From Bacteroidaceae bacterium (GTDB lineage: Bacteria; Bacteroidota; Bacteroidia; Bacteroidales; Bacteroidaceae), in assembly GCA_017383485.1 (NCBI GenBank), contig JAFNXM010000011.1:1-51859 (forward strand): 51,859 nucleotides of DNA. Reading direction: 5' to 3'. The position numbers and the translations under genes are program-made. Of this stretch, positions 1 to 51,859 are shown in pieces. Every line of letters starts with the position of its first letter. The stretch's first letter is position 1. The notes under the pieces are model-generated. The model worked only from the letters and a program-made list of their open reading frames with translations, searched no databases and was not told the DNA's origin.

Positions 1-1
1 T

Positions 2-211
2 ATTGCTATGCTTGGCTATGGTGCGTTTATGACTGGCGCAATCCTTAAGAATTCTTATATCGCTGTGGGAGGTTTGATTACTGGCATCGGAGGTGCTGTC
101 GCTATGTCGCTTCTTCATACCAACGACTATGCTTTGATATTTGCAGCTGCCTCTGTTGTTTCGATGATTCTGCCTGGTGTGATGATGAATCGTAAGGCTA
201 ATAAAAAATAA
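2..211 (+). CDS. C-terminal part of a small membrane protein (partial)
   Basis: The reading frame is open to the left edge of the window, so only the last 69 residues are visible and the true start lies outside. The residues form two or three hydrophobic, Gly/Ala-rich segments (for example around YIAVGGLITGIGGAVAMSLL and ALIFAAASVVSMILPGVMM) and end with a short basic tail (NRKANKK), as expected for an inner-membrane protein with a cytoplasmic C-terminus. The stop lies 5 bases before the ATG of the winged-helix regulator that follows, so the two are probably co-transcribed and may work together. I do not recognise the family and assign no function. Confidence 0.6.
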   Translation: MAMLGYGAFMTGAILKNSYIAVGGLITGIGGAVAMSLLHTNDYALIFAAASVVSMILPGVMMNRKANKK

Positions 212-216
212 GTAAG

Positions 217-498
217 ATGTTTAAAAAATTAGATCCATTACTTCACTCCGAACTCCGTTTGGCTGTAATGTCTGTGCTTATTGATTTGGAGGAGGCAGAC
301 TTTGTTTACCTTCGCGAAGCAACGGGTGCGACGGCTGGTAACTTGAGTGTGCAGATAGAAAAGTTAACTTCTGCTGGGTATATTATGGTGGAGAAGGGCT
401 ACAAAGGGAAGAAACCGCAAACGATATGTAGAATTTCTCCCGAGGGTCTCAGGGCTTTCGAAGAGTATGTCGAAGCCCTGAAGACGTATTTGAAATAA
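217..498 (+). CDS. Winged-helix transcriptional regulator (MarR/ArsR-like, 93 aa)
   Basis: This is a compact single-domain DNA-binding protein. Helix-turn-helix residues run from about 15 to 60 (LRLAVMSVL, then YLREATGATAGNLSVQIEKL as the recognition region), followed by a basic wing (VEKGYKGKKPQTICRIS) and a C-terminal helix. The pattern fits the short winged-helix family (HTH_27 type) common in Bacteroidetes, which usually regulates a neighbouring membrane-protein gene. It follows the partial membrane-protein gene by 5 bases, which suggests an operon and possibly regulation of that partner. No ligand domain is present. The target is unknown. Confidence 0.8.
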   Translation: MFKKLDPLLHSELRLAVMSVLIDLEEADFVYLREATGATAGNLSVQIEKLTSAGYIMVEKGYKGKKPQTICRISPEGLRAFEEYVEALKTYLK

Positions 499-501
499 TA
501 G

Positions 502-545
502 AAGCCTCCTCGCAAGATGTGTCATCTATGCGAGGAGGCTTTTGT
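502..545 (+). terminator. Rho-independent terminator after the winged-helix regulator
   Basis: A 13-bp perfect stem (AAGCCTCCTCGCA at 502-514, TGCGAGGAGGCTT at 529-541) is followed by TTTGTTTT, immediately after the regulator stop codon. Confidence 0.85.
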
Positions 546-608
546 TTTGTCTAAACTCTGGATATGATGTAAACGAAAGAAAGTTCACAAAATTGTGAAC
601 TTTCTTTG

Positions 609-693
609 CGGAGAGAGAGGGATTCGAACCCCCGGTACCTCTCGGTACGGCAGTTTTCAAGACTGCTGTAATCGACCACTCTACCATCTCTCC
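609..693 (-). tRNA. tRNA-Ser(TGA)
   Basis: On the minus strand the gene starts GGAGAGATGG and ends in TCTCTCC plus discriminator G, giving a complete 7-bp acceptor stem. The anticodon stem GCAGT/ACTGC encloses the loop CTTGAAA with anticodon TGA (genomic 657-659). A long variable arm (CCGTACCGAGAGGTACCGG region) marks a class II tRNA, and the T arm holds GGTTCGAATCC. At 85 nt the length suits tRNA-Ser. CCA is not encoded (the next bases are CAAAG), so it would be added after transcription. It reads UCA codons. Confidence 0.95.
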
Positions 694-888
694 TAATGAG
701 TTGGTCTCATTAACTGGGTGCAAAATTAGGGATTATTTTTTATTTGGCAAATATTTTTCTGGTTTTTTTCAAAAAAATATTGATTTTTCTCTTTTTTGAT
801 GAGGTGTGTGGTGCTTCGGCGGAGAATTGAGGTGAAATGTACGCTGTTTCATATATTTTTTCGGGAGAGGAATGTGCAGGAAATAAAC

Positions 889-967
889 CCTGACCTTTTT
901 TTCACGAGGCGTCGCGAAATTTCAACGAGGCGTCGCGAAATTTTAACGGGGCGTCGCGAAGTTTTTT
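889..967 (+). repeat. Family-1 intergenic element, copy A (three tandem 21-bp units)
   Basis: Three direct copies of the core CGAGGCGTCGCGAAA (the third reads CGGGGCGTCGCGAAG) begin at 905, 926 and 947, a period of exactly 21 bp. The left flank CCTGACCTTTTTTT resembles one inverted arm of other family members, but no matching right arm is evident, so this copy looks like an expanded tandem core with degraded arms. It lies downstream of the minus-strand lptD/lipoprotein genes. Confidence 0.85.
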
Positions 968-1067
968 GTATGCTTTTTTGAATGTAGTTTTGGGGTGAAT
1001 GTTGGGGTGATGGGTCGGATGTCTGTGAGTGATGTGTTAGGGATGGTGGCGACGTGGTGATACAATT

Positions 1068-1105
1068 CGCCCCACCGGCTTTGTGAGATGTTGCGGGTGG
1101 GGCGT
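1068..1105 (-). terminator. GC-rich hairpin downstream of the BACON lipoprotein gene
   Basis: A perfect 9-bp stem (CGCCCCACC at 1068-1076, GGTGGGGCG at 1097-1105) lies about 50 bases beyond the lipoprotein stop on the minus strand. No clear T tract follows, so termination is possible but not shown. Confidence 0.4.
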
Positions 1106-1154
1106 ATGTTGAAAACTGGGTGCCCTGGATGTTGGGCGGTATTTGATATGTGCC

Positions 1155-1853
1155 TTAGATCTTTTTCTTGCCTTCTTGCTTCACGTAGATGATGGTGGTG
1201 ACACCTTCTGAAGTGAGCGAGAGTTGTGCCTCGCGTGCGGTGGACAGTTCGTTGGGCTTGATATTAAGTATTGCCATGTTTGTACCGCTCATGAATGTTT
1301 CGATCTGAGGTTTGATCCACTCAGCATTTGAGGTGAGAGTCGCGCTCTTACCATAGGTGCTGAAGTGAATAGCATGCGATTGTGTGTTGTATAGCAAATC
1401 TAATTCAAATCTGGCTTTGAGACTATTGAAACTGCCGTTGGCATCCGTATTGGTGTATTTGGGTTGTGGGGAAATGATGTTCAACCATGCAGCCTGATAG
1501 ATGGGTGTAGAGATGCTCAGGTACGAGTTGATGCTGATGCGGCCAGAGCGATTTTGTCCAGTCGTATTTGGCGTAGTGCTGATGCCGATACGTGTGATGC
1601 CATAACTGCCTGCTGGTATCTCTTGGCTATTGGGTGATGCCTCGAACCATTCACCCTCTTTGGTCATAGTCCATGAGTCGTAAGAAACCAGTGTGGTTGT
1701 GTCTGTCGTTTGGTCGGCATAGAAGACGATGCCCTCGGGGCGTTGTGGGTAGAAGTAGATTTCGTGATATTCATTCTCGCCGTTGAGACACGATGTCATT
1801 GTTGCTGTGATCAATGCCAGGCAAAGTGAGATTTTTGTGAAAGTTGATTTCAT
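1155..1853 (-). CDS. BACON-like domain lipoprotein (232 aa)
   Basis: The N-terminus (MKSTFTKISLCLALITATMTSC) is a lipoprotein signal peptide with a lipobox ending at Cys22, so the protein is probably anchored in the outer membrane or periplasm. The rest is beta-rich. It contains two stretches resembling BACON-type Ig-like folds: one around residues 80-125 (GITRIGISTTPNTTGQNRSG, then IYQAAWLNI) and one near 170-230 (SNAEWIKPQ, then EAQLSLTSEGVTTIIYVKQEG). The closing VKQEG is typical of BACON repeats. BACON domains usually occur in Bacteroidetes surface proteins and may bind carbohydrate. The gene starts 57 bases after the lptD stop on the same strand, so it may share its transcript. The specific role is unknown. 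Confidence 0.7.
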   Translation of the reverse strand: MKSTFTKISLCLALITATMTSCLNGENEYHEIYFYPQRPEGIVFYADQTTDTTTLVSYDSWTMTKEGEWFEASPNSQEIPAGSYGITRIGISTTPNTTGQNRSGRISINSYLSISTPIYQAAWLNIISPQPKYTNTDANGSFNSLKARFELDLLYNTQSHAIHFSTYGKSATLTSNAEWIKPQIETFMSGTNMAILNIKPNELSTAREAQLSLTSEGVTTIIYVKQEGKKKI

Positions 1854-1910
1854 CTTTGTAGAGTTGTTTCTTAAATGTTAGTACTATATAATATATATAT
1901 GTATGGTGGA

Positions 1911-4661
1911 TTAGTACCACTCAATGTTGCTGCTGTACGAACTGCGCTTCTTCCATTTCAAGACGTCGGCCAATTCGCTTGACTTCGCACGGAAGGTGAA
2001 ATTGTAGGAGACGTAGGGGCGCAGAACGACGTTGCACGACATCTCGAAGCAGTGCAAGTCGCGAGAGAGCGAGGCTGTGGTCATCGAGAGTTGCTTCATC
2101 TTGAAATCATATCCCGACGAGAAGGTGATATTCCAACCATCTGCGATGCGTACGTAACCCGAAAAGTTGAGTGTCTGTGTGAAAGAGTAGGGATAGCGCA
2201 TACGTCGTACGTTGATATCCTTAGCCTTGTCTTCAAACATCGTGATACCGTAGGATACAGTCAAGGACCAGGGGAGTGAGAAGGTGAGGTATCCATCCTC
2301 GTCGACCTTGGCTTTTTGCTTTTTCTTCACACTTTGTTGCGATGCTTTCAGGTCTGGGTCGATATTTGCATCTTCTGCGTCAAGGTCCTCCTCGTCTGTT
2401 GTGGCTTTGCTCTCGCCCAGAGTGCTCTTTCTGCCCTTCAATTTGTCCATCCACTTTTGCCATGTCTGATTGTTGAAGGTGTATGACAGGTTCTGAGACA
2501 TTCCGCCGAAGCGGCCAAAGCGTCCGTAGCTCCACTCGGTGCGATCGCTTCGGATGACCTGACCTCGTTGGTTGAAGGCGTAGGCGTATGTAGCGAATAC
2601 GGCGGCCAGCGAGAAGGTGTAGTTCTTGGTCAACTTCAGACGAATACGTGTGGACAAGTCGCTCCAGGGTTGTGTCTTTGCGGCAAAGTTGTATGAAAGG
2701 CTTCCGCTTAATTCGTCAATCAAACTAATCTTTCGCACACCGGTGGTGTCGCGGTCGCTTTTCACCTTCATCTCAAGATTGTTCGAGAGCGACATTGATA
2801 GCATCCCCTGTTGCTTGCCCGTAGGATAACCATACAGCGCGCCTTGATAGGGCGAATATTGTACAGTCGTGACATTACCATATTGGTCAGTACGTACGTA
2901 GCTGTCCTGATAGCCATAGCGCTCGGCGGTAAAGTCCGGCGCATACGACAGAGATATCGAGGGCTTCATCACGTGGCGAATCATCTGTATCTTATCCCCA
3001 AAGAGTTTGCGCCAAGGCTTATAGAAACCGTAGAGCGTAGTATTGGCCGAGATGCCCACATTCCATTCGTAGAGGTTGTAGAAACCGTAAGTCGTGTCTA
3101 CACGTTCCACCATTTCTTCTTCATCCCACGACTTTTTCACACGACTCGTATACATGATGTCGCGGAAATTGAAGTTGGGCGTAATATTAATGTATTTGAA
3201 CAGCTGAAAACTTGCATCAATAGGAATGCGGTGCTGCATACCATTGCGCCAATCTTTGATAAAGTTTGATTTGAACAGTTGGTTTTCCTTCGTCGTGATA
3301 CTATTTGACAATTGTCCAGTATACGACATCGAAATCTTCTCGTACCAGCGCTCCTTGCCGGCTTGCTTTTTGCGGCGGAAGGGGTAGAATCTGTTCAGAG
3401 ATATAGATACGTCGGGCAGGGTCACCGAAAGCGAAGAATCTCGCATATTCTGTGTGATATTGGTCGAAGCGGAGATGTTCAGACCAATAGAGGGGAAGGT
3501 GTGAGATAAACTGATCGAACTGGCGCGTGTACTCTGTGTGTAGGAAAGTGGATTGTACATACTCTCCAGGTTCTTGCGCTCATAATTTTCCGAAGCAAAG
3601 TTGACGCGAGCAGAGAAGGAAGTATTGCCACCAGCCCGAGTGTCTTTTGAGTGCGACCATTGCACTTTCAAACTCTTGGTTACTGAGTAGTCGGGCATAT
3701 TCTTTTCGCCCTCGACGGTACGGATAAAGCTGGCGTAGAAGTTACCATTATATTTGTAGCGCTTGCGGTAATTCATTTCTCCGCTTACCCCCCACGAACC
3801 TTTGGTGTAGATTTCCCCCAGGGCTTTGAAGTCCAGATAATCATTGATAGCAAAATAATATCCCCCGTCGCGAGCATAAAATCCGCGTAGGGTTTCGTCA
3901 CCAAACGAGGGGACAATGATACCGCTGGAGTATTTCTTTGTCATTGGGATGAAGCCGTATGGCACGGCCAAGGGGAGTGGTACGTCCGCGACCACGAGAT
4001 AAGCGGGGCCGAAGTAGGATTCTTTGCCAGGGATCACCTTTCCGCGTGTCAAGTGTACGTAGAAGTGAGGATGTTCGGCGTCGCAGGTGGTGTATTTGCC
4101 ATCTTTGAAATAGAGGGTGCCATCGTCTCCGCGTTTAGCTTCGTTGCTTTTCAAGAAGCCGTTGCCTTGTGCTGTCGACACGTTGGTGATATATCCTTTC
4201 TGGGTCTTGAAGTTGAAGGACATCTTCTCGCTTTTATACTCCTCAGAACCTTGTCTGAAGATGGGCGTTTCCAATAGCACATTCTTGACGGTGTCGCGAT
4301 AGCCCTCGGCGTGCACCATGCTGCTGTCCATACTCATCGACAATTTTGCAGCATCTATTTTCATCCCCTGGTAGTTCACGTTGGCTTGGCCGAATAGGTA
4401 GGCAAAGTTGGTACCTGCTTCATACACCAACGAGTCGTTTGCCGTATATTCTACGGGTGAATCGATGCCTGCCTTACGACGTCGTACGCTGTCGGTTTGG
4501 GCTGAGTCTGTCGAAAGGCTGTCGTTGGCGCTGTATAATAAGGCTCCGCCCTGCATACCCCTTGGTGCGGAGTGTGCAGACAAAACTACTGCTGAAAGCA
4601 TTAGGGCTACCAGCAATATAGGGAGTGCCAGGATATTTCCTTTCAAATCAGTTTTCCTCAC
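1911..4661 (-). CDS. lptD: LPS-assembly outer-membrane protein LptD (Bacteroidetes type, 916 aa)
   Basis: This is the predicted outer-membrane translocon that inserts lipopolysaccharide into the outer leaflet. A hydrophobic signal segment (about residues 9-31) is followed by an OstA/LptD-N periplasmic beta-jellyroll region (about 65-220; SLVYEAGTNFAYLFGQANVNYQGMKIDAAKL is typical, shown here only as key residues YLFGQANVNYQG). A long C-terminal region (about 240-916) of alternating aromatic and polar strands ends in WY and fits the beta-barrel. A charged insert near 735-790 (DEEDLDAEDANIDPDLKASQ) is probably a loop. The length agrees with Bacteroidetes LptD_2 proteins of about 900 residues. 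The partner lptE lies at 42585-43115. Large frames on the opposite strand are shadows. Confidence 0.88.
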   Translation of the reverse strand: MRKTDLKGNILALPILLVALMLSAVVLSAHSAPRGMQGGALLYSANDSLSTDSAQTDSVRRRKAGIDSPVEYTANDSLVYEAGTNFAYLFGQANVNYQGMKIDAAKLSMSMDSSMVHAEGYRDTVKNVLLETPIFRQGSEEYKSEKMSFNFKTQKGYITNVSTAQGNGFLKSNEAKRGDDGTLYFKDGKYTTCDAEHPHFYVHLTRGKVIPGKESYFGPAYLVVADVPLPLAVPYGFIPMTKKYSSGIIVPSFGDETLRGFYARDGGYYFAINDYLDFKALGEIYTKGSWGVSGEMNYRKRYKYNGNFYASFIRTVEGEKNMPDYSVTKSLKVQWSHSKDTRAGGNTSFSARVNFASENYERKNLESMYNPLSYTQSTRASSISLSHTFPSIGLNISASTNITQNMRDSSLSVTLPDVSISLNRFYPFRRKKQAGKERWYEKISMSYTGQLSNSITTKENQLFKSNFIKDWRNGMQHRIPIDASFQLFKYINITPNFNFRDIMYTSRVKKSWDEEEMVERVDTTYGFYNLYEWNVGISANTTLYGFYKPWRKLFGDKIQMIRHVMKPSISLSYAPDFTAERYGYQDSYVRTDQYGNVTTVQYSPYQGALYGYPTGKQQGMLSMSLSNNLEMKVKSDRDTTGVRKISLIDELSGSLSYNFAAKTQPWSDLSTRIRLKLTKNYTFSLAAVFATYAYAFNQRGQVIRSDRTEWSYGRFGRFGGMSQNLSYTFNNQTWQKWMDKLKGRKSTLGESKATTDEEDLDAEDANIDPDLKASQQSVKKKQKAKVDEDGYLTFSLPWSLTVSYGITMFEDKAKDINVRRMRYPYSFTQTLNFSGYVRIADGWNITFSSGYDFKMKQLSMTTASLSRDLHCFEMSCNVVLRPYVSYNFTFRAKSSELADVLKWKKRSSYSSNIEWY

Positions 4662-4673
4662 TTATTTACACGA

Positions 4674-4708
4674 GGTAGATATAATCTACCTTACGATCGG
4701 CAAAAGTA
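4674..4708 (-). promoter_or_regulatory. Putative lptD -7 box and leader inverted repeat
   Basis: On the minus strand TACTTTTG (4701-4708) matches the Bacteroidetes -7 consensus TAnnTTTG, 40 bases before the lptD ATG. Between it and the start codon lies a perfect inverted repeat, GGTAGAT-ATA-ATCTACC (4674-4690). It could be an operator or a leader hairpin. No good -33 box is seen. Confidence 0.45.
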
Positions 4709-4777
4709 CATAAAAATATTGATTTCTTTTGCTCTTTAAGGTATTTTAGTAGGTTTCGTAGGCATTCAGGCACGTTA

Positions 4778-5317
4778 CTAACCAAACATCTCGTGCCATT
4801 TCAAGAAAATCTCTACTCCTTCGTGTCCAAACTTTTCCAGACTTGCTACGACTCGTTCCAGGCTTTTCGCAGACTCGGGGCGGCTTTTCGAGTAGAACTT
4901 GTCCGCGTAGCACACCACCTGTTCTTCGAGTGTTTCGGGGCGATAATCTCCCAGTGACAGGGGGAGTCCGCGCTCCTCGATTTGCTTTGCGGTCAGTCCC
5001 GTGCCGGTGTGTCGCTCGCAGATGCGGGCCATGGTTTCGTCTCCCTCGCTACGCATCATTTCTGCACCGCATCGTCCGTGCAGCAAGTAGGGTAGTGTGC
5101 CGCGACAGTGGATGCCTGGCGCGTCGGTCCGACAAATGCCAATGTCGTGAAGCATTGCACCGCGATAGAGCATATCCGTATTCAAATGCAATTCGGGATG
5201 TCGTGCTGCCACGCCGAGCGCATGTGCCGCTACCTGGGTGCTATGGTGAATGAGCAGGCGGCGCAACTCATCGTCCTCGGGATAATATTTTTGGATGATT
5301 TCTAAAGGGGAAAGCAT
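4778..5317 (-). CDS. HD-domain phosphohydrolase (HDIG type, 179 aa)
   Basis: The metal-binding HD signature is present: His25 in LLIHHSTQVAAHAL, then His57-Asp58 in AMLHDIGI, a later His cluster (CERHTG, about residue 105) and a closing Asp in VVCYADKFYSK (about 139). This order fits the small stand-alone HD phosphohydrolases annotated as HDIG-domain proteins in Bacteroidetes. Such enzymes remove phosphate from nucleotides or related compounds, but the substrate cannot be read from the sequence. It is cytoplasmic, with no signal peptide. It lies upstream of lptD on the same strand across a 116-base gap that contains the putative lptD promoter, so it is probably a separate unit. Confidence 0.8.
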   Translation of the reverse strand: MLSPLEIIQKYYPEDDELRRLLIHHSTQVAAHALGVAARHPELHLNTDMLYRGAMLHDIGICRTDAPGIHCRGTLPYLLHGRCGAEMMRSEGDETMARICERHTGTGLTAKQIEERGLPLSLGDYRPETLEEQVVCYADKFYSKSRPESAKSLERVVASLEKFGHEGVEIFLKWHEMFG

Positions 5318-5440
5318 AGAAAGTTGGGGTTAAAGGTGAGGGGGTAAGAGGCTAAAGTCAAGAGACAAAGGTCAGGAGACTGGGGACTCGAAGTTAGGGA
5401 AAGCGCGGGCGATGTGCGCCACCAACAAACCTGAGCAAAA
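5318..5440. repeat. Purine-rich degenerate low-complexity tract
   Basis: The first 80 or so bases are made of loosely repeated G/A-rich words (GGGGTTAAAGG, AAGTCAAGAGACAAAGGTCAGGAGAC, GGGGAC). The tract resembles those at 20100-20155 and 30435-30490. It lies between the divergent HD-hydrolase and udk genes. I see no gene in it. Confidence 0.5.
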
Positions 5441-5539
5441 TTAAACGTTTCTGCGCAACTGCTCAGGTGCAAACGGAGATTTTTTTAGTTTTGTGGGAAA
5501 AATAGGTGCGACTTTGCCCATTTGAGCCAAAGTTTTTCC

Positions 5540-5547
5540 TAAATTTG
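5540..5547 (+). promoter_or_regulatory. -7 box upstream of udk
   Basis: TAAATTTG matches TAnnTTTG exactly, 40 bases before the udk ATG. TTTG words lie 15 and 23 bases upstream, on either side of the usual 19-21 spacing, so the -33 assignment is uncertain. Confidence 0.45.
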
Positions 5548-5587
5548 CCATGATATAAATTGTCGAACAATAAAACGAAAAAACAAT

Positions 5588-6223
5588 ATGCTTATCATAG
5601 GTATCGCTGGGGGTACAGGGTCGGGCAAGACGACCGTGGTCAGAAAAATTGTGGAGTCCCTGCCCGAGGCTTCTGTGGCGGTGATTCCGCAGGACTCGTA
5701 TTACAACGACCAATCTGACCTGCCCCTGAATGTGCGCAAGCAGACCAACTTTGACCACCCCGACGCCTTCGAATGGCCACTTCTGGCACAGCAGATCGAG
5801 GACCTCAAGGCAGGTCGTGCCATCGAGCAACCGACGTATTCCTATATCACCTGCACGCGCTTGCCCGAGACCGTGCATGTCGAACCCCGCGACGTCATCA
5901 TCGTCGAGGGCATCATGACGCTATATGACAAGAAGTTGCGCGACCAGATGGACTTGAAAATCTTCGTGGATGCCGAACCCGACGAACGCCTCCTGCGCGT
6001 CATCGTACGCGATATTGCCGAGCGCGGTCACCCCTTGGAAATGCTTATCTCGAAGTATCGCAACGTGTTGAAACCAATGCACGACGAGTTTATCGAACCT
6101 ACCAAGCAATTTGCAGACATTATCATCCCCAATGGTGGAGACAACGAAAGGGCGATTTCAATGATGAAACTGTACATCATGTCAGCCCTGAAGGAACAAA
6201 AAGAAAAGAGTGTATCGCGTTGA
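5588..6223 (+). CDS. udk: Uridine kinase (uridine/cytidine monophosphokinase)
   Basis: Udk phosphorylates uridine and cytidine to UMP and CMP in pyrimidine salvage, in the cytoplasm. The P-loop GGTGSGKTT sits at residues 8-16. The catalytic or base-contact region is DSYYNDQSDL (about 37-46), followed by NFDHPDAFEW (about 54-63), a standard Udk signature, and IVEGIMTLYD (about 104-113). The length of 211 residues matches the family (about 205-215). A -7 promoter box lies 40 bases upstream, and an intrinsic terminator overlaps the last codons. An opposing tRNA-Arg gene follows. Confidence 0.95.
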   Translation: MLIIGIAGGTGSGKTTVVRKIVESLPEASVAVIPQDSYYNDQSDLPLNVRKQTNFDHPDAFEWPLLAQQIEDLKAGRAIEQPTYSYITCTRLPETVHVEPRDVIIVEGIMTLYDKKLRDQMDLKIFVDAEPDERLLRVIVRDIAERGHPLEMLISKYRNVLKPMHDEFIEPTKQFADIIIPNGGDNERAISMMKLYIMSALKEQKEKSVSR

Positions 6224-6236
6224 TACACTCTTTTTG
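6205..6236 (+). terminator. Rho-independent terminator overlapping the udk stop codon
   Basis: A perfect 12-bp stem (AAAGAGTGTATC at 6205-6216, GATACACTCTTT at 6222-6233) with a 5-base loop runs into a T tract. Its left arm encodes the last residues of Udk (KSVS). Confidence 0.85.
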
Positions 6237-6247
6237 CATATTCGGCC

Positions 6248-6324
6248 TGGTGACTCCGTTGGGATTCAAACCCAAGACCTTCAGAACCGGAATCTGACGC
6301 TCTATTCAGCTAAGCTACGGAGCC
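6248..6324 (-). tRNA. tRNA-Arg(CCG)
   Basis: On the minus strand the gene begins GGCTCCGTAGCTTAG and closes with CGGAGTC, discriminator A and an encoded CCA, giving a 7-bp acceptor stem with one G-T pair. The anticodon stem TCAGA/TCTGA encloses TTCCGGT, so the anticodon is CCG (Arg, CGG codons). The T loop reads GGTTTGAATCC. The length is 77 nt with CCA. Confidence 0.93.
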
Positions 6325-6439
6325 ATTTGCGCTGCGAAATTACTAAAAGGTGGGGGAATAGGCAAATTTTACTGACGATTTTTAGATTTTGTCGCTATCC
6401 ATCGATCCCTGTCATTTTAATATTTGGCAAGCTGGTTTT

Positions 6440-6795
6440 TGTCAAAATTTTTCGCATTTTTTTGAGGGCGAGAATCGCGTATTTTCATTCACACGGCCCC
6501 CTGGTCGCAAATATCGCCGCTACGAGGCATCAGAAAACAGGTTTTTTGATGGGAAAATGAGCAAAACCTATGATTTCTGTGGGCTTTCGATGAAAAATAG
6601 GGGAGAGGAGGCGGTGAAAAGGAGGGGGCAAATAGACAAAAAAAGTAAGACCTCGTGAAAACTTCGCGACGTCTCGTGAAAATTATCCAAGACTTTTTTT
6701 CAACAGGGTCTTACTTTTTTCAAATGATGTCATTGGTTGTCGCCACGCCCCGTCCTATTTCGACAAGTTGCTTTGTCAAAATTTTTCGCATTTTT
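6440..6795 (+). repeat. Composite 355-bp unit, copy 1
   Basis: The unit is bounded by two direct copies of a 23-bp sequence beginning TTGTCAAAATTTTTCGCATT (6440-6462 and 6773-6795). After the left copy come a GAGG..GAnAATCGCGTA motif, then CGCCGCTACGAGGCATCAGAAAAC (6511-6540 region), a TTTTTTGATGGG stretch, and a family-1 element at 6638-6720. A second copy with the same order and spacing lies at 46540-46893. The unit fills the gap between tRNA-Arg and the 3' end of the acyltransferase gene. Short frames inside it differ between copies, so I consider it non-coding. Confidence 0.75.
6638..6720 (-). repeat. Family-1 intergenic element, copy B
   Basis: Inverted arms (left AAAAAAAGTAAGACC, 6638-6652; right GGTCTTACTTTTTT, 6707-6720) pair over 14 bp. 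Between them is a minus-strand core GAGACGTCGCGAAGTTTTC plus a partial second unit. The arm centre AGTAAGACC differs from that of other copies (AGTCAAGACC), and the opposite arm carries the matching change. Confidence 0.8.
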
Positions 6796-6812
6796 GGGGG
6801 CGTTTTGACGAA

Positions 6813-7385
6813 CTAATTTACAGGAATTTCTTCGACTGCAAATTTATGGGGGAACTTACCCTTGAAGGGGCGATAATACGCCATGATCTCTCGCATGTCG
6901 GCATCAATGTTGCCCGTGGGGACGAGGACTTTGTGGCAGACCACTTTCTTCTGCTCGAAGTCCATAGCATAGAGCATTATGGGCAGGTTGGCCTTGAGCG
7001 CGATGTAGTAAAATCCGCGTTTCCAGGTGTGGGTGAGCGAGCGTGTGCCTTCGGGTGTGATGGCCAATTCGAAGCGGTCGCTCTGCAGGGCACGCTGTGC
7101 CAACTGGTCGGTCAGGCTGGTCTTGCGACTGCGCTCTACGGGCATGCCACCGATGGAGCGGAAAAATTTGCCCAGGGGCCAAAAGAACCATTCCTTTTTC
7201 ATCAGGAAACCTGCCCTGCGGCCGATGCTGGTGTAGTAGAGCTGGGCAATGATGAAATCCCAGTTGCTGGTGTGGGGTGCTACGCAGATGATGCACTTGT
7301 CATAGTGTGGCACGCTGACGTCTACGGTCCAGCCCATCATGCGGTGAAAGATATAGTGTGAGAGCTTTTGTAACATAGTAATCAT
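6813..7385 (-). CDS. PlsC-family acyltransferase (lysophospholipid acyltransferase-like, 190 aa)
   Basis: Members of this family transfer an acyl chain to a glycerophosphate or lipid acceptor at the inner membrane. The catalytic HX4D motif is HTSNWD (residues 38-43). The phosphate-binding block is TPEGTRS (about 108-114), and block II is probably KEWFFWPLGKFFRSIGGMPVER. The length is short for the family (1-acyl-G3P acyltransferases are about 240), but such small versions are common in Bacteroidetes and are annotated only as acyltransferases. The substrate is not known. A second Met at residue 4 could be the start. The 3' end abuts the composite repeat unit. Confidence 0.82.
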   Translation of the reverse strand: MITMLQKLSHYIFHRMMGWTVDVSVPHYDKCIICVAPHTSNWDFIIAQLYYTSIGRRAGFLMKKEWFFWPLGKFFRSIGGMPVERSRKTSLTDQLAQRALQSDRFELAITPEGTRSLTHTWKRGFYYIALKANLPIMLYAMDFEQKKVVCHKVLVPTGNIDADMREIMAYYRPFKGKFPHKFAVEEIPVN

Positions 7386-7495
7386 TTAGGAAAGTCATCA
7401 CAAGTGAAAAGGGCGGAGTATGCAGCCCGGCCACATATCCCGCACCCCTTTTTATTTATCGTCAATGAGTCAGTTCGACTATTGGACATCTCGAC

Positions 7496-7759
7496 TTACG
7501 CTTCTACAATCTTTTGACTGATTGCTTCGGCCTTTGCTGAAAATTCTTCGCGCAGTTTAGCATAGAATTTCTTCACACTACCCTTTTCTGTGTGGCTAAC
7601 ACGTGATACGTATTCACTTCTGAGGTTGATGATTTCCAACATTGTTTGGTTGAGCAAATCTTCGTTACAAGTGTCACACATCTTAAGCACTACGCAGTCT
7701 GCAAAGAGTTCGCCACAGATATAATTCAATTCTTTTTTCAGTTGTCTTCTGCTTGCCAT
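7496..7759 (-). CDS. Small conserved protein of unknown function (87 aa)
   Basis: A short, predominantly helical, charged protein with no signal peptide or membrane segment. A cysteine group CVVLKMCDTC (about residues 22-31) is the only notable feature. It might bind metal, but nothing proves this. The gene starts 34 bases after the korC stop on the same strand and could be the last gene of the kor transcript. I recognise it only as the kind of small hypothetical found in Bacteroidales genomes and assign no function. Confidence 0.6.
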   Translation of the reverse strand: MASRRQLKKELNYICGELFADCVVLKMCDTCNEDLLNQTMLEIINLRSEYVSRVSHTEKGSVKKFYAKLREEFSAKAEAISQKIVEA

Positions 7760-7793
7760 AATCTTATATTTATATTATATACAAAATGTTAGT

Positions 7794-8339
7794 TTATTCG
7801 TCTTTCTGGATGATCTCCATCCCCTTCAGGATAGCCTGTTCATTCATAGGCAGGAGGTGGTGGTGGCGTTCGGGCAAAGATTTCTTCAAAGCCTTCATCA
7901 CGCTTTCAAGGGATACGATGGGGTGCAATTTCAACAGACCGCCCAGGACGAACATATTGAAACATTTCATCATCTTCATCTCTGCTGCCGTCTCCATCGC
8001 TGTGATGTGATGTGCAGCTATATCCTCGCGTGTAGGAGGATTGAGGATGCCGAAATTGTCGTAGATCAAGGTGCCACCGGGTTTCACCTTGGGTTGAAAT
8101 TTGTCTAACGAGGGTTGGTTGAGTACTATCGCCGTGTCGTAGCTACTGAGGATGGGCGAACTGATACGTTCGTCGCTCACGATTACGGTAACGTTGGCAG
8201 TACCGCCACGTTGTTCTGGGCCGTATGCAGGCATCCAAGTCACTTCTTTGCCTTCCATCAATCCTGCGTAGGCAAGGATTTTACCCATAGACAAAACGCC
8301 CTGTCCGCCAAAACCTGCTATAATTATTTCTTGCTTCAT
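7794..8339 (-). CDS. korC: 2-oxoacid:ferredoxin oxidoreductase, gamma subunit
   Basis: This is the gamma subunit of a 2-oxoacid (probably 2-oxoglutarate) ferredoxin oxidoreductase, which converts a 2-oxoacid plus CoA to acyl-CoA with reduction of ferredoxin. The N-terminal glycine-rich motif IIAGFGGQGVLSMGKILA (residues 5-22) and PAYGPEQRGGTANVTVIVSD (about 38-57) are hallmarks of the POR gamma domain. At 181 residues the length is normal. The stop of korB lies 5 bases before the ATG, so translation is probably coupled. The choice between 2-oxoglutarate and branched-chain 2-oxoacid substrate cannot be made from sequence alone. Confidence 0.88.
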   Translation of the reverse strand: MKQEIIIAGFGGQGVLSMGKILAYAGLMEGKEVTWMPAYGPEQRGGTANVTVIVSDERISSPILSSYDTAIVLNQPSLDKFQPKVKPGGTLIYDNFGILNPPTREDIAAHHITAMETAAEMKMMKCFNMFVLGGLLKLHPIVSLESVMKALKKSLPERHHHLLPMNEQAILKGMEIIQKDE

Positions 8340-8344
8340 GGTGC

Positions 8345-9172
8345 TTACAATTTTACGGGTTCACGATTGACTTCTGTATCTTTCAAATCGCCCACGTGGT
8401 AGTGTGCAAACATGTGTTGCTCCATCCATGCGTTGGCTTTCTCGGGTGTCATCTTCCAGCCCGAAGAACATGTGCCGACGATTTCGACAAGGTTTGAGCC
8501 CTTGCCGGCCATTGAGTTTTCGAAAGCCTTGCGGATGGCTTTCTTCGCCTTGCGGATAGCGGGCACAGAGTGTACGCTCTGACGAGTGACGTATGCTGTA
8601 CCGTCCAATTGGGCTGCAAGTTCGGTCATCTTGATGGGGTAACCGTGCAAGTCGGCTTGTCGGCCGTCGGGGCAGGTGGCTGTCTTCATGCCAAGGAGTG
8701 TGGTGGGCGCCATCTGACCTCCGGTCATACCATAAATGGCATTGTTGACGAAGATGATGGTGATATTTTCGCCACGGTTCAGTGCGTGAATGGCTTCGGC
8801 GGTACCGATACAGCCTAAGTCGCCGTCGCCCTGGTAGGTGAACACCAGGCGGTCGGGCCACAGGCGCTTGCTGGCCGTAGCTACGGCTGGTGCACGTCCG
8901 TGGGCGGCTTCTTGCCAGTCGATGTCTATATATCTGTAGGCAAATACAGCACAGCCGACGGGGCTCACACCGATAGTCTTTTCAGCCATACCCATTTCTT
9001 CGATCACCTCGGCAATGAGTTTGTGCACGACGCCATGTGAACAGCCTGGGCAGTAGTGCATCGTTTGGTCGTTGAGCAAGGCAGGCTTGCTGTGCACCAA
9101 ATTTTCTGGGCAGACGATATTTTGCAATTCTTCGTTCTGCTGAGGTGCAGTGTTATTATTTAATTCGCTCAT
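8345..9172 (-). CDS. korB: 2-oxoacid:ferredoxin oxidoreductase, beta (TPP-binding) subunit
   Basis: The beta subunit binds thiamine pyrophosphate. Visible signatures are HYCPGCSHGVVHKL (residues 39-52), with the family CxxC at 41-44, and a TPP motif starting GDGDLGCIGTAEAIHALNRG (115 onward) and closing at FVNNAIYGMTGGQ. The length of 275 residues is close to KorB/VorB. A leading Cys-containing N-terminal tail of about 35 residues precedes the conserved part. It is followed closely by korC and preceded by a small membrane-protein gene that separates it from korDA. TPP supply is linked in this window to thiN and the riboswitch at 31388-32776. Confidence 0.9.
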   Translation of the reverse strand: MSELNNNTAPQQNEELQNIVCPENLVHSKPALLNDQTMHYCPGCSHGVVHKLIAEVIEEMGMAEKTIGVSPVGCAVFAYRYIDIDWQEAAHGRAPAVATASKRLWPDRLVFTYQGDGDLGCIGTAEAIHALNRGENITIIFVNNAIYGMTGGQMAPTTLLGMKTATCPDGRQADLHGYPIKMTELAAQLDGTAYVTRQSVHSVPAIRKAKKAIRKAFENSMAGKGSNLVEIVGTCSSGWKMTPEKANAWMEQHMFAHYHVGDLKDTEVNREPVKL

Positions 9173-9278
9173 GACTTCTTATTTTATTATTTGAACAAAT
9201 GCTTTGAAAAACTTTACCTTGATTTGTATCTCTTTCTCCTACTCCCTATACATATTTATATAGGTGTGGAAGAATACA

Positions 9279-9581
9279 TCAAGACCTTCTGCGGCTCCGG
9301 TCAAACCTGGATTTACGAGGTTGATTGAGAGATGCAGGCATACGAAGCATGGCTTCGGCAAACTTTACCAATACGGCAATTATACCTACGACATATCCCC
9401 AATTGGAGGTTTCTTCTTGCATCATCCCAAGGCCTATACCAATCATTGCCACGATGGCTAAAAGCATGAATACGATATTGAGCATATTGCGCAGACGCAA
9501 TTGCTTGTAGGCTTTTTCTGCTTCAGCCACCCTTTGACGTTCCTGCAAGGAGGTTTGTATTTCGTTATTCTCGGCAGTCAT
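9279..9581 (-). CDS. Small two-helix membrane protein inside the kor cluster (100 aa)
   Basis: A charged N-terminal helix (residues 10-30, LQERQRVAEAEKAYKQLRLR, likely coiled coil) is followed by two predicted membrane helices (MLNIVFMLLAIVAMIGIGLGM, about 33-53, and YVVGIIAVLVKFAEAML, about 63-79) and a strongly basic tail (NQPRKSRFDRSRRRS). The gene sits 39 bases after korDA and about 106 bases before korB on the same strand, so it is probably co-transcribed. It is not a known subunit of the oxidoreductase. A role in tethering the soluble complex to the membrane is conceivable but purely inferred. Confidence 0.65.
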   Translation of the reverse strand: MTAENNEIQTSLQERQRVAEAEKAYKQLRLRNMLNIVFMLLAIVAMIGIGLGMMQEETSNWGYVVGIIAVLVKFAEAMLRMPASLNQPRKSRFDRSRRRS

Positions 9582-9620
9582 TTCACTTTTTTATGTTTAA
9601 GATTGTTTCTCGGGCGAGTC

Positions 9621-11015
9621 TTATTTCACCAATTTTTCAACCAATGCGTTCACCACTTCTTCGGGATCGGGCACGATGCCACCGAGGCGTCCGAAGTGTG
9701 CGACGGGGATTTGGCTTTCGACAGCAGCACGTACGTCGAACACCATTTGTCCGGCATTGATTTCCATAGTCAGCACGCCCTTCATCGTCTTGGAAATTTC
9801 ACGAATCTCTGCTTCGGGGAAAGGCCATAAAGTGATGGGGCGGAACAGTCCCACCTTGATGCCACGTTCGCGTGCCAGGCTCATTGCTTTCTCAGAGATA
9901 CGAGCTGCCGAACCAAAGGCTACGATCAAATAGTCGGCATCTTCGCAGCCTACAGTCTCATAGCGCACTTCGTTTTCGGCGATTTTCTTGAACTTAGCCT
10001 GGAGTTGCAGATTTTTCTTTTCCATTTCCACGGGATCCAGTTCGAGTGAAGTCACGACATTCACACCGCGTTGCTTCAAGCCATTGCCATTTGAAGCCCA
10101 GGGGCATTCTGCTACCAATTCGGCTTCGGTGCGACGAGGCTTATATGGGGGCAAAACGACTTTTTCCATCATCTGACCAATCACACCGTCTGTCAAAATC
10201 ATCACTGGCGTACGATATTTGAAAGCGAGTTCAAAGGCTTGATCGACGAAGTCTGCCATTTCCTGCACAGAGTTTGGTGCCAGCACGATCACGTTATAGT
10301 CGCCATTGCCACCACCACGTGTCGCCTGATTGTAGTCACTTTGCGAAGGTTGGATAGTACCCAGGCCGGGACCACCACGTTGCACATTGACGATCACACC
10401 AGGCACTTCGGCACCTGCCATATAGCTGATACCTTCTTGCATTAGGGCGATACCCACGCTGGCTGATGAAGTCATCACGCGCTTACCTGTACCACCACCG
10501 CCATAAAGCATATTGATGGCTGCGACTTCGCTTTCTGCTTGCAACACTACCATACCAGTAGTTTCCCAGGGTTTAAGTTCGGCGAGGGTTTCGAGTACTT
10601 CGCTTTGGGGTGTGATTGGATAACCGAAATAGCCATCACATCCGCAGCGCACGGCAGCATGTGCAATGGCTTCGTTGCCCTTCATCAGGACCACTTCGCG
10701 TTCTTCCTCGACGGGCACATTGTTCACCAATGGCGCTACGCCCGACACGATTTCCACCTTGTCTGCCACCACCGCGGGTTTGGCTGTGGCAGGCTTTGTC
10801 TTATACACAGAGATACAACCGTCGGGGCAGACGATTGCACAAGAGGAACAACCGATACAACTGTCGGGTTGTGCCATGTAGGAATAGACATATCCCTTGT
10901 GATTGACCTCATTTGTAGTCAATGCCAACGTTTGTGTAGGGCAGGCTACAACGCAGAGGTTGCATCCCTTACATCTGTCGACATCCACTACTACTGCACC
11001 TTTTATTTTGCTCAT
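9621..11015 (-). CDS. korA: 2-oxoacid:ferredoxin oxidoreductase, fused delta (ferredoxin) and alpha subunits
   Basis: The first 75 residues are an eight-iron ferredoxin domain with CKGCNLCVVACP (15-26) and CIGCSSCAIVCP (53-64). This corresponds to the delta subunit (KorD). A linker (about 75-105) joins it to the alpha subunit: KGNEAIAHAAVRCGCDGYFGYPITPQSEV (about 112-140) and QAESEVAAINMLYGG (about 158-172) are typical POR-N motifs, and the C-terminal half holds the POR core. The length of 464 equals delta plus alpha, so this is a genuine fusion, as seen in other Bacteroidetes VorB/KorA proteins. It feeds electrons from 2-oxoacid oxidation into ferredoxin. The TPR gene upstream is 87 bases away. 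Confidence 0.9.
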   Translation of the reverse strand: MSKIKGAVVVDVDRCKGCNLCVVACPTQTLALTTNEVNHKGYVYSYMAQPDSCIGCSSCAIVCPDGCISVYKTKPATAKPAVVADKVEIVSGVAPLVNNVPVEEEREVVLMKGNEAIAHAAVRCGCDGYFGYPITPQSEVLETLAELKPWETTGMVVLQAESEVAAINMLYGGGGTGKRVMTSSASVGIALMQEGISYMAGAEVPGVIVNVQRGGPGLGTIQPSQSDYNQATRGGGNGDYNVIVLAPNSVQEMADFVDQAFELAFKYRTPVMILTDGVIGQMMEKVVLPPYKPRRTEAELVAECPWASNGNGLKQRGVNVVTSLELDPVEMEKKNLQLQAKFKKIAENEVRYETVGCEDADYLIVAFGSAARISEKAMSLARERGIKVGLFRPITLWPFPEAEIREISKTMKGVLTMEINAGQMVFDVRAAVESQIPVAHFGRLGGIVPDPEEVVNALVEKLVK

Positions 11016-11102
11016 CGCATTTAGGTTTTATAGGGTTATTTTTTTGTTGTATCACTCCTTGATCAGAGCGAACGAATTATCTTTTGGGGGACCAAAGACC
11101 TG

Positions 11103-11381
11103 TTACGGATTGTACATATCCTTGTGGTAAAAGTTCAGGATTTCCTCGATCATCGTGCACGAGTCCGAGGCCGGCCCATCTGGTTCAATTTCTGCCGAGC
11201 GACGGAAATTTTCCAGACTGCCCGACCAATCCGAGCGCTTCATGCAGATTTTGCCCTTCAGGTAGTACGAATGTGCTTCGTCTGCGCCTTGTGCCAAAGC
11301 CGCATCTACTAAGCGTTCGGCCTGGTCCACGCATCCTGCTTTCAAGAGTTCTTCTGCTTGCTTTAGATCGGTATGTAGCAT
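11103..11381 (-). CDS. Small tetratricopeptide-repeat protein (92 aa)
   Basis: The sequence contains about two TPR units: AEELLKAGCVDQAERLVDAALAQGADEAHSYYLKGKICMKRSDWSGSLENFRRSAEIEPDG covers residues 9-69, abbreviated here by its key positions (LLKAG, AERLV, YYLKGKI, NFRRSAEIEP). No signal peptide is present, so it is probably a cytoplasmic adaptor. It is located upstream of korDA on the same strand, in a conserved-looking arrangement with the oxidoreductase genes, which suggests an accessory role. That role is inferred only from position. Confidence 0.7.
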   Translation of the reverse strand: MLHTDLKQAEELLKAGCVDQAERLVDAALAQGADEAHSYYLKGKICMKRSDWSGSLENFRRSAEIEPDGPASDSCTMIEEILNFYHKDMYNP

Positions 11382-11486
11382 TTTTATGGTCTATGGTCGT
11401 AGCAAATTTACGTTTTTATCTTTATCCATCGTATCATCTATGCAAAAAAGTTTCTTGTTTTTTGAAAAAAATATTTTCTATAGACG

Positions 11487-11537
11487 AAACAAGGAGGATA
11501 TGCCAGCAAAGTGGGGCACATCCTCCAACGTTTTTTC
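11487..11537 (-). terminator. Hairpin downstream of asnA
   Basis: GGAGGAT (11493-11499) pairs with ATCCTCC (11520-11526) just beyond the asnA stop. A T-rich stretch (TTGTTTCG) follows on the minus strand and TTTTTT on the plus strand. It probably terminates asnA before the TPR gene. Confidence 0.5.
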
Positions 11538-11552
11538 GGTATATATATAATA

Positions 11553-12590
11553 TTATATGAGTGGTATATTCATCGCCGTGCATTGCGCTCGCATCTCGGT
11601 CGGCCAGATGCTGGATTGGATCTCGCCAATGTGTGCTTTCTTCAGGTATAGCATGCACAGGCGGGACTGTCCGATGCCGCCGCCCACACTCAGTGGCAGG
11701 GTGCCGTCGAGCAATCTGCTGTGGAAGTAGAGCTGGGCACGATCCTCCTGACCTGACAATTTCAGTTGGTGTAGCAGTGCTGCCTGGTCCACACGTATAC
11801 CCATGGACGAGAGTTCTACGGCACGATCCAGCACGTCGTACCACACCAGCAAGTCGCCATTGAGTCCAGCCAGTCCGTCTTCGCCCACAGTGGAGTAGTC
11901 GTCGTAGTCGGGTGCTCTGAGGTCATGGGGCACACCATCTGCCAGCGCACCGCCTATACCTATTATAAATACGGCACCCTTTTCTTTTGTGATTTTGTCC
12001 TCACGCTCTTTGGGGCTGAGTGTGGGATAAAGTCTGCGCAGCTCCTCGGCATGAATAAATGTGACCCGTTCTGGCAACGAGGGGGTCAGACAGGGGAAAC
12101 GTTCGCAAATGAGAAACTCTGTGCGAAGCATAGCTGCGTAAATGCACTCTACGATTTCCTTCAGAAAACCGATGTTTCTGTCTTCAGAACGAATGACGCG
12201 CTCCCAATCCCATTGGTCTACGTAAAGCGAATGCAGGTTGCCCAACTCCTCGTCCGCCCGGATGGCGTTCATATCCGTATAGATGCCATAGCCAGGCTTT
12301 ACTTCATACTCAGCCAAAGTGAGTCGTTTCCATTTTGCCAACGAGTGCACCACCTCGGCCGTCGCATTTTCCATATCTTTGATTGGGAAAGAGACTGGAC
12401 GTTCTCTGCCACTCAAATCATCATTAAGCCCCAGGCCGCGCTGCACAAACAGCGGACCGGTGACACGGCGCAGGCGCAAACCTGTCGATAGGTTTTCCTG
12501 AAAGAAATCTTTGATCAGCTTGATGCCCTGTTCTGTCTCATTGCCGCCAAGCAGAGGTGTATAATTTTTAGGGGTTATCAGATAACTCAT
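11553..12590 (-). CDS. asnA: Aspartate-ammonia ligase (asparagine synthetase A)
   Basis: AsnA makes asparagine from aspartate, ammonia and ATP in the cytoplasm, and is structurally a class II aminoacyl-tRNA synthetase relative. With the start at MSYLITPKNYTPLL (12590) the protein is 345 residues, the normal Bacteroidetes length. The open frame extends 28 residues further upstream, but that region lacks family similarity and is best read as 5' UTR. Key motifs are RVTGPLFV, GLNDDLSGRERPVSF, YGIYTDMNAIRADEEL, DQWDWERVI and near the end SVGGGIGQSRLCMLYLKK. The gene is preceded by a -7 promoter box at 12672-12679 and followed by a hairpin. Confidence 0.93.
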   Translation of the reverse strand: MSYLITPKNYTPLLGGNETEQGIKLIKDFFQENLSTGLRLRRVTGPLFVQRGLGLNDDLSGRERPVSFPIKDMENATAEVVHSLAKWKRLTLAEYEVKPGYGIYTDMNAIRADEELGNLHSLYVDQWDWERVIRSEDRNIGFLKEIVECIYAAMLRTEFLICERFPCLTPSLPERVTFIHAEELRRLYPTLSPKEREDKITKEKGAVFIIGIGGALADGVPHDLRAPDYDDYSTVGEDGLAGLNGDLLVWYDVLDRAVELSSMGIRVDQAALLHQLKLSGQEDRAQLYFHSRLLDGTLPLSVGGGIGQSRLCMLYLKKAHIGEIQSSIWPTEMRAQCTAMNIPLI

Positions 12591-12671
12591 AGTTCCTATT
12601 TTTTGAACAATAGCAAGTTGTGGATATTGCTGCAGTGCACCGAAAAGTTTGGCGCCTGCATCCTGCTGACG

Positions 12672-12679
12672 CAAAATTA
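12672..12679 (-). promoter_or_regulatory. -7 box upstream of asnA
   Basis: Minus-strand TAATTTTG matches TAnnTTTG, 81 bases before the chosen asnA start. Its position supports starting translation at 12590 and treating the upstream 28 codons as leader. Confidence 0.4.
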
Positions 12680-12830
12680 AGCAAAAATGGCAAATCGGCT
12701 CCTTTTATTCCCCTTTATTTTATTATAGGTATACCGCTGGTGTGCTCTTGTTTCCCGTATAAATGAATAAATCGCCACACCATGGCAAACAAAAATACGT
12801 ATGGCGGACCTCGGTGCTACGAAAAAAATG

Positions 12831-12838
12831 TATCTTTG
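12831..12838 (+). promoter_or_regulatory. -7 box upstream of the amidase-like gene
   Basis: TATCTTTG matches TAnnTTTG. If used, it gives a leader of about 200 bases that contains family-1 element C (12941-13020). The -33 box is not clear. Confidence 0.4.
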
Positions 12839-12940
12839 CAAGGAATATGCTGTTTGTACAGTCAGGCCTGTTTTCGTCGAAGGAAAGTCTCTCGAATTAC
12901 TTCTTGAAAAAGGTCTAAAAACTATACCTCAAAATGTCTC

Positions 12941-13020
12941 AGAAAAAAAGTCTAACCTTTTTTAAAAAAGGTCTAGTTTTTTTTTAACGAGGCGTCGCGA
13001 AATTTTAACGAGGCCTAGGT
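12941..13020 (+). repeat. Family-1 intergenic element, copy C
   Basis: Two A/T-bounded arms lie directly next to each other (AAAAAAAGTCTAACCTTTTTT from 12943, then AAAAAAGGTCTAGTTTTTTTTT to 12985), forming an imperfect hairpin. They are followed outside the hairpin by one full 21-bp unit (CGAGGCGTCGCGAAA) and a partial one that turns into CGAGGCCTAGG. Unlike most copies it lies between divergent genes, in the probable leader of the amidase-like gene. The remainder of the asnA to amidase gap (12591-13051) holds promoter boxes and nothing else I can identify. Confidence 0.8.
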
Positions 13021-13066
13021 TTGTGAAAACAGCCTAAAACGTGTTTTGAAAATGTCAAGTAATTTT

Positions 13067-16003
13067 ATGAAATATCGCTTGCTCCTGTTGCTCCTGATTA
13101 TGACTACTGCATTGCCCATCGTGGCACAGAAAAATAAATTCAAGGGGGTGTGCGACACGCTAAACATATATCTGAATACATACCGTGTGCCCAATTATCG
13201 TCCGCACTTCCCGATGAAACTGGACAGCATCTCGCTGAGCGCAGATTCGACCACGCTACGACTCTATGCCAACGAGGCAATCACGGGGCAGGCCTTTACG
13301 GAAAATAGCCTAAGGGCTTTTACCCCAAAAGTTGAGCAACTATTGCCAGATTCGCTGAAAATGTTTGCCCCACGTTGGCTGGACAAATATGGACGTGACC
13401 TGAGCGAATATATCCCCAACTATGCACGTACGGTGGCCCTGGACAGCACACGCATGCTGCCCGCTTCGCGATACGAAGGTGCACCCTGGGTGCGTCGCGT
13501 GGGACCACAGAGCGAAATATTAAGGGGGGGAGTCAATGGACGTCATATCATGGTGAATGCCAGTCACGGCAGATATTTTGATACCAAGAAGTGGTTGTGG
13601 CAACGTCCCTATCTCTTTTGCACAACCGAGGACCTGCTGACGCGAAGTTTCGTTTATCCCTACCTCGTTCCTATGTTGGAGCGATCGGGTGCTGTGGTGC
13701 CCACGGCATGCGAACGTGATATGCAAGCGGAAATGCGTGTGGTGGACAATGACAAGGCCCACTCGTCACAGCATCATGGCAAATACACAGAAGTCGGAGC
13801 GGGCGAGCACCAATGGCAAACCTGTGCAACAGGGGCTAAGGGCTTCGCTATGCCATACCTGCCTATGCAGGGAAAATCTAACCCCTTCGTAGCAGGAACT
13901 TACAGAAAAATCACCGCGACAAAGCAGGGGGATATAGCTTCAGCAACATGGACCCCCCGATTCAAGGTGAGCGGCACGTATGCCGTCTATGTGAGTTACG
14001 CCAGTCTGGCCCAGAGCGTGAGTGATGCTCACTATATCGTACGCCACAAGGGACAGGAGACACACTTCTTGGTCAATCAGAAAATGGGTGGAGGTACGTG
14101 GCTCTATCTTGGCACCTTCGATTTTGAAAAAGACAAACCCGAGGACAATTGTGTAGTCCTGACCAACGAAAGTCAGGAGCAAGGCATAGTGACCGCCGAT
14201 GCCGTGAGATGGGGCGGCGGTATGGCGATGCACAATCGTAATGGCTGGGGTACGAGTGGTATGCCGCGATATCTGGAAGCTGCTACATATAATGCTTTGT
14301 GGAGTGGTGTGCCCTACGACCTTTTTAATATGAAAAAGAAACATACGGACTATAGCGACGATATCCGAGCACGTGGCGCTATGGCCAATCATCTGGCGGG
14401 TGGCAGTACGTATTTGCCCGACTCGGCAGGATTGCGTGTGCCATTGGATGCAGTGGTGGCGGTACACTCAGACGCAGGGGCGAAAGATGCCAAGACCATC
14501 ATCGGCACATTGGGTATTGCTACGACGGTGAAACCTGGTGGAGTAGCAGATTTCCCCTGTGGAATGTCTCGAAAGACTTCGCTCGACCTCGCGACATCGG
14601 TCGTTACATCAATTTCGCAGAACCTGTCAAAACAATGGCATACGGATTGGACACAGCGCGAGGTGTGGGATCGCAACTATGGTGAGTGTCGTACGCCTCA
14701 TGTGCCGTCAATGATTCTCGAAATGTTCTCACACCAAAATTATACAGACTTCACCTTGGTGCACGATCCTATGTTCAAGGCTTCAATGGCACGTGCAATT
14801 TATGCAGGGATACAGAGATATGTCAGTACTCAATATGGCGAAATAGATTATACTATTCAACCCCTGAGCATCCGTCGCTTTGCGGCTCGGCTGTCAGACG
14901 ACCAACGCACTGCATGCCTGTCGTGGCAGCCGACAATAGACACCTTGTATCACAATGCCACACCGACGGGATACATCGTCTATACTCGTATCAATGATGG
15001 CGACTTCGACAATGGCGTATACGTCGCAGAACGGACAACATACGAATTGCCCATCGAAGCAGGCAAACGCTACGATTTCAAAGTCAACGCTATCAATGCA
15101 GGAGGCGAGAGTGCGGACTCGGAAATCCTGTCGGTATATGCGGCAGAAGGCGCAACGAAAAAAATACTCTTGGTCAACGGCTTCTACAGACTAAGCGGGC
15201 CAGCAAGAGTAGAGACTTCAACCCAATTTGGCTTTGACTTAGATCAAGACTTCGGCGTGCCTGACAAATATACCGCTGCTTTCGCTGGCCGACAACTGTG
15301 CTTCGATCGCTCAAAGTTCGGCAGAGAGAAAGAAGGTGCTTTGGGATTTTGCGGCAACGAACTGGAGGGGAAAATCATCGGCGGCAATACCTTCGACTAT
15401 CCCACTCGTCACGGCTCAGCTATAGCCGCGCTCAACGTTTATTCCTACGAGTCGGCCTCACGTGAAGCATGGTTGGGCGGAGATATGGATTTGTCGCAAA
15501 TTGCCGCCATAGATTATATTGCAGGTGCCGAATGCGATGCACCTCAAAACCTCTTGCCCTTCAAAACCTTTGATGCTGAGACACGCCGTGCTTTGACCTC
15601 ATACCTCAACGACGGCGGCGCTTTGCTAGTGAGCGGATGTTATCTTGGTAGCGACGCTAAGACGACGGAAGAGAAAGCCTTCTTGCGCGAAACCCTGAAG
15701 TGCGAATTTGCAGGTACGGCTCGCTGTGACTCCACCGAGATGGTCTGCGGCTTAGGTCTTGAAATTCCCGTACACCGCGGCATCATATCCGAATGTTATC
15801 CCATTCAGTCGCCAGATATTCTGATCCCGACGGATTCTCTCGCATTCCCCGCTTTTGCATATTACGGCGGTGGCAGCGCAGGCGTGGCTTATGCTGGTGC
15901 AGACTACCGATTGGTGGCAATGGGTTTTCCCTTCGAAAGCATTAAGGACAAGAAAATTCAAATACAAGCCATCGAAGCAATATTAAGGTTCTTGACAGAG
16001 TAA
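13067..16003 (+). CDS. Secreted N-acetylmuramoyl-L-alanine amidase/xanthan-lyase-like protein (978 aa)
   Basis: The start chosen is MKYRLLLLLLIMTTALPIVAQ, a clean signal peptide. ATG at 13052 and TTG at 13046 are alternatives five and seven codons upstream. The region around residues 155-185 (GRHIMVNASHGRYFD) and VVAVHSDAG (about 463-471) resemble the zinc-binding blocks of amidase_3 peptidoglycan amidases, separated by an inserted beta domain like the golvesin/xanthan-lyase carbohydrate-binding module (about 300-385, GTYAVYVSYASL to TADAVRWGGG). A fibronectin-III-like stretch follows (about 600-695), then a large unassigned C-terminal domain. Similar Bacteroidetes proteins are called xanthan lyase or amidase. 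Activity is not proven, but a cell-wall role is plausible. Confidence 0.72.
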   Translation: MKYRLLLLLLIMTTALPIVAQKNKFKGVCDTLNIYLNTYRVPNYRPHFPMKLDSISLSADSTTLRLYANEAITGQAFTENSLRAFTPKVEQLLPDSLKMFAPRWLDKYGRDLSEYIPNYARTVALDSTRMLPASRYEGAPWVRRVGPQSEILRGGVNGRHIMVNASHGRYFDTKKWLWQRPYLFCTTEDLLTRSFVYPYLVPMLERSGAVVPTACERDMQAEMRVVDNDKAHSSQHHGKYTEVGAGEHQWQTCATGAKGFAMPYLPMQGKSNPFVAGTYRKITATKQGDIASATWTPRFKVSGTYAVYVSYASLAQSVSDAHYIVRHKGQETHFLVNQKMGGGTWLYLGTFDFEKDKPEDNCVVLTNESQEQGIVTADAVRWGGGMAMHNRNGWGTSGMPRYLEAATYNALWSGVPYDLFNMKKKHTDYSDDIRARGAMANHLAGGSTYLPDSAGLRVPLDAVVAVHSDAGAKDAKTIIGTLGIATTVKPGGVADFPCGMSRKTSLDLATSVVTSISQNLSKQWHTDWTQREVWDRNYGECRTPHVPSMILEMFSHQNYTDFTLVHDPMFKASMARAIYAGIQRYVSTQYGEIDYTIQPLSIRRFAARLSDDQRTACLSWQPTIDTLYHNATPTGYIVYTRINDGDFDNGVYVAERTTYELPIEAGKRYDFKVNAINAGGESADSEILSVYAAEGATKKILLVNGFYRLSGPARVETSTQFGFDLDQDFGVPDKYTAAFAGRQLCFDRSKFGREKEGALGFCGNELEGKIIGGNTFDYPTRHGSAIAALNVYSYESASREAWLGGDMDLSQIAAIDYIAGAECDAPQNLLPFKTFDAETRRALTSYLNDGGALLVSGCYLGSDAKTTEEKAFLRETLKCEFAGTARCDSTEMVCGLGLEIPVHRGIISECYPIQSPDILIPTDSLAFPAFAYYGGGSAGVAYAGADYRLVAMGFPFESIKDKKIQIQAIEAILRFLTE

Positions 16004-16027
16004 GTTCCTTTGAGCCTCTCTTCCCCA

Positions 16028-16047
16028 TGTATATAATATTATATATG
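16028..16047. repeat. AT-rich perfect palindrome
   Basis: TATATAATATTATATA (16030-16045) is self-complementary and lies in the short gap after the amidase-like gene. A near copy lies at 11544-11559 across the asnA stop, with related tracts near 1880 and 32585. Confidence 0.5.
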
Positions 16048-16077
16048 TAATAACGCTAACTTAAAAAAACTTCAAAT

Positions 16078-16410
16078 ATGGAATATACAATACAACTCAA
16101 CGAAAGCGGCACACATCACCTCGAACTCAGCGAGATTCACCTCGAAACACTTCGCCGTTACCAATTGTTGGACCATCTCTTGGATAGCACAGGCTATGTG
16201 ACCGAAGATACACTCGATCGTTTGAAGATGCAAATCCGCGCCTTGATAGCATCGTCTACAGAGAATACCAAAGATTTGCTGGACCTGTGCATCGACGTCA
16301 TATATCACCACAAGATGAAAGCCTATGGCTTGCGCGAGCTCATTGCCGTATATCAGGAATATTTAGCAAAGACACAGGAGCCAGGCACCGAAACTGTCGA
16401 CGCACAATAA
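16078..16410 (+). CDS. Conserved-looking protein of unknown function (110 aa)
   Basis: A soluble, mostly helical protein without signal peptide or cysteines. It opens with a short beta-like segment (MEYTIQLNESGTHHLEL) and continues with amphipathic helices (LETLRRYQLLDHLL, DTLDRLKMQIRALI, LLDLCIDVIYHHKM, LRELIAVYQEYL). The gene lies 74 bases after the amidase-like gene and 66 bases before the YgiQ gene, all on the plus strand, so co-transcription is possible. I do not recognise the family. Confidence 0.65.
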   Translation: MEYTIQLNESGTHHLELSEIHLETLRRYQLLDHLLDSTGYVTEDTLDRLKMQIRALIASSTENTKDLLDLCIDVIYHHKMKAYGLRELIAVYQEYLAKTQEPGTETVDAQ

Positions 16411-16476
16411 GTGCCTCTGTCTGCACGCAAGGTTGATATTAGTACATTTCATTAAGTAGCCACAAAAACACCTCTT

Positions 16477-18405
16477 ATGCAATTTCTTCCGACTACTAAA
16501 AAAGAGATGGAGCGACGCGGTTGGGATCGCGCGGACATTATCCTATTTTCCGCAGACGCTTACGTAGATCACCCTTCCTTTGGCGCTGCCGTCATCGGCC
16601 GTTTGCTCGAGGCACAGGGGTACCGCGTGTGTATCGTTCCTCAGCCCGATTGGCACGGCGACTTCAGGGATTTTAAGAAATTAGGTAGACCACGTATGTA
16701 TTTCGGTATAGCACCGGGATGCATGGACTCGATGGTGAATAAATATACGGCGAACAAACGTCTGCGCAGTGAGGATGCCTATTCGCCAGATGGTCGTCAC
16801 GATATGCGCCCCGAATATCCCACGATCGTATATACTCAGATCCTGAAAAAACTCTTTCCCGATGTGCCTGTGATCCTTGGGGGCATCGAAGCTTCGCTAC
16901 GGCGTGTGGCCCACTATGACTATTGGCAAGATCGCTTGCGCCCATCTATTTTGGTCGACAGTGGGGCAGACATGATCATCTATGGCATGGGCGAATTGCC
17001 AACGTTAGATCTGTGTAAATTGTTAGAGGAAAAATTGCTGCATGGCAACACCGAGCGAGAAATTACATTGAAAGATTTCCGACAGGTCGTTCACAAATAT
17101 CCCGTACGCCAGACCGTCACACTTGAAGCCAAGGATGACGTGCCACGAGGAATTACTGCCGACGATATACTACTGCATAGTTACGAAGATTGTTTGGCGA
17201 ACAAGCGTCTGCATGCTGAAAACTTCCGACATGTCGAGGAGGAGAGCAACCGCCTCACACCCCAGCGTCTGCTGCAACCAACTGACGACAAAATGGTCGT
17301 AGTCAATCCGCCCTATCCTCCGATGACCACGGCACAGATCGACCAATCGTTCGACCTGCCCTACACCCGCTTGCCACACCCCAAGTACAAGGGCAAACGC
17401 ATCCCCGCCTACGACATGATCAAGCACTCCGTGTGCCTGCATCGTGGTTGTTTTGGTGGCTGTGCCTTTTGCACCATATCGGCGCACCAAGGGAAATTTA
17501 TCATGAGTCGTTCGCCTGAAAGTATTTTGGCTGAGGTCAAGAAAATCACACAAATGGAAGATTTCAAGGGGTACTTGAGTGATCTCGGAGGTCCCTCGGC
17601 TAATATGTACGCTATGGCGGGTCGTGACCAATCGCTGTGTCAGCGATGCAAGCGCCCCTCGTGCATTCATCCCGCGATCTGCCCCAATCTCAACACAGAC
17701 CATCGTCCGCTGTTGCAGATTTATCAAGCGGTGGATAGTTTGCCTGGCATCAAGAAAAGTTTCATAGGCAGTGGTGTCAGATACGACTTGTTATTGCACG
17801 AAAGTAAGGATGAGCGCATCAACGAAGCGGCCAGAAAATACACCCGCGAACTCATCACACGCCATGTCAGTGGTCGCTTGAAAGTGGCGCCCGAACATAC
17901 CTCGGATGCGGTGCTTCGCATCATGCGCAAGCCGCCATTCCGTCTGTTCCACGAATTCAAATCCATTTTCGACCAAATCAATCGCCAGGCAGGTCTACGC
18001 CAGCAGATCATCCCCTACTTTATCTCCTCGCACCCCGGTTGTAGCGAGGAAGATATGGCCGAACTGGCGGTCGAGACTAAGTCCCTGGATTTCCAACTGG
18101 AGCAAGTGCAGGATTTCACCCCCACGCCCATGACCGTCTCCACCGAGACGTGGTACGCAGGTGTGCATCCCTATACTGGCGAGGAAGTGATGTCTGCCAA
18201 AACACAGCGCGAAAAATTGCGCCAGCGCATGTATTTCTTCTGGTACAAGCCCGAGGAGCGCCGCCCCATCACCCAATCGCTCACAGCCATGGGACGCCGA
18301 GATTTGTTGGAGCGTTTGTATGGCAAAGATCAGGGCTCGGTGATACCGTCTCGGACTTCAGCGAAAAATAATAAAAACTCCGACAGACGAAAGCGCAGGA
18401 AATAG
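16477..18405 (+). CDS. YgiQ-family radical SAM protein (642 aa)
   Basis: A large radical S-adenosylmethionine protein. The N-terminal domain (MQFLPTTKKEMERRGW, DIILFSADAYVDHPSFGAAVIGRLLE) is the UPF0313/YgiQ signature. The iron-sulphur motif CFGGCAFC (CxxxCxxC, about residues 327-334) is preceded by HSVCLHRG. A cysteine-rich insert (CQRCKRPSCIHPAICPNL, about 388-405) may bind a further cluster. The C-terminal part includes VAPEHTSDAVLRIMRKP and FTPTPMTVSTETWYAG. The length is typical (about 600-700). The reaction catalysed by YgiQ is not established. The C-terminus is basic (KNNKNSDRRKRRK), possibly for nucleic acid contact. Confidence 0.92.
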   Translation: MQFLPTTKKEMERRGWDRADIILFSADAYVDHPSFGAAVIGRLLEAQGYRVCIVPQPDWHGDFRDFKKLGRPRMYFGIAPGCMDSMVNKYTANKRLRSEDAYSPDGRHDMRPEYPTIVYTQILKKLFPDVPVILGGIEASLRRVAHYDYWQDRLRPSILVDSGADMIIYGMGELPTLDLCKLLEEKLLHGNTEREITLKDFRQVVHKYPVRQTVTLEAKDDVPRGITADDILLHSYEDCLANKRLHAENFRHVEEESNRLTPQRLLQPTDDKMVVVNPPYPPMTTAQIDQSFDLPYTRLPHPKYKGKRIPAYDMIKHSVCLHRGCFGGCAFCTISAHQGKFIMSRSPESILAEVKKITQMEDFKGYLSDLGGPSANMYAMAGRDQSLCQRCKRPSCIHPAICPNLNTDHRPLLQIYQAVDSLPGIKKSFIGSGVRYDLLLHESKDERINEAARKYTRELITRHVSGRLKVAPEHTSDAVLRIMRKPPFRLFHEFKSIFDQINRQAGLRQQIIPYFISSHPGCSEEDMAELAVETKSLDFQLEQVQDFTPTPMTVSTETWYAGVHPYTGEEVMSAKTQREKLRQRMYFFWYKPEERRPITQSLTAMGRRDLLERLYGKDQGSVIPSRTSAKNNKNSDRRKRRK

Positions 18406-18467
18406 ATCAAAACTCAATATTTTTTGCATTGAAACCTTGATGCAAAAAACGTTCAAAAAACTTACAG

Positions 18468-18576
18468 AAAAAAAACCTAAGCCTTTTTTGAAAAAAACGT
18501 TCTGGAATTTAAAAAAGGTTTAGGCTTTTTTTAACGAGGCGTCGCGAAATTTTAACGAGGCGTCGCGAAATTTTTT
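18468..18576 (+). repeat. Family-1 intergenic element, copy D
   Basis: Inverted arms (left AAAACCTAAGCCTTTTTT up to 18489; right AAAAAAGGTTTAGGCTTTTT from 18511) pair with one G-T and one mismatch. They are followed outside by two direct 21-bp units with the core CGAGGCGTCGCGAAA (18535-18570). The element lies between the convergent YgiQ and M48 genes. A further A/T hairpin (TTTTTTGCAT/ATGCAAAAAA, 18420-18449) lies beside it. Confidence 0.85.
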
Positions 18577-18628
18577 TGTCCCTTTTTGCCTTATTTGTTA
18601 CAAACGAATTTGTTGCTTTTGTCAAGAC

Positions 18629-19405
18629 TTAGTCGCATGTATATCCATCCCTTTTTGCTTTGCTTCGCATTCTGGAGATACGAGAGTCGAAGTCGGGGTG
18701 TGACGAGAATGCATAGAGCAGTTTGTCGTACTTGGAACTGCTGGACTGCGAGAGCTTTTTCAGCTTTTGAAACGCCTGGCCCATCGCCCATGGATTCTTG
18801 CCACATTTTTTCAGGAATGAGTAGCCATAGTCGTCCGCCTGCTCCTCGTGTACTCGGGAGTGTTTGGCAGAAAGTGCTGCGCTGGTGATGCCGCCCAAGT
18901 AGGAATCGGATAGGGATGCCCATGTGTCGCTCATCGCTCCGATGGCGTCGGATGCAGCACTGCGCAGCATGGCACTTTTCCACGCTTTGTGCGAATGGCG
19001 CAGGGCGACGTGACCGATTTCGTGACCGATGACGCCTAGCAGTTCGCTATCCGTGAGCGCGTCCATCAGTGCTGTGTAAACGCGGATGCTGCCATCGGGG
19101 CAGGCAAAGGCATTGACTTCGTTGGTCTGATACACCTTGAAATTTAGGGGTATACCATCGGCGCTGGTCATACCTTTCGTCAAGCGTTTCAAACGTTGAG
19201 TGTAGGCGCTATTTGAGGAGCAAACTTTGCTTGCCTGATCCATACTTGCGACGCTCTGTCGTACCAAGTCGGCAAAGTCCTTGTCAGAGATGGTCATGGC
19301 TTGCCCAGCTTTGATTGCCCCAGACAGAGCACGCAACCATGATTGACCAAAGGTGGGCGTTAGGGTCGAAAAAGTCAAAAGAAGGAGTATCGCAATTTTT
19401 TTCAT
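18629..19405 (-). CDS. M48-family zinc metalloprotease (258 aa)
   Basis: The zinc-binding motif HEIGH is at residues 128-132 (GVIGHEIGHVALRH), and the third ligand is probably Glu in HEEQADDYG (about 190). An N-terminal signal peptide (MKKIAILLLLTFSTLTPTFG) implies export to the periplasm. The layout resembles the periplasmic BepA/LoiP-type peptidases, which act on outer-membrane proteins, rather than the multi-membrane-span HtpX. The gene is divergent from the acidic lipoprotein gene and converges on the YgiQ gene with family-1 element D between. A possible -7 box (TATTTTTG, 19454-19461) lies upstream. Confidence 0.88.
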   Translation of the reverse strand: MKKIAILLLLTFSTLTPTFGQSWLRALSGAIKAGQAMTISDKDFADLVRQSVASMDQASKVCSSNSAYTQRLKRLTKGMTSADGIPLNFKVYQTNEVNAFACPDGSIRVYTALMDALTDSELLGVIGHEIGHVALRHSHKAWKSAMLRSAASDAIGAMSDTWASLSDSYLGGITSAALSAKHSRVHEEQADDYGYSFLKKCGKNPWAMGQAFQKLKKLSQSSSSKYDKLLYAFSSHPDFDSRISRMRSKAKRDGYTCD

Positions 19406-19453
19406 GTTGTATGAATATGTCTAATATGTGCAACTTTATTCTATCAAACACTG

Positions 19454-19461
19454 CAAAAATA
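19454..19461 (-). promoter_or_regulatory. -7 box upstream of the M48 protease
   Basis: Minus-strand TATTTTTG matches TAnnTTTG, 49 bases from the start codon. No -33 box is at the expected spacing. Confidence 0.35.
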
Positions 19462-19554
19462 GTAATTTTTAGGATAAGGCTACGTTTGGCAAGGGGATAA
19501 TTTTAATGATTTGCATCAGACCACGTGCGGAATGTAAAAAAGTGAAAATAAAGG

Positions 19555-19585
19555 TTGGAGCATATTATATAATGTTGTACATTTG
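19555..19585 (+). promoter_or_regulatory. Promoter of the acidic lipoprotein gene
   Basis: A TTGG at 19555-19558 and TACATTTG at 19578-19585 are separated by 19 bases, close to the Bacteroidetes -33/-7 arrangement. The predicted start leaves a short leader before the ATG at 19623. Confidence 0.5.
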
Positions 19586-19622
19586 CAAACCTATTCTTTA
19601 ACCAATTTCTAAAAAAAAGACA

Positions 19623-20099
19623 ATGAAAAAACCAATCTTTTTACTTGCAATAGCCCTGGTATTTGCTGCTTGTGGCGGAGATAAACCTAAAACCAACGAA
19701 GTGGAAGAAGTCGTAGAAGAATTTGAAGCGAGTGAATACTCGGCAGAGGATGACTGGATGGACGAAATGGGTGGCTATGAAGAACTGGAGAAGTCTACAA
19801 AAGGTCCGAAACCTGTAGAGGCATCTGAGGAGGACTTGGAATACAACGAAGACGTGGCTGAGGCTGAAGACTGGCTCGAAGCAGCTGAAAATGCATCGTA
19901 CGATGAGGAAGTAGAGGATGGTGGCGAACTGAAAACTGCTGCGAAAGGCGCCTACGAACGCGGTAAGGAAAAATTGAAAGAAAAGAAGCAAGAAATCGAA
20001 GATAGCGAAACATATCAAAACGCAAAGGAAAAAGCCAGCGAGTTGAAAGAATCTGCAAAAGAAAAGGCAACAGAGGTGCTTGATGATATGTTTAGATAA
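19623..20099 (+). CDS. Acidic lipoprotein with C-terminal charged helix (158 aa)
   Basis: A lipoprotein signal (MKKPIFLLAIALVFAAC) places the lipidated cysteine at residue 17. The central region (30-100) is very acidic and low in complexity (NEVEEVVEEFEASEYSAEDD). The C-terminal third is a strongly charged helical or coiled-coil stretch (AYERGKEKLKEKKQEIEDSE, AKEKASELKESAKEKATEVL), reminiscent of YtxH/LEA-like helices. No enzyme motif is present. It is probably a periplasmic or membrane-attached structural or stress protein, a guess from composition alone. The gene has its own promoter and terminator. Confidence 0.75.
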   Translation: MKKPIFLLAIALVFAACGGDKPKTNEVEEVVEEFEASEYSAEDDWMDEMGGYEELEKSTKGPKPVEASEEDLEYNEDVAEAEDWLEAAENASYDEEVEDGGELKTAAKGAYERGKEKLKEKKQEIEDSETYQNAKEKASELKESAKEKATEVLDDMFR

Positions 20100-20207
20100 G
20101 TCAAGAGTCAAGAGAAAAAAGACGAGGGGTAGGGGGCAAGAGATGGGGAATGCTTAATATCTCTCCAAACGAAACATCCCCACGACCTGTCACTTTACTT
20201 ATTTTGT

Positions 20208-20244
20208 ATAAAATCGTGCGTTTTGGAAACGTGCGATTTTTTTC
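20208..20244 (+). terminator. Rho-independent terminator after the acidic lipoprotein
   Basis: A 13-bp stem with two G-T pairs (AAATCGTGCGTTT and AAACGTGCGATTT) and a tiny loop, followed by TTTTTTCTTTG, lies about 110 bases after the stop codon. The intervening 20100-20155 is a purine-rich degenerate tract (GTCAAGAGTCAAGAG) like that at 5318. Confidence 0.75.
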
Positions 20245-20336
20245 TTTGTTTAACCCTTGCTCGTTTTTATTTGCAAAAAATACGTAATTTGCTTCACTTT
20301 TTTTATTGAAAATAAATATATATCGTACAGAGTTTG

Positions 20337-20344
20337 TAACTTTG
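20337..20344 (+). promoter_or_regulatory. -7 box upstream of glmM
   Basis: TAACTTTG matches TAnnTTTG. It would give a leader of about 125 bases before the glmM start. I see no recognised riboswitch or ribozyme in that leader. Confidence 0.4.
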
Positions 20345-20476
20345 TCACAGCAAGAAGAATTTGCAGAGAAATAGTGCTATGTTTTATTGCTCCCCCAATG
20401 CATCAAACGTGTAGGTCGTGGGACATAGATAGCGCAAGGTGCTGAATAATTCTAATTTTAATTCAACTATAATACT

Positions 20477-21871
20477 ATGACCCTAATCAAATCGATTTCT
20501 GGCTTCCGTGGCACTATCGGTGGTAGACCAGGTGACACACTCAACCCCGTAGACATCGCAAAGTCTGTATCTGCTTATGCAGCATTGCGTGAAAAGAAAG
20601 TAAGTAGAAACTATCGTCGCAAAATCGTAGTAGGCCGTGACGCACGTATGTCTGGCGAAATGGTGATGCACGTAGTCAGCGGTACCCTGATGAGTATGGG
20701 TTTTGATGTAATCAATATTGGTTTGGCATCAACACCTACTACTGAAATTGCTGTGACTTTGGAAAAAGCTGTAGGTGGTATTATTATTACCGCAAGTCAC
20801 AACCCACGTCAATGGAATGCTTTGAAGTTCTTGGACGAAAAGGGTGAATTCCTCGGTCCAGAAGAAGCTTCAGAAGTCGTACGTTTGGCCAACAACTGCA
20901 ACTTTGAATTTGCTGACGTAGATACACTGGGTTGCTATATCAAAAACTTCACTTACGACCAACGCCACATCGAAATGGTGAAAGATCTCGAGCTTGTTGA
21001 TGTCGAGGCTATCCGTCGTGCACACTTCAACGTGGCTATTGATGCTGTCAACTCGGTCGGTGGCGTCATCTTGCCTAAACTTTTGGGACAACTTGGCGTA
21101 ACTCAAGTGACAGGCATCAACACAGACCCTACAGGCGACTTTGCACACAATCCAGAACCCCTCAAGGAACACCTTTCTGAGATTCGCAACTTGATGCGCA
21201 AGGGCCGTCATGACATCGGTTTCGTCGTAGACCCTGATGTCGACCGTTTGGCTTTGGTTTGCGAAGATGGATCGATGTTTGGCGAAGAAAATACCCTCGT
21301 TGCTGTGGCCGACTATGTATTGCAACATACTCCAGGCAATACCGTCAGCAACCTCTCTTCGACTCGTGGTCTTCGCGACGTGACAGAAAAGTATGGTTGC
21401 AACTACACACCAGCTGCTGTAGGCGAAGTAAATGTAGTGACCAAGATGAAGGAAACCGGTGCAGTGATCGGTGGCGAAGGTAACGGTGGTGTAATCTATC
21501 CTGCTGCACACAGCGGACGCGACGCCTTGGTAGGTATCGCTTTGCTCCTCACTCACTTGGCTAAGACTGGCATGAAAGCCAGCGAATTGCGCGACTCATT
21601 GCCTAAGTATTATATTGCTAAGAACCGTATCGACCTTGATCCTACAACTGATATCTATGCTATCTTGCAAAAGGTGAAAGAGCTCTACAAGAACGAAACG
21701 GTGACAGATATCGACGGCGTGAAGATTGACTTTGCTGACAAGTGGGTACACCTCCGCAAGTCTAACACCGAACCAATCATCCGTGTATACTCTGAAGCAC
21801 ACACTATGGAAGAAGCAGATGCTTTGGGTAAGCAAATCATGGATTTGGTGTACAATATGACTCAAAAGTAA
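20477..21871 (+). CDS. glmM: Phosphoglucosamine mutase
   Basis: GlmM interconverts glucosamine-6-phosphate and glucosamine-1-phosphate on the way to UDP-GlcNAc, the precursor of peptidoglycan and LPS. The phosphoserine loop is TASHNP (Ser107). The metal-binding loop is DPDVDRLAL (about 251-259), the sugar-binding loop is GGEGNGGVIYP (about 334-344), and the phosphate-binding loop RKSNTEPIIRVY is near the C-terminus. The length of 464 matches the Bacteroidetes GlmM type (about 460). The related phosphomannomutases share these motifs, so the substrate is inferred from overall likeness. A long-stem terminator separates it from the sulfatase gene. Confidence 0.9.
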   Translation: MTLIKSISGFRGTIGGRPGDTLNPVDIAKSVSAYAALREKKVSRNYRRKIVVGRDARMSGEMVMHVVSGTLMSMGFDVINIGLASTPTTEIAVTLEKAVGGIIITASHNPRQWNALKFLDEKGEFLGPEEASEVVRLANNCNFEFADVDTLGCYIKNFTYDQRHIEMVKDLELVDVEAIRRAHFNVAIDAVNSVGGVILPKLLGQLGVTQVTGINTDPTGDFAHNPEPLKEHLSEIRNLMRKGRHDIGFVVDPDVDRLALVCEDGSMFGEENTLVAVADYVLQHTPGNTVSNLSSTRGLRDVTEKYGCNYTPAAVGEVNVVTKMKETGAVIGGEGNGGVIYPAAHSGRDALVGIALLLTHLAKTGMKASELRDSLPKYYIAKNRIDLDPTTDIYAILQKVKELYKNETVTDIDGVKIDFADKWVHLRKSNTEPIIRVYSEAHTMEEADALGKQIMDLVYNMTQK

Positions 21872-21892
21872 AAATATATTTCACCAATTAAA

Positions 21893-21956
21893 AGACAATT
21901 GCTCCATTCGTTTCTGCGAAGGTTCTTCACAAAGGCGAGGGCAATTGTCTTTTTTT
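21893..21956 (+). terminator. Rho-independent terminator after glmM
   Basis: AAAAGACAATTGC (21893-21905) pairs with GCAATTGTCTTTT (21941-21953) and is followed by more T residues. It ends 16 bases before the sulfatase ATG, so the frame extension upstream of that ATG lies inside the terminator. Confidence 0.8.
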
Positions 21957-21971
21957 TATAAGGTAAATATT

Positions 21972-23501
21972 ATGAACAAGAAATCTTTGTTGCTTTTAAC
22001 ACCTGCTTTGTTGCCTGCCTCAATGCTGGCACAGCAGCGATACAACATCGTCTATATCATGACTGACGACCACACGGCGCAAATGATGTCGTGCTATGAC
22101 GACACACATGTATCCACCCCCAATCTGGATCGCATTGCAGCCGACGGCGTAAAGTTCGTCAATTCCTACGTAGCCAATTCGCTGTCGGGCCCCAGCCGTG
22201 CATGTATGCTCACAGGTAAGCACAGTCACAAGAATGGCTTTACCAACAATGAACACGGTGTCTTTGATGGTTCGCAGCAGACCATGCCTAAGCTGATGCA
22301 ACAGGCAGGCTATCAGACAGCACTCATAGGCAAGTGGCACCTCGTGTCTACCCCCACGGGATTTGACTACTGGAATATCATCCCCGGACAGGGCGATTAC
22401 TACAACCCGGACTTTATCCAAATGGACGGTAGCCGCACGCGCGAGGCGGGATACCTCACTAATATCATCACAGACAAGGCTATCGACTGGCTGGAGAATA
22501 AGCGTGACAAGGAGAAACCCTTCATCCTGTTCCTGCATCACAAAGCCTGCCACCGTTGCTGGTTGCCCGAGTTGAAATACCTGTCGGAGTATGAGGACAA
22601 GAACTTCACCTTGCCTGAAAATTTCTACGACGATTACCAGGGCCGCCAGGCTGCAGCTGCACAAGAGATGGAGGTGGTGCGAGATATGGACATGACCTAC
22701 GATGTGCACTTGATGGATGCCAATGTCAAGACCAGACTCACCGATGGCTACCTATCGATGATCGGCCGCCTCAGTTCTGCCGAGCGTGCCAAGTACGATC
22801 AGTTCTATGACTCTCTGGCCATTGACTTCCGTGCCAAGAGGCTCAGTGGGAAGGCTTTGGGCGAATACAAATTCCAACGCTATATGCGCGACTATGCCAA
22901 GGTGCTGAAGTCACTGGACGACAACGTGGGCCGCACACTCGACTATTTGAAGAAGGCGGGTCTGTTGGAAAATACCCTTGTCGTCTACACCTCAGACCAA
23001 GGCTTCTATATGGGCGAACATGGTTGGTTCGACAAGCGATTCATGTACGAGGAATCCTTCTCCACCCCACTTGTGATGCGTCTGCCCGATGGATTGAAAG
23101 CACGCGGTGAGATCAAGGAAATGGTGCAGAATATTGACTACGCGCCTACCTTCCTCGATATCGCAGGCGCTGAGATTCCCGCCGACATCCAAGGCGAATC
23201 CTTGCTGCCATTGCTCGAGGGCAAGCATCCCAAGAACTGGCGCAAGAGTCTGTACTACCACTTCTACGAATACCCAGCCGAGCACATGGTCAAGCGCCAC
23301 TATGGCGTGCGCTCGTCCGACGGCTGGAAGCTGATACACTTCTACGACGACATTGACGCTTGGGAACTTTATGACCTCAACACCGATCCCAAGGAGATGA
23401 ACAACCTCTACGGCAAACCTGGTTATGAGAAGGTGACCAAGTGCATGATGAAGGAGTTGCGCCGTCTGCAAAAGCAATACGACGACCCCATCGAAAAGTA
23501 A
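21972..23501 (+). CDS. Secreted sulfatase, Ser-type (509 aa)
   Basis: The start is placed at MNKKSLLLLTPALLPASMLA, a signal peptide. A TTG nine codons upstream falls within the glmM terminator. The active-site motif SGPSRACMLTGK has Ser72, the residue converted to formylglycine by the anaerobic maturase (anSME, not in this window). Metal ligands are Asp32-Asp33 in MTDDH, and late TSDQGFYMGEHGWFDKR holds the remaining metal and sulfate contacts. The ending YHFYEYPAEHMVKRHYGVR is reminiscent of S1-family GlcNAc-6-sulfatase-like enzymes. The likely role is removal of sulfate from host or dietary glycans in the periplasm. The exact substrate is unknown. Confidence 0.9.
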   Translation: MNKKSLLLLTPALLPASMLAQQRYNIVYIMTDDHTAQMMSCYDDTHVSTPNLDRIAADGVKFVNSYVANSLSGPSRACMLTGKHSHKNGFTNNEHGVFDGSQQTMPKLMQQAGYQTALIGKWHLVSTPTGFDYWNIIPGQGDYYNPDFIQMDGSRTREAGYLTNIITDKAIDWLENKRDKEKPFILFLHHKACHRCWLPELKYLSEYEDKNFTLPENFYDDYQGRQAAAAQEMEVVRDMDMTYDVHLMDANVKTRLTDGYLSMIGRLSSAERAKYDQFYDSLAIDFRAKRLSGKALGEYKFQRYMRDYAKVLKSLDDNVGRTLDYLKKAGLLENTLVVYTSDQGFYMGEHGWFDKRFMYEESFSTPLVMRLPDGLKARGEIKEMVQNIDYAPTFLDIAGAEIPADIQGESLLPLLEGKHPKNWRKSLYYHFYEYPAEHMVKRHYGVRSSDGWKLIHFYDDIDAWELYDLNTDPKEMNNLYGKPGYEKVTKCMMKELRRLQKQYDDPIEK

Positions 23502-23535
23502 CCACTCGCCACATTTGTGGTGAAAAACAAGACAC

Positions 23536-23586
23536 CAGAGCACCGCACGGCTTCCATTGACGAAGTTGATCGGTGCTCTGTTTTTG
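23536..23586 (+). terminator. Rho-independent terminator after the sulfatase
   Basis: CAGAGCACCG (23536-23545) pairs perfectly with CGGTGCTCTG (23571-23580), followed by TTTTTGC. The sulfatase therefore has its own terminator, independent of the family-1 element that follows. Confidence 0.8.
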
Positions 23587-23604
23587 CTTGAAAGAAACTG
23601 CTGG

Positions 23605-23689
23605 AAAAAAGTCAAGACCTTTTTTTAACGAGCCGTCGCGAAATTTTAACGAGGCGTCGCGAAATTTAAAAAAGGTCTTGACTTTTTTT
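23605..23689 (+). repeat. Family-1 intergenic element, copy E
   Basis: Perfect inverted arms of at least 20 bp (AAAAAAGTCAAGACCTTTTT at the left, AAAAAGGTCTTGACTTTTTT at the right, 23668-23689) enclose two direct 21-bp units, the first with core CGAGCCGTCGCGAAA and the second CGAGGCGTCGCGAAA. It lies between the sulfatase terminator and the histidine kinase stop. It is identical, in reverse orientation, to copy F at 31268-31353 except for the length of the outer A/T runs. Confidence 0.92.
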
Positions 23690-23712
23690 AGCGATGTAAA
23701 ATCTCCCAGTTT

Positions 23713-24603
23713 TCAGGCCTGCCCCAGGGGTAGATTTATCTGGAATGTAGTGATGTATGGTGAGCGCGGCGTGGCAGCAAGCGTGATGTCGCCACCCAGT
23801 TGCACCATGATTTGTCGCGAGAGTGACAGGCCGATGCCACTGCCTGCAGCCTTGGTGGTGAAGAAGGGCACGAAGAGTGCTGACTGCGACTCGGGCGCGA
23901 TGGGTGTGCCGTCGTTGCTGACGAAGATATGCAGGCGTGCCGCATCGGTGGTACTGCTGGGGCTGACCACCTCGATACCTATCTGCTGGGCCTGGGCTTC
24001 GGCGGCATTTTTGACGATATTGACGACGACCTGCCTCAGCAGTTCGGGGTCGGTATATACAGCCAGTTCTGCCTGTCCCTGTATCTGCCACTGCATATTC
24101 GGATAGAGGGCTTTCATCTGTGCCATTAGTGCCATCACCTCTACTCTGCGCATGTGGGGGCGCTGGCTCAGTGTGAGATGTCGGTAGTTGGCCACGAGTG
24201 TGCCCAGGTGCTGGGCAGCAGAGTGTATGGCTTGCACGCCTTCCTCGAGCGAGGTGCCCCGCACGTCCGCCCGCTTCATCATCGCCTGGCTGATGCTGGA
24301 GATGGGTGCAGTGGCGTTCATGATCTCGTGTGTCAGTGTGCGCATCAATCGCTCCCAGGATTTCACCTCGCTGCGACTGATGGCTTCGCCCACCCTTTGG
24401 TTGATAGCGTTGAGTGTACGCACGATGTCACGCTGGCCTGGCAGCATGCCCTTTTCGCTCAGTCGAAATGTGTAGTCGCCGCAGCGTATAGCCTCCGACA
24501 TCAGATAGATGCGCCGCCTGAGTGCCCTCTGTCGACGCAAGACGAGGACCAGTAGTACTGCAAGTAGGGCGGCCAATCCTGTGGTGATAAGTAGGTATGT
24601 CAT
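23713..24603 (-). CDS. Sensor histidine kinase (296 aa)
   Basis: One N-terminal membrane helix (YLLITTGLAALLAVLLVLVL, residues 3-22) is followed by a short linker and the HisKA domain with phospho-acceptor His92 in RTLTHEIMNATAPISS. The ATP-binding domain has an N box (NIVKNAAEA, about 197-205), a G1 region (VSNDGTPI), an F box (FVPFFTTK) and a G2 box (GSGIGLSLSRQI). No periplasmic sensor, HAMP or PAS domain is evident, so what it senses is unclear. It may use a partner or the membrane. Its start codon overlaps the response-regulator stop by one base (TAATG), indicating translational coupling. Confidence 0.88.
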   Translation of the reverse strand: MTYLLITTGLAALLAVLLVLVLRRQRALRRRIYLMSEAIRCGDYTFRLSEKGMLPGQRDIVRTLNAINQRVGEAISRSEVKSWERLMRTLTHEIMNATAPISSISQAMMKRADVRGTSLEEGVQAIHSAAQHLGTLVANYRHLTLSQRPHMRRVEVMALMAQMKALYPNMQWQIQGQAELAVYTDPELLRQVVVNIVKNAAEAQAQQIGIEVVSPSSTTDAARLHIFVSNDGTPIAPESQSALFVPFFTTKAAGSGIGLSLSRQIMVQLGGDITLAATPRSPYITTFQINLPLGQA

Positions 24604-25124
24604 TATTTCTTGATTTTATTGTAGAGTGTCTGACGCGAGATGCCCAGCAGTTCGGCGGCTTTTGTCAAATTGCCATGACAATGGTCCAGGGCTCGCTGAA
24701 TGTGTGCCGACTCCACCTGGTCGAGCGACATCACCTGGTCCACTTTGTCCAGTGCGTCCTTAAGCCTATGCGTCAGTTCGTCATTGTCCCAGGGTTTGAC
24801 GATAAAATCTGCTGCCCCGTTCTTCAACCCCTTTACAGCCAACCCAACATCCGCGTAGGCCGTGATCAACAGCACGGGCGTCTGTGGGTGGTGCTTCTTG
24901 ATGGCACGTAGCCACAGCATGCCATCCTGGCCCGTGTTGGCGCCAAGCGTGAAGTTCATATCCAGCAAGACGGCGTCCACCACAGTCTGTGCCATCGTGC
25001 GCAGTATCTCCTCGGGGCGACTGAGTGTGATGATCGTCGTGAAGGTTTCCTGCAGTGCATATTTCAGTGCAGTAAGTATCGTGGGATTGTCGTCTACGAT
25101 CAGGAGTGTGCCGTATTTGTTCAT
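24603..25124 (-). CDS. Response regulator: receiver plus Fis-type helix-turn-helix, no AAA+ domain (173 aa)
   Basis: The receiver domain (about 1-120) has acidic pair Asp11-Asp12, phospho-acceptor Asp55 (VLLDMN), Thr88 and Lys110 (FIVKPWD). The C-terminus (about 140-173, LDHCHGNLTKAAELLGISRQTLYNKIKK) is a Fis-type DNA-binding helix set as in NtrC-family proteins. The central sigma-54 AAA+ ATPase of NtrC proteins (about 240 residues) is absent, giving a layout like ActR/RegA/PrrA. It therefore probably acts with the ordinary sigma factor. It is transcribed divergently from the export operon, which it is likely to control. A strong promoter match lies just upstream. Confidence 0.88.
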   Translation of the reverse strand: MNKYGTLLIVDDNPTILTALKYALQETFTTIITLSRPEEILRTMAQTVVDAVLLDMNFTLGANTGQDGMLWLRAIKKHHPQTPVLLITAYADVGLAVKGLKNGAADFIVKPWDNDELTHRLKDALDKVDQVMSLDQVESAHIQRALDHCHGNLTKAAELLGISRQTLYNKIKK

Positions 25125-25149
25125 GGTATAGAGGGAATGGTTTGTGTGG

Positions 25150-25181
25150 CAAAAGTAGTAATGAATTTTGAAACGCCCAAA
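25150..25181 (-). promoter_or_regulatory. Promoter of the two-component operon
   Basis: Minus strand TTTG (25178-25181) and TACTTTTG (25150-25157) are separated by 20 bases, matching the Bacteroidetes -33/-7 consensus. The predicted leader before the regulator ATG is about 20 bases. Confidence 0.7.
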
Positions 25182-25319
25182 GGAAACCTCCTCGTGTCAA
25201 ATATTTATACAGCAAAGTGTCTAATATTTTGACAATCTCGTCGTCTCTCGTTGCTCGGCCTTGGTACATTCAGGCAAAAGGTCTACTTTCGCTGGCAGAA
25301 ACCAATGATAGTATCCGAA

Positions 25320-26639
25320 ATGCGAAAAGTCTGTGTCACACTCATGCTACTTCTGTCTGCTGCCGCCTGGGCCGCCGAGCCATGGGACGTATGGCGGTGC
25401 ATGGCATACGCTGTGGCGAATAGTCATGGAGTGAGGCGAGTGGAATTGCAACGCGAAAGCAGCCAATATGCTCAGGCCTCGGCCGTGGGCGACTTTCTGC
25501 CGAGCGTCGGTGCAGGCATGGGGGCACAATTTAACTTTGGCCGCGCTATCGACCCCGAGACCAATGCTTATACCAACGTAAGCACGCTGAACAATAACTA
25601 TAGCCTGTCGACTAATTTCTCTATCTTCGAAGGTCTCGCCCGAATCCATGCCCTGCGAAGTGCTAAGGCAAATTCGAAATATAGCGAACATCATTTGGCG
25701 GTGGTCAGAGAGCGCAAACGCTTGGCTACGTTTCAAGCCTTCGTCGCCGTGTTTTATCAGCAGGGCCGAGTAGAGTTGGCAGAGGAGAAGTACAGAGAAA
25801 GTGCCGCACTGCTGAGCCAAGCAAAAAAGATGAAAGCATTGGGTCGACACAGTGCTGTGGATGTGGTACAAATGGAGTCGGAGCAGGCGGCAGACGAATA
25901 TCTGTTGACACAAGAGCGCATCACCCTGGACAGGAACCTTATCTCGCTGAAGCACGAGATGAACTATCCTATCACAGATACCTTGATATTATTACACAAT
26001 ACAGAGGGACTTTGCATCGAAACCTATGACCTTGCACCTGGTGTCGTTTCTGCTGTTCATCCCGAGTTGGCAAGTCAGCATTATGTCCGCGAGAGTGCGC
26101 GCCATCAGTGGCAAATAGCACGAAGCACCGTGCTTCCTTCGCTATCGCTCAGTGCGGGTGTTGGTACAAATTATAATCTCGCTTTGCAAATGCCTCGCAC
26201 AAAAAGTTTCAGACAGCAGTTCCTGGATAATGCAGGGCAGTATGTGGGCTTGACGCTTAGAATTCCACTCTTCAACCGTTTGAGAACGCTAAACAATATT
26301 CGTCGCGCAAAGATAGATTACCTTATTGCCTGCGAAGATTATGAAGATAAATACTGCGAAATGCAGCGATTGTATGCCGAGGCAGTAGGCGATTTCAGGG
26401 GCTATGTGGCAGAAACAAAACAATTGGAACGAAAGGTGGCGAGCGACAGCACCACCTTGGCTTTAATCCAGCAGAAATATGACGAAGGCCTTGCCACCTT
26501 TATCGATATCCAAATGGCCAGGGCAACATTGCATGGCAGTCGCGTGGCTTTGCTTCGCAGTCGATTGATGGCAGTATATAGTCTGCAATTGATACGTTAC
26601 TATTGCGACGGAGAAATAGGGAGGGAAAGAAAAGAATAA
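25320..26639 (+). CDS. TolC-family outer-membrane efflux protein (439 aa)
   Basis: The start is taken at MRKVCVTLMLLLSAAAWAAE, a signal peptide. The frame extends 23 codons upstream without support (another Met is at 25305). The mature part has the alpha-helical barrel pattern of outer-membrane factors: long heptad-like helices (VRERKRLATFQAFVAVFYQQG; LAEEKYRESAALLSQAKKMKAL; QLERKVASDSTTLALIQQKYDEGLATF) and strand pairs (GAGMGAQFNFGRAIDPETN; SLSAGVGTNYNLALQM). GLATFIDIQMARATL matches the TolC repeat end. It would form the exit duct for the adaptor and ABC transporter encoded downstream. Confidence 0.9.
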   Translation: MRKVCVTLMLLLSAAAWAAEPWDVWRCMAYAVANSHGVRRVELQRESSQYAQASAVGDFLPSVGAGMGAQFNFGRAIDPETNAYTNVSTLNNNYSLSTNFSIFEGLARIHALRSAKANSKYSEHHLAVVRERKRLATFQAFVAVFYQQGRVELAEEKYRESAALLSQAKKMKALGRHSAVDVVQMESEQAADEYLLTQERITLDRNLISLKHEMNYPITDTLILLHNTEGLCIETYDLAPGVVSAVHPELASQHYVRESARHQWQIARSTVLPSLSLSAGVGTNYNLALQMPRTKSFRQQFLDNAGQYVGLTLRIPLFNRLRTLNNIRRAKIDYLIACEDYEDKYCEMQRLYAEAVGDFRGYVAETKQLERKVASDSTTLALIQQKYDEGLATFIDIQMARATLHGSRVALLRSRLMAVYSLQLIRYYCDGEIGRERKE

Positions 26640-26770
26640 GCAATGTGCTTCACGGGGGCAAAAGTTTGCTGCAAATACTATTAGATTGAACATGATACAT
26701 CAAGCCTTTTGCCCCCTTTAGAGCACAGTGCACAATATATTAATACTAACTCAACACACACAACGACACT

Positions 26771-28024
26771 ATGGACATAAAGATTCAACGCCCCAAAGGT
26801 TTTCAACTGAGAAAGCATTGGATATACGTCGCAGCTGGACTCGTAGCAGTGATTATTGTCGCATGGATAGTATGGGGCAATCATTCCGCTACGCTCAAAG
26901 TGGCAGAAAGCGATATCACCATCGGCGAAGTCAAGAGAGGAGATTTCAAAGAGTACGTTCGCACGAGCGGCAGAGTAGTGCCCATCGAAATTGTCTTCGT
27001 CTCGCCTGAAGAAGGTGGTATCGTGATAGAAAAAGTAGCGGAAGAGGGCGCAATGGTGAAGCAGGGCGATGTGATAGTACGCCTGTCTAATTCAGCACTT
27101 GACTTGCAAATCTTAAATGCAGAAGCTGAACTGGCAGAAAAGCAAAACCTCCTGCGCAATACGCAAATCACAATGCAACAAGACCGACTGAGCAATATGA
27201 CCGAGCAAACTCAACTGGACATGGATATCAAACGCAAAAGGCGCACCTATGAACAAAATGCCCGATTGTACAACGACAATTTGATCAGCCATGAGGAGTA
27301 TTTGCAATCTAAAGAGGACTACGAACTGGCACAAAAGAAATATCAGCTTGTAGGCAGTAGGTTGCAGCAAGATAGTATCTTTCGTACTGTGCAAATGGAG
27401 CAGATGGAGGACAATTTGACAAATATGCGCAAGAATGTCACGTTGGTGCGTCAGCGCAACAGTAAGTTGGAAGTGCGCAGCAGTATTGATGGCGAGTTAG
27501 GACAATTGGACGTGGCGCTCGGGCAAAGCGTTGCGGCTGGCACAAAGATAGGACAAATCAACGACCTGTCCGATTTCAAGATACAAGCCGAATTGCCCGA
27601 ACAATACATCGACCGCATCGTGCTCGGACAGCAGGCTTCGTTCGTACATAATGACCAGAAATATCATCTTGCCGTTCGGAAAGTTTATCCAGAAGTAAAG
27701 GAGGGTAAGTTTAAAACGGAATTTAAATTTGTCGGAGAGCGTCCGGCACAGATCAGGAGTGGGCAAACTTATTACGTCAACCTGGAACTGAGCGAAGCCC
27801 AGCTGTCCGTCTTTATACCTCGTGGCACCTTCTTCCAAACGACGGGCGGCAATTGGATATTTGTACTTGACAAAAATGGGAAAGTCGCCTACCGCCGCAA
27901 TATTAAGGTGGGCAGGCAGAATCCTGCTTACTATGAAGTGACAGAGGGTTTGGAACCAGGCGAAAAGGTCGTAATCAGTGGCTACGAGGCCTTTGAAAAA
28001 TTCGAGCGACTGGAAATAAAATAA
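26771..28024 (+). CDS. HlyD/MacA-type periplasmic adaptor protein (417 aa)
   Basis: The adaptor joins the inner-membrane ABC transporter to TolC. One N-terminal membrane helix (about residues 18-36, WIYVAAGLVAVIIVAWIVWG) is followed by a lipoyl/barrel-sandwich half (EEGAMVKQGDVIVRLSN, about 88-104), a long coiled-coil hairpin (about 110-235, rich in Q, L and E/K), the second lipoyl half (SSIDGELGQLDVALGQSVAAGTKIGQI) and beta-barrel/membrane-proximal domains (about 265-410, ending GLEPGEKVVISGYEAFEK). It lies 131 bases after tolC and 22 bases before the permease gene, in the standard tripartite order. Confidence 0.92.
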   Translation: MDIKIQRPKGFQLRKHWIYVAAGLVAVIIVAWIVWGNHSATLKVAESDITIGEVKRGDFKEYVRTSGRVVPIEIVFVSPEEGGIVIEKVAEEGAMVKQGDVIVRLSNSALDLQILNAEAELAEKQNLLRNTQITMQQDRLSNMTEQTQLDMDIKRKRRTYEQNARLYNDNLISHEEYLQSKEDYELAQKKYQLVGSRLQQDSIFRTVQMEQMEDNLTNMRKNVTLVRQRNSKLEVRSSIDGELGQLDVALGQSVAAGTKIGQINDLSDFKIQAELPEQYIDRIVLGQQASFVHNDQKYHLAVRKVYPEVKEGKFKTEFKFVGERPAQIRSGQTYYVNLELSEAQLSVFIPRGTFFQTTGGNWIFVLDKNGKVAYRRNIKVGRQNPAYYEVTEGLEPGEKVVISGYEAFEKFERLEIK

Positions 28025-28046
28025 CTACTACATTAATCTTATAAAT

Positions 28047-30434
28047 ATGGAAATCATTAGAAATCTATGGTACATGTTTCGCCGATTCAAATTGGCGACG
28101 GCCCTGAACTTTTTGGGGTTGACGATAGCGTTTGCGGCGTTCTATATCTTCATGACGCAGGTGGATTACAATCTCAGTTACAACCGCGGCATAAAAGACT
28201 ATGAACGTATCTATCGTCTTGAGATGAGTTCGTTTCAAACGGACTTCGAAACGTTCGACATGTATTGCTCGCGCCCTATTGCAGAGCACATCGAGGGGTT
28301 GCCGCAGGTAGAGACGGTAAGTTGCTATCAAGCCTACCCTCAAGGATGGGGCGCCAAAAAGAATGGCGTGGACATCATGTTGAGCTTTACAGTAGGGAGC
28401 AAGAAGGCGCTGTCTGCCTTTTCGCCAAAATGCCTTGATGGAAAATTGGAATGGACAGACAAGGAACAGAATGGTGTACTGATTCCTGCATCTATGGCTA
28501 AGATGTATTTCGACGAAGTGCAGGTGGCAGGAAAGTATTTCTTCGACGGCGAGGACAGTGTGCTGGTGCGTGGCGTCTACGAGGATTTTCCAGAAAACAC
28601 GACAATACGTAATATCATGTACTCCTATTGGTATGACCAGAATGCCAATAATCCGAACAATCAGAACTACGTCTGCTTTGTCAAACTGCGCCCTGATGCT
28701 AATGTCAGCGAGGTGGAGAAACTGATCGTCGAAGCCGAATACAAACTGTACAAGGAACGCATGGCACAGTATGAGACTTCAGCAGAAAACCTGGCGAAGA
28801 TGGATGAAATCTTCTCTAAGCGCAAGGCACGACTGCACGCTATCGGCGAAACCTATTTCTCGGGCGTTGATAGCGAATTTGACAAGGGCAATAAGGGAAT
28901 GCTGTTGATACTGGAACTGGCTTGCTTGTTGATTATCGTCGTAGCCGGCATCAATTTCCTGAACTTCACGTTGGCCGAGAGTCCCATGCGCATTCGTGGC
29001 ATCAATACGCGCCGTGTGCTGGGTAAGGGTCTCGCGGTACTGAGGGCTGAGCTGGTAGCCGAAGCCGTGCTGGTCTCTCTGCTGGCCTTTGCCGCAGGCA
29101 TGGGCATCGTCTATCTGCTGTCGCTGTATCCCGCTGCGATGTCGCTGGTCCAAGGCGATATCTCGCTTCATCAGCATTGGTGGCTGCTGGGTCTGACTGG
29201 CGGTGTAAGTCTGCTGGTCGGCATCAGTGCTGGTCTTTATCCCGCTCTCTATGCTACTTCGTTCGCGCCAGCATTGGTACTCAAGGGTTCGTTTGGTCTT
29301 TCGCCAAAGGGCAAACAATTGCGTATGGTGCTCGTGGCTCTGCAATTGGCGGTGTCTTGCTTCGTGGTGTTCTATCTGGGTGTGCTCTATTTGCAGAGTA
29401 GCTACATCTACAATTCTGACTATGGCTTTGACAAGGATCAAGTCTACTATGCGCGGTTGGACCATCAGCGCCTGGAGAAATTTGACGAGGTGGTGGCGCG
29501 TGTCAAGGCTGTGTCGGGCGTAGAGCGTGTGTCGCGTTCGAACTTTGTGCTGGGGACGTCGGACGGTTATATGTCGTGGGCACGAAGTGATGCCGACCAC
29601 CAGATCTATGCCAACGTGTTGCCTGTGGACGAGGAATATCTGCGCACAATAGGCATCGAGGTGGTGGCGGGGCGCGACTTCACGGCACACGATGGCGACG
29701 TGTATATCATAAACGAGGCTGCCCGAAAGAAATGGCCCTGGGTCGAAGTGGGCCAGCCCCTGCTGGACGAGGAATTTCCCGTGCTGGGGGTGTGCGAGAA
29801 TGTGCGATTTGGCACCGTGCGCCAGGACAATGCTGACATGCCTTTGATATTCGTCCTCTTTGGCGAACGATTCAAAGCCGGTGGTTGGGGACTGGGTAAT
29901 GTGATAAACATCCGCGTCTCGGCAGGTGTGGACAAAGTGAAAGTGCGCAGGATGCTGGAGGAAGCCATCAACAGCACAGAGGGCATGGGGCACGTGGATG
30001 TGACATTCCTGGACAGAGAGTTGGAAAATACCTACCAAGAGGAGTTCCGCTTCGTATCACAAGTGATCATCTTCTCTGCCATCTGTCTGCTCATCACACT
30101 GATCGGCGTATTTTGTCTGACGATGTTTGAAACGGAATATCGCCGCAAGGAAATCGGCATACGCAAGATTATGGGCGCCAGTGCGTGTGGTATATTGGGC
30201 ATGCTTTGTCGGAAATACAGCGTCTTGATCATTATTGCCCTGGCCGTGTCTATCCCTGCGGCATGGTACGCGGGCGAGGGATGGCTCGAGAACTTTGCCG
30301 AACGCACTGCGATACCCTGGTGGCTGCCCCTCGTATCGCTCGGCATAGTAAGCGGCATCACGCTGCTGACCGTGATCGTGCAGGCATGGAAGACTGCAAA
30401 TGACAATCCTATAAATAGTATAAAGACGGAGTAA
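28047..30434 (+). CDS. ABC transporter permease, FtsX/MacB type with two repeats (795 aa)
   Basis: The protein has the duplicated MacB_PCD-FtsX layout of Bacteroidetes. An N-terminal helix (FKLATALNFLGLTIAFAAFYIFM, about 14-36) precedes a large periplasmic domain, three helices (about 280-395, including LLIILELACLLIIVVAGINFLNF), another helix near 425-445, a second periplasmic domain and three C-terminal helices (about 675-785). IGIRKIMGASACGILGML is the conserved FtsX signature. It uses mechanical transmission rather than a classic substrate pore, and typically exports peptides, lipids or antimicrobials. The ATPase is the next gene. The substrate is unknown. Confidence 0.9.
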   Translation: MEIIRNLWYMFRRFKLATALNFLGLTIAFAAFYIFMTQVDYNLSYNRGIKDYERIYRLEMSSFQTDFETFDMYCSRPIAEHIEGLPQVETVSCYQAYPQGWGAKKNGVDIMLSFTVGSKKALSAFSPKCLDGKLEWTDKEQNGVLIPASMAKMYFDEVQVAGKYFFDGEDSVLVRGVYEDFPENTTIRNIMYSYWYDQNANNPNNQNYVCFVKLRPDANVSEVEKLIVEAEYKLYKERMAQYETSAENLAKMDEIFSKRKARLHAIGETYFSGVDSEFDKGNKGMLLILELACLLIIVVAGINFLNFTLAESPMRIRGINTRRVLGKGLAVLRAELVAEAVLVSLLAFAAGMGIVYLLSLYPAAMSLVQGDISLHQHWWLLGLTGGVSLLVGISAGLYPALYATSFAPALVLKGSFGLSPKGKQLRMVLVALQLAVSCFVVFYLGVLYLQSSYIYNSDYGFDKDQVYYARLDHQRLEKFDEVVARVKAVSGVERVSRSNFVLGTSDGYMSWARSDADHQIYANVLPVDEEYLRTIGIEVVAGRDFTAHDGDVYIINEAARKKWPWVEVGQPLLDEEFPVLGVCENVRFGTVRQDNADMPLIFVLFGERFKAGGWGLGNVINIRVSAGVDKVKVRRMLEEAINSTEGMGHVDVTFLDRELENTYQEEFRFVSQVIIFSAICLLITLIGVFCLTMFETEYRRKEIGIRKIMGASACGILGMLCRKYSVLIIIALAVSIPAAWYAGEGWLENFAERTAIPWWLPLVSLGIVSGITLLTVIVQAWKTANDNPINSIKTE

Positions 30435-30490
30435 GTAGGCGAGTGGACAAGCTGACGAGTTGACGGGTAGACAAGCGTACGAGTGGACTA
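30435..30490. repeat. Degenerate 10-mer tract after the permease gene
   Basis: Loosely repeated words of about 10 bases (GCGAGTGGACAAGCTGACGA, GTTGACGGGTAGACAAG, GTACGAGTGGAC) fill the gap between the permease and ATPase genes. They resemble short purine-rich tracts at 5318 and 20100. Confidence 0.55.
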
Positions 30491-30556
30491 TTAAACAATC
30501 GTTGACCGCTCCATGCCCCTGAACCAAAAAACTATAACCCTAAAAATCGTAAAAAA

Positions 30557-31231
30557 ATGATACAACTGAATCAAATCAAGAAGACATTTCGCACCGAGGA
30601 GGTGGAAACTATTGCCCTGGGTGGCGTATCTTTGTCTGTGAGTGAAGGTGAATTTGTGGCAATCATGGGCCCCTCGGGTTGCGGCAAGTCGACCTTGCTG
30701 AATATCCTCGGTCTGCTGGACAATCCCTGCGAGGGCTCCTACAAATTGGCTGGCACAGAGGTGGGACATCTGAAGGAAAGCGAGCGCACCAGTGCCCGAC
30801 GTGGGCAGGTGGGATTTGTGTTTCAAAGTTTTAATCTGATCGACGAACTCAACGTGGAGCAGAATGTCGAACTGCCCCTGAAATACATGGGCGTGCCAAA
30901 GGGAGAGCGCACCGAGCGCGTCAGGGAAATCCTGCGACGTATGGGTATCAGTCACCGCGCAGGGCATTACCCCAATCAATTGTCGGGCGGGCAGCAACAG
31001 CGTGTGGCCATCGCGAGAGCCGTAGTGACGCGGCCCAAACTGCTGTTGGCAGACGAACCTACGGGCAACCTGGACTCGGCAAATGGTTACGAAGTGATGC
31101 AACTGTTGTGCGAACTCAATGCAGAGGGTACGACCATCGTGATGGTGACGCACTCGCAGAGGGATGCAGCCCATGCCACGCGCATCGTTCACCTGCTCGA
31201 CGGTCATATAGTCGACACTTGCGAGGTGTGA
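30557..31231 (+). CDS. ABC transporter ATP-binding protein (LolD/MacB-NBD type, 224 aa)
   Basis: The ATPase powers the permease encoded just upstream. Walker A is GPSGCGKST (residues 38-46), the Q loop is VFQSFNLID (about 93), the ABC signature is LSGGQQQR (about 143-150), Walker B is [12 protein letters not shown] (about 162-173), and the switch His is in MVTHS (about 197). The length of 224 is typical of this family. It completes the TolC, adaptor, permease and ATPase export operon. Family-1 element F begins 36 bases beyond its stop, and no separate intrinsic terminator is visible there. Confidence 0.94.
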
Positions 31232-31267
31232 CACTACGCCCCCAAAATCGCACGAATTTGGGCAAAT

Positions 31268-31353
31268 AAAAAAGTCAAGACCTTTTTTAAATTTCGCGAC
31301 GCCTCGTTAAAATTTCGCGACGGCTCGTTAAAAAAAGGTCTTGACTTTTTTTT
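31268..31353 (-). repeat. Family-1 intergenic element, copy F
   Basis: The reverse complement of this element equals copy E (23605-23689) base for base across about 83 bp, including the unequal first and second units (CGAGCCGTCG then CGAGGCGTCG). Arms AAAAAAGTCAAGACCTTTTT (left) and AAAAAGGTCTTGACTTTTTT (right) pair perfectly. It lies between the convergent ABC ATPase and thiN genes. Confidence 0.92.
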
Positions 31354-31387
31354 ACACCTTAAAGTGGTTGTGAAAAAAATCCTCTTT

Positions 31388-32020
31388 TCAGGGGGTGAAA
31401 TAGTTCAGGAAAAGGAGGTATTCGCCCTGGGCGTGGATCGTAAATTGGTCGGCGGTGCATTCGTTCAGGGTGCCTTGCCACCAATTGGTGAAGTCGTAGA
31501 GCGGATAGCGCAGGCCGGTGGCACGGAAGCCGTGGGCGGTGATGCTGAAGATAGACAGTTGCTGGCCGGGGTGGCTGGGCAGGGTGACGGTGTCCCGGCA
31601 GGGAATGAATACACCATGGTCGGTGTAGAGGTGGACGCAGCAGCCCATGCGGGCATATTCGACGAGCAGGCTGATGTTGCCCAGTGTGTGATCCTCTCTG
31701 CCCCCCGTGGCACCGACGATGGCGATGTGGCGCTTGCCCATCTGATGGAGGAAGCGCATGGCTTTGGTTTGGTCGTTGGTCTCCTGTTCGGCGAAGATAT
31801 GCAGGCGGTCGGCATATCGTTCCCTATTGCATACACTGATAGAGTCGCCGTCGCCGACGATGGCATCGGGCACTCCGCCGCGCGAGATGTAGGTATCTGC
31901 CGCACCGTCGCAGCATACGACATAGGGCGCTTCGTGCAATATTTTCAGGGCTATGGGGGCAGTGGGATATTCGCCTCCCGCCACGACTACGGCTTCGTAT
32001 TTATCTTTCAACATGTTCAT
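31388..32020 (-). CDS. thiN: Thiamine pyrophosphokinase
   Basis: The enzyme transfers pyrophosphate from ATP to thiamine to give TPP. Family motifs are CCDGAADTYI (about residues 36-45), VGDGDSI (about 55-61), QETNDQTKAMRFL (about 78-90) and GATGGREDHTLGNISLL (about 103-119). The length of 210 is normal. The start overlaps the pnuT stop by about 20 bases, so the two are translationally coupled, and both sit downstream of a TPP riboswitch. An alternative Met lies two codons in. The product would supply cofactor to TPP enzymes such as KorB. Confidence 0.92.
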   Translation of the reverse strand: MNMLKDKYEAVVVAGGEYPTAPIALKILHEAPYVVCCDGAADTYISRGGVPDAIVGDGDSISVCNRERYADRLHIFAEQETNDQTKAMRFLHQMGKRHIAIVGATGGREDHTLGNISLLVEYARMGCCVHLYTDHGVFIPCRDTVTLPSHPGQQLSIFSITAHGFRATGLRYPLYDFTNWWQGTLNECTADQFTIHAQGEYLLFLNYFTP

Positions 32021-32585
32021 TGTTTATCATAGATTTCCATTTCATATATCCAAATACGGCGACTATGGCATAGACGAGGTAGAGCCCTGCGGTGAAGTGT
32101 AGTCCCGTGTGCCAATATAGGGCGCTGCAGGCCAGGTCGACTACGCACCAGGTCCACCATTGTTCGATATAGCCGCGCGCCAGCATCCACATGCCGACAA
32201 TACTCAGGGCGGTGGTGAAGGCATCCATGATGGGCGTGGCGCTATCAGTATAGTGGATGAGTATCCAGGTGATGAGGGTTTGTGCCACTATGTACATGAT
32301 ACCGGCGATGCACCACCCTCGCTTTGGTGTGCGGGTGATCGAAAATGATTCATCTTGCCCCTTCTTCCCCAAAAGTCCTCGCCACGACAGATAACCGTAT
32401 ATCGCCGCAAGGAGGTAGTAGATGTTGATGCCGAAGTTGGCATAAAGCCCGGCGCTATAATATATATATATGTATATGGCTGGCATGATGATGCCGACGA
32501 GCCACATATAAATGCTGGCGCGGTATTCCAGGAGGAGATAGACGAGGCCGACGATGGTGCCGATGAGTTCTATATATTGGTCCAT
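32001..32585 (-). CDS. pnuT: PnuC-family vitamin transporter, probably thiamine (PnuT)
   Basis: A 194-residue, highly hydrophobic protein with about seven membrane helices (for example LIGTIVGLVYLLLEYRASIYMW, IYYLLAAIYGYLSWRGLL, and WTWCVVDLACSALYW near the C-terminus). The family is the PnuC facilitators, which take up unphosphorylated vitamins. Members under TPP riboswitch control beside thiN are the PnuT thiamine transporters described in Bacteroidetes. Overlap with thiN and the riboswitch upstream support thiamine rather than nicotinamide riboside. ThiN would trap the imported thiamine by pyrophosphorylation. Confidence 0.87.
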   Translation of the reverse strand: MDQYIELIGTIVGLVYLLLEYRASIYMWLVGIIMPAIYIYIYYSAGLYANFGINIYYLLAAIYGYLSWRGLLGKKGQDESFSITRTPKRGWCIAGIMYIVAQTLITWILIHYTDSATPIMDAFTTALSIVGMWMLARGYIEQWWTWCVVDLACSALYWHTGLHFTAGLYLVYAIVAVFGYMKWKSMINNEHVER

Positions 32586-32702
32586 AGGCTATATATAATA
32601 TTGCATCTTGACGCTGTGGCAGACTATCGGAGTCGTGAAACAGGCAGTCAAGGGGTGCTGAAATAAAATGTGAATATATAGAAAGGCTGTCGGATGGTGG
32701 CA

Positions 32703-32776
32703 ATCCCTACGGCAGCATGATCTGCTTCAGGTCTGAGGGTCTTATCTCAGCCCATTCCAAATGGAAGGACACCCCT
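32703..32776 (-). promoter_or_regulatory. TPP riboswitch (THI element) controlling pnuT-thiN
   Basis: Read on the minus strand, the conserved blocks occur in order: GGGGTGTCC, then GGCTGAGATAAGACCC (TPP CTGAGA box), then ACCTGAAGCAGATCATGCTG, and finally GCCGTAGGGA. These are the hallmarks of the TPP aptamer. It lies about 118 bases before the pnuT ATG. I cannot identify the expression platform with certainty. Translational control or an A/T-rich antiterminator are both possible. Confidence 0.93.
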
Positions 32777-32790
32777 TTGCCTTTTCGCCA

Positions 32791-32798
32791 CAAAGGTA
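32791..32798 (-). promoter_or_regulatory. -7 box of the thiamine operon
   Basis: Minus-strand TACCTTTG matches TAnnTTTG, 15 bases upstream of the riboswitch. Transcription would start just before the aptamer. The -33 box is unclear. Confidence 0.55.
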
Positions 32799-32873
32799 AG
32801 CATATTTTGCTAATCATCACACGCTGCGGGGCGGAAACTATGAAGGAGGGGGACAAAGTATGCCGCCTGGGCA

Positions 32874-32914
32874 CAAAAAATAGGGAGAAAACCTCTGTGC
32901 CGAGGCTTCCTCCC
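32874..32914 (-). terminator. Terminator downstream of the DASS transporter
   Basis: GGGAG..CCTC (32883-32895) pairs with GAGG..CTCCC (32902-32914) with an internal mismatch region. TATTTTTTG follows on the minus strand, beyond the transporter stop. Confidence 0.55.
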
Positions 32915-32949
32915 CATAAGATATGGTGGATGTTAGTCTACATCAAACC

Positions 32950-34425
32950 TTAAAACATTGACATTGCGATCAACATGCCGTAACCCAAAGTCATGCCGAC
33001 GATACCGACGATGACACCGACACGCACCATGTGCTTTTGCTCGATCAAACCAGTCGAGTGAGCCAGAGCGTTGGGTGGTGTTGAAATAGGCAAACACATA
33101 GCAAACGAAGCAGCCATAGCTACACCCACGAGCAGTGTGCGTGAACCGCCGATAGCTTCAAGAGCAGGCGAAGCTTCAGCCACAACAGCCAGGATGGGGA
33201 TGAGCAATGCCGCAGTAGCTGTGTTGCTGATAAAGTTGGAGAGAGCCCAGCAGAGCAAACCAGCCACAACGAGCAATGCCACTGGATTGAGTGCGCCGAA
33301 TGGGATATTGTCGATGAGAACCTTTGCCAAACCAGTCTTTTGCAATGCCAAACCGAGAGCAAAACCTCCGGCTACCATCCAAAGCACTGACCAGTTGATT
33401 TCTTCCAAGTCTCGACGCTTGATGATACCTGTAGTACAGAATACGAGGATAGGCAACATCGCTACAGCATTAGCGCTGATACCTGTTATGTCTTTGCCCA
33501 AGCACCACAACAAAATGGTTGCTACGAATGTGATATTGACAATAAATGGTTGGATACCCTTAGCTGTTTCGCCCTCAATCTTCAATTCGATTTCCTTTTG
33601 AGTGAATGGGAACATGAAGCGGAGCAAGAACCAGCAGAGGAACAAAATGACAAATACGAAAGGCATCATGAAGAGCATCCATTCGTTGAAACCAATATCC
33701 AGGAAGCCCATAGCGATAGCATTAGGAGGTGTACCGATAGGAGTACCCATACCACCGATGTTGGCACCGATAGGAATTGCCAAAGCCAAAGCTATGCGAC
33801 CCTTGCCGCTTTCGGGCAGCGCCTTCAATACGGGAGTGAGGAACGCAATCATCATCGCTGCTGTCGCTGTGTTGCTGACAAACATTGAGAAGAGACCGGT
33901 GATGAGCAAGAAACCGAGGAGCACCATTTCGCTGCGCTTACCAAATGGCTTGAGCAATACGCGAGCGAGACGTACATCCAATCCAGTTTTTGTAGCAGCA
34001 ATAGCCAGCATGAAACCACCAAGGAAGAGCATGATCACAGGGTCGGCAAATGTAGCCATCACTTCCTTTGAACTGAGCAGAGTGCCGAGCTTTTCGGGCT
34101 CAATGCCTTCTGTAAATGTAAAGAAAGCGTCATTTGACATCGTAAAGATACATGTCGAAATGATAGCAACGGATGTACACCAAGAAGGGATGACTTCGAG
34201 CAACCACATCAAAGTGGCAAATGCAAAAAGTGCAATGGTGCGTTGTTGAACTACTGTCAACTCAGGAATTCCAAAGTATTCCTTTGGCATATTCCAAAGT
34301 ACAAGAGTCACAGCCAAAGTGAAGAGCAGGCTGAACAAGTGCTTCGGCATCGCTTCGTTACGACGCGTCTGCTTGTTGTGTTGTAATCTTTCAACTAAGT
34401 GAAAGCCTTGAAAAATTTTAAACAT
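32950..34425 (-). CDS. DASS/SLC13-family sodium-coupled anion symporter (491 aa)
   Basis: The protein belongs to the divalent-anion:sodium symporters, which import dicarboxylates, citrate or sulfate with Na+. Two SNT sodium and substrate motifs are visible: FVSNTATAAMMIAFL (about residues 182-196) and FISNTATAALLIPIL (about 399-413), each followed by a proline-rich loop (IGTPPNAIAMG and ISTPPNALAH). About 11-12 membrane segments span the sequence. A basic N-terminal extension (to about residue 25) precedes an alternative Met26 at 34350. The substrate cannot be read from sequence, though dicarboxylates are usual in gut Bacteroidales. Confidence 0.9.
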   Translation of the reverse strand: MFKIFQGFHLVERLQHNKQTRRNEAMPKHLFSLLFTLAVTLVLWNMPKEYFGIPELTVVQQRTIALFAFATLMWLLEVIPSWCTSVAIISTCIFTMSNDAFFTFTEGIEPEKLGTLLSSKEVMATFADPVIMLFLGGFMLAIAATKTGLDVRLARVLLKPFGKRSEMVLLGFLLITGLFSMFVSNTATAAMMIAFLTPVLKALPESGKGRIALALAIPIGANIGGMGTPIGTPPNAIAMGFLDIGFNEWMLFMMPFVFVILFLCWFLLRFMFPFTQKEIELKIEGETAKGIQPFIVNITFVATILLWCLGKDITGISANAVAMLPILVFCTTGIIKRRDLEEINWSVLWMVAGGFALGLALQKTGLAKVLIDNIPFGALNPVALLVVAGLLCWALSNFISNTATAALLIPILAVVAEASPALEAIGGSRTLLVGVAMAASFAMCLPISTPPNALAHSTGLIEQKHMVRVGVIVGIVGMTLGYGMLIAMSMF

Positions 34426-34532
34426 ATTGAGTTAATTTAATTATAGGTTGCAATGAAATGGCATAGTGTCCTATTCAAACGCCGTGGGACGCTTCGCCCC
34501 CAACGCTAATATCCTTGACGCAAAATATAAAT

Positions 34533-34581
34533 AAAAAATGCAGAGAGGGGGATGTGTGTGCATCCTCTTCTCTTGCATTTT
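34533..34581 (-). terminator. Terminator downstream of the carboxynorspermidine dehydrogenase gene
   Basis: AAAATGCA/GAGA/GGATG on the left pairs with CATCC/TCTC/TGCATTTT on the right (34536-34581, one bulge). On the minus strand it is followed by TTTTTTATTTAT. Confidence 0.75.
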
Positions 34582-34635
34582 ATAGTCTATATATTATACG
34601 TCAATTTTCATTTTGTATAATTGCAATACGCCTTA

Positions 34636-35829
34636 TTAGAGTTCCAAATCTCCGCCGAAGATTTCGTGCCAGGGCAGACCTTGTTTGTTGAGCTCTTCCA
34701 TGAATGGATCTGGATCAAACTCTTCTACATTCCACACACCGGGACGCTTCCACAAACCGAGCATAAACATACGTGCACAGATACATGCTGGCACACCAGT
34801 AGTGTAGCTGACGCCTTGCATACCGGTTTCTTCATATGCTGCCTGGTGTGAGCAGTTGTTGTATACGTAGTAAGTTTGCTCCTTGCCATCCTTCAAACCG
34901 CGGATACGGCAGCCGATGCTGGTTTCGCCGTCATAGTTTTCGCCCAAGTCTTGTGGGTTTGGCAATACGGCTTTGAGGAACTGCAAAGGTTGGATCATGT
35001 GGCCTTCGTAGTTGATAGGCACGATGCTGTCCATACCGATATTTTGAATCACTCGGAGGTGAGTCAGATATTCTTCACCGAAAGTCATCCAGAAGCGAGC
35101 ACGCTTGATCGTTGGGTAGTTCTTTACCAAACTTTCAATTTCTTCGTGGTGAAGCAGGTAACTTTCCTTTGGACCAACATTAGGATAAGTCAATGGTTGG
35201 TGTATTTCCAGAGGCTCTGTTTCTACCCATTTGCCATCTTCCCAGTAGAGACCTTTTTGCGTGATCTCGCGGATGTTGATTTCAGGGTTGAAGTTTGTAG
35301 CGAATGCTTTGTGGTGATTGCCCGCATTGCAGTCTACGATGTCCAAGTATTGGATTTCGTCGAAATGATGCTTTGCTGCGTAGGCAGTAAAAATGCTTGT
35401 TACACCAGGGTCAAAACCGCAACCCAAAATAGCAGTGAGGCCCGCTTCTTCAAATCTTTCCTTGTAAGCCCATTGCCAAGAGTATTCGAAGTGTGCTTCG
35501 TCCTTGGGTTCATAGTTAGCCGTGTCAAGGTAAGAACATCCGCATTGCAAGCAAGCCTCCATGATAGTGAGGTCTTGATAAGGCAGTGCCAAGTTCATCA
35601 CCAAGTCAGGCTGGAAACTGCGGAAGAGTTCGCACAATTGTTCCACACTGTCAGCGTCTACCTGAGCAGTCTTGATGTCGGGGCGACCAATAGCTTTTAC
35701 GATAGCATCGCACTTAGATTTTGTGCGGCTTGCGATCATAATTTCGCTAAATACATCTGTGTTCTTAGCGACTTTGTGTGCAGCAACTGTAGCTACACCA
35801 CCTGCGCCGATAATAAGTACTTTTCCCAT
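34636..35829 (-). CDS. Carboxynorspermidine/carboxyspermidine dehydrogenase (saccharopine dehydrogenase family)
   Basis: The enzyme makes carboxy(nor)spermidine from aspartate semialdehyde and a diamine, a step in the bacterial alternative spermidine route. A Rossmann NAD(P) motif GAGGVATVAAHKVA starts at residue 8. MNLALPYQDLTIMEACLQCGCSYLDTANYEP (about 78-108; key residues LPYQDL, CSYLDTANYE) and LGCGFDPGVTSIFTAYAAKH (about 134-153) are typical of this branch. The length of 397 fits CASDH rather than yeast saccharopine dehydrogenase. The usual partner nspC is not in this window. It lies 72 bases after recA on the same strand. Confidence 0.85.
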   Translation of the reverse strand: MGKVLIIGAGGVATVAAHKVAKNTDVFSEIMIASRTKSKCDAIVKAIGRPDIKTAQVDADSVEQLCELFRSFQPDLVMNLALPYQDLTIMEACLQCGCSYLDTANYEPKDEAHFEYSWQWAYKERFEEAGLTAILGCGFDPGVTSIFTAYAAKHHFDEIQYLDIVDCNAGNHHKAFATNFNPEINIREITQKGLYWEDGKWVETEPLEIHQPLTYPNVGPKESYLLHHEEIESLVKNYPTIKRARFWMTFGEEYLTHLRVIQNIGMDSIVPINYEGHMIQPLQFLKAVLPNPQDLGENYDGETSIGCRIRGLKDGKEQTYYVYNNCSHQAAYEETGMQGVSYTTGVPACICARMFMLGLWKRPGVWNVEEFDPDPFMEELNKQGLPWHEIFGGDLEL

Positions 35830-35901
35830 TTTCTTATTATATCAAATTGTTTTTATTCCTATTGTGTGGTAGGATGCAACAGTTCGTTGTTTTTTTACGA
35901 A

Positions 35902-36930
35902 TTATTGTTCCTTTTCTTTAAGGGCTTCTGTAATTTTAGCTTCGAGTTCTTCGCACAATTCAGGATTGTCTTCGAGCATGCGCTTCACGGCTTCGCGGCC
36001 TTGACCAATCTTTGTCTCGCCGTAGCTGAACCATGATCCGCTCTTCTTGATTATGCCCAATTCGGTGCCGAGATCTACGATTTCAGCGATATGACTGATA
36101 CCCTCGCCAAAGGTAATTTCAAATTCTGCCTTGCGGAATGGAGGCGCCACCTTGTTCTTTACCACTTTCACGCGCACTTGGTTGCCGATGGGCGTATCTC
36201 CGTCCTTCAATGTGGTGACGCGGCGGATATCCATTCTGACTGATGAGTAGAACTTCAAAGCATTACCGCCCGTAGTGGTTTCTGGATTGCCAAACATTAC
36301 GCCGATTTTCTCGCGCAATTGGTTGATGAAGATGCAGGTGGTCTTTGTCTTGCTGATAGTCGAAGTCAGTTTGCGCAAGGCTTGACTCATCAGTCGAGCC
36401 TGCAAACCTACTCGGTTGTCGCCCATATCGCCTTCGATTTCGGCCTTGGGTGTGAGGGCTGCCACAGAGTCCACTACGATGATATCGATAGCTGATGAGC
36501 GAATCAATTGGTCTGCGATTTCCAAAGCCTGTTCGCCATTGTCGGGTTGAGAAATCAAGAGCTCGTCGATGTTTACGCCCAACTTTTCTGCGTAGAAGCG
36601 GTCGAAAGCATGTTCGGCGTCGATGAACGCAGCGATACCTCCTGCCTTTTGGGCTTCGGCAATAGCGTGGATAGCCAGGGTGGTCTTACCTGATGATTCG
36701 GGACCATAGATTTCGATGATTCTACCTTTGGGATAACCGCCGACGCCGAGCGCAGCATCCAAGGCCATACTGCCCGAGGGGATGACTTCTACTTCCTCCA
36801 CCTGGTCGTCACCCAATTTCATGATAGAACCCTTACCAAAGTCTTTTTCTATTTTTTGCATTGCGGCTTGCAGTGCTTTCAGCTTTTCACTGTTGCCGCC
36901 AGTGCTTACTATTTCTTCCTTTTTTGCCAT
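35902..36930 (-). CDS. recA: Recombinase RecA
   Basis: RecA is the DNA strand-exchange ATPase of homologous recombination and the trigger of SOS responses. Walker A is GPESSGKTT (about residues 75-83). The sequences [26 protein letters not shown] and [21 protein letters not shown] are diagnostic (Walker B, L1 and L2 loops). At 342 residues it is complete. The C-terminal tail is acidic and ends LKEKEQ, as usual. A -7 box (TAACTTTG, 36970-36977) lies 40 bases upstream. No obvious LexA box is recognised. Confidence 0.97.
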
Positions 36931-36969
36931 ATCTATATGTTTTGTTTATATACGTTATATTACTTCGGA

Positions 36970-36977
36970 CAAAGTTA
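36970..36977 (-). promoter_or_regulatory. -7 box upstream of recA
   Basis: Minus-strand TAACTTTG matches TAnnTTTG, giving a leader of about 33 bases. No convincing -33 box is at 19-21 bases. Confidence 0.45.
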
Positions 36978-37103
36978 AATAAAAAAAATGTAGCGATAAA
37001 ATCTTATGAAAAAAAACTTCGTTCCCTTGTCAAATATTACAGTCGCAAGGAGATGTTGCGATTTGTCTAATAATGTTTCATAATGTTATTCTTTTTTAAT
37101 TTT

Positions 37104-37134
37104 TTTGGTAACGTCAGTAAAAATGTGTAACTTG
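37104..37134 (+). promoter_or_regulatory. Probable promoter of the OmpA-like lipoprotein
   Basis: TTTG at 37104-37107 and TAACTTG at 37128-37134 (one base short of TAnnTTTG) are 20 bases apart, about 57 bases before the ATG at 37192. Confidence 0.45.
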
Positions 37135-37191
37135 CGCCCAGTTTACGTGAAAAGTGACAATCAATTAGTATTAATTTTATTTATTGTTAAG

Positions 37192-38064
37192 ATGAAAAGA
37201 TTTTTAATTTATCTTCCTCTGTTGGCTGTGGTGCTGACAAGTTGTGTGACAAAGAAGGACTATGAAAGCCTGCAGTCAAAGTATCAAGCATTGGGACAAA
37301 AGTACAGCAAACTGAATGCTGACTATACTGATGCAAAGGTGAAGATTGCTGAATATACCAGCGATTCAAAGAGTCTCGCAGCACGTTTGGCAGAGGAACA
37401 ACAACGCAACAAGGAATTGAAGGAGCAGTATGCAAAGCTTATGGCTTCTTACGATCAAAGCGTGCAACAAGGTAGCATAAATATTTCGAAATTGGTGGAC
37501 GAAATCAATGCGTCAAACAAGTTTATCAAGCAATTGGTAGAAGCTAAGGACAAGAGCGACTCTTTGAACCAAGCATTGACCAATAAGTTGACACGTTCGT
37601 TGACTAAGGATGAAATGGAAGATGTAGATGTACAAGTGCTCAAGGGTGTAGTATATATCTCGTTGGCAGACAATATGCTGTACACAAGTGGTAGCTATGA
37701 AATTGGTGAACGTGCACATGAAACTTTGGGCAAGATCGCAAAGATTATCAAGGACTATGAAGACTACGAAGTCCTGGTAGAAGGTAATACAGATAATGTG
37801 CCCATCTCAAAGACAAATATTCGCAACAACTGGGACCTCTCTGCTTTGCGCGCGTCTTCTGTAGTACAAGCTTTGCAAAACACCTACGGCATCGATCCAA
37901 AGCGCCTGACTGCTGCAGGTCGTGGCGAATACAATCCTGTAGCATCCAACAGCACTGCCAAGGGTAAGCAACGCAACCGTCGTACACAAATCATCATCAC
38001 TCCAAAGTTGGACCAATTCATGGAGTTGATCGATCAGGCGCCCGAAACTGGCGAAGAAAAGTAA
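37192..38064 (+). CDS. OmpA-family peptidoglycan-associated lipoprotein (290 aa)
   Basis: The start is set at MKRFLIYLPLLAVVLTSC, a lipoprotein signal with lipidated Cys18. The longer frame upstream has no support. A coiled coil follows (about 22-110: YESLQSKYQALGQKYSKLNADY, LAARLAEEQQRNKELKEQYAKL), then the C-terminal OmpA domain (about 165-280) with EGNTDNVPISKTNIRNNWDLSALRASSVVQAL-type residues (key: NTDNVP, NWDLSALRA, AAGRGEYNPVASN, NRRTQIII). It would anchor the outer membrane to peptidoglycan. The layout also resembles MotB-like spacers, but no motor genes are present. It has its own terminator. Confidence 0.88.
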   Translation: MKRFLIYLPLLAVVLTSCVTKKDYESLQSKYQALGQKYSKLNADYTDAKVKIAEYTSDSKSLAARLAEEQQRNKELKEQYAKLMASYDQSVQQGSINISKLVDEINASNKFIKQLVEAKDKSDSLNQALTNKLTRSLTKDEMEDVDVQVLKGVVYISLADNMLYTSGSYEIGERAHETLGKIAKIIKDYEDYEVLVEGNTDNVPISKTNIRNNWDLSALRASSVVQALQNTYGIDPKRLTAAGRGEYNPVASNSTAKGKQRNRRTQIIITPKLDQFMELIDQAPETGEEK

Positions 38065-38087
38065 TACCCAAAGATTAAATTATAGCG

Positions 38088-38129
38088 AAAGCGGACCATA
38101 TCGCACCCTGCGTATGTGGTCCGCTTTTA
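38088..38129 (+). terminator. Rho-independent terminator after the OmpA-like gene
   Basis: AAAGCGGACCATA (38088-38100) pairs with TATGTGGTCCGCTTT (38113-38127) with a two-base bulge, followed by TAC. It precedes family-1 element G. Confidence 0.75.
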
Positions 38130-38206
38130 CTGTATACTTGCCCAGAGATAGGGTGGCAAAAGTCCCCAAAATACAAATCCAGATTTTGCAGAAAAAATGG
38201 TCATAG

Positions 38207-38293
38207 AAAAAAGGTCTGACCTTTTTTAAACGAGCCGTCGCGAAATTTGAAAAAGGTTTAGGCTTTTTTCAACGAGCCGTCGCGATTTTTTTT
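38207..38293 (+). repeat. Family-1 intergenic element, copy G
   Basis: The left arm AAAAAAGGTCTGACCTTTTT (from 38207) is itself nearly palindromic. It is followed by one 21-bp unit (CGAGCCGTCGCGAAA), a second arm-like block (AAAAAGGTTTAGGCTTTTTT, 38250-38269) and a second unit (CGAGCCGTCGCGA). Units and arms therefore alternate here. The element lies between two independent terminators of convergent genes. Confidence 0.85.
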
Positions 38294-38309
38294 ACCTCTA
38301 TTACCTCAT

Positions 38310-38357
38310 AAAAAACGCCTGCATAGTTTGTCACAGAGACGTGCTATGTAGGCGTCG
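38310..38357 (-). terminator. Terminator downstream of gpsA
   Basis: ACGCCTGCATAG (38315-38326) pairs with CTATGTAGGCGT (38344-38355) with one mismatch. TTTTTTATG follows on the minus strand. Confidence 0.7.
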
Positions 38358-38404
38358 TTTATCTGATTTCTATTACTTGCCAGCAGGTGGTGTGCAGACG
38401 AGAT

Positions 38405-39457
38405 TTATCGGAATGAGTCGGTCAGCAGTTTGATTTCGACGGTGGGCGAGATGCGCTCGTACAGGATGTTGTACACGGCATCGAGGATGGGCATATTGAC
38501 GTGTAAGCCCTGGTTGATGTCCTTCATACACTTGGTACCAAAGTAGCCCTCGGCGATCATTTCCATTTCAATCTGTGCGGACTTGACCGAATATCCTCGG
38601 CCGATCATGGTACCAAAGACGCGGTTGCGGGAGAAGTTGGAGTAGCCAGTGACGAGCAAGTCTCCCAGATAAACACTGTCGTACACATTGCGCTCAATAG
38701 GATAGACGGCGCGCAGGAAGCGGTTCATCTCTTGCACAGCATTGGCCATAAGCACACTTTGGAAGTTGTCGCCATATTTCAAGCCGTTGCAGATACCTGC
38801 GGCGATGGCGTAAACATTCTTCAACACCGAGGCGTATTCGATACCGATGACGTCTTGGCTTGTCTTGGTCTTGACGTACGAACTTTCGATGCACTCTGCC
38901 AGGCGCTGTGCCTTGGCTTCGTCAGTACATCCCACTGTCAGGTAGGTCAAACGTCCCATGGCTACCTCTTCAGCATGACTGGGCCCGCCCAATACGCCGA
39001 GATTGTCCTCGGGTACGTTGTAGACTTGGCGGAAGAATTCGGTGCAGACTAAATTCTCGTCGGGTACTATCCCCTTGATGGCTGTGACGATAAATTTGTC
39101 GTGCAACTTGACCTTCAACTTCTTGAGGTGATTCTTCAAGTAGGGGGATGGGGTGACGAATATCAGAGTGTTGCACGTGCGCACCACCTCGTTGATGTCC
39201 GACGAGAAGGTGATGCGTGAGGTGTCAAAGTGTACGCTGGTCAAATAGGATGGGTTGTGCCCCAATCGCTTGAATTCCTCGATCGAGTCGTCTCGGCGCA
39301 TGTACCATGTGATATGGTCTACGTTTTCGAGGACAATCTTTGCGATGGCTGTTGCCCAACTTCCACCTCCCATAATAGCTATGGAAGTTTCTTCGTCAAA
39401 CCCCTTTGACGGAGGTGTCGACTCGGATTTTTTATTGGAGAACAAAGATAAACTCAT
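38405..39457 (-). CDS. gpsA: NAD(P)H-dependent glycerol-3-phosphate dehydrogenase
   Basis: GpsA reduces dihydroxyacetone phosphate to sn-glycerol-3-phosphate for phospholipid synthesis. The Rossmann motif IAIMGGGSWATAIAKI lies at about residues 26-41, after a Ser/Lys-rich N-terminal extension of about 25 residues. Other family blocks are IKGIVPDENL, VLGGPSHAEEVA and the catalytic-lysine helix SVLKNVYAIAAGICNGLKYGDN, with GYSNFSRNRVFG later. The length of 350 is normal. It lies 61 bases after lysS, forming the lysS-gpsA pair typical of Bacteroidales. Confidence 0.93.
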   Translation of the reverse strand: MSLSLFSNKKSESTPPSKGFDEETSIAIMGGGSWATAIAKIVLENVDHITWYMRRDDSIEEFKRLGHNPSYLTSVHFDTSRITFSSDINEVVRTCNTLIFVTPSPYLKNHLKKLKVKLHDKFIVTAIKGIVPDENLVCTEFFRQVYNVPEDNLGVLGGPSHAEEVAMGRLTYLTVGCTDEAKAQRLAECIESSYVKTKTSQDVIGIEYASVLKNVYAIAAGICNGLKYGDNFQSVLMANAVQEMNRFLRAVYPIERNVYDSVYLGDLLVTGYSNFSRNRVFGTMIGRGYSVKSAQIEMEMIAEGYFGTKCMKDINQGLHVNMPILDAVYNILYERISPTVEIKLLTDSFR

Positions 39458-39518
39458 CTTATATGAAATACGCCCAATTCCTGCTCCTGGTGGGGCAAGG
39501 GTTGGGCATGATTTGAGA

Positions 39519-41252
39519 TTATTCTACTTCAAGCTTTTCGACCCAAACGGTGATGTCTGCTACAGAAGGCTTTTCGATTTCGAGCTTAAACTTCTTGATC
39601 ACTTCGCCAATCTGTTGTTGTACTTTCTGAGGGTTGGCGCCCTTGAGGTCATTGACAAGATTGTAACCCACTTTGTGCAAAATTGGTACAAGCTCTTCTG
39701 CCACACCAATAGCAGCAAAGGCTTCTGCGCCGTCCTTGGGAATCTTCTTTTCAGGACGCATCTGTGGGAAGAATAGTACTTCCTGAATTTGTGTCTGGCC
39801 TGTCATCAACATGACGAGGCGGTCGATACCGATGCCGATACCACTGGTGGGAGGCATACCGTATTGCAGTGCACGAAGGAAGTCCTTGTCGATGAACATT
39901 GCTTCGTCGTCGCCCTTTTCAGAGAGGCGGAGCTGATCCTGGAAGCGTTCTTCCTGGTCGATGGGGTCGTTGAGCTCAGAATAAGCATTAGCCAATTCCT
40001 TACCATTCACCATCAATTCGAAACGCTCTGTGAGGCCTGGATTCGAACGATGCTTCTTGGTGAGCGGAGACATTTCGACGGGGTAATCTGTGATGAAGGT
40101 CGGTTGAATATATGTGCCTTCGCAGAATTCACCAAAGATTTCGTCAATCAATTTGCCCTTGCCCATAGTTTCGTCAATTTCCATATTGAGCGCAAGGCAG
40201 ATTTGGCGGATTTCTTCTTCCGACTTGCCATCAAGATCATAACCTGTCTTTTCTTTGATAGCTTCTAGGATGGGCAATCTGCGGTAGGGCGCTTTGAAAC
40301 TGATAGTCTTGCCGTCTACCACTGTTTCGGTAGAACCATTCACGGCTACGCAAATCTTTTCCAACAACTGCTCGGTGAAAGACATCATCCAATTGTAGTC
40401 CTTGTATTGAACGTACAATTCCATACAAGTAAATTCAGGGTTGTGGCTGCGGTCCATACCTTCGTTGCGGAAGTTCTTGCCGATTTCATACACCCCTTCG
40501 AAACCACCTACGATGAGTCGCTTCAGGTAAAGTTCGGTAGCGATACGCAAATAAAGGTCTACGTTGAGCGAATTGTGGTGTGTGATAAATGGACGCGCAC
40601 TTGCTCCGCCAGGGATGCTCTGAAGGATAGGTGTTTCAACTTCTGTATAACCTGCGTCATCCAATACTTGGCGCATGGTTTTAACGATAGTTGAGCGCTT
40701 CAAGAAAGTCTCCTTCACGCCAGGATTGACGATCAGGTCCACGTAGCGTTGACGATAGCGTAATTCCGCGTCGTCAAAGCTATCATAGGTCACACCGTCT
40801 TTTTCCTTAACGACGGGCAGAGGTTTGATACTCTTTGCCAATACGAAGAGTTCGCGAGCGTGAATAGAGATTTCGCCAGTTTGTGTGCGGAATACGAAAC
40901 CCTTTACGCCGATGAAGTCGCCCAAGTCCAACAACTTCTTGAATACGACGTTGTAGAGGTCTTTGTTCTCTTCTGGACAAATATCATCGCGGGTAATATA
41001 TACTTGGATTTTACCCTTGGAGTCGAGCAATTCAGCAAAGCTTGCTTTACCCATGATACGACGTCCCATGATACGGCCAGCAACGCAGACTTCGCGTGGC
41101 TCATCTTCGTCGTTAAAACTTTCCTTTATTTCTGTAGTGTAGGCATTTACAGGGAATTCTGCTGCGGGATAAGGATCAATTCCCATGCGGCGTAATTCTT
41201 CTAATGAATTGCGGCGGCAAATTTCCTGTTCGCTAAGTTCAAGTATGTTCAT
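39519..41252 (-). CDS. lysS: Lysyl-tRNA synthetase, class II
   Basis: LysS charges tRNA-Lys with lysine. An OB-fold anticodon-binding domain (about residues 55-150, [21 protein letters not shown]) is followed by the class II core: motif 1 near [21 protein letters not shown], motif 2 [15 protein letters not shown] (about 265-279) and motif 3 [13 protein letters not shown] (about 478-490). A C-terminal extension (about 505-577), seen in Bacteroidetes LysS, follows motif 3. The total of 577 matches that group. A -7 box (TAACTTTG, 41275-41282) lies 23 bases before the start. Confidence 0.96.
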
Positions 41253-41274
41253 TGTAGTAAGTATTTATATCGGG

Positions 41275-41282
41275 CAAAGTTA
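41275..41282 (-). promoter_or_regulatory. -7 box upstream of lysS
   Basis: Minus-strand TAACTTTG matches TAnnTTTG, 22 bases from the lysS start. The -33 box is not convincing. Confidence 0.4.
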
Positions 41283-41315
41283 ATAAAAATCCTATGATTA
41301 AGCGAAAGAAAATAT

Positions 41316-41398
41316 AAAAAAAGAAAGTCTCTCCGTTCTCAATCAGAAAGTATACGATGCTTTGTTGCTTCGCAATTCTGACTGAAGACGGAGAGACT
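41316..41398 (-). terminator. Terminator downstream of secG
   Basis: AGTCTCTCCG (41326-41335) pairs perfectly with CGGAGAGACT (41389-41398). An inner stem ATCAGAA/TTCTGAC sits within the loop, and TTCTTTTTTT follows on the minus strand. Confidence 0.8.
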
Positions 41399-41422
41399 TA
41401 TGTTTCAGAACAATCTCTTTGA

Positions 41423-41761
41423 TTAGTTTTGTTGCGCTTCTGCAGCAGGTGTTGCTTCTTGTGCATTATTTGCAGCTGGAGCTGTCTGTGCAGCTGGAGC
41501 TTTTACACCATCAGTGATGCTGCCGTTTGATTCTTTTGAACCACCAAGGCAGAATGCTGATGCAACACTGAAAATCACGAGGAGTGAAGCCAAAGTCCAA
41601 GTTGCTTTTTCAATAAAGTCTGTAGTTTTTCTTACACCCATGATTTGATTAGATGAAGAAAAGTTTGAAGCCAAACCACCACCTTTTGATTCTTGAATCA
41701 ATACGATGAAGGCGAGGAGTACTGCTGTGATTACAGCAAGGATTACAAAAATTTCGTACAT
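41423..41761 (-). CDS. secG: Preprotein translocase subunit SecG
   Basis: SecG assists SecYEG-mediated export across the inner membrane. Two membrane helices (VILAVITAVLLAFIVLIQ, about 6-23, and ATWTLASLLVIFSVASAFCL, about 53-72) flank the conserved loop ESKGGGLASNFSSSNQIMGVRKTTDFIEK. The C-terminal Ala/Gln/Glu-rich tail (to 112) is common in Bacteroidetes SecG. It lies 5 bases after the TPR gene, last in the bEBP-lptE-TPR-secG operon. Confidence 0.92.
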   Translation of the reverse strand: MYEIFVILAVITAVLLAFIVLIQESKGGGLASNFSSSNQIMGVRKTTDFIEKATWTLASLLVIFSVASAFCLGGSKESNGSITDGVKAPAAQTAPAANNAQEATPAAEAQQN

Positions 41762-41766
41762 GATTT

Positions 41767-42531
41767 TTATTTATTATGTTTGTTATTTACAATTAATTTT
41801 TGCAAGAATCGAATTTGGTCTGCAAAGTAACTATTTTTTTTTGGATAATTCAAGTGTAAGCGGCGTATAATTTCAATTGCTTTCTCATAACGCCCTTGTT
41901 TTATATAAATTTTGGCCAAAGTTTCTGTAAAATAGCATTCTTCGAGTGGAGGTTGCTCTTCGTTTTCTTCGCTTTGGTGTTCGGGCGTCAGCGTAGGTGT
42001 ATCTGAGAGAACAATACGTTCATTTTCGTCGCGGTCGAGGTATTCGTCAAGTAACTCTTCGCTTCTTTGTACTTTCTGGCTTTCTGTTTGCTCATTCTCA
42101 ACGATAGCATCTTCGAGGTCTAACAGATATGCCACGTAGTCGTTGGTTGGATCTGCTTTGGGGCGCCCTGTTCTGTTGAAGGCCTCGTCTGTGTTGTCGA
42201 GAGTATTGAGGAAATCTTCAATCAAGTTGGTCGTGCGGTCTGCATTCTCATCTGTGACAATTTTCTTGGGCTTTGGTGAATGCTCGACGGCGATTTTGTA
42301 ATTATTGCCTTCGACCATATTAAACAATGCCTTTCTGTCTGGCATATAGATGGCGGCACGGCGCAACTCCTCGCCAAAAGAGGGGTCGTGTAGTAGGAAA
42401 AGGTTTTTAAGGAATAGGAGCCGAGCGACCTGATAATAGGGATACTGGGCTACGATCTCTCGCAGTCCATACAGCGTGTCTTTGTTGAGTTGTTCAGGGT
42501 GTTTGATCAGCTCGTTGATTTGTAGATTCAT
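41767..42531 (-). CDS. TPR-like protein between lptE and secG (254 aa)
   Basis: The start is chosen at MNLQINELIKHPEQL (42531), preceded by AGGAAT. The frame extends 20 codons upstream to a TTG, which would overlap lptE. The N-terminal block (LYGLREIVAQYPYYQVARLLFLKNLFLLHDPSFGEELRRAAIYMPDRKALF, key words YPYYQVARLL, LRRAAIYMPDR) is conserved in Bacteroidetes proteins at this locus. A charged acidic linker (about 100-200) follows, and the C-terminal TPR motif ECYFTETLAKIYIKQGRYEKAIEIIRRLHLNYP lies at about 205-237. No signal peptide is present. The function is unknown, perhaps scaffolding. Confidence 0.8.
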   Translation of the reverse strand: MNLQINELIKHPEQLNKDTLYGLREIVAQYPYYQVARLLFLKNLFLLHDPSFGEELRRAAIYMPDRKALFNMVEGNNYKIAVEHSPKPKKIVTDENADRTTNLIEDFLNTLDNTDEAFNRTGRPKADPTNDYVAYLLDLEDAIVENEQTESQKVQRSEELLDEYLDRDENERIVLSDTPTLTPEHQSEENEEQPPLEECYFTETLAKIYIKQGRYEKAIEIIRRLHLNYPKKNSYFADQIRFLQKLIVNNKHNK

Positions 42532-42584
42532 ATTCCTGGTGTAGGGCAACCCCTCGTTTGAATGTTGTGTTTTAATGTTAAACC

Positions 42585-43115
42585 TTACCAATCTGCTACG
42601 GTGGCGTTGAATATTTGGTCGGTCAAATCTTTTACCATTTCGGTGACAAGTTGTTCTTGTACGGCGCTCAGCTGTTGTGTCGAATTATATTGTGTGGTTG
42701 CTGAAAATTGTCTTTCCCAACTCTCGTTTGTCTTGGAGTTGGTGAAACGGATGTTCACCGTCATCTTCAATTGTACTTGCGAAGAGAAGCCATCTGCCGA
42801 TATAGATTTATTATATTGGTCGTAGCCGGTGATTTCTCCTGCTATGTGCAAATCTCCCCCTCGCTTTACGATTTTCAATCTCGTTTGATTGGCATAGAGG
42901 TCTTGCAATTTATTATTGAACATTGCTTCCATTGGGGCCCAACCATAGGGCGCTCTGTTGGCAACATTGTCCAGTTGGATAGTCTTTATGAGATCGTAGT
43001 TGATGGAAGTTCCCGTAAATTTGTAACTAATGCTGCAACCTACGATCAAAAGCATGGTGAATACCCCACCTAATATATTTAATGTATGTCTACGGAAAAA
43101 ATTAGTCCAAGCCAT
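42585..43115 (-). CDS. lptE: LPS-assembly lipoprotein LptE
   Basis: LptE is the plug and assembly partner of LptD (1911-4661 in this window). The N-terminus has a membrane or lipoprotein signal with a lipobox ending LIVGC (Cys27). The mature sequence SISYKFTGTSINYDLIKTIQLDNVANRAP and FNNKLQDLYANQTRLKIVKRGGDLHIAGEITGYD (key: YKFTG, TRLKIV, GDLHIAGEITGY) is the typical LptE fold with alternating strands and two helices. The length of 176 is normal. Its start overlaps the bEBP stop by 14 bases, indicating coupling. Confidence 0.9.
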   Translation of the reverse strand: MAWTNFFRRHTLNILGGVFTMLLIVGCSISYKFTGTSINYDLIKTIQLDNVANRAPYGWAPMEAMFNNKLQDLYANQTRLKIVKRGGDLHIAGEITGYDQYNKSISADGFSSQVQLKMTVNIRFTNSKTNESWERQFSATTQYNSTQQLSAVQEQLVTEMVKDLTDQIFNATVADW

Positions 43116-44355
43116 ATTCTTTTATTTTTCGGTAAAGGGTTCGTTCGCTAATGCCTAATTGCTCCGCAGTCAATTTGCGCTTCCCTCTGTTGTAGTTCAA
43201 TGCTTTTTGGATCGTTTCCTTTTCAATTGATTCGAGGGATTCTGTTTGTTTCTCTGCGTCGTTGATATAGTCGTTGTCTCTTACTTCTTCTGCCGCCAAG
43301 AAGGTTTGGCGTTCATCGTCTTTTATCTGTGTGGCAGACGAAGTTTGAGGTATTTCAGACGAACGAATGAATGTGAGCTCGGAGCCTATATGCTCGCGAA
43401 CTTCTGTCGCAGGCTTGTTGATGTTGCCGCTGGCGTTGATGATGCTTTTCAATTCATTGACATCCCTGCGCAAGTCAAAGAGGATTTGATACAAGATTTC
43501 TCTCTCGTTTTCGAAACTGTGGTTGCTGCTTTCGTTTGCGACAGTGATCAATTGATTACTGCGTTCTCCTACGGGGAGGTACATGCGCAAGATTTCATCT
43601 GTGATTTCTCGCTCTTCGGAAGTGACCATCATGTTCTCGGCCAAATTTTTGAGCTGTCTCACGTTGCCTGGCCACGAGTAGGATAGGATGATGTCTTGTG
43701 CCTCCTGGGTCAGTCGAATTGGGGGCATCTTGTATTTTTCGCTCAGTTCGAGTACGAATTTTTTGAAGAGTAACAAGATGTCGTTTCCTCTTTCTCTGAG
43801 CGCGGGTACAGCGATGCTTACAGAGTTGAGTCTGTAATAGAGGTCTTCTCTGAACTTTCCGTCCTTGATCGCCTGCTCAATGTTGACATTGGTCGCAGCT
43901 ACGATTCTCACGTCAGTGCGTTTTACCTCGCTTGCGCCGACGGGGATATATTCGCCAGTTTCGAGCACACGTAGCAGGCGGGCTTGAGTGGAAAGAGGTA
44001 GTTCGCCGACTTCGTCCAAGAATAGTGTGCCGCCGTTGGCAACGGAGAAATATCCCTCTCTGCGTTCGATGGCTCCGGTGAAGGCGCCCTTTTCATGGCC
44101 GAAGAGTTCAGAGTCGATAGTGCCCTCGGGTATGGCGCCACAGTTTACGGCAAAGAACTTTTTGGTCTTGCGCAGGCTGTGATCGTGAATGATACGAGGG
44201 AAGTTCTCTTTGCCCACACCATTTTCTCCGGTCACTAATACTGAGAGGTCTACGGGGGCGATTTTCAGTGCGACTTCCAATGCACGATTCAGGGCATCAC
44301 AGTTGCCCGCGATACCATATCTTTGCTTGATCGTCTGAATCTGTGGATTGTTCAT
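43102..44355 (-). CDS. Sigma-54-dependent transcriptional activator without receiver domain (417 aa)
   Basis: The start is placed at MNNPQIQTIKQRYGI (44355), nine codons inside the open frame. The AAA+ domain has Walker A GENGVGKE (about residues 40-47; Asn where Ser is usual), the sigma-54 contact loop GAFTGA (about 88-93), Walker B GGTLFLDEVGELP (about 110-122) and the arginine-rich LYYRLN region. The C-terminal Fis-type helix-turn-helix (KRKLTAEQLGISERTLYRKIKEYGLD) is present. A long charged linker (about 285-370) separates them. No receiver or sensor domain exists, so regulation must come by partner or expression. It heads the lptE-secG operon. Confidence 0.92.
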   Translation of the reverse strand: MNNPQIQTIKQRYGIAGNCDALNRALEVALKIAPVDLSVLVTGENGVGKENFPRIIHDHSLRKTKKFFAVNCGAIPEGTIDSELFGHEKGAFTGAIERREGYFSVANGGTLFLDEVGELPLSTQARLLRVLETGEYIPVGASEVKRTDVRIVAATNVNIEQAIKDGKFREDLYYRLNSVSIAVPALRERGNDILLLFKKFVLELSEKYKMPPIRLTQEAQDIILSYSWPGNVRQLKNLAENMMVTSEEREITDEILRMYLPVGERSNQLITVANESSNHSFENEREILYQILFDLRRDVNELKSIINASGNINKPATEVREHIGSELTFIRSSEIPQTSSATQIKDDERQTFLAAEEVRDNDYINDAEKQTESLESIEKETIQKALNYNRGKRKLTAEQLGISERTLYRKIKEYGLD

Positions 44356-44429
44356 TTGTGATAAGTCGCTATTTCGTAGCAAAGTTACGCTTTTTTTATA
44401 ATATGTGTGGAATTTTTGCGCCGATTTTC

Positions 44430-44870
44430 TTACAAGTCCTCTTCTTCGTCGTCATCAAAGGGGAAATAGAAATCGTTGTCCAGTGAGATTGGCACCTGAA
44501 AGTCTTCGATAACTCGGCGGTCCTTTTTTGTGGGACGACCGGTGCCTTTTGCACGATCGATGAATCCACTGATGCGGCTCAATTCCAGGATTTCATATTG
44601 TTCGGGGCTTGTGATGTTCTCCAGAATGTCAGGCAGAAGTTTTGCTCCGACACGTTTTTCGATGGCTTGCTTCACCAGGAATGTGTAGGTGATAGGCGGT
44701 TTTCGTACACCCACCTTGTCGCCCACCTTTACGCTACGGGATGCTTTCACGTTGGCGCCGTTGATGCTGATGCGTCCGTTCTTGCAGGCGTCGGCAGCCA
44801 GGGTGCGTGTTTTGTAGATGCGTGCTGCCCACAGCCATTTGTCTATTCGTGCTTCCCCTGGATTGCTCAT
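44430..44870 (-). CDS. S4-domain RNA-binding protein, HslR/Hsp15 family (146 aa)
   Basis: An S4 domain (about residues 7-70: [39 protein letters not shown], key: [25 protein letters not shown]) binds structured RNA. In E. coli the homologue Hsp15 recognises stalled 50S subunits with peptidyl-tRNA. A long C-terminal half includes [16 protein letters not shown], common in this family, and an acidic tail. Its start overlaps the pth stop by four bases (ATGA), so pth, the other peptidyl-tRNA rescue gene, is coupled to it. This fits a shared role in ribosome rescue. Confidence 0.88.
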
Positions 44871-45493
44871 TTTTTATTGAAGTGATTCATGGTAAACTGT
44901 ATGCCGCTGAGTGCAAAACTTTTGATCATCTCTGCAGCCACCTCGAGTCGTTCGGGCATAGCAGACATGTCTTCTGCCGAGAATTTGCCAAGGACAAAAT
45001 CCACCTGTCCGCCGCGTGGGAAGTCGTTGCCGATACCAAAGCGCAAACGGGCGTATTGCTGTGTGCCCAGGGTCTGGGTGATGTGGCGCAAACCGTTGTG
45101 TCCAGCTTCGCTGCCGCCGGGTTTCATGCGCAGCGCGCCGAAGGGTAGGGCGAGGTCGTCTACTACGACCAGCACGCGCTCCAGGTCCACCTTCTTTTCC
45201 TTCATCCAATACCTCACGGCATTGCCCGACAGATTCATATATGTTGATGGTTTCAGCAGGATGAGGTTTTGATTTTTTACCTTCATTTCTGCTACAAAAC
45301 CATAGCGTTTGTCCTGGAAAGTCACACCAGCGGTTTCTGCCATCGCATCAAGCACGGTGAAGCCGATGTTGTGTCTTGTCCCTGCGTATTCGCTGCCTAT
45401 ATTGCCCAGGCCTACTATCAGGTGATTCATATCGTTGGCGTCTGTATTTTGTGGTTTGGAAAAGATTTGTAATAGTTTGTCGAGAAAGTTCAT
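44867..45493 (-). CDS. pth: Peptidyl-tRNA hydrolase
   Basis: Pth cleaves peptidyl-tRNA released from ribosomes. Conserved blocks are [21 protein letters not shown] (with catalytic His in TRHN), [30 protein letters not shown] (catalytic Asp) and [15 protein letters not shown]. Three starts are possible: 45538 (unsupported extension), 45493 ([11 protein letters not shown], 208 residues, chosen) and 45430 (MNHLIVG, 187 residues, closest to the usual family length). I favour 45493 only weakly. It is followed by hslR with a four-base overlap. Confidence 0.93.
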
Positions 45494-45507
45494 CTTGACG
45501 TATTTAG

Positions 45508-45573
45508 ATAAAAAGAGAAAGAATGGAAGGTCGAGCACTCATTGGGAAGTGCCTTGGTCTCCCATTCTTTCTA
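45508..45573 (-). terminator. Terminator downstream of rplY
   Basis: AGAAAGAATGG on the left pairs with CCATTCTTTCT on the right (to 45572). On the minus strand it is followed by CTTTTTATC. It separates rplY from pth. Confidence 0.75.
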
Positions 45574-45594
45574 TATACTGTATGCTAAATGCTA

Positions 45595-46197
45595 TTATTT
45601 ACCCTTTGCAGCAGCAGCCATAGCACCCATAGCAGCACGAGTCATCTTAACAGTAACTACGATTACTTCCTTTGGAGTAACGAGTTCGATACCTTCGTAA
45701 GAGAGGTCGCCTACCTTCAAAGACTTACCCAAACCGAGGCTAGTTACATCTACATCCAACTTTTCAGGGATTGCAGTGTAAGGTGCCTTAACGTTGATCT
45801 TGCGAACCATTGCCATCAACTTACCACCGGCACGTACACCTTCTGCGAGACCCTTAGGAGCGATGGGTACACCTACTACGATAGGACGATTTTCTACTAC
45901 TTCGTAGAAGTCTACGTGGAGCACGTTGTCCTTAACTGGGTGGCATTGTACTTCCTTAACGATAGCCTTGTGTTCTACGCCGTCGAGGTTGATGTTTACG
46001 AGGTAAACGTGAGGAGTGAAGTAGATCTTGTCGATTTCCTTAGCGCTAACTACGAAGTGAGTAGCTTCGGGCAAACCGTTAGCATCACGCTTTTCACCAT
46101 AAAGTACGCAAGGTACGAGACCGTTGTTGCGAACTTCCTTTGTTGCTTTCTTGCCAACTACTTGGCGAGCAGAACCATTGATTGAAAATTCTCTCAT
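45595..46197 (-). CDS. rplY: Ribosomal protein L25/Ctc family
   Basis: The protein binds 5S rRNA in the large ribosomal subunit. The N-terminal L25 domain (MREFSINGSARQVVGKKATKEVRNNGLVPCVLYG, key: GKKATKEVRNNGLVPCVLYG) is followed by the C-terminal beta domain found in Ctc/TL5-type proteins (about 100-190, VVGVPIAPKGLAEGVRAGGKL, EKLDVDVTSLGLGKSLKVGDL) and a short Ala-rich tail (AAMGAMAAAAKGK). At 200 residues it is the long Ctc form. A strong promoter with a hairpin in the leader precedes it. Confidence 0.96.
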   Translation of the reverse strand: MREFSINGSARQVVGKKATKEVRNNGLVPCVLYGEKRDANGLPEATHFVVSAKEIDKIYFTPHVYLVNINLDGVEHKAIVKEVQCHPVKDNVLHVDFYEVVENRPIVVGVPIAPKGLAEGVRAGGKLMAMVRKINVKAPYTAIPEKLDVDVTSLGLGKSLKVGDLSYEGIELVTPKEVIVVTVKMTRAAMGAMAAAAKGK

Positions 46198-46257
46198 TGT
46201 CTTTTTAAATTAAATGTGTTACTCTAAATTAAGTTTTATTGCTTAATTCGCCATCAC

Positions 46258-46282
46258 ACGTAGGTTTGTCTAAACCTCACGT
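46258..46282 (-). promoter_or_regulatory. Leader hairpin upstream of rplY
   Basis: ACGTAGGTTT (46258-46267) pairs with AAACCTCACGT (46272-46282; one bulged base) around GTCT. It begins about 8 bases after the predicted transcription start and lacks a T tract, so it is not a terminator. An L25 autoregulatory leader is possible. Confidence 0.45.
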
Positions 46283-46297
46283 CGGACAAATCGGGTG

Positions 46298-46328
46298 CAA
46301 AATTACATAATTTTTTTGAAACTGCAAA
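46298..46328 (-). promoter_or_regulatory. Promoter of rplY
   Basis: Minus-strand TTTG (46325-46328) and TAATTTTG (46298-46305) with a 19-base spacer match the Bacteroidetes -33/-7 consensus exactly. The leader is about 93 bases. Confidence 0.72.
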
Positions 46329-46539
46329 ATGCTGGTATTTCTTTTTGTGATTTGCGTATCTCGTGTGCTTTATTTTAAAATCAAATCTGTTGAATCGAAG
46401 GGGTGCTGCAGACTTTTCTGCTGTGTGTGGGGTGGGCAATCAGTCTGCCCCTGCACAATGGGGATATGGACGGGTGTGATGAAAAACGAAAGTGATGTTT
46501 ATGCCCACGCGGCAGATGTTGTTTGTGGCATCGCCTGTC

Positions 46540-46893
46540 TTGTCAAAATTTTTCGCATTTTTCGAGGCTGAAAATCGCGTAAAATTTATCAACGAATTCT
46601 TGTCCGAAAATAACGCCGCCACGAGGCTATAGAAAACCTATTTTTCGGGTCAAAAATATAGGGTTTGGGCGCAAAAAGCTATATTTTACCATAAAAAAAA
46701 GCTATTTTTTAAGAAACCAGGAGCGAATTTTTGAGTGAAAAAACCTAGGCTTTTTTAAAACGAGCCTAGGCCTTTTTCAAATTATCCTAGGGGGAATTTT
46801 CACAAAACCTTGACTTTTTTTGTTTATCCGCTTTCGCCTTCTTTTTTCGTTTCTATTTCATTAACTGCGCTTGTCAAAATTTTTCGCATTTTT
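46540..46893 (+). repeat. Composite 355-bp unit, copy 2
   Basis: Direct copies of TTGTCAAAATTTTTCGCATT plus TTT bound the unit at 46540-46562 and 46871-46893, a separation of 331 bases against 333 in copy 1. The left part carries the same ordered blocks (GAGGCTGAAAATCGCGTA; CGCCGCCACGAGGCTATAGA; CCTATTTTTCGGG). The right part holds degraded family-1 element H. It lies between rplY and the terminator of the large glycosidase-like gene. The rest of the 46198-47065 gap has only the rplY promoter, and I see no gene. Confidence 0.75.
46738..46821 (+). repeat. Family-1 intergenic element, copy H (degenerate)
   Basis: AAAAAACCTAGGCTTTTTT (46738-46756) faces GCCTAGGCCTTTTT (to 46777), with a relic of the 21-bp unit between (AAAACGAGCCTAGG). 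AAATTATCCTAGG (46779-46791; compare AAATTATCCAAG in copy B) and AAAACCTTGACTTTTTTT follow. The CCTAGG centre is shared with the end of copy C. Confidence 0.65.
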
Positions 46894-47002
46894 TAGAAGG
46901 CATTTTGCTATGTCTAGTATGGCGATAAATATGTGTTGCTTTTGCTCTCCCCAATCCACCCATTACATCGAAAGGTAGTGCTGAATTTGGGGAACTTGAT
47001 AT

Positions 47003-47038
47003 AAAAAAGACTCCCACGGCATATGCCGCAGGAGTCCT
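47003..47038 (-). terminator. Rho-independent terminator after the large secreted protein
   Basis: GACTCC..CGGCAT pairs with ATGCCG..GGAGTC around a palindromic centre GGCATATGCC (47009-47036), followed on the minus strand by TTTTTTAT. Confidence 0.85.
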
Positions 47039-47065
47039 GTGTAGTTTATCGCTTTTCGCTACGGA

Positions 47066-50000
47066 TTAGCGAATCACCTTCTTGTTGTTCCAGATGAACA
47101 CGCCCTTTGCAGGAGCTTGGTTCAAACGGCGACCGCTCAGGTCGTAGTAAACGTTGCTCTTGTTTACGCTCACGCCGCTGATTGCTGTAGGTGCTACGAC
47201 TTCGAGAGTAACGTCGACGATTTGACCACCGTTTTGCTTGAAGTCGTCAAACTTGCCGTCAGCGTCGCCCATTGGGTCGATGTTACACCAGTCTTGCTTG
47301 AAGCGCATGCGGTACTTGCCAGGTTCTGCAGGTACAGTGAATGCGGGCAGAGCAGGACGGTTGCGGTTGTTGCCTGAGATGACTTGACCTACGCTGTTCC
47401 AACCACTTTCGTCGCTTGAGCTATCATTGTTGTAGAAGCTGTATGATACGAGGTCGCCAGCAGGTTCCCAGTTGCTACCAGGAGCGATGCTTGCTGTGAA
47501 ACCGTCGGCATCGACGTCAACGTATACGAAGCTGTGGATCCAAGAACCAGCAGTTTCCATTGCTACAGAAACAGTTTCGCCAGCAGTAGCCTTGAATACT
47601 ACGGTAGCAGTCAAGTCTGTGTAGTCTTGGCTTTGTTCGTCAGCAGTGAGAGTATGGCTGCTCACACCGTGATCTACGCTTTCGATCTTCACTTCAGTTG
47701 TGTTGCGGTCGTTGCGAGTCTTAGTGCCAGTGTGGCGTGGTTCATACTTGTCCACTTCTACTACAGTGAATTTGTATTCGCCGCTGAAAGCGTCGCCCAA
47801 TTCCTTACCAGTGACTACGCCTTCGGGAATCACGAGTGTGTATTCGCCTGGAGCAGTCACAGTCTTGTTCAATGTCACGTTGACCACCTTGCCTTCTGCC
47901 GAGCAAGCGCCTTGAGTCGCTACTGTGCCTTCAGCATTTTGCAATGCTACGGTAGCAGTGCCCGACACTTCTACTTCCTTGTTGAAAGTAAGGGTGATTT
48001 CGCTCAATTCGTTTACTGGACCAGCTGGAGTAGCGTTTTGGATAGCGAGTGCTACGGGAGCTACTACGGTGAAATTGTGGTTGCCGCTATATGCAGCGCC
48101 GTCTGCCTTGCGAGTGATGAGACCTTCGGGAATCACGAGAGTGTATTCGCCTGGTTCAGTCACCTTGTTGGTCAAGGTAATGTTGAGTTGTGCACCATTC
48201 ACTGTATAGTTCTTGATAGAAGTCACGATGTTGTTGCCCTTCTTGAACTTCATTGCAGTCATAGATGCAGGGTCGAATTGACCAGCAGCTTCTGCGTTGA
48301 AAGTGATCTGGATGTTTTCGATAGCTTCAACGCCCTTGTTTGGAGATACGCTGAGTGCTTTGAATTCTACTTGAGTAGGATCGCTGTTCACGCCGTCGAA
48401 AGCAAAGATGCTGCTTGCGGGCAGAGTCACAGAGATAGTCTTGTCGATATCGATTTCAGCACCTTCTGTCAAACCTTGGAGAGCAGCTTGAGACTTGAAC
48501 GACTTGTTCAATACCACGCTACCAGTGATGTTTGCAGGGATGTTGAGTGCTTCACGCAGAGTGAATGTGTAAGTTTGTGCGTTGTTAGCACCATTGCGGA
48601 GAGCGAGTGTAGACTTTTCGCCATTCCAAGAAGCCCAACCGTATACTTGTTGTTGGCTACCTGTCCAGGGGTTACCACCCACCCAGTGAGCGTCGGCCAA
48701 TACGTCAGCGTTCTTCTTTTGCCAAGCCACACATTCTGCGAGGTCAGCCCAAAGTGCGCCGCCGTTGATGCTGTTCATCAATTCGTAGTCAGCATAGAGT
48801 TCCACCATACCAGAACCGCAAACGAATGCTGCGCGCAACTCGTTGAGGGCTGATGAATAGCTCATATTCTTAGATACGGCACCAAACTTAGTCAAGATGA
48901 AACCGTGAGTCATCAATGTGTTGATAGGACAGATAGGAGATGCTGTCACATAGTTTTGGTGTACGAGGCGGTCGCGGTAAGTGATCCACTTTTCGCGGTC
49001 GATAGAGTTGTTACCAGCTTCGCCGTAGTCAGCTTCTTGACGCCATGTAGCATCCGAGATTTGGTACCAGAAAGGAGATGCCCAAGTACCTACAGTAGTG
49101 TTGAAGAAGATGTCTTCGCGCATGTTTTCACGAACGTAGCGTTCGAGGCGGATGATACCTTCTGCATTTTCGTTACCAGTGTCGCCTGCATCGGGACCAA
49201 CTGCTGAGAATTGGCCAGAGATACCGTCATACTTGAAGAACAAGTAAGAGTCTGTGCTTGCGTTGAAACCAGGTACGCCGTCTTGTTGGCAAACGAGGTT
49301 TCTTGCTGCATCGAGGTACACTTGATAGTAAGCAGGGTTAGACAATTGCATACCGCCCTTGCTATTCCAGTAGCTGCGGCGATAGTTACCACTTTGTCCG
49401 TAACCACCCACTGGGCCGAGCCATGCACCGATACCAGCGTTCAATTCCTTAGCCTTCTTAGCGATTTCGCGCATTTCGTTGGGGAATCCGCTGTGGAATG
49501 TCCATGTACCATAGTTGTCCCAACCATCGTCGATAACGAATGCTGCGATACCTTCGCCATACTTGTCGAAGTAGTTCTTCTTCCACTGATCGATCACGTT
49601 GAGCACTTGCTTTTCGGTGAAGTTGGTGTGTTCCTGACCAGGAGCAGCATTGTTGCGGTCGATATTGAGTTCGTACCAGCTGTTGTAGTGAGGGAATGCA
49701 CGCCAGGGCACTGCACGTTCGCGTTCAGAGTAAGCGAGGAACGAACGACGCTTTTGCGAATTGTGAATGTTGCTATCTGCTTGCTTACCATCTTGTGCCA
49801 CGAGACCTACGACACTTGCCACCTTCCAAGTTTCGCCTGCAGCGAGTGTAGTGTTGCGGCTCCAGCGACCCTGGATGCTCACGAGGTCTGTGCTCACTGA
49901 TACGCCTTCCTTAGCTTCGTAGATCTTCACTTCCATCTTGCTGCTTGCGTCGATAGATTCTGTTCTGTTTTCTACGAATACGCGGATAGAGAATGTACCG

Positions 50001-51691
50001 TCGTAGGGAGCGTTGAATGTGAAGCTATTGTCAGAGTGTTGACCGCCTGAGTAGCCGCTGTGATAGTGGCTGGCAGCGATATTGCCAGTAGCGTCGAGCA
50101 AGTCTGCACCACCGAAGTTCAAACGGTGATTACCGCTGGTGTAGGTCACAGTAGTTTCTACCTTTTGACCCTTCTTCAGTGTCACATTTGCCATAGTGTA
50201 TGCCAACACGTTGGGATAGCTTGCACCACAAGCTTCGATCACACGGTTGGGCACGTCGTTTACGACTTGCCAAGAAGAAGCAGTCAGGTTTACTGCGGGT
50301 TTAGTTTCTACCAAGTTCCATGGATCTGCGTCGCCAGTAGCTTCGCCTACGGTGTTGTATGCAGTAGGAGTTTCGAGACCAGCAAAGATCTTGTCGCTCA
50401 TCAGCACAGCACCGCGAGTATTACCTACTACCTTTGGTGTAGAGCCAGCAGCCTTAGTGTCTACGTTGTAGATCATTGGGATGACGTTGAACATATCCAC
50501 GTCGTTCACACCCTTGAGCTCCATTTCTGTGCGGAGGTAGTGGCTACCATCGCGGAGCACAGCGCGCCATACGATTTCGATCTTAGCGCCCTTGTAGGTG
50601 TATTCGTAGTTGGCTACGAGTTGCTTGCCGTCATAGTGTTCTGCACCGCCGATAGCACTATTGTTGCCAGTGAGAGTTTCCACTGTCACGTTCTTCAGTG
50701 TCATAGCAGAAGCGGGCACGTTGTCACCATTGCCGAATGCTACGGTGAAGGGTTCAGTACCTGCTACGAGGTTCATTGCGTTTGATCCAGCGAAGTAGAG
50801 TGCGCCGCCCACCTTCATGTAGCTAGCAGCCAGCACGCGGTTCTTCAGGGTGTACACGCCGTCTTCTTCGATCACTTCAGCAGCACCCACGTTGTCTTGT
50901 TGTTTAGGATAAACCCAAGCGTTGGTATAGGTGTCGCTTTGACCCTGTGTAGGCAATGTAGCGAAGTTTACAGTAATCTTGTTGTTCACGTCGTCGATAG
51001 ACACTACGCTGAACTTACCAGCAGGCGCGTTCACGCTTACAGCGCTCTTGTCCAGCGAACCTTCGTAAGTGAAGCTGTCGCCGTTGCCATAAGTCTTGCC
51101 TTCGATAGTCACTGTAGCGCCGTCGGGTATGCTTACTGTGTAAGTGCGTACCACATAAACGACTTCGCTGAACAACCAGCGGCTACCAGCGTCAGTGTTA
51201 CCATTTTGTTCCCACAGACCGAGTGTGTTCGATCCGTCCACAGGATTGAAGTCCTTACCCTTGTACCAGTTCAGGTACTTGTTGCCACTGTTGTAAGTAG
51301 TGACGGGTTGGATTTCATAGTTATCGCCAGAGTAATTGTTGACGATAAAGTAGTTTGCGCTTGCCTTTGAGTCGGCAAACTTCACGAAGTCCTGGCAGTT
51401 GCTATAGCTCGACGCTTTGTCGTAGGTGAGCCACTTGCCATTAGACCTGTTGTAGATGTAGAAGGCATTAGCCTTGCCATCCACAGCATAGAATGCGAAT
51501 TGGGCATAATTAGCCTCAGTCTCTGTCGGCGCAGTAGTCTTGCCGCAGTACAGACTGTTCCCATTCCTCATTGTGTAGATGTGCTCGGGGCGTCCGTTTT
51601 CGGGAAGCGTAGTCGAGCCTACTACCTTGTCGGCCCATGCCTGGGTCATCAAGCATAGGAAAGCCGCCATGAGAGTGAAAATCTTTTTCAT
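47066..51691 (-). CDS. Large secreted multidomain glycosidase-like protein (1541 aa)
   Basis: A signal peptide (MKKIFTLMAAFLCLMTQAWA) starts the protein. An N-terminal beta-rich module (about 20-180, lectin- or ricin-like in pattern) and further beta modules precede a barrel domain (about 690-1010). There VIDDGWDNYG (about 716), FFKYDGISG (Asp about 820) and RQEADYGEAG (about 889) resemble the alpha-galactosidase clan (GH27/36; some relatives are labelled enterotoxin). Two Ig-like repeats follow (about 1107-1310, each with PGEYTLVIPEG), then a GEVED-like domain (about 1315-1505, with DWCNIDPMGDADG) and a terminal tail (YYDLSGRRLNQAPAKGVFIW, NNKKVI) like Bacteroidales C-terminal sorting sequences. 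The role is probably surface glycan breakdown. Confidence 0.75.
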   Translation of the reverse strand: MKKIFTLMAAFLCLMTQAWADKVVGSTTLPENGRPEHIYTMRNGNSLYCGKTTAPTETEANYAQFAFYAVDGKANAFYIYNRSNGKWLTYDKASSYSNCQDFVKFADSKASANYFIVNNYSGDNYEIQPVTTYNSGNKYLNWYKGKDFNPVDGSNTLGLWEQNGNTDAGSRWLFSEVVYVVRTYTVSIPDGATVTIEGKTYGNGDSFTYEGSLDKSAVSVNAPAGKFSVVSIDDVNNKITVNFATLPTQGQSDTYTNAWVYPKQQDNVGAAEVIEEDGVYTLKNRVLAASYMKVGGALYFAGSNAMNLVAGTEPFTVAFGNGDNVPASAMTLKNVTVETLTGNNSAIGGAEHYDGKQLVANYEYTYKGAKIEIVWRAVLRDGSHYLRTEMELKGVNDVDMFNVIPMIYNVDTKAAGSTPKVVGNTRGAVLMSDKIFAGLETPTAYNTVGEATGDADPWNLVETKPAVNLTASSWQVVNDVPNRVIEACGASYPNVLAYTMANVTLKKGQKVETTVTYTSGNHRLNFGGADLLDATGNIAASHYHSGYSGGQHSDNSFTFNAPYDGTFSIRVFVENRTESIDASSKMEVKIYEAKEGVSVSTDLVSIQGRWSRNTTLAAGETWKVASVVGLVAQDGKQADSNIHNSQKRRSFLAYSERERAVPWRAFPHYNSWYELNIDRNNAAPGQEHTNFTEKQVLNVIDQWKKNYFDKYGEGIAAFVIDDGWDNYGTWTFHSGFPNEMREIAKKAKELNAGIGAWLGPVGGYGQSGNYRRSYWNSKGGMQLSNPAYYQVYLDAARNLVCQQDGVPGFNASTDSYLFFKYDGISGQFSAVGPDAGDTGNENAEGIIRLERYVRENMREDIFFNTTVGTWASPFWYQISDATWRQEADYGEAGNNSIDREKWITYRDRLVHQNYVTASPICPINTLMTHGFILTKFGAVSKNMSYSSALNELRAAFVCGSGMVELYADYELMNSINGGALWADLAECVAWQKKNADVLADAHWVGGNPWTGSQQQVYGWASWNGEKSTLALRNGANNAQTYTFTLREALNIPANITGSVVLNKSFKSQAALQGLTEGAEIDIDKTISVTLPASSIFAFDGVNSDPTQVEFKALSVSPNKGVEAIENIQITFNAEAAGQFDPASMTAMKFKKGNNIVTSIKNYTVNGAQLNITLTNKVTEPGEYTLVIPEGLITRKADGAAYSGNHNFTVVAPVALAIQNATPAGPVNELSEITLTFNKEVEVSGTATVALQNAEGTVATQGACSAEGKVVNVTLNKTVTAPGEYTLVIPEGVVTGKELGDAFSGEYKFTVVEVDKYEPRHTGTKTRNDRNTTEVKIESVDHGVSSHTLTADEQSQDYTDLTATVVFKATAGETVSVAMETAGSWIHSFVYVDVDADGFTASIAPGSNWEPAGDLVSYSFYNNDSSSDESGWNSVGQVISGNNRNRPALPAFTVPAEPGKYRMRFKQDWCNIDPMGDADGKFDDFKQNGGQIVDVTLEVVAPTAISGVSVNKSNVYYDLSGRRLNQAPAKGVFIWNNKKVIR

Positions 51692-51859
51692 TCTGTAGAG
51701 GTTTTAGTGATTAAAAGGTTTATTAATTATTATTGGAGTATAACATTCCAAAATGCAAAAAAACTGAAAATATTTGACATGGACAAAGGATTTTGTAGAT
51801 ATCTCCGTTTTTTTTGATAATAAAAAATGAAAAATTAAAAATTAAAAATGAAAAATGAA
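51692..51859. other. AT-rich upstream region at the window edge
   Basis: This is the 5' flank of the large secreted-protein gene. No exact -7 consensus is seen; ATCCTTTG (minus strand, near 51783-51790) is the closest. The final 35 bases are a short tandem of AAAAATGA/AAAATTA words. The neighbouring gene lies outside the window. Confidence 0.5.

Follow-up and report, generated by a model that had tools for sequence, protein, structure and literature searches.

The window, by which we mean the whole analysed stretch of 51,859 nucleotides, contains eight short repeat arrays, each located between genes according to our own gene calls. It belongs to a fragmented assembly of 1.68 Mb that is 64% complete and is here called G000. 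The arrays are composed of GC units and arm-type units, as follows:

Array A, 880..963, plus strand: one arm-type unit and then three GC units in a 21-bp register, forming four rows of 21 bp (119.2 bits).
Array B, 6639..6720, minus strand: arm, GC, arm, arm, with the outer arms complementary and inverted (71.4 bits).
Array C, 12944..13025, plus strand: two arms, one GC unit and one GC/arm hybrid, then a weak extra unit (112.4 bits).
Array D, 18468..18572, plus strand: an arm, a diverged in-register unit, an arm and two GC units (116.2 bits).
Array E, 23604..23687, plus strand: two GC units within the inverted arms GTCAAGACC and GGTCTTGAC, exactly 84 bp (119.6 bits).
Array F, 31269..31352, minus strand: the same plan as array E (119.0 bits).
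Array G, 38206..38289, plus strand: alternating arm, GC, arm, GC (104.7 bits).
Array H, 46736..46819, plus strand: four units in register, one of them diverged and none with the GC core (46.9 bits).

The GC core CGAGGCGTCGCGAAA, searched with up to three mismatches, was found at 16 positions in the window, whereas 1.13 were expected and none of 100 shuffles contained as many. The matches fall at these loci, in 21-bp steps within arrays A, D, E and F and with a 42-bp step in array G. Three stray matches, each with three mismatches, lie at 6738-6752, at 29714-29728 and, within locus A on the minus strand, at 900-914. An earlier note on this DNA held that all eight loci share the core, which is true for seven of them, but locus H (46738-46821) contains no copy of CGAGGCGTCGCGAAA at up to three mismatches and consists of arm-type units only. 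All eight are nevertheless arrays of one family, with profile scores of 71 to 120 bits at seven loci and 46.9 bits at H, while 305 kb of first-order Markov resampled sequence contained no match of at least 10 bits and three of at least 8 bits. The dispersed, modular and intergenic family that the note described is thus real, including its varied arrangements, in which the units are enclosed by the arms, lie outside them or alternate with them. The proposed distinction between units and arms, on the other hand, dissolves, since both are 21-bp modules that share one register.

The earlier note had left room for a family confined to the window, but the unit AACGAGSCGTCGCGAAATTT, with up to two mismatches, has 229 copies in the 1.68 Mb of G000 and none in a reversed control. 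The units TTAACGAGGCGTCGCGAAATT, AAAAAAGGTCTTGACTTTTTT and AAAAAACATTAGACCTTTTTT and their relatives constitute the GC units and arms, and they align as rows of 21 in a single register. A length of 21 bp corresponds to two helical turns, and the modules are mostly imperfect palindromes. Among 21 hand-picked example units, three from G000 and the rest from other genomes of the genus, 13 were more palindromic than 95% of their letter shuffles, including all three from G000; the other eight, among them the unit of G015 and G017, were not significantly palindromic by this test.

In a census sample of 581 kb of G000, consisting of the window and 27 stretches of four contigs, 81 arrays scored at least 18 bits, and resampled sequence gave none at 10 bits or more; as the profiles were built from G000 itself on 21-bp rows and the scorer permits steps of 19-23 bp only, these counts are descriptive. 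With this scorer, 252 of the 285 unit-to-unit steps were 21 bp and 22 were 19 bp, the latter arising where the next unit is read on the opposite strand, which moves the frame by two. After removal of edge units below 10 bits, 46 of the 81 arrays contained four units (about 84 bp), one was a single unit and the others ranged from three to nine. Eleven arrays, including the single one, have no GC unit, and the outermost units differ between arrays. A simpler motif search identified 71 clusters with 126 GC-unit matches, of which at least two clusters (L090, positions 11 and 14473) resemble chance matches within or beside coding sequence. A lag scan that uses no motif peaks at 21 and its multiples, both in G000 and in the close species G001.

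For 77 of the 81 arrays, a called gene was identified on either side; 18 of these lie in convergent gaps, 43 in co-directional gaps and 16 in divergent gaps, while the other four arrays were not placeable in this way. Array C, for example, occupies a divergent gap, with the start of a gene for an Amidase_3/Golvesin-domain protein about 40 bp downstream (at 13067). Occupancy grows with gap length in all three classes. Among gaps of at least 450 bp, arrays are present in 9 of 14 convergent, 20 of 28 co-directional and 14 of 19 divergent gaps. Among gaps of 110-450 bp, they are present in 9 of 19 convergent but only 2 of 16 divergent gaps, which suggests some link to gene ends. The GC units in co-directional gaps have no strand preference relative to the genes (same direction 16 times, opposite direction 20 times, mixed once).

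The arrays are evenly spaced along the chromosome of G000. The gaps between neighbouring arrays in the window are 5.8, 6.3, 5.5, 5.1, 7.7, 6.9 and 8.5 kb, and the 81 arrays of the census define 76 gaps with a mean of 6.84 kb and a CV of 0.41, only two of which are shorter than 3 kb. The predicted share of gaps below 3 kb is 35% for uniform placement, 31% for random intergenic placement and 23% for placement in proportion to intergenic length. Each of these three nulls was run 2000 times, and no run was as even as G000. The same was true for all 5000 runs of a null matched for intergenic length class (22% of gaps below 3 kb), all intergenic nulls being based on our own simple gene predictions. 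Array-free intergenic regions of at least 300 bp are located within 3 kb of an array in 26 of 42 cases, compared to 3 of 57 for array-bearing regions. In G001, the 40 gaps have a mean of 6.57 kb, a CV of 0.29 and a minimum of 3.7 kb, so that none is shorter than 3 kb, although this spacing is not independent of that in G000 and the stretches, none longer than 20 kb, conceal long gaps while leaving short ones visible.

Other species of the genus differ in this respect. In G015, none of 41 gaps is below 5 kb (7.7 expected, P 5e-5) and in G017 none of 20 (3.2 expected, P 0.018), while the overall CV is ordinary in both (P 0.13 and P 0.08); these values refer to exact-match units among the contigs listed, and the two genomes have a common dialect and perhaps shared positions and may therefore not be independent. 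The arrays of G016 are not evenly spaced, with a CV of 1.14 against 1.09 under the null (38 gaps, contigs C1-C5, one unit type), and its close neighbours are fewer than expected below 3 kb (1 versus 5.2, P 0.017) and, less clearly, below 5 kb (5 versus 8.3, P 0.10). When 140 kb of G016 was scored with more unit types, ten gaps of 2.3 to 35.7 kb were obtained. The mean gap also varies between species, from about 7 kb in G000 to about 20 kb in G015, the latter measured with exact-match units.

The search across related genomes that the earlier note had proposed gave matches in G001, whose assembly is 74% complete. The exact pattern CGAGSCGTCGCGAAAT is present in only two of the 58 genomes of the genus, G000 (147 copies) and G001 (26 copies); single matches in four records of other bacteria were taken as chance. 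Identity between G000 and G001 is mostly 90-97% where the alignment exceeds 400 bp, and 500 kb of G001 contained 71 arrays, 44 of which have four units. At sites where both flanks could be matched, an array was present in the other genome in 16 of 16 comparisons from G000 to G001 and in 14 of 14 from G001 to G000, and no empty site was observed in either direction. However, the number of units differs at 9 of the 16 orthologous sites. For example, G001 has one unit more at L078:4264, and four versus two GC units distinguish the genomes at L087:2495. While array E is nearly identical in G001, the inner 42 bp of array F (window 31269-31352), comprising its two GC units, is inverted between the arms. 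Thus, unit number, orientation and type change while the positions of the arrays stay common to the two species. In a comparison of the G000 stretches with other genomes of the genus, 18 conserved adjacent gene pairs were found, none of which bears an array in G000.

Beyond this species pair, arrays of similar design, in a 21- or 22-bp register but with unrelated sequences, are found in the genus. A lag scan of 200 kb of G015 gave 10 matches at lag 21 and none or one at any other lag between 16 and 27, that of G016 gave eight at lag 21 versus none to two elsewhere, while 36 kb of G012 gave one at lag 21 and one to three at some other lags. Some of the lag-21 matches in these scans are coding repeats or 7-bp repeats. 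No lag-21 array was found in 160 kb of G004, a member of the same genus, which indicates that the system is dispensable. The outside-genus controls were small, and no 21-bp lag signature was seen in 174 kb from five genomes of the same order but other families; all genomes are fragmented assemblies. In one stretch each of 20 genomes of the genus (326 kb), lags 21 and 22 were both prominent, with 15 and 14 matches, a count to which three N-runs add three at every lag. Without these, 12 matches remain at lag 21, of which two are short-period repeats in G009 and one is coding-like, and 11 remain at lag 22. Most of the matches at lags 16 and 24 (7 and 8 without N-runs) are coding-like or come from repeats of 7-8 bp in G009 and G045, and a possible 24-bp array was seen in G044.

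The units of these arrays form dialects, exemplified by GTATCACGCCCTTGATAC in G008, TATCATGCGCATGATA in G020, CTTGGTTTATATAAACCAAAG in G047 and TTCGTCCGCGGACGAA in G046. The unit AAGTGTAGTCCC has 109 copies in G016 and at most one in each of the 57 other genomes of the genus, and TCATGCGCATGA has 50 copies in G020, seven in G008 and at most two elsewhere. These two units and the unit of G000 and G001 show that three dialects are species-bound. The unit TCCATCCCATGGA, with up to one mismatch, has 161 copies in G015, 150 in G017 and none in a reversed control, a count restricted to these two genomes. Beyond G000, G001, G015, G016, G017 and G020, each dialect assignment relies on between one and three arrays. 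Four units are also preferred in G020, where 9 of the 12 arrays listed cover exactly four 22-bp positions, two cover three, a further one is single and none is longer, as measured from exact cores with 34 of the 50 copies listed.

One explanation for the arrays is that they act in RNA, as bidirectional intrinsic terminators or as stabilisers of mRNA 3' ends built from modules of an A-tract, a stem and a T-tract. Runs of A open and runs of T close most arrays in G000, several arrays form strong hairpins on either strand when folded (array E: -34.8 and -35.8 kcal/mol), and the higher occupancy of convergent than of divergent gaps of 110-450 bp is consistent with such a role. According to PMC8040213, 230 of 250 palindromic candidate RNAs from human microbiomes were predicted terminators, and several of the 250 were found only in Bacteroidetes. 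However, placement is not restricted to gene 3' ends, as divergent gaps hold 16 of the 77 placed arrays, with all but one of these 16 more than 100 bp away from both start codons, and T-runs are missing from an array of the G015 dialect (L144). When the halves of the 46 four-unit arrays were swapped, 54% of the chimeras folded more weakly, so that native halves were hardly better than swapped ones and RNA pairing left next to no signal. A terminator scan limited to loops of 3-8 did not call any of the eight arrays in the window; with totals of 14, 20 and 13 sites, it found no more than in its own shuffles. A terminator-like hairpin at 47007-47038 belongs to the gene next to array H and is separate from the array, and a search of the window against Rfam at the gathering threshold identified two tRNAs and a TPP riboswitch only, with no match at the arrays. 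The divergent gaps, the folds and the scan speak against a terminator-only reading, in agreement with the earlier note, which had found the elements unlike a simple terminator. Some arrays may be terminators, but termination cannot be the common denominator for all of them, and we consider a general role in RNA improbable. It is no more probable that the arrays are functionless tandem satellites that expand, contract and become homogenised through slippage and recombination. The length differences of one or two units and the 42-bp inversion between G000 and G001 would be in line with this, as would the presence of other simple tandem repeats in the genus (G009, G045), but the four-unit preference, the 21/22-bp register over unrelated sequences and the even spacing are left unexplained.

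What is constant across the unrelated sequences is the spacing of the units, the preference for about four of them and their often palindromic nature, a combination that would be predicted neither by an RNA hairpin nor by slippage but would follow from protein dimers lined up on the same side of the helix. An array would then usually consist of four binding sites, mostly imperfect palindromes, with centres 21 or 22 bp apart and hence all on one face of the helix. A dimeric, sequence-specific DNA-binding protein could bind to all of these adjacent sites at once, which would create a compact nucleoprotein knob. The even spacing calls for a second, long-range cause, which could be selection for chromosome landmarks, molecular drive acting on self-DNA tags, or transposition with target immunity.

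The last of these supposes that the arrays are non-autonomous elements similar to BIMEs or MITEs, and that the mobilising enzyme has a target immunity that sets a minimum distance between copies. This would yield hard-core spacing such as that in G000, and several 22-bp transposase sites are present in some transposon ends. The mosaic palindrome arrays in both orientations resemble BIMEs as described in PMC2817692, and recurrent inverted ends were observed in G016, where many of the elements listed have the terminal inverted repeats ACAAGT...ACTTGT. A MITE, however, is expected to have fixed ends and to be present or absent as a whole, whereas the outer units vary between the arrays of G000 and both species are occupied at all 16 orthologous sites. 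The search for a RAYT suggested by the earlier note identified RAYT-type (PF01797) matches in G000 and G015 (one each), in G012 (two) and in the array-free G004 (two), but not in G001 or G016, and there was no exact unit within the loci of about 3.3 kb around the single matches of G000 and G015; a missing gene proves little here as G000 is only 64% complete, and G001 is 74% complete. Like REP and BIME sequences of Escherichia, Pseudomonas and Stenotrophomonas, the arrays are extragenic, exceed one hundred unit copies, consist of imperfect palindromes in alternating mosaics and are species-specific in sequence. They differ in their 21/22-bp register, their four-unit preference, the even spacing in G000 and G001, and the lack of a flanking RAYT in our searches. 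The foot of REP palindromes is tagged by GTAG or CGTC (PMC3733652), but by inspection no such tag holds across the dialects, since CGTC is in the middle of the GC unit in G000, GTAG is internal in the G016 unit, and TCCATCCCATGGA has neither. On the PF01797 results we reject membership of the RAYT/REP class, and mobile elements in general appear unlikely. TniB (PF05621) was dismissed as an unspecific sign of target immunity, as its matches are weak, in long frames and present also in G004, and the model matches 13 of 14 control genomes. A link to phages was likewise dropped: an 18-mer of G000 had no match in viral contigs, and a 14-mer of G016 matched 62 stretches once each, which was taken as chance. 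CRISPR was set aside on inspection because there are no unique spacers.

Somewhat less doubtful is the reading that the arrays tag self-DNA and have accumulated through molecular drive, like the uptake sequences of Pasteurellaceae and Neisseriaceae. An import or recombination system that favours array-bearing fragments would lead to about one array per fragment, and thereby to even spacing and dialects. Molecular drive is expected to give a relatively even distribution of USS (PMC7811141), and the DUS of Neisseriaceae have dialects and occur as inverted pairs between genes (PMC3630211). Our arrays share with these sequences the inverted pairs between genes and the species dialects, with the G000/G001 unit in 2 of 58 genomes and the G016 and G020 units near-exclusive to their species. 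Their intergenic location and lack of strand preference are also in line with this reading. Their distribution is even in G000 and G001, lacks close neighbours in G015 and G017, and is uneven overall in G016. Uptake sequences, however, are single short motifs of about 10-12 bp, often also located inside genes and present about once per kb in H. influenzae (PMC7811141, PMC3630211), while the arrays are clusters of about 84-88 bp, mostly of four 21/22-bp units, and several times sparser, at about one per 7 kb. ComEC/Rec2 (PF03772) was detected in G001, G015, G016 and G017, but also in the array-free G004 and not in the incomplete G000, and is thus uninformative as an indicator. We know of no competence in this lineage, which also counts against self-tags.

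Of the long-range causes, landmark selection and self-tags fit the absence of empty sites and the turnover of array content, and target-immune transposition fits less well. We rank chromosome organisation first and self-tags second. Our preferred reading, to which we assign a probability of roughly 40%, is that the arrays are putative recognition sites for a dimeric protein, aligned on one face of the DNA, that serve as chromosome-wide landmarks. They would exert a long-range effect, whether as anchors of loops, as topological insulators or as points of condensation. Such a role would explain the even spacing, the independence of strand and gene orientation and the fixed positions despite the exchange of units, and a shift in binding specificity between species would give rise to the dialects. 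The variable number of units (three to nine in G000) counts against landmarks, as do the uneven spacing in G016, the ordinary CV in G015 and G017, the different mean gaps of the species, the eight example units that are not significantly palindromic and the lack of arrays in the G004 sample. The register, the preferred number of units, the palindromy of 13 of the 21 example units, the intergenic location, the even spacing in G000 and G001, the fixed positions with changing content and the dialects are read from the sequence itself, and the protein, its occupancy of the sites and the chromosome-scale role are inferred from them. In terms of the earlier note, which had raised a MITE or REP-like element, a structured RNA and a nucleoid-protein site, the first is weakened by the lack of both a RAYT association and an empty site between G000 and G001, and the second by the arrays in divergent gaps and the fold results, while a site for a DNA-binding protein still stands as the candidate. 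The note recognised no named family, and none of those compared here fits.

Dispersed palindromes read by dimeric proteins are known as parS, matS, Noc and SlmA sites, which the arrays resemble in being dispersed and palindromic and in their putative dimeric reader. To our knowledge, those sites are single, conserved in sequence between species and not evenly spaced every few kb, in contrast to multi-unit arrays with dialects. Several protein sites about 21-22 bp apart on one helical face, as proposed for the arrays, are also present in the ends of Tn7 and Mu and in plasmid iterons, but these are asymmetric sites beside their own transposase or Rep gene rather than evenly dispersed arrays that stand alone. 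Among open-licence papers, we found no description of the arrays, and the results suggest an undescribed set of species-specific chromosome landmarks. In this genus of gut Bacteroidales, near-regular marks of typically four palindromes at a distance of two helical turns, with species dialects and a fast-evolving reader, may constitute a new bacterial code for chromosome spacing or self-recognition. Because the architecture recurs while the sequence changes between species, the reader protein should be findable through its co-evolution with the dialect.

As organisers of the nucleoid, the arrays would provide a dense natural set of landmarks; as self-DNA tags, they would represent a new kind of self-tag signal; and if they stem from a target-immune transposon, they are a readable record of that transposon. 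Even spacing of repeats points to a process that measures kilobases, such as chromosome folding, DNA transfer or transposition immunity. The number of units in an array and the distance to its neighbour showed a weak negative correlation (rho -0.30, P 0.012).

The array at window positions 31269-31352 (minus strand), in which inverted arms surround two GC units, can be compared between the genome studied here (G000) and its close sister species (G001). The 42 bp enclosed by the arms are in the opposite orientation in the two genomes (G001 stretch L099), and they may represent a tiny invertible segment or the product of a hairpin-template switch. A further feature is placed in the window as follows:

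32687-32786, minus strand, TPP riboswitch

Approximately 900 bp adjoining an array in G001 (L098, about 15100-16200) are missing from the orthologous site in G000 (L079, about 18410), and this stretch contains what looks like a coding sequence.

Arrays are located at most about 260 bp from the starts of contigs C4, C8, and C17 in G020, another genome of the genus, and of contigs C11, C15, C28, and C84 in G001, which suggests that the arrays break assemblies. On contig C3 of G000, four of the seven gaps between arrays span 12.8-18.3 kb. These gaps are about double to triple the typical distance (mean 6.84 kb), as if arrays were absent or had diverged beyond detection.

Tandem repeats of 7-8 bp, with units such as AAATTAGA and AATTGACC, are present in G009 (L280, about 11900-13400) and G045 (L277, about 3360), and are a separate class from the 21-bp arrays. 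A possible palindromic array in G044 (L276:16460) has a 24-bp period, as compared to 21 or 22 bp elsewhere. G016 contains 57-bp near-perfect palindromes, each composed of three units, at L148:15399 and L149:9917, with ends of the form ACAAGT...ACTTGT or close to it.
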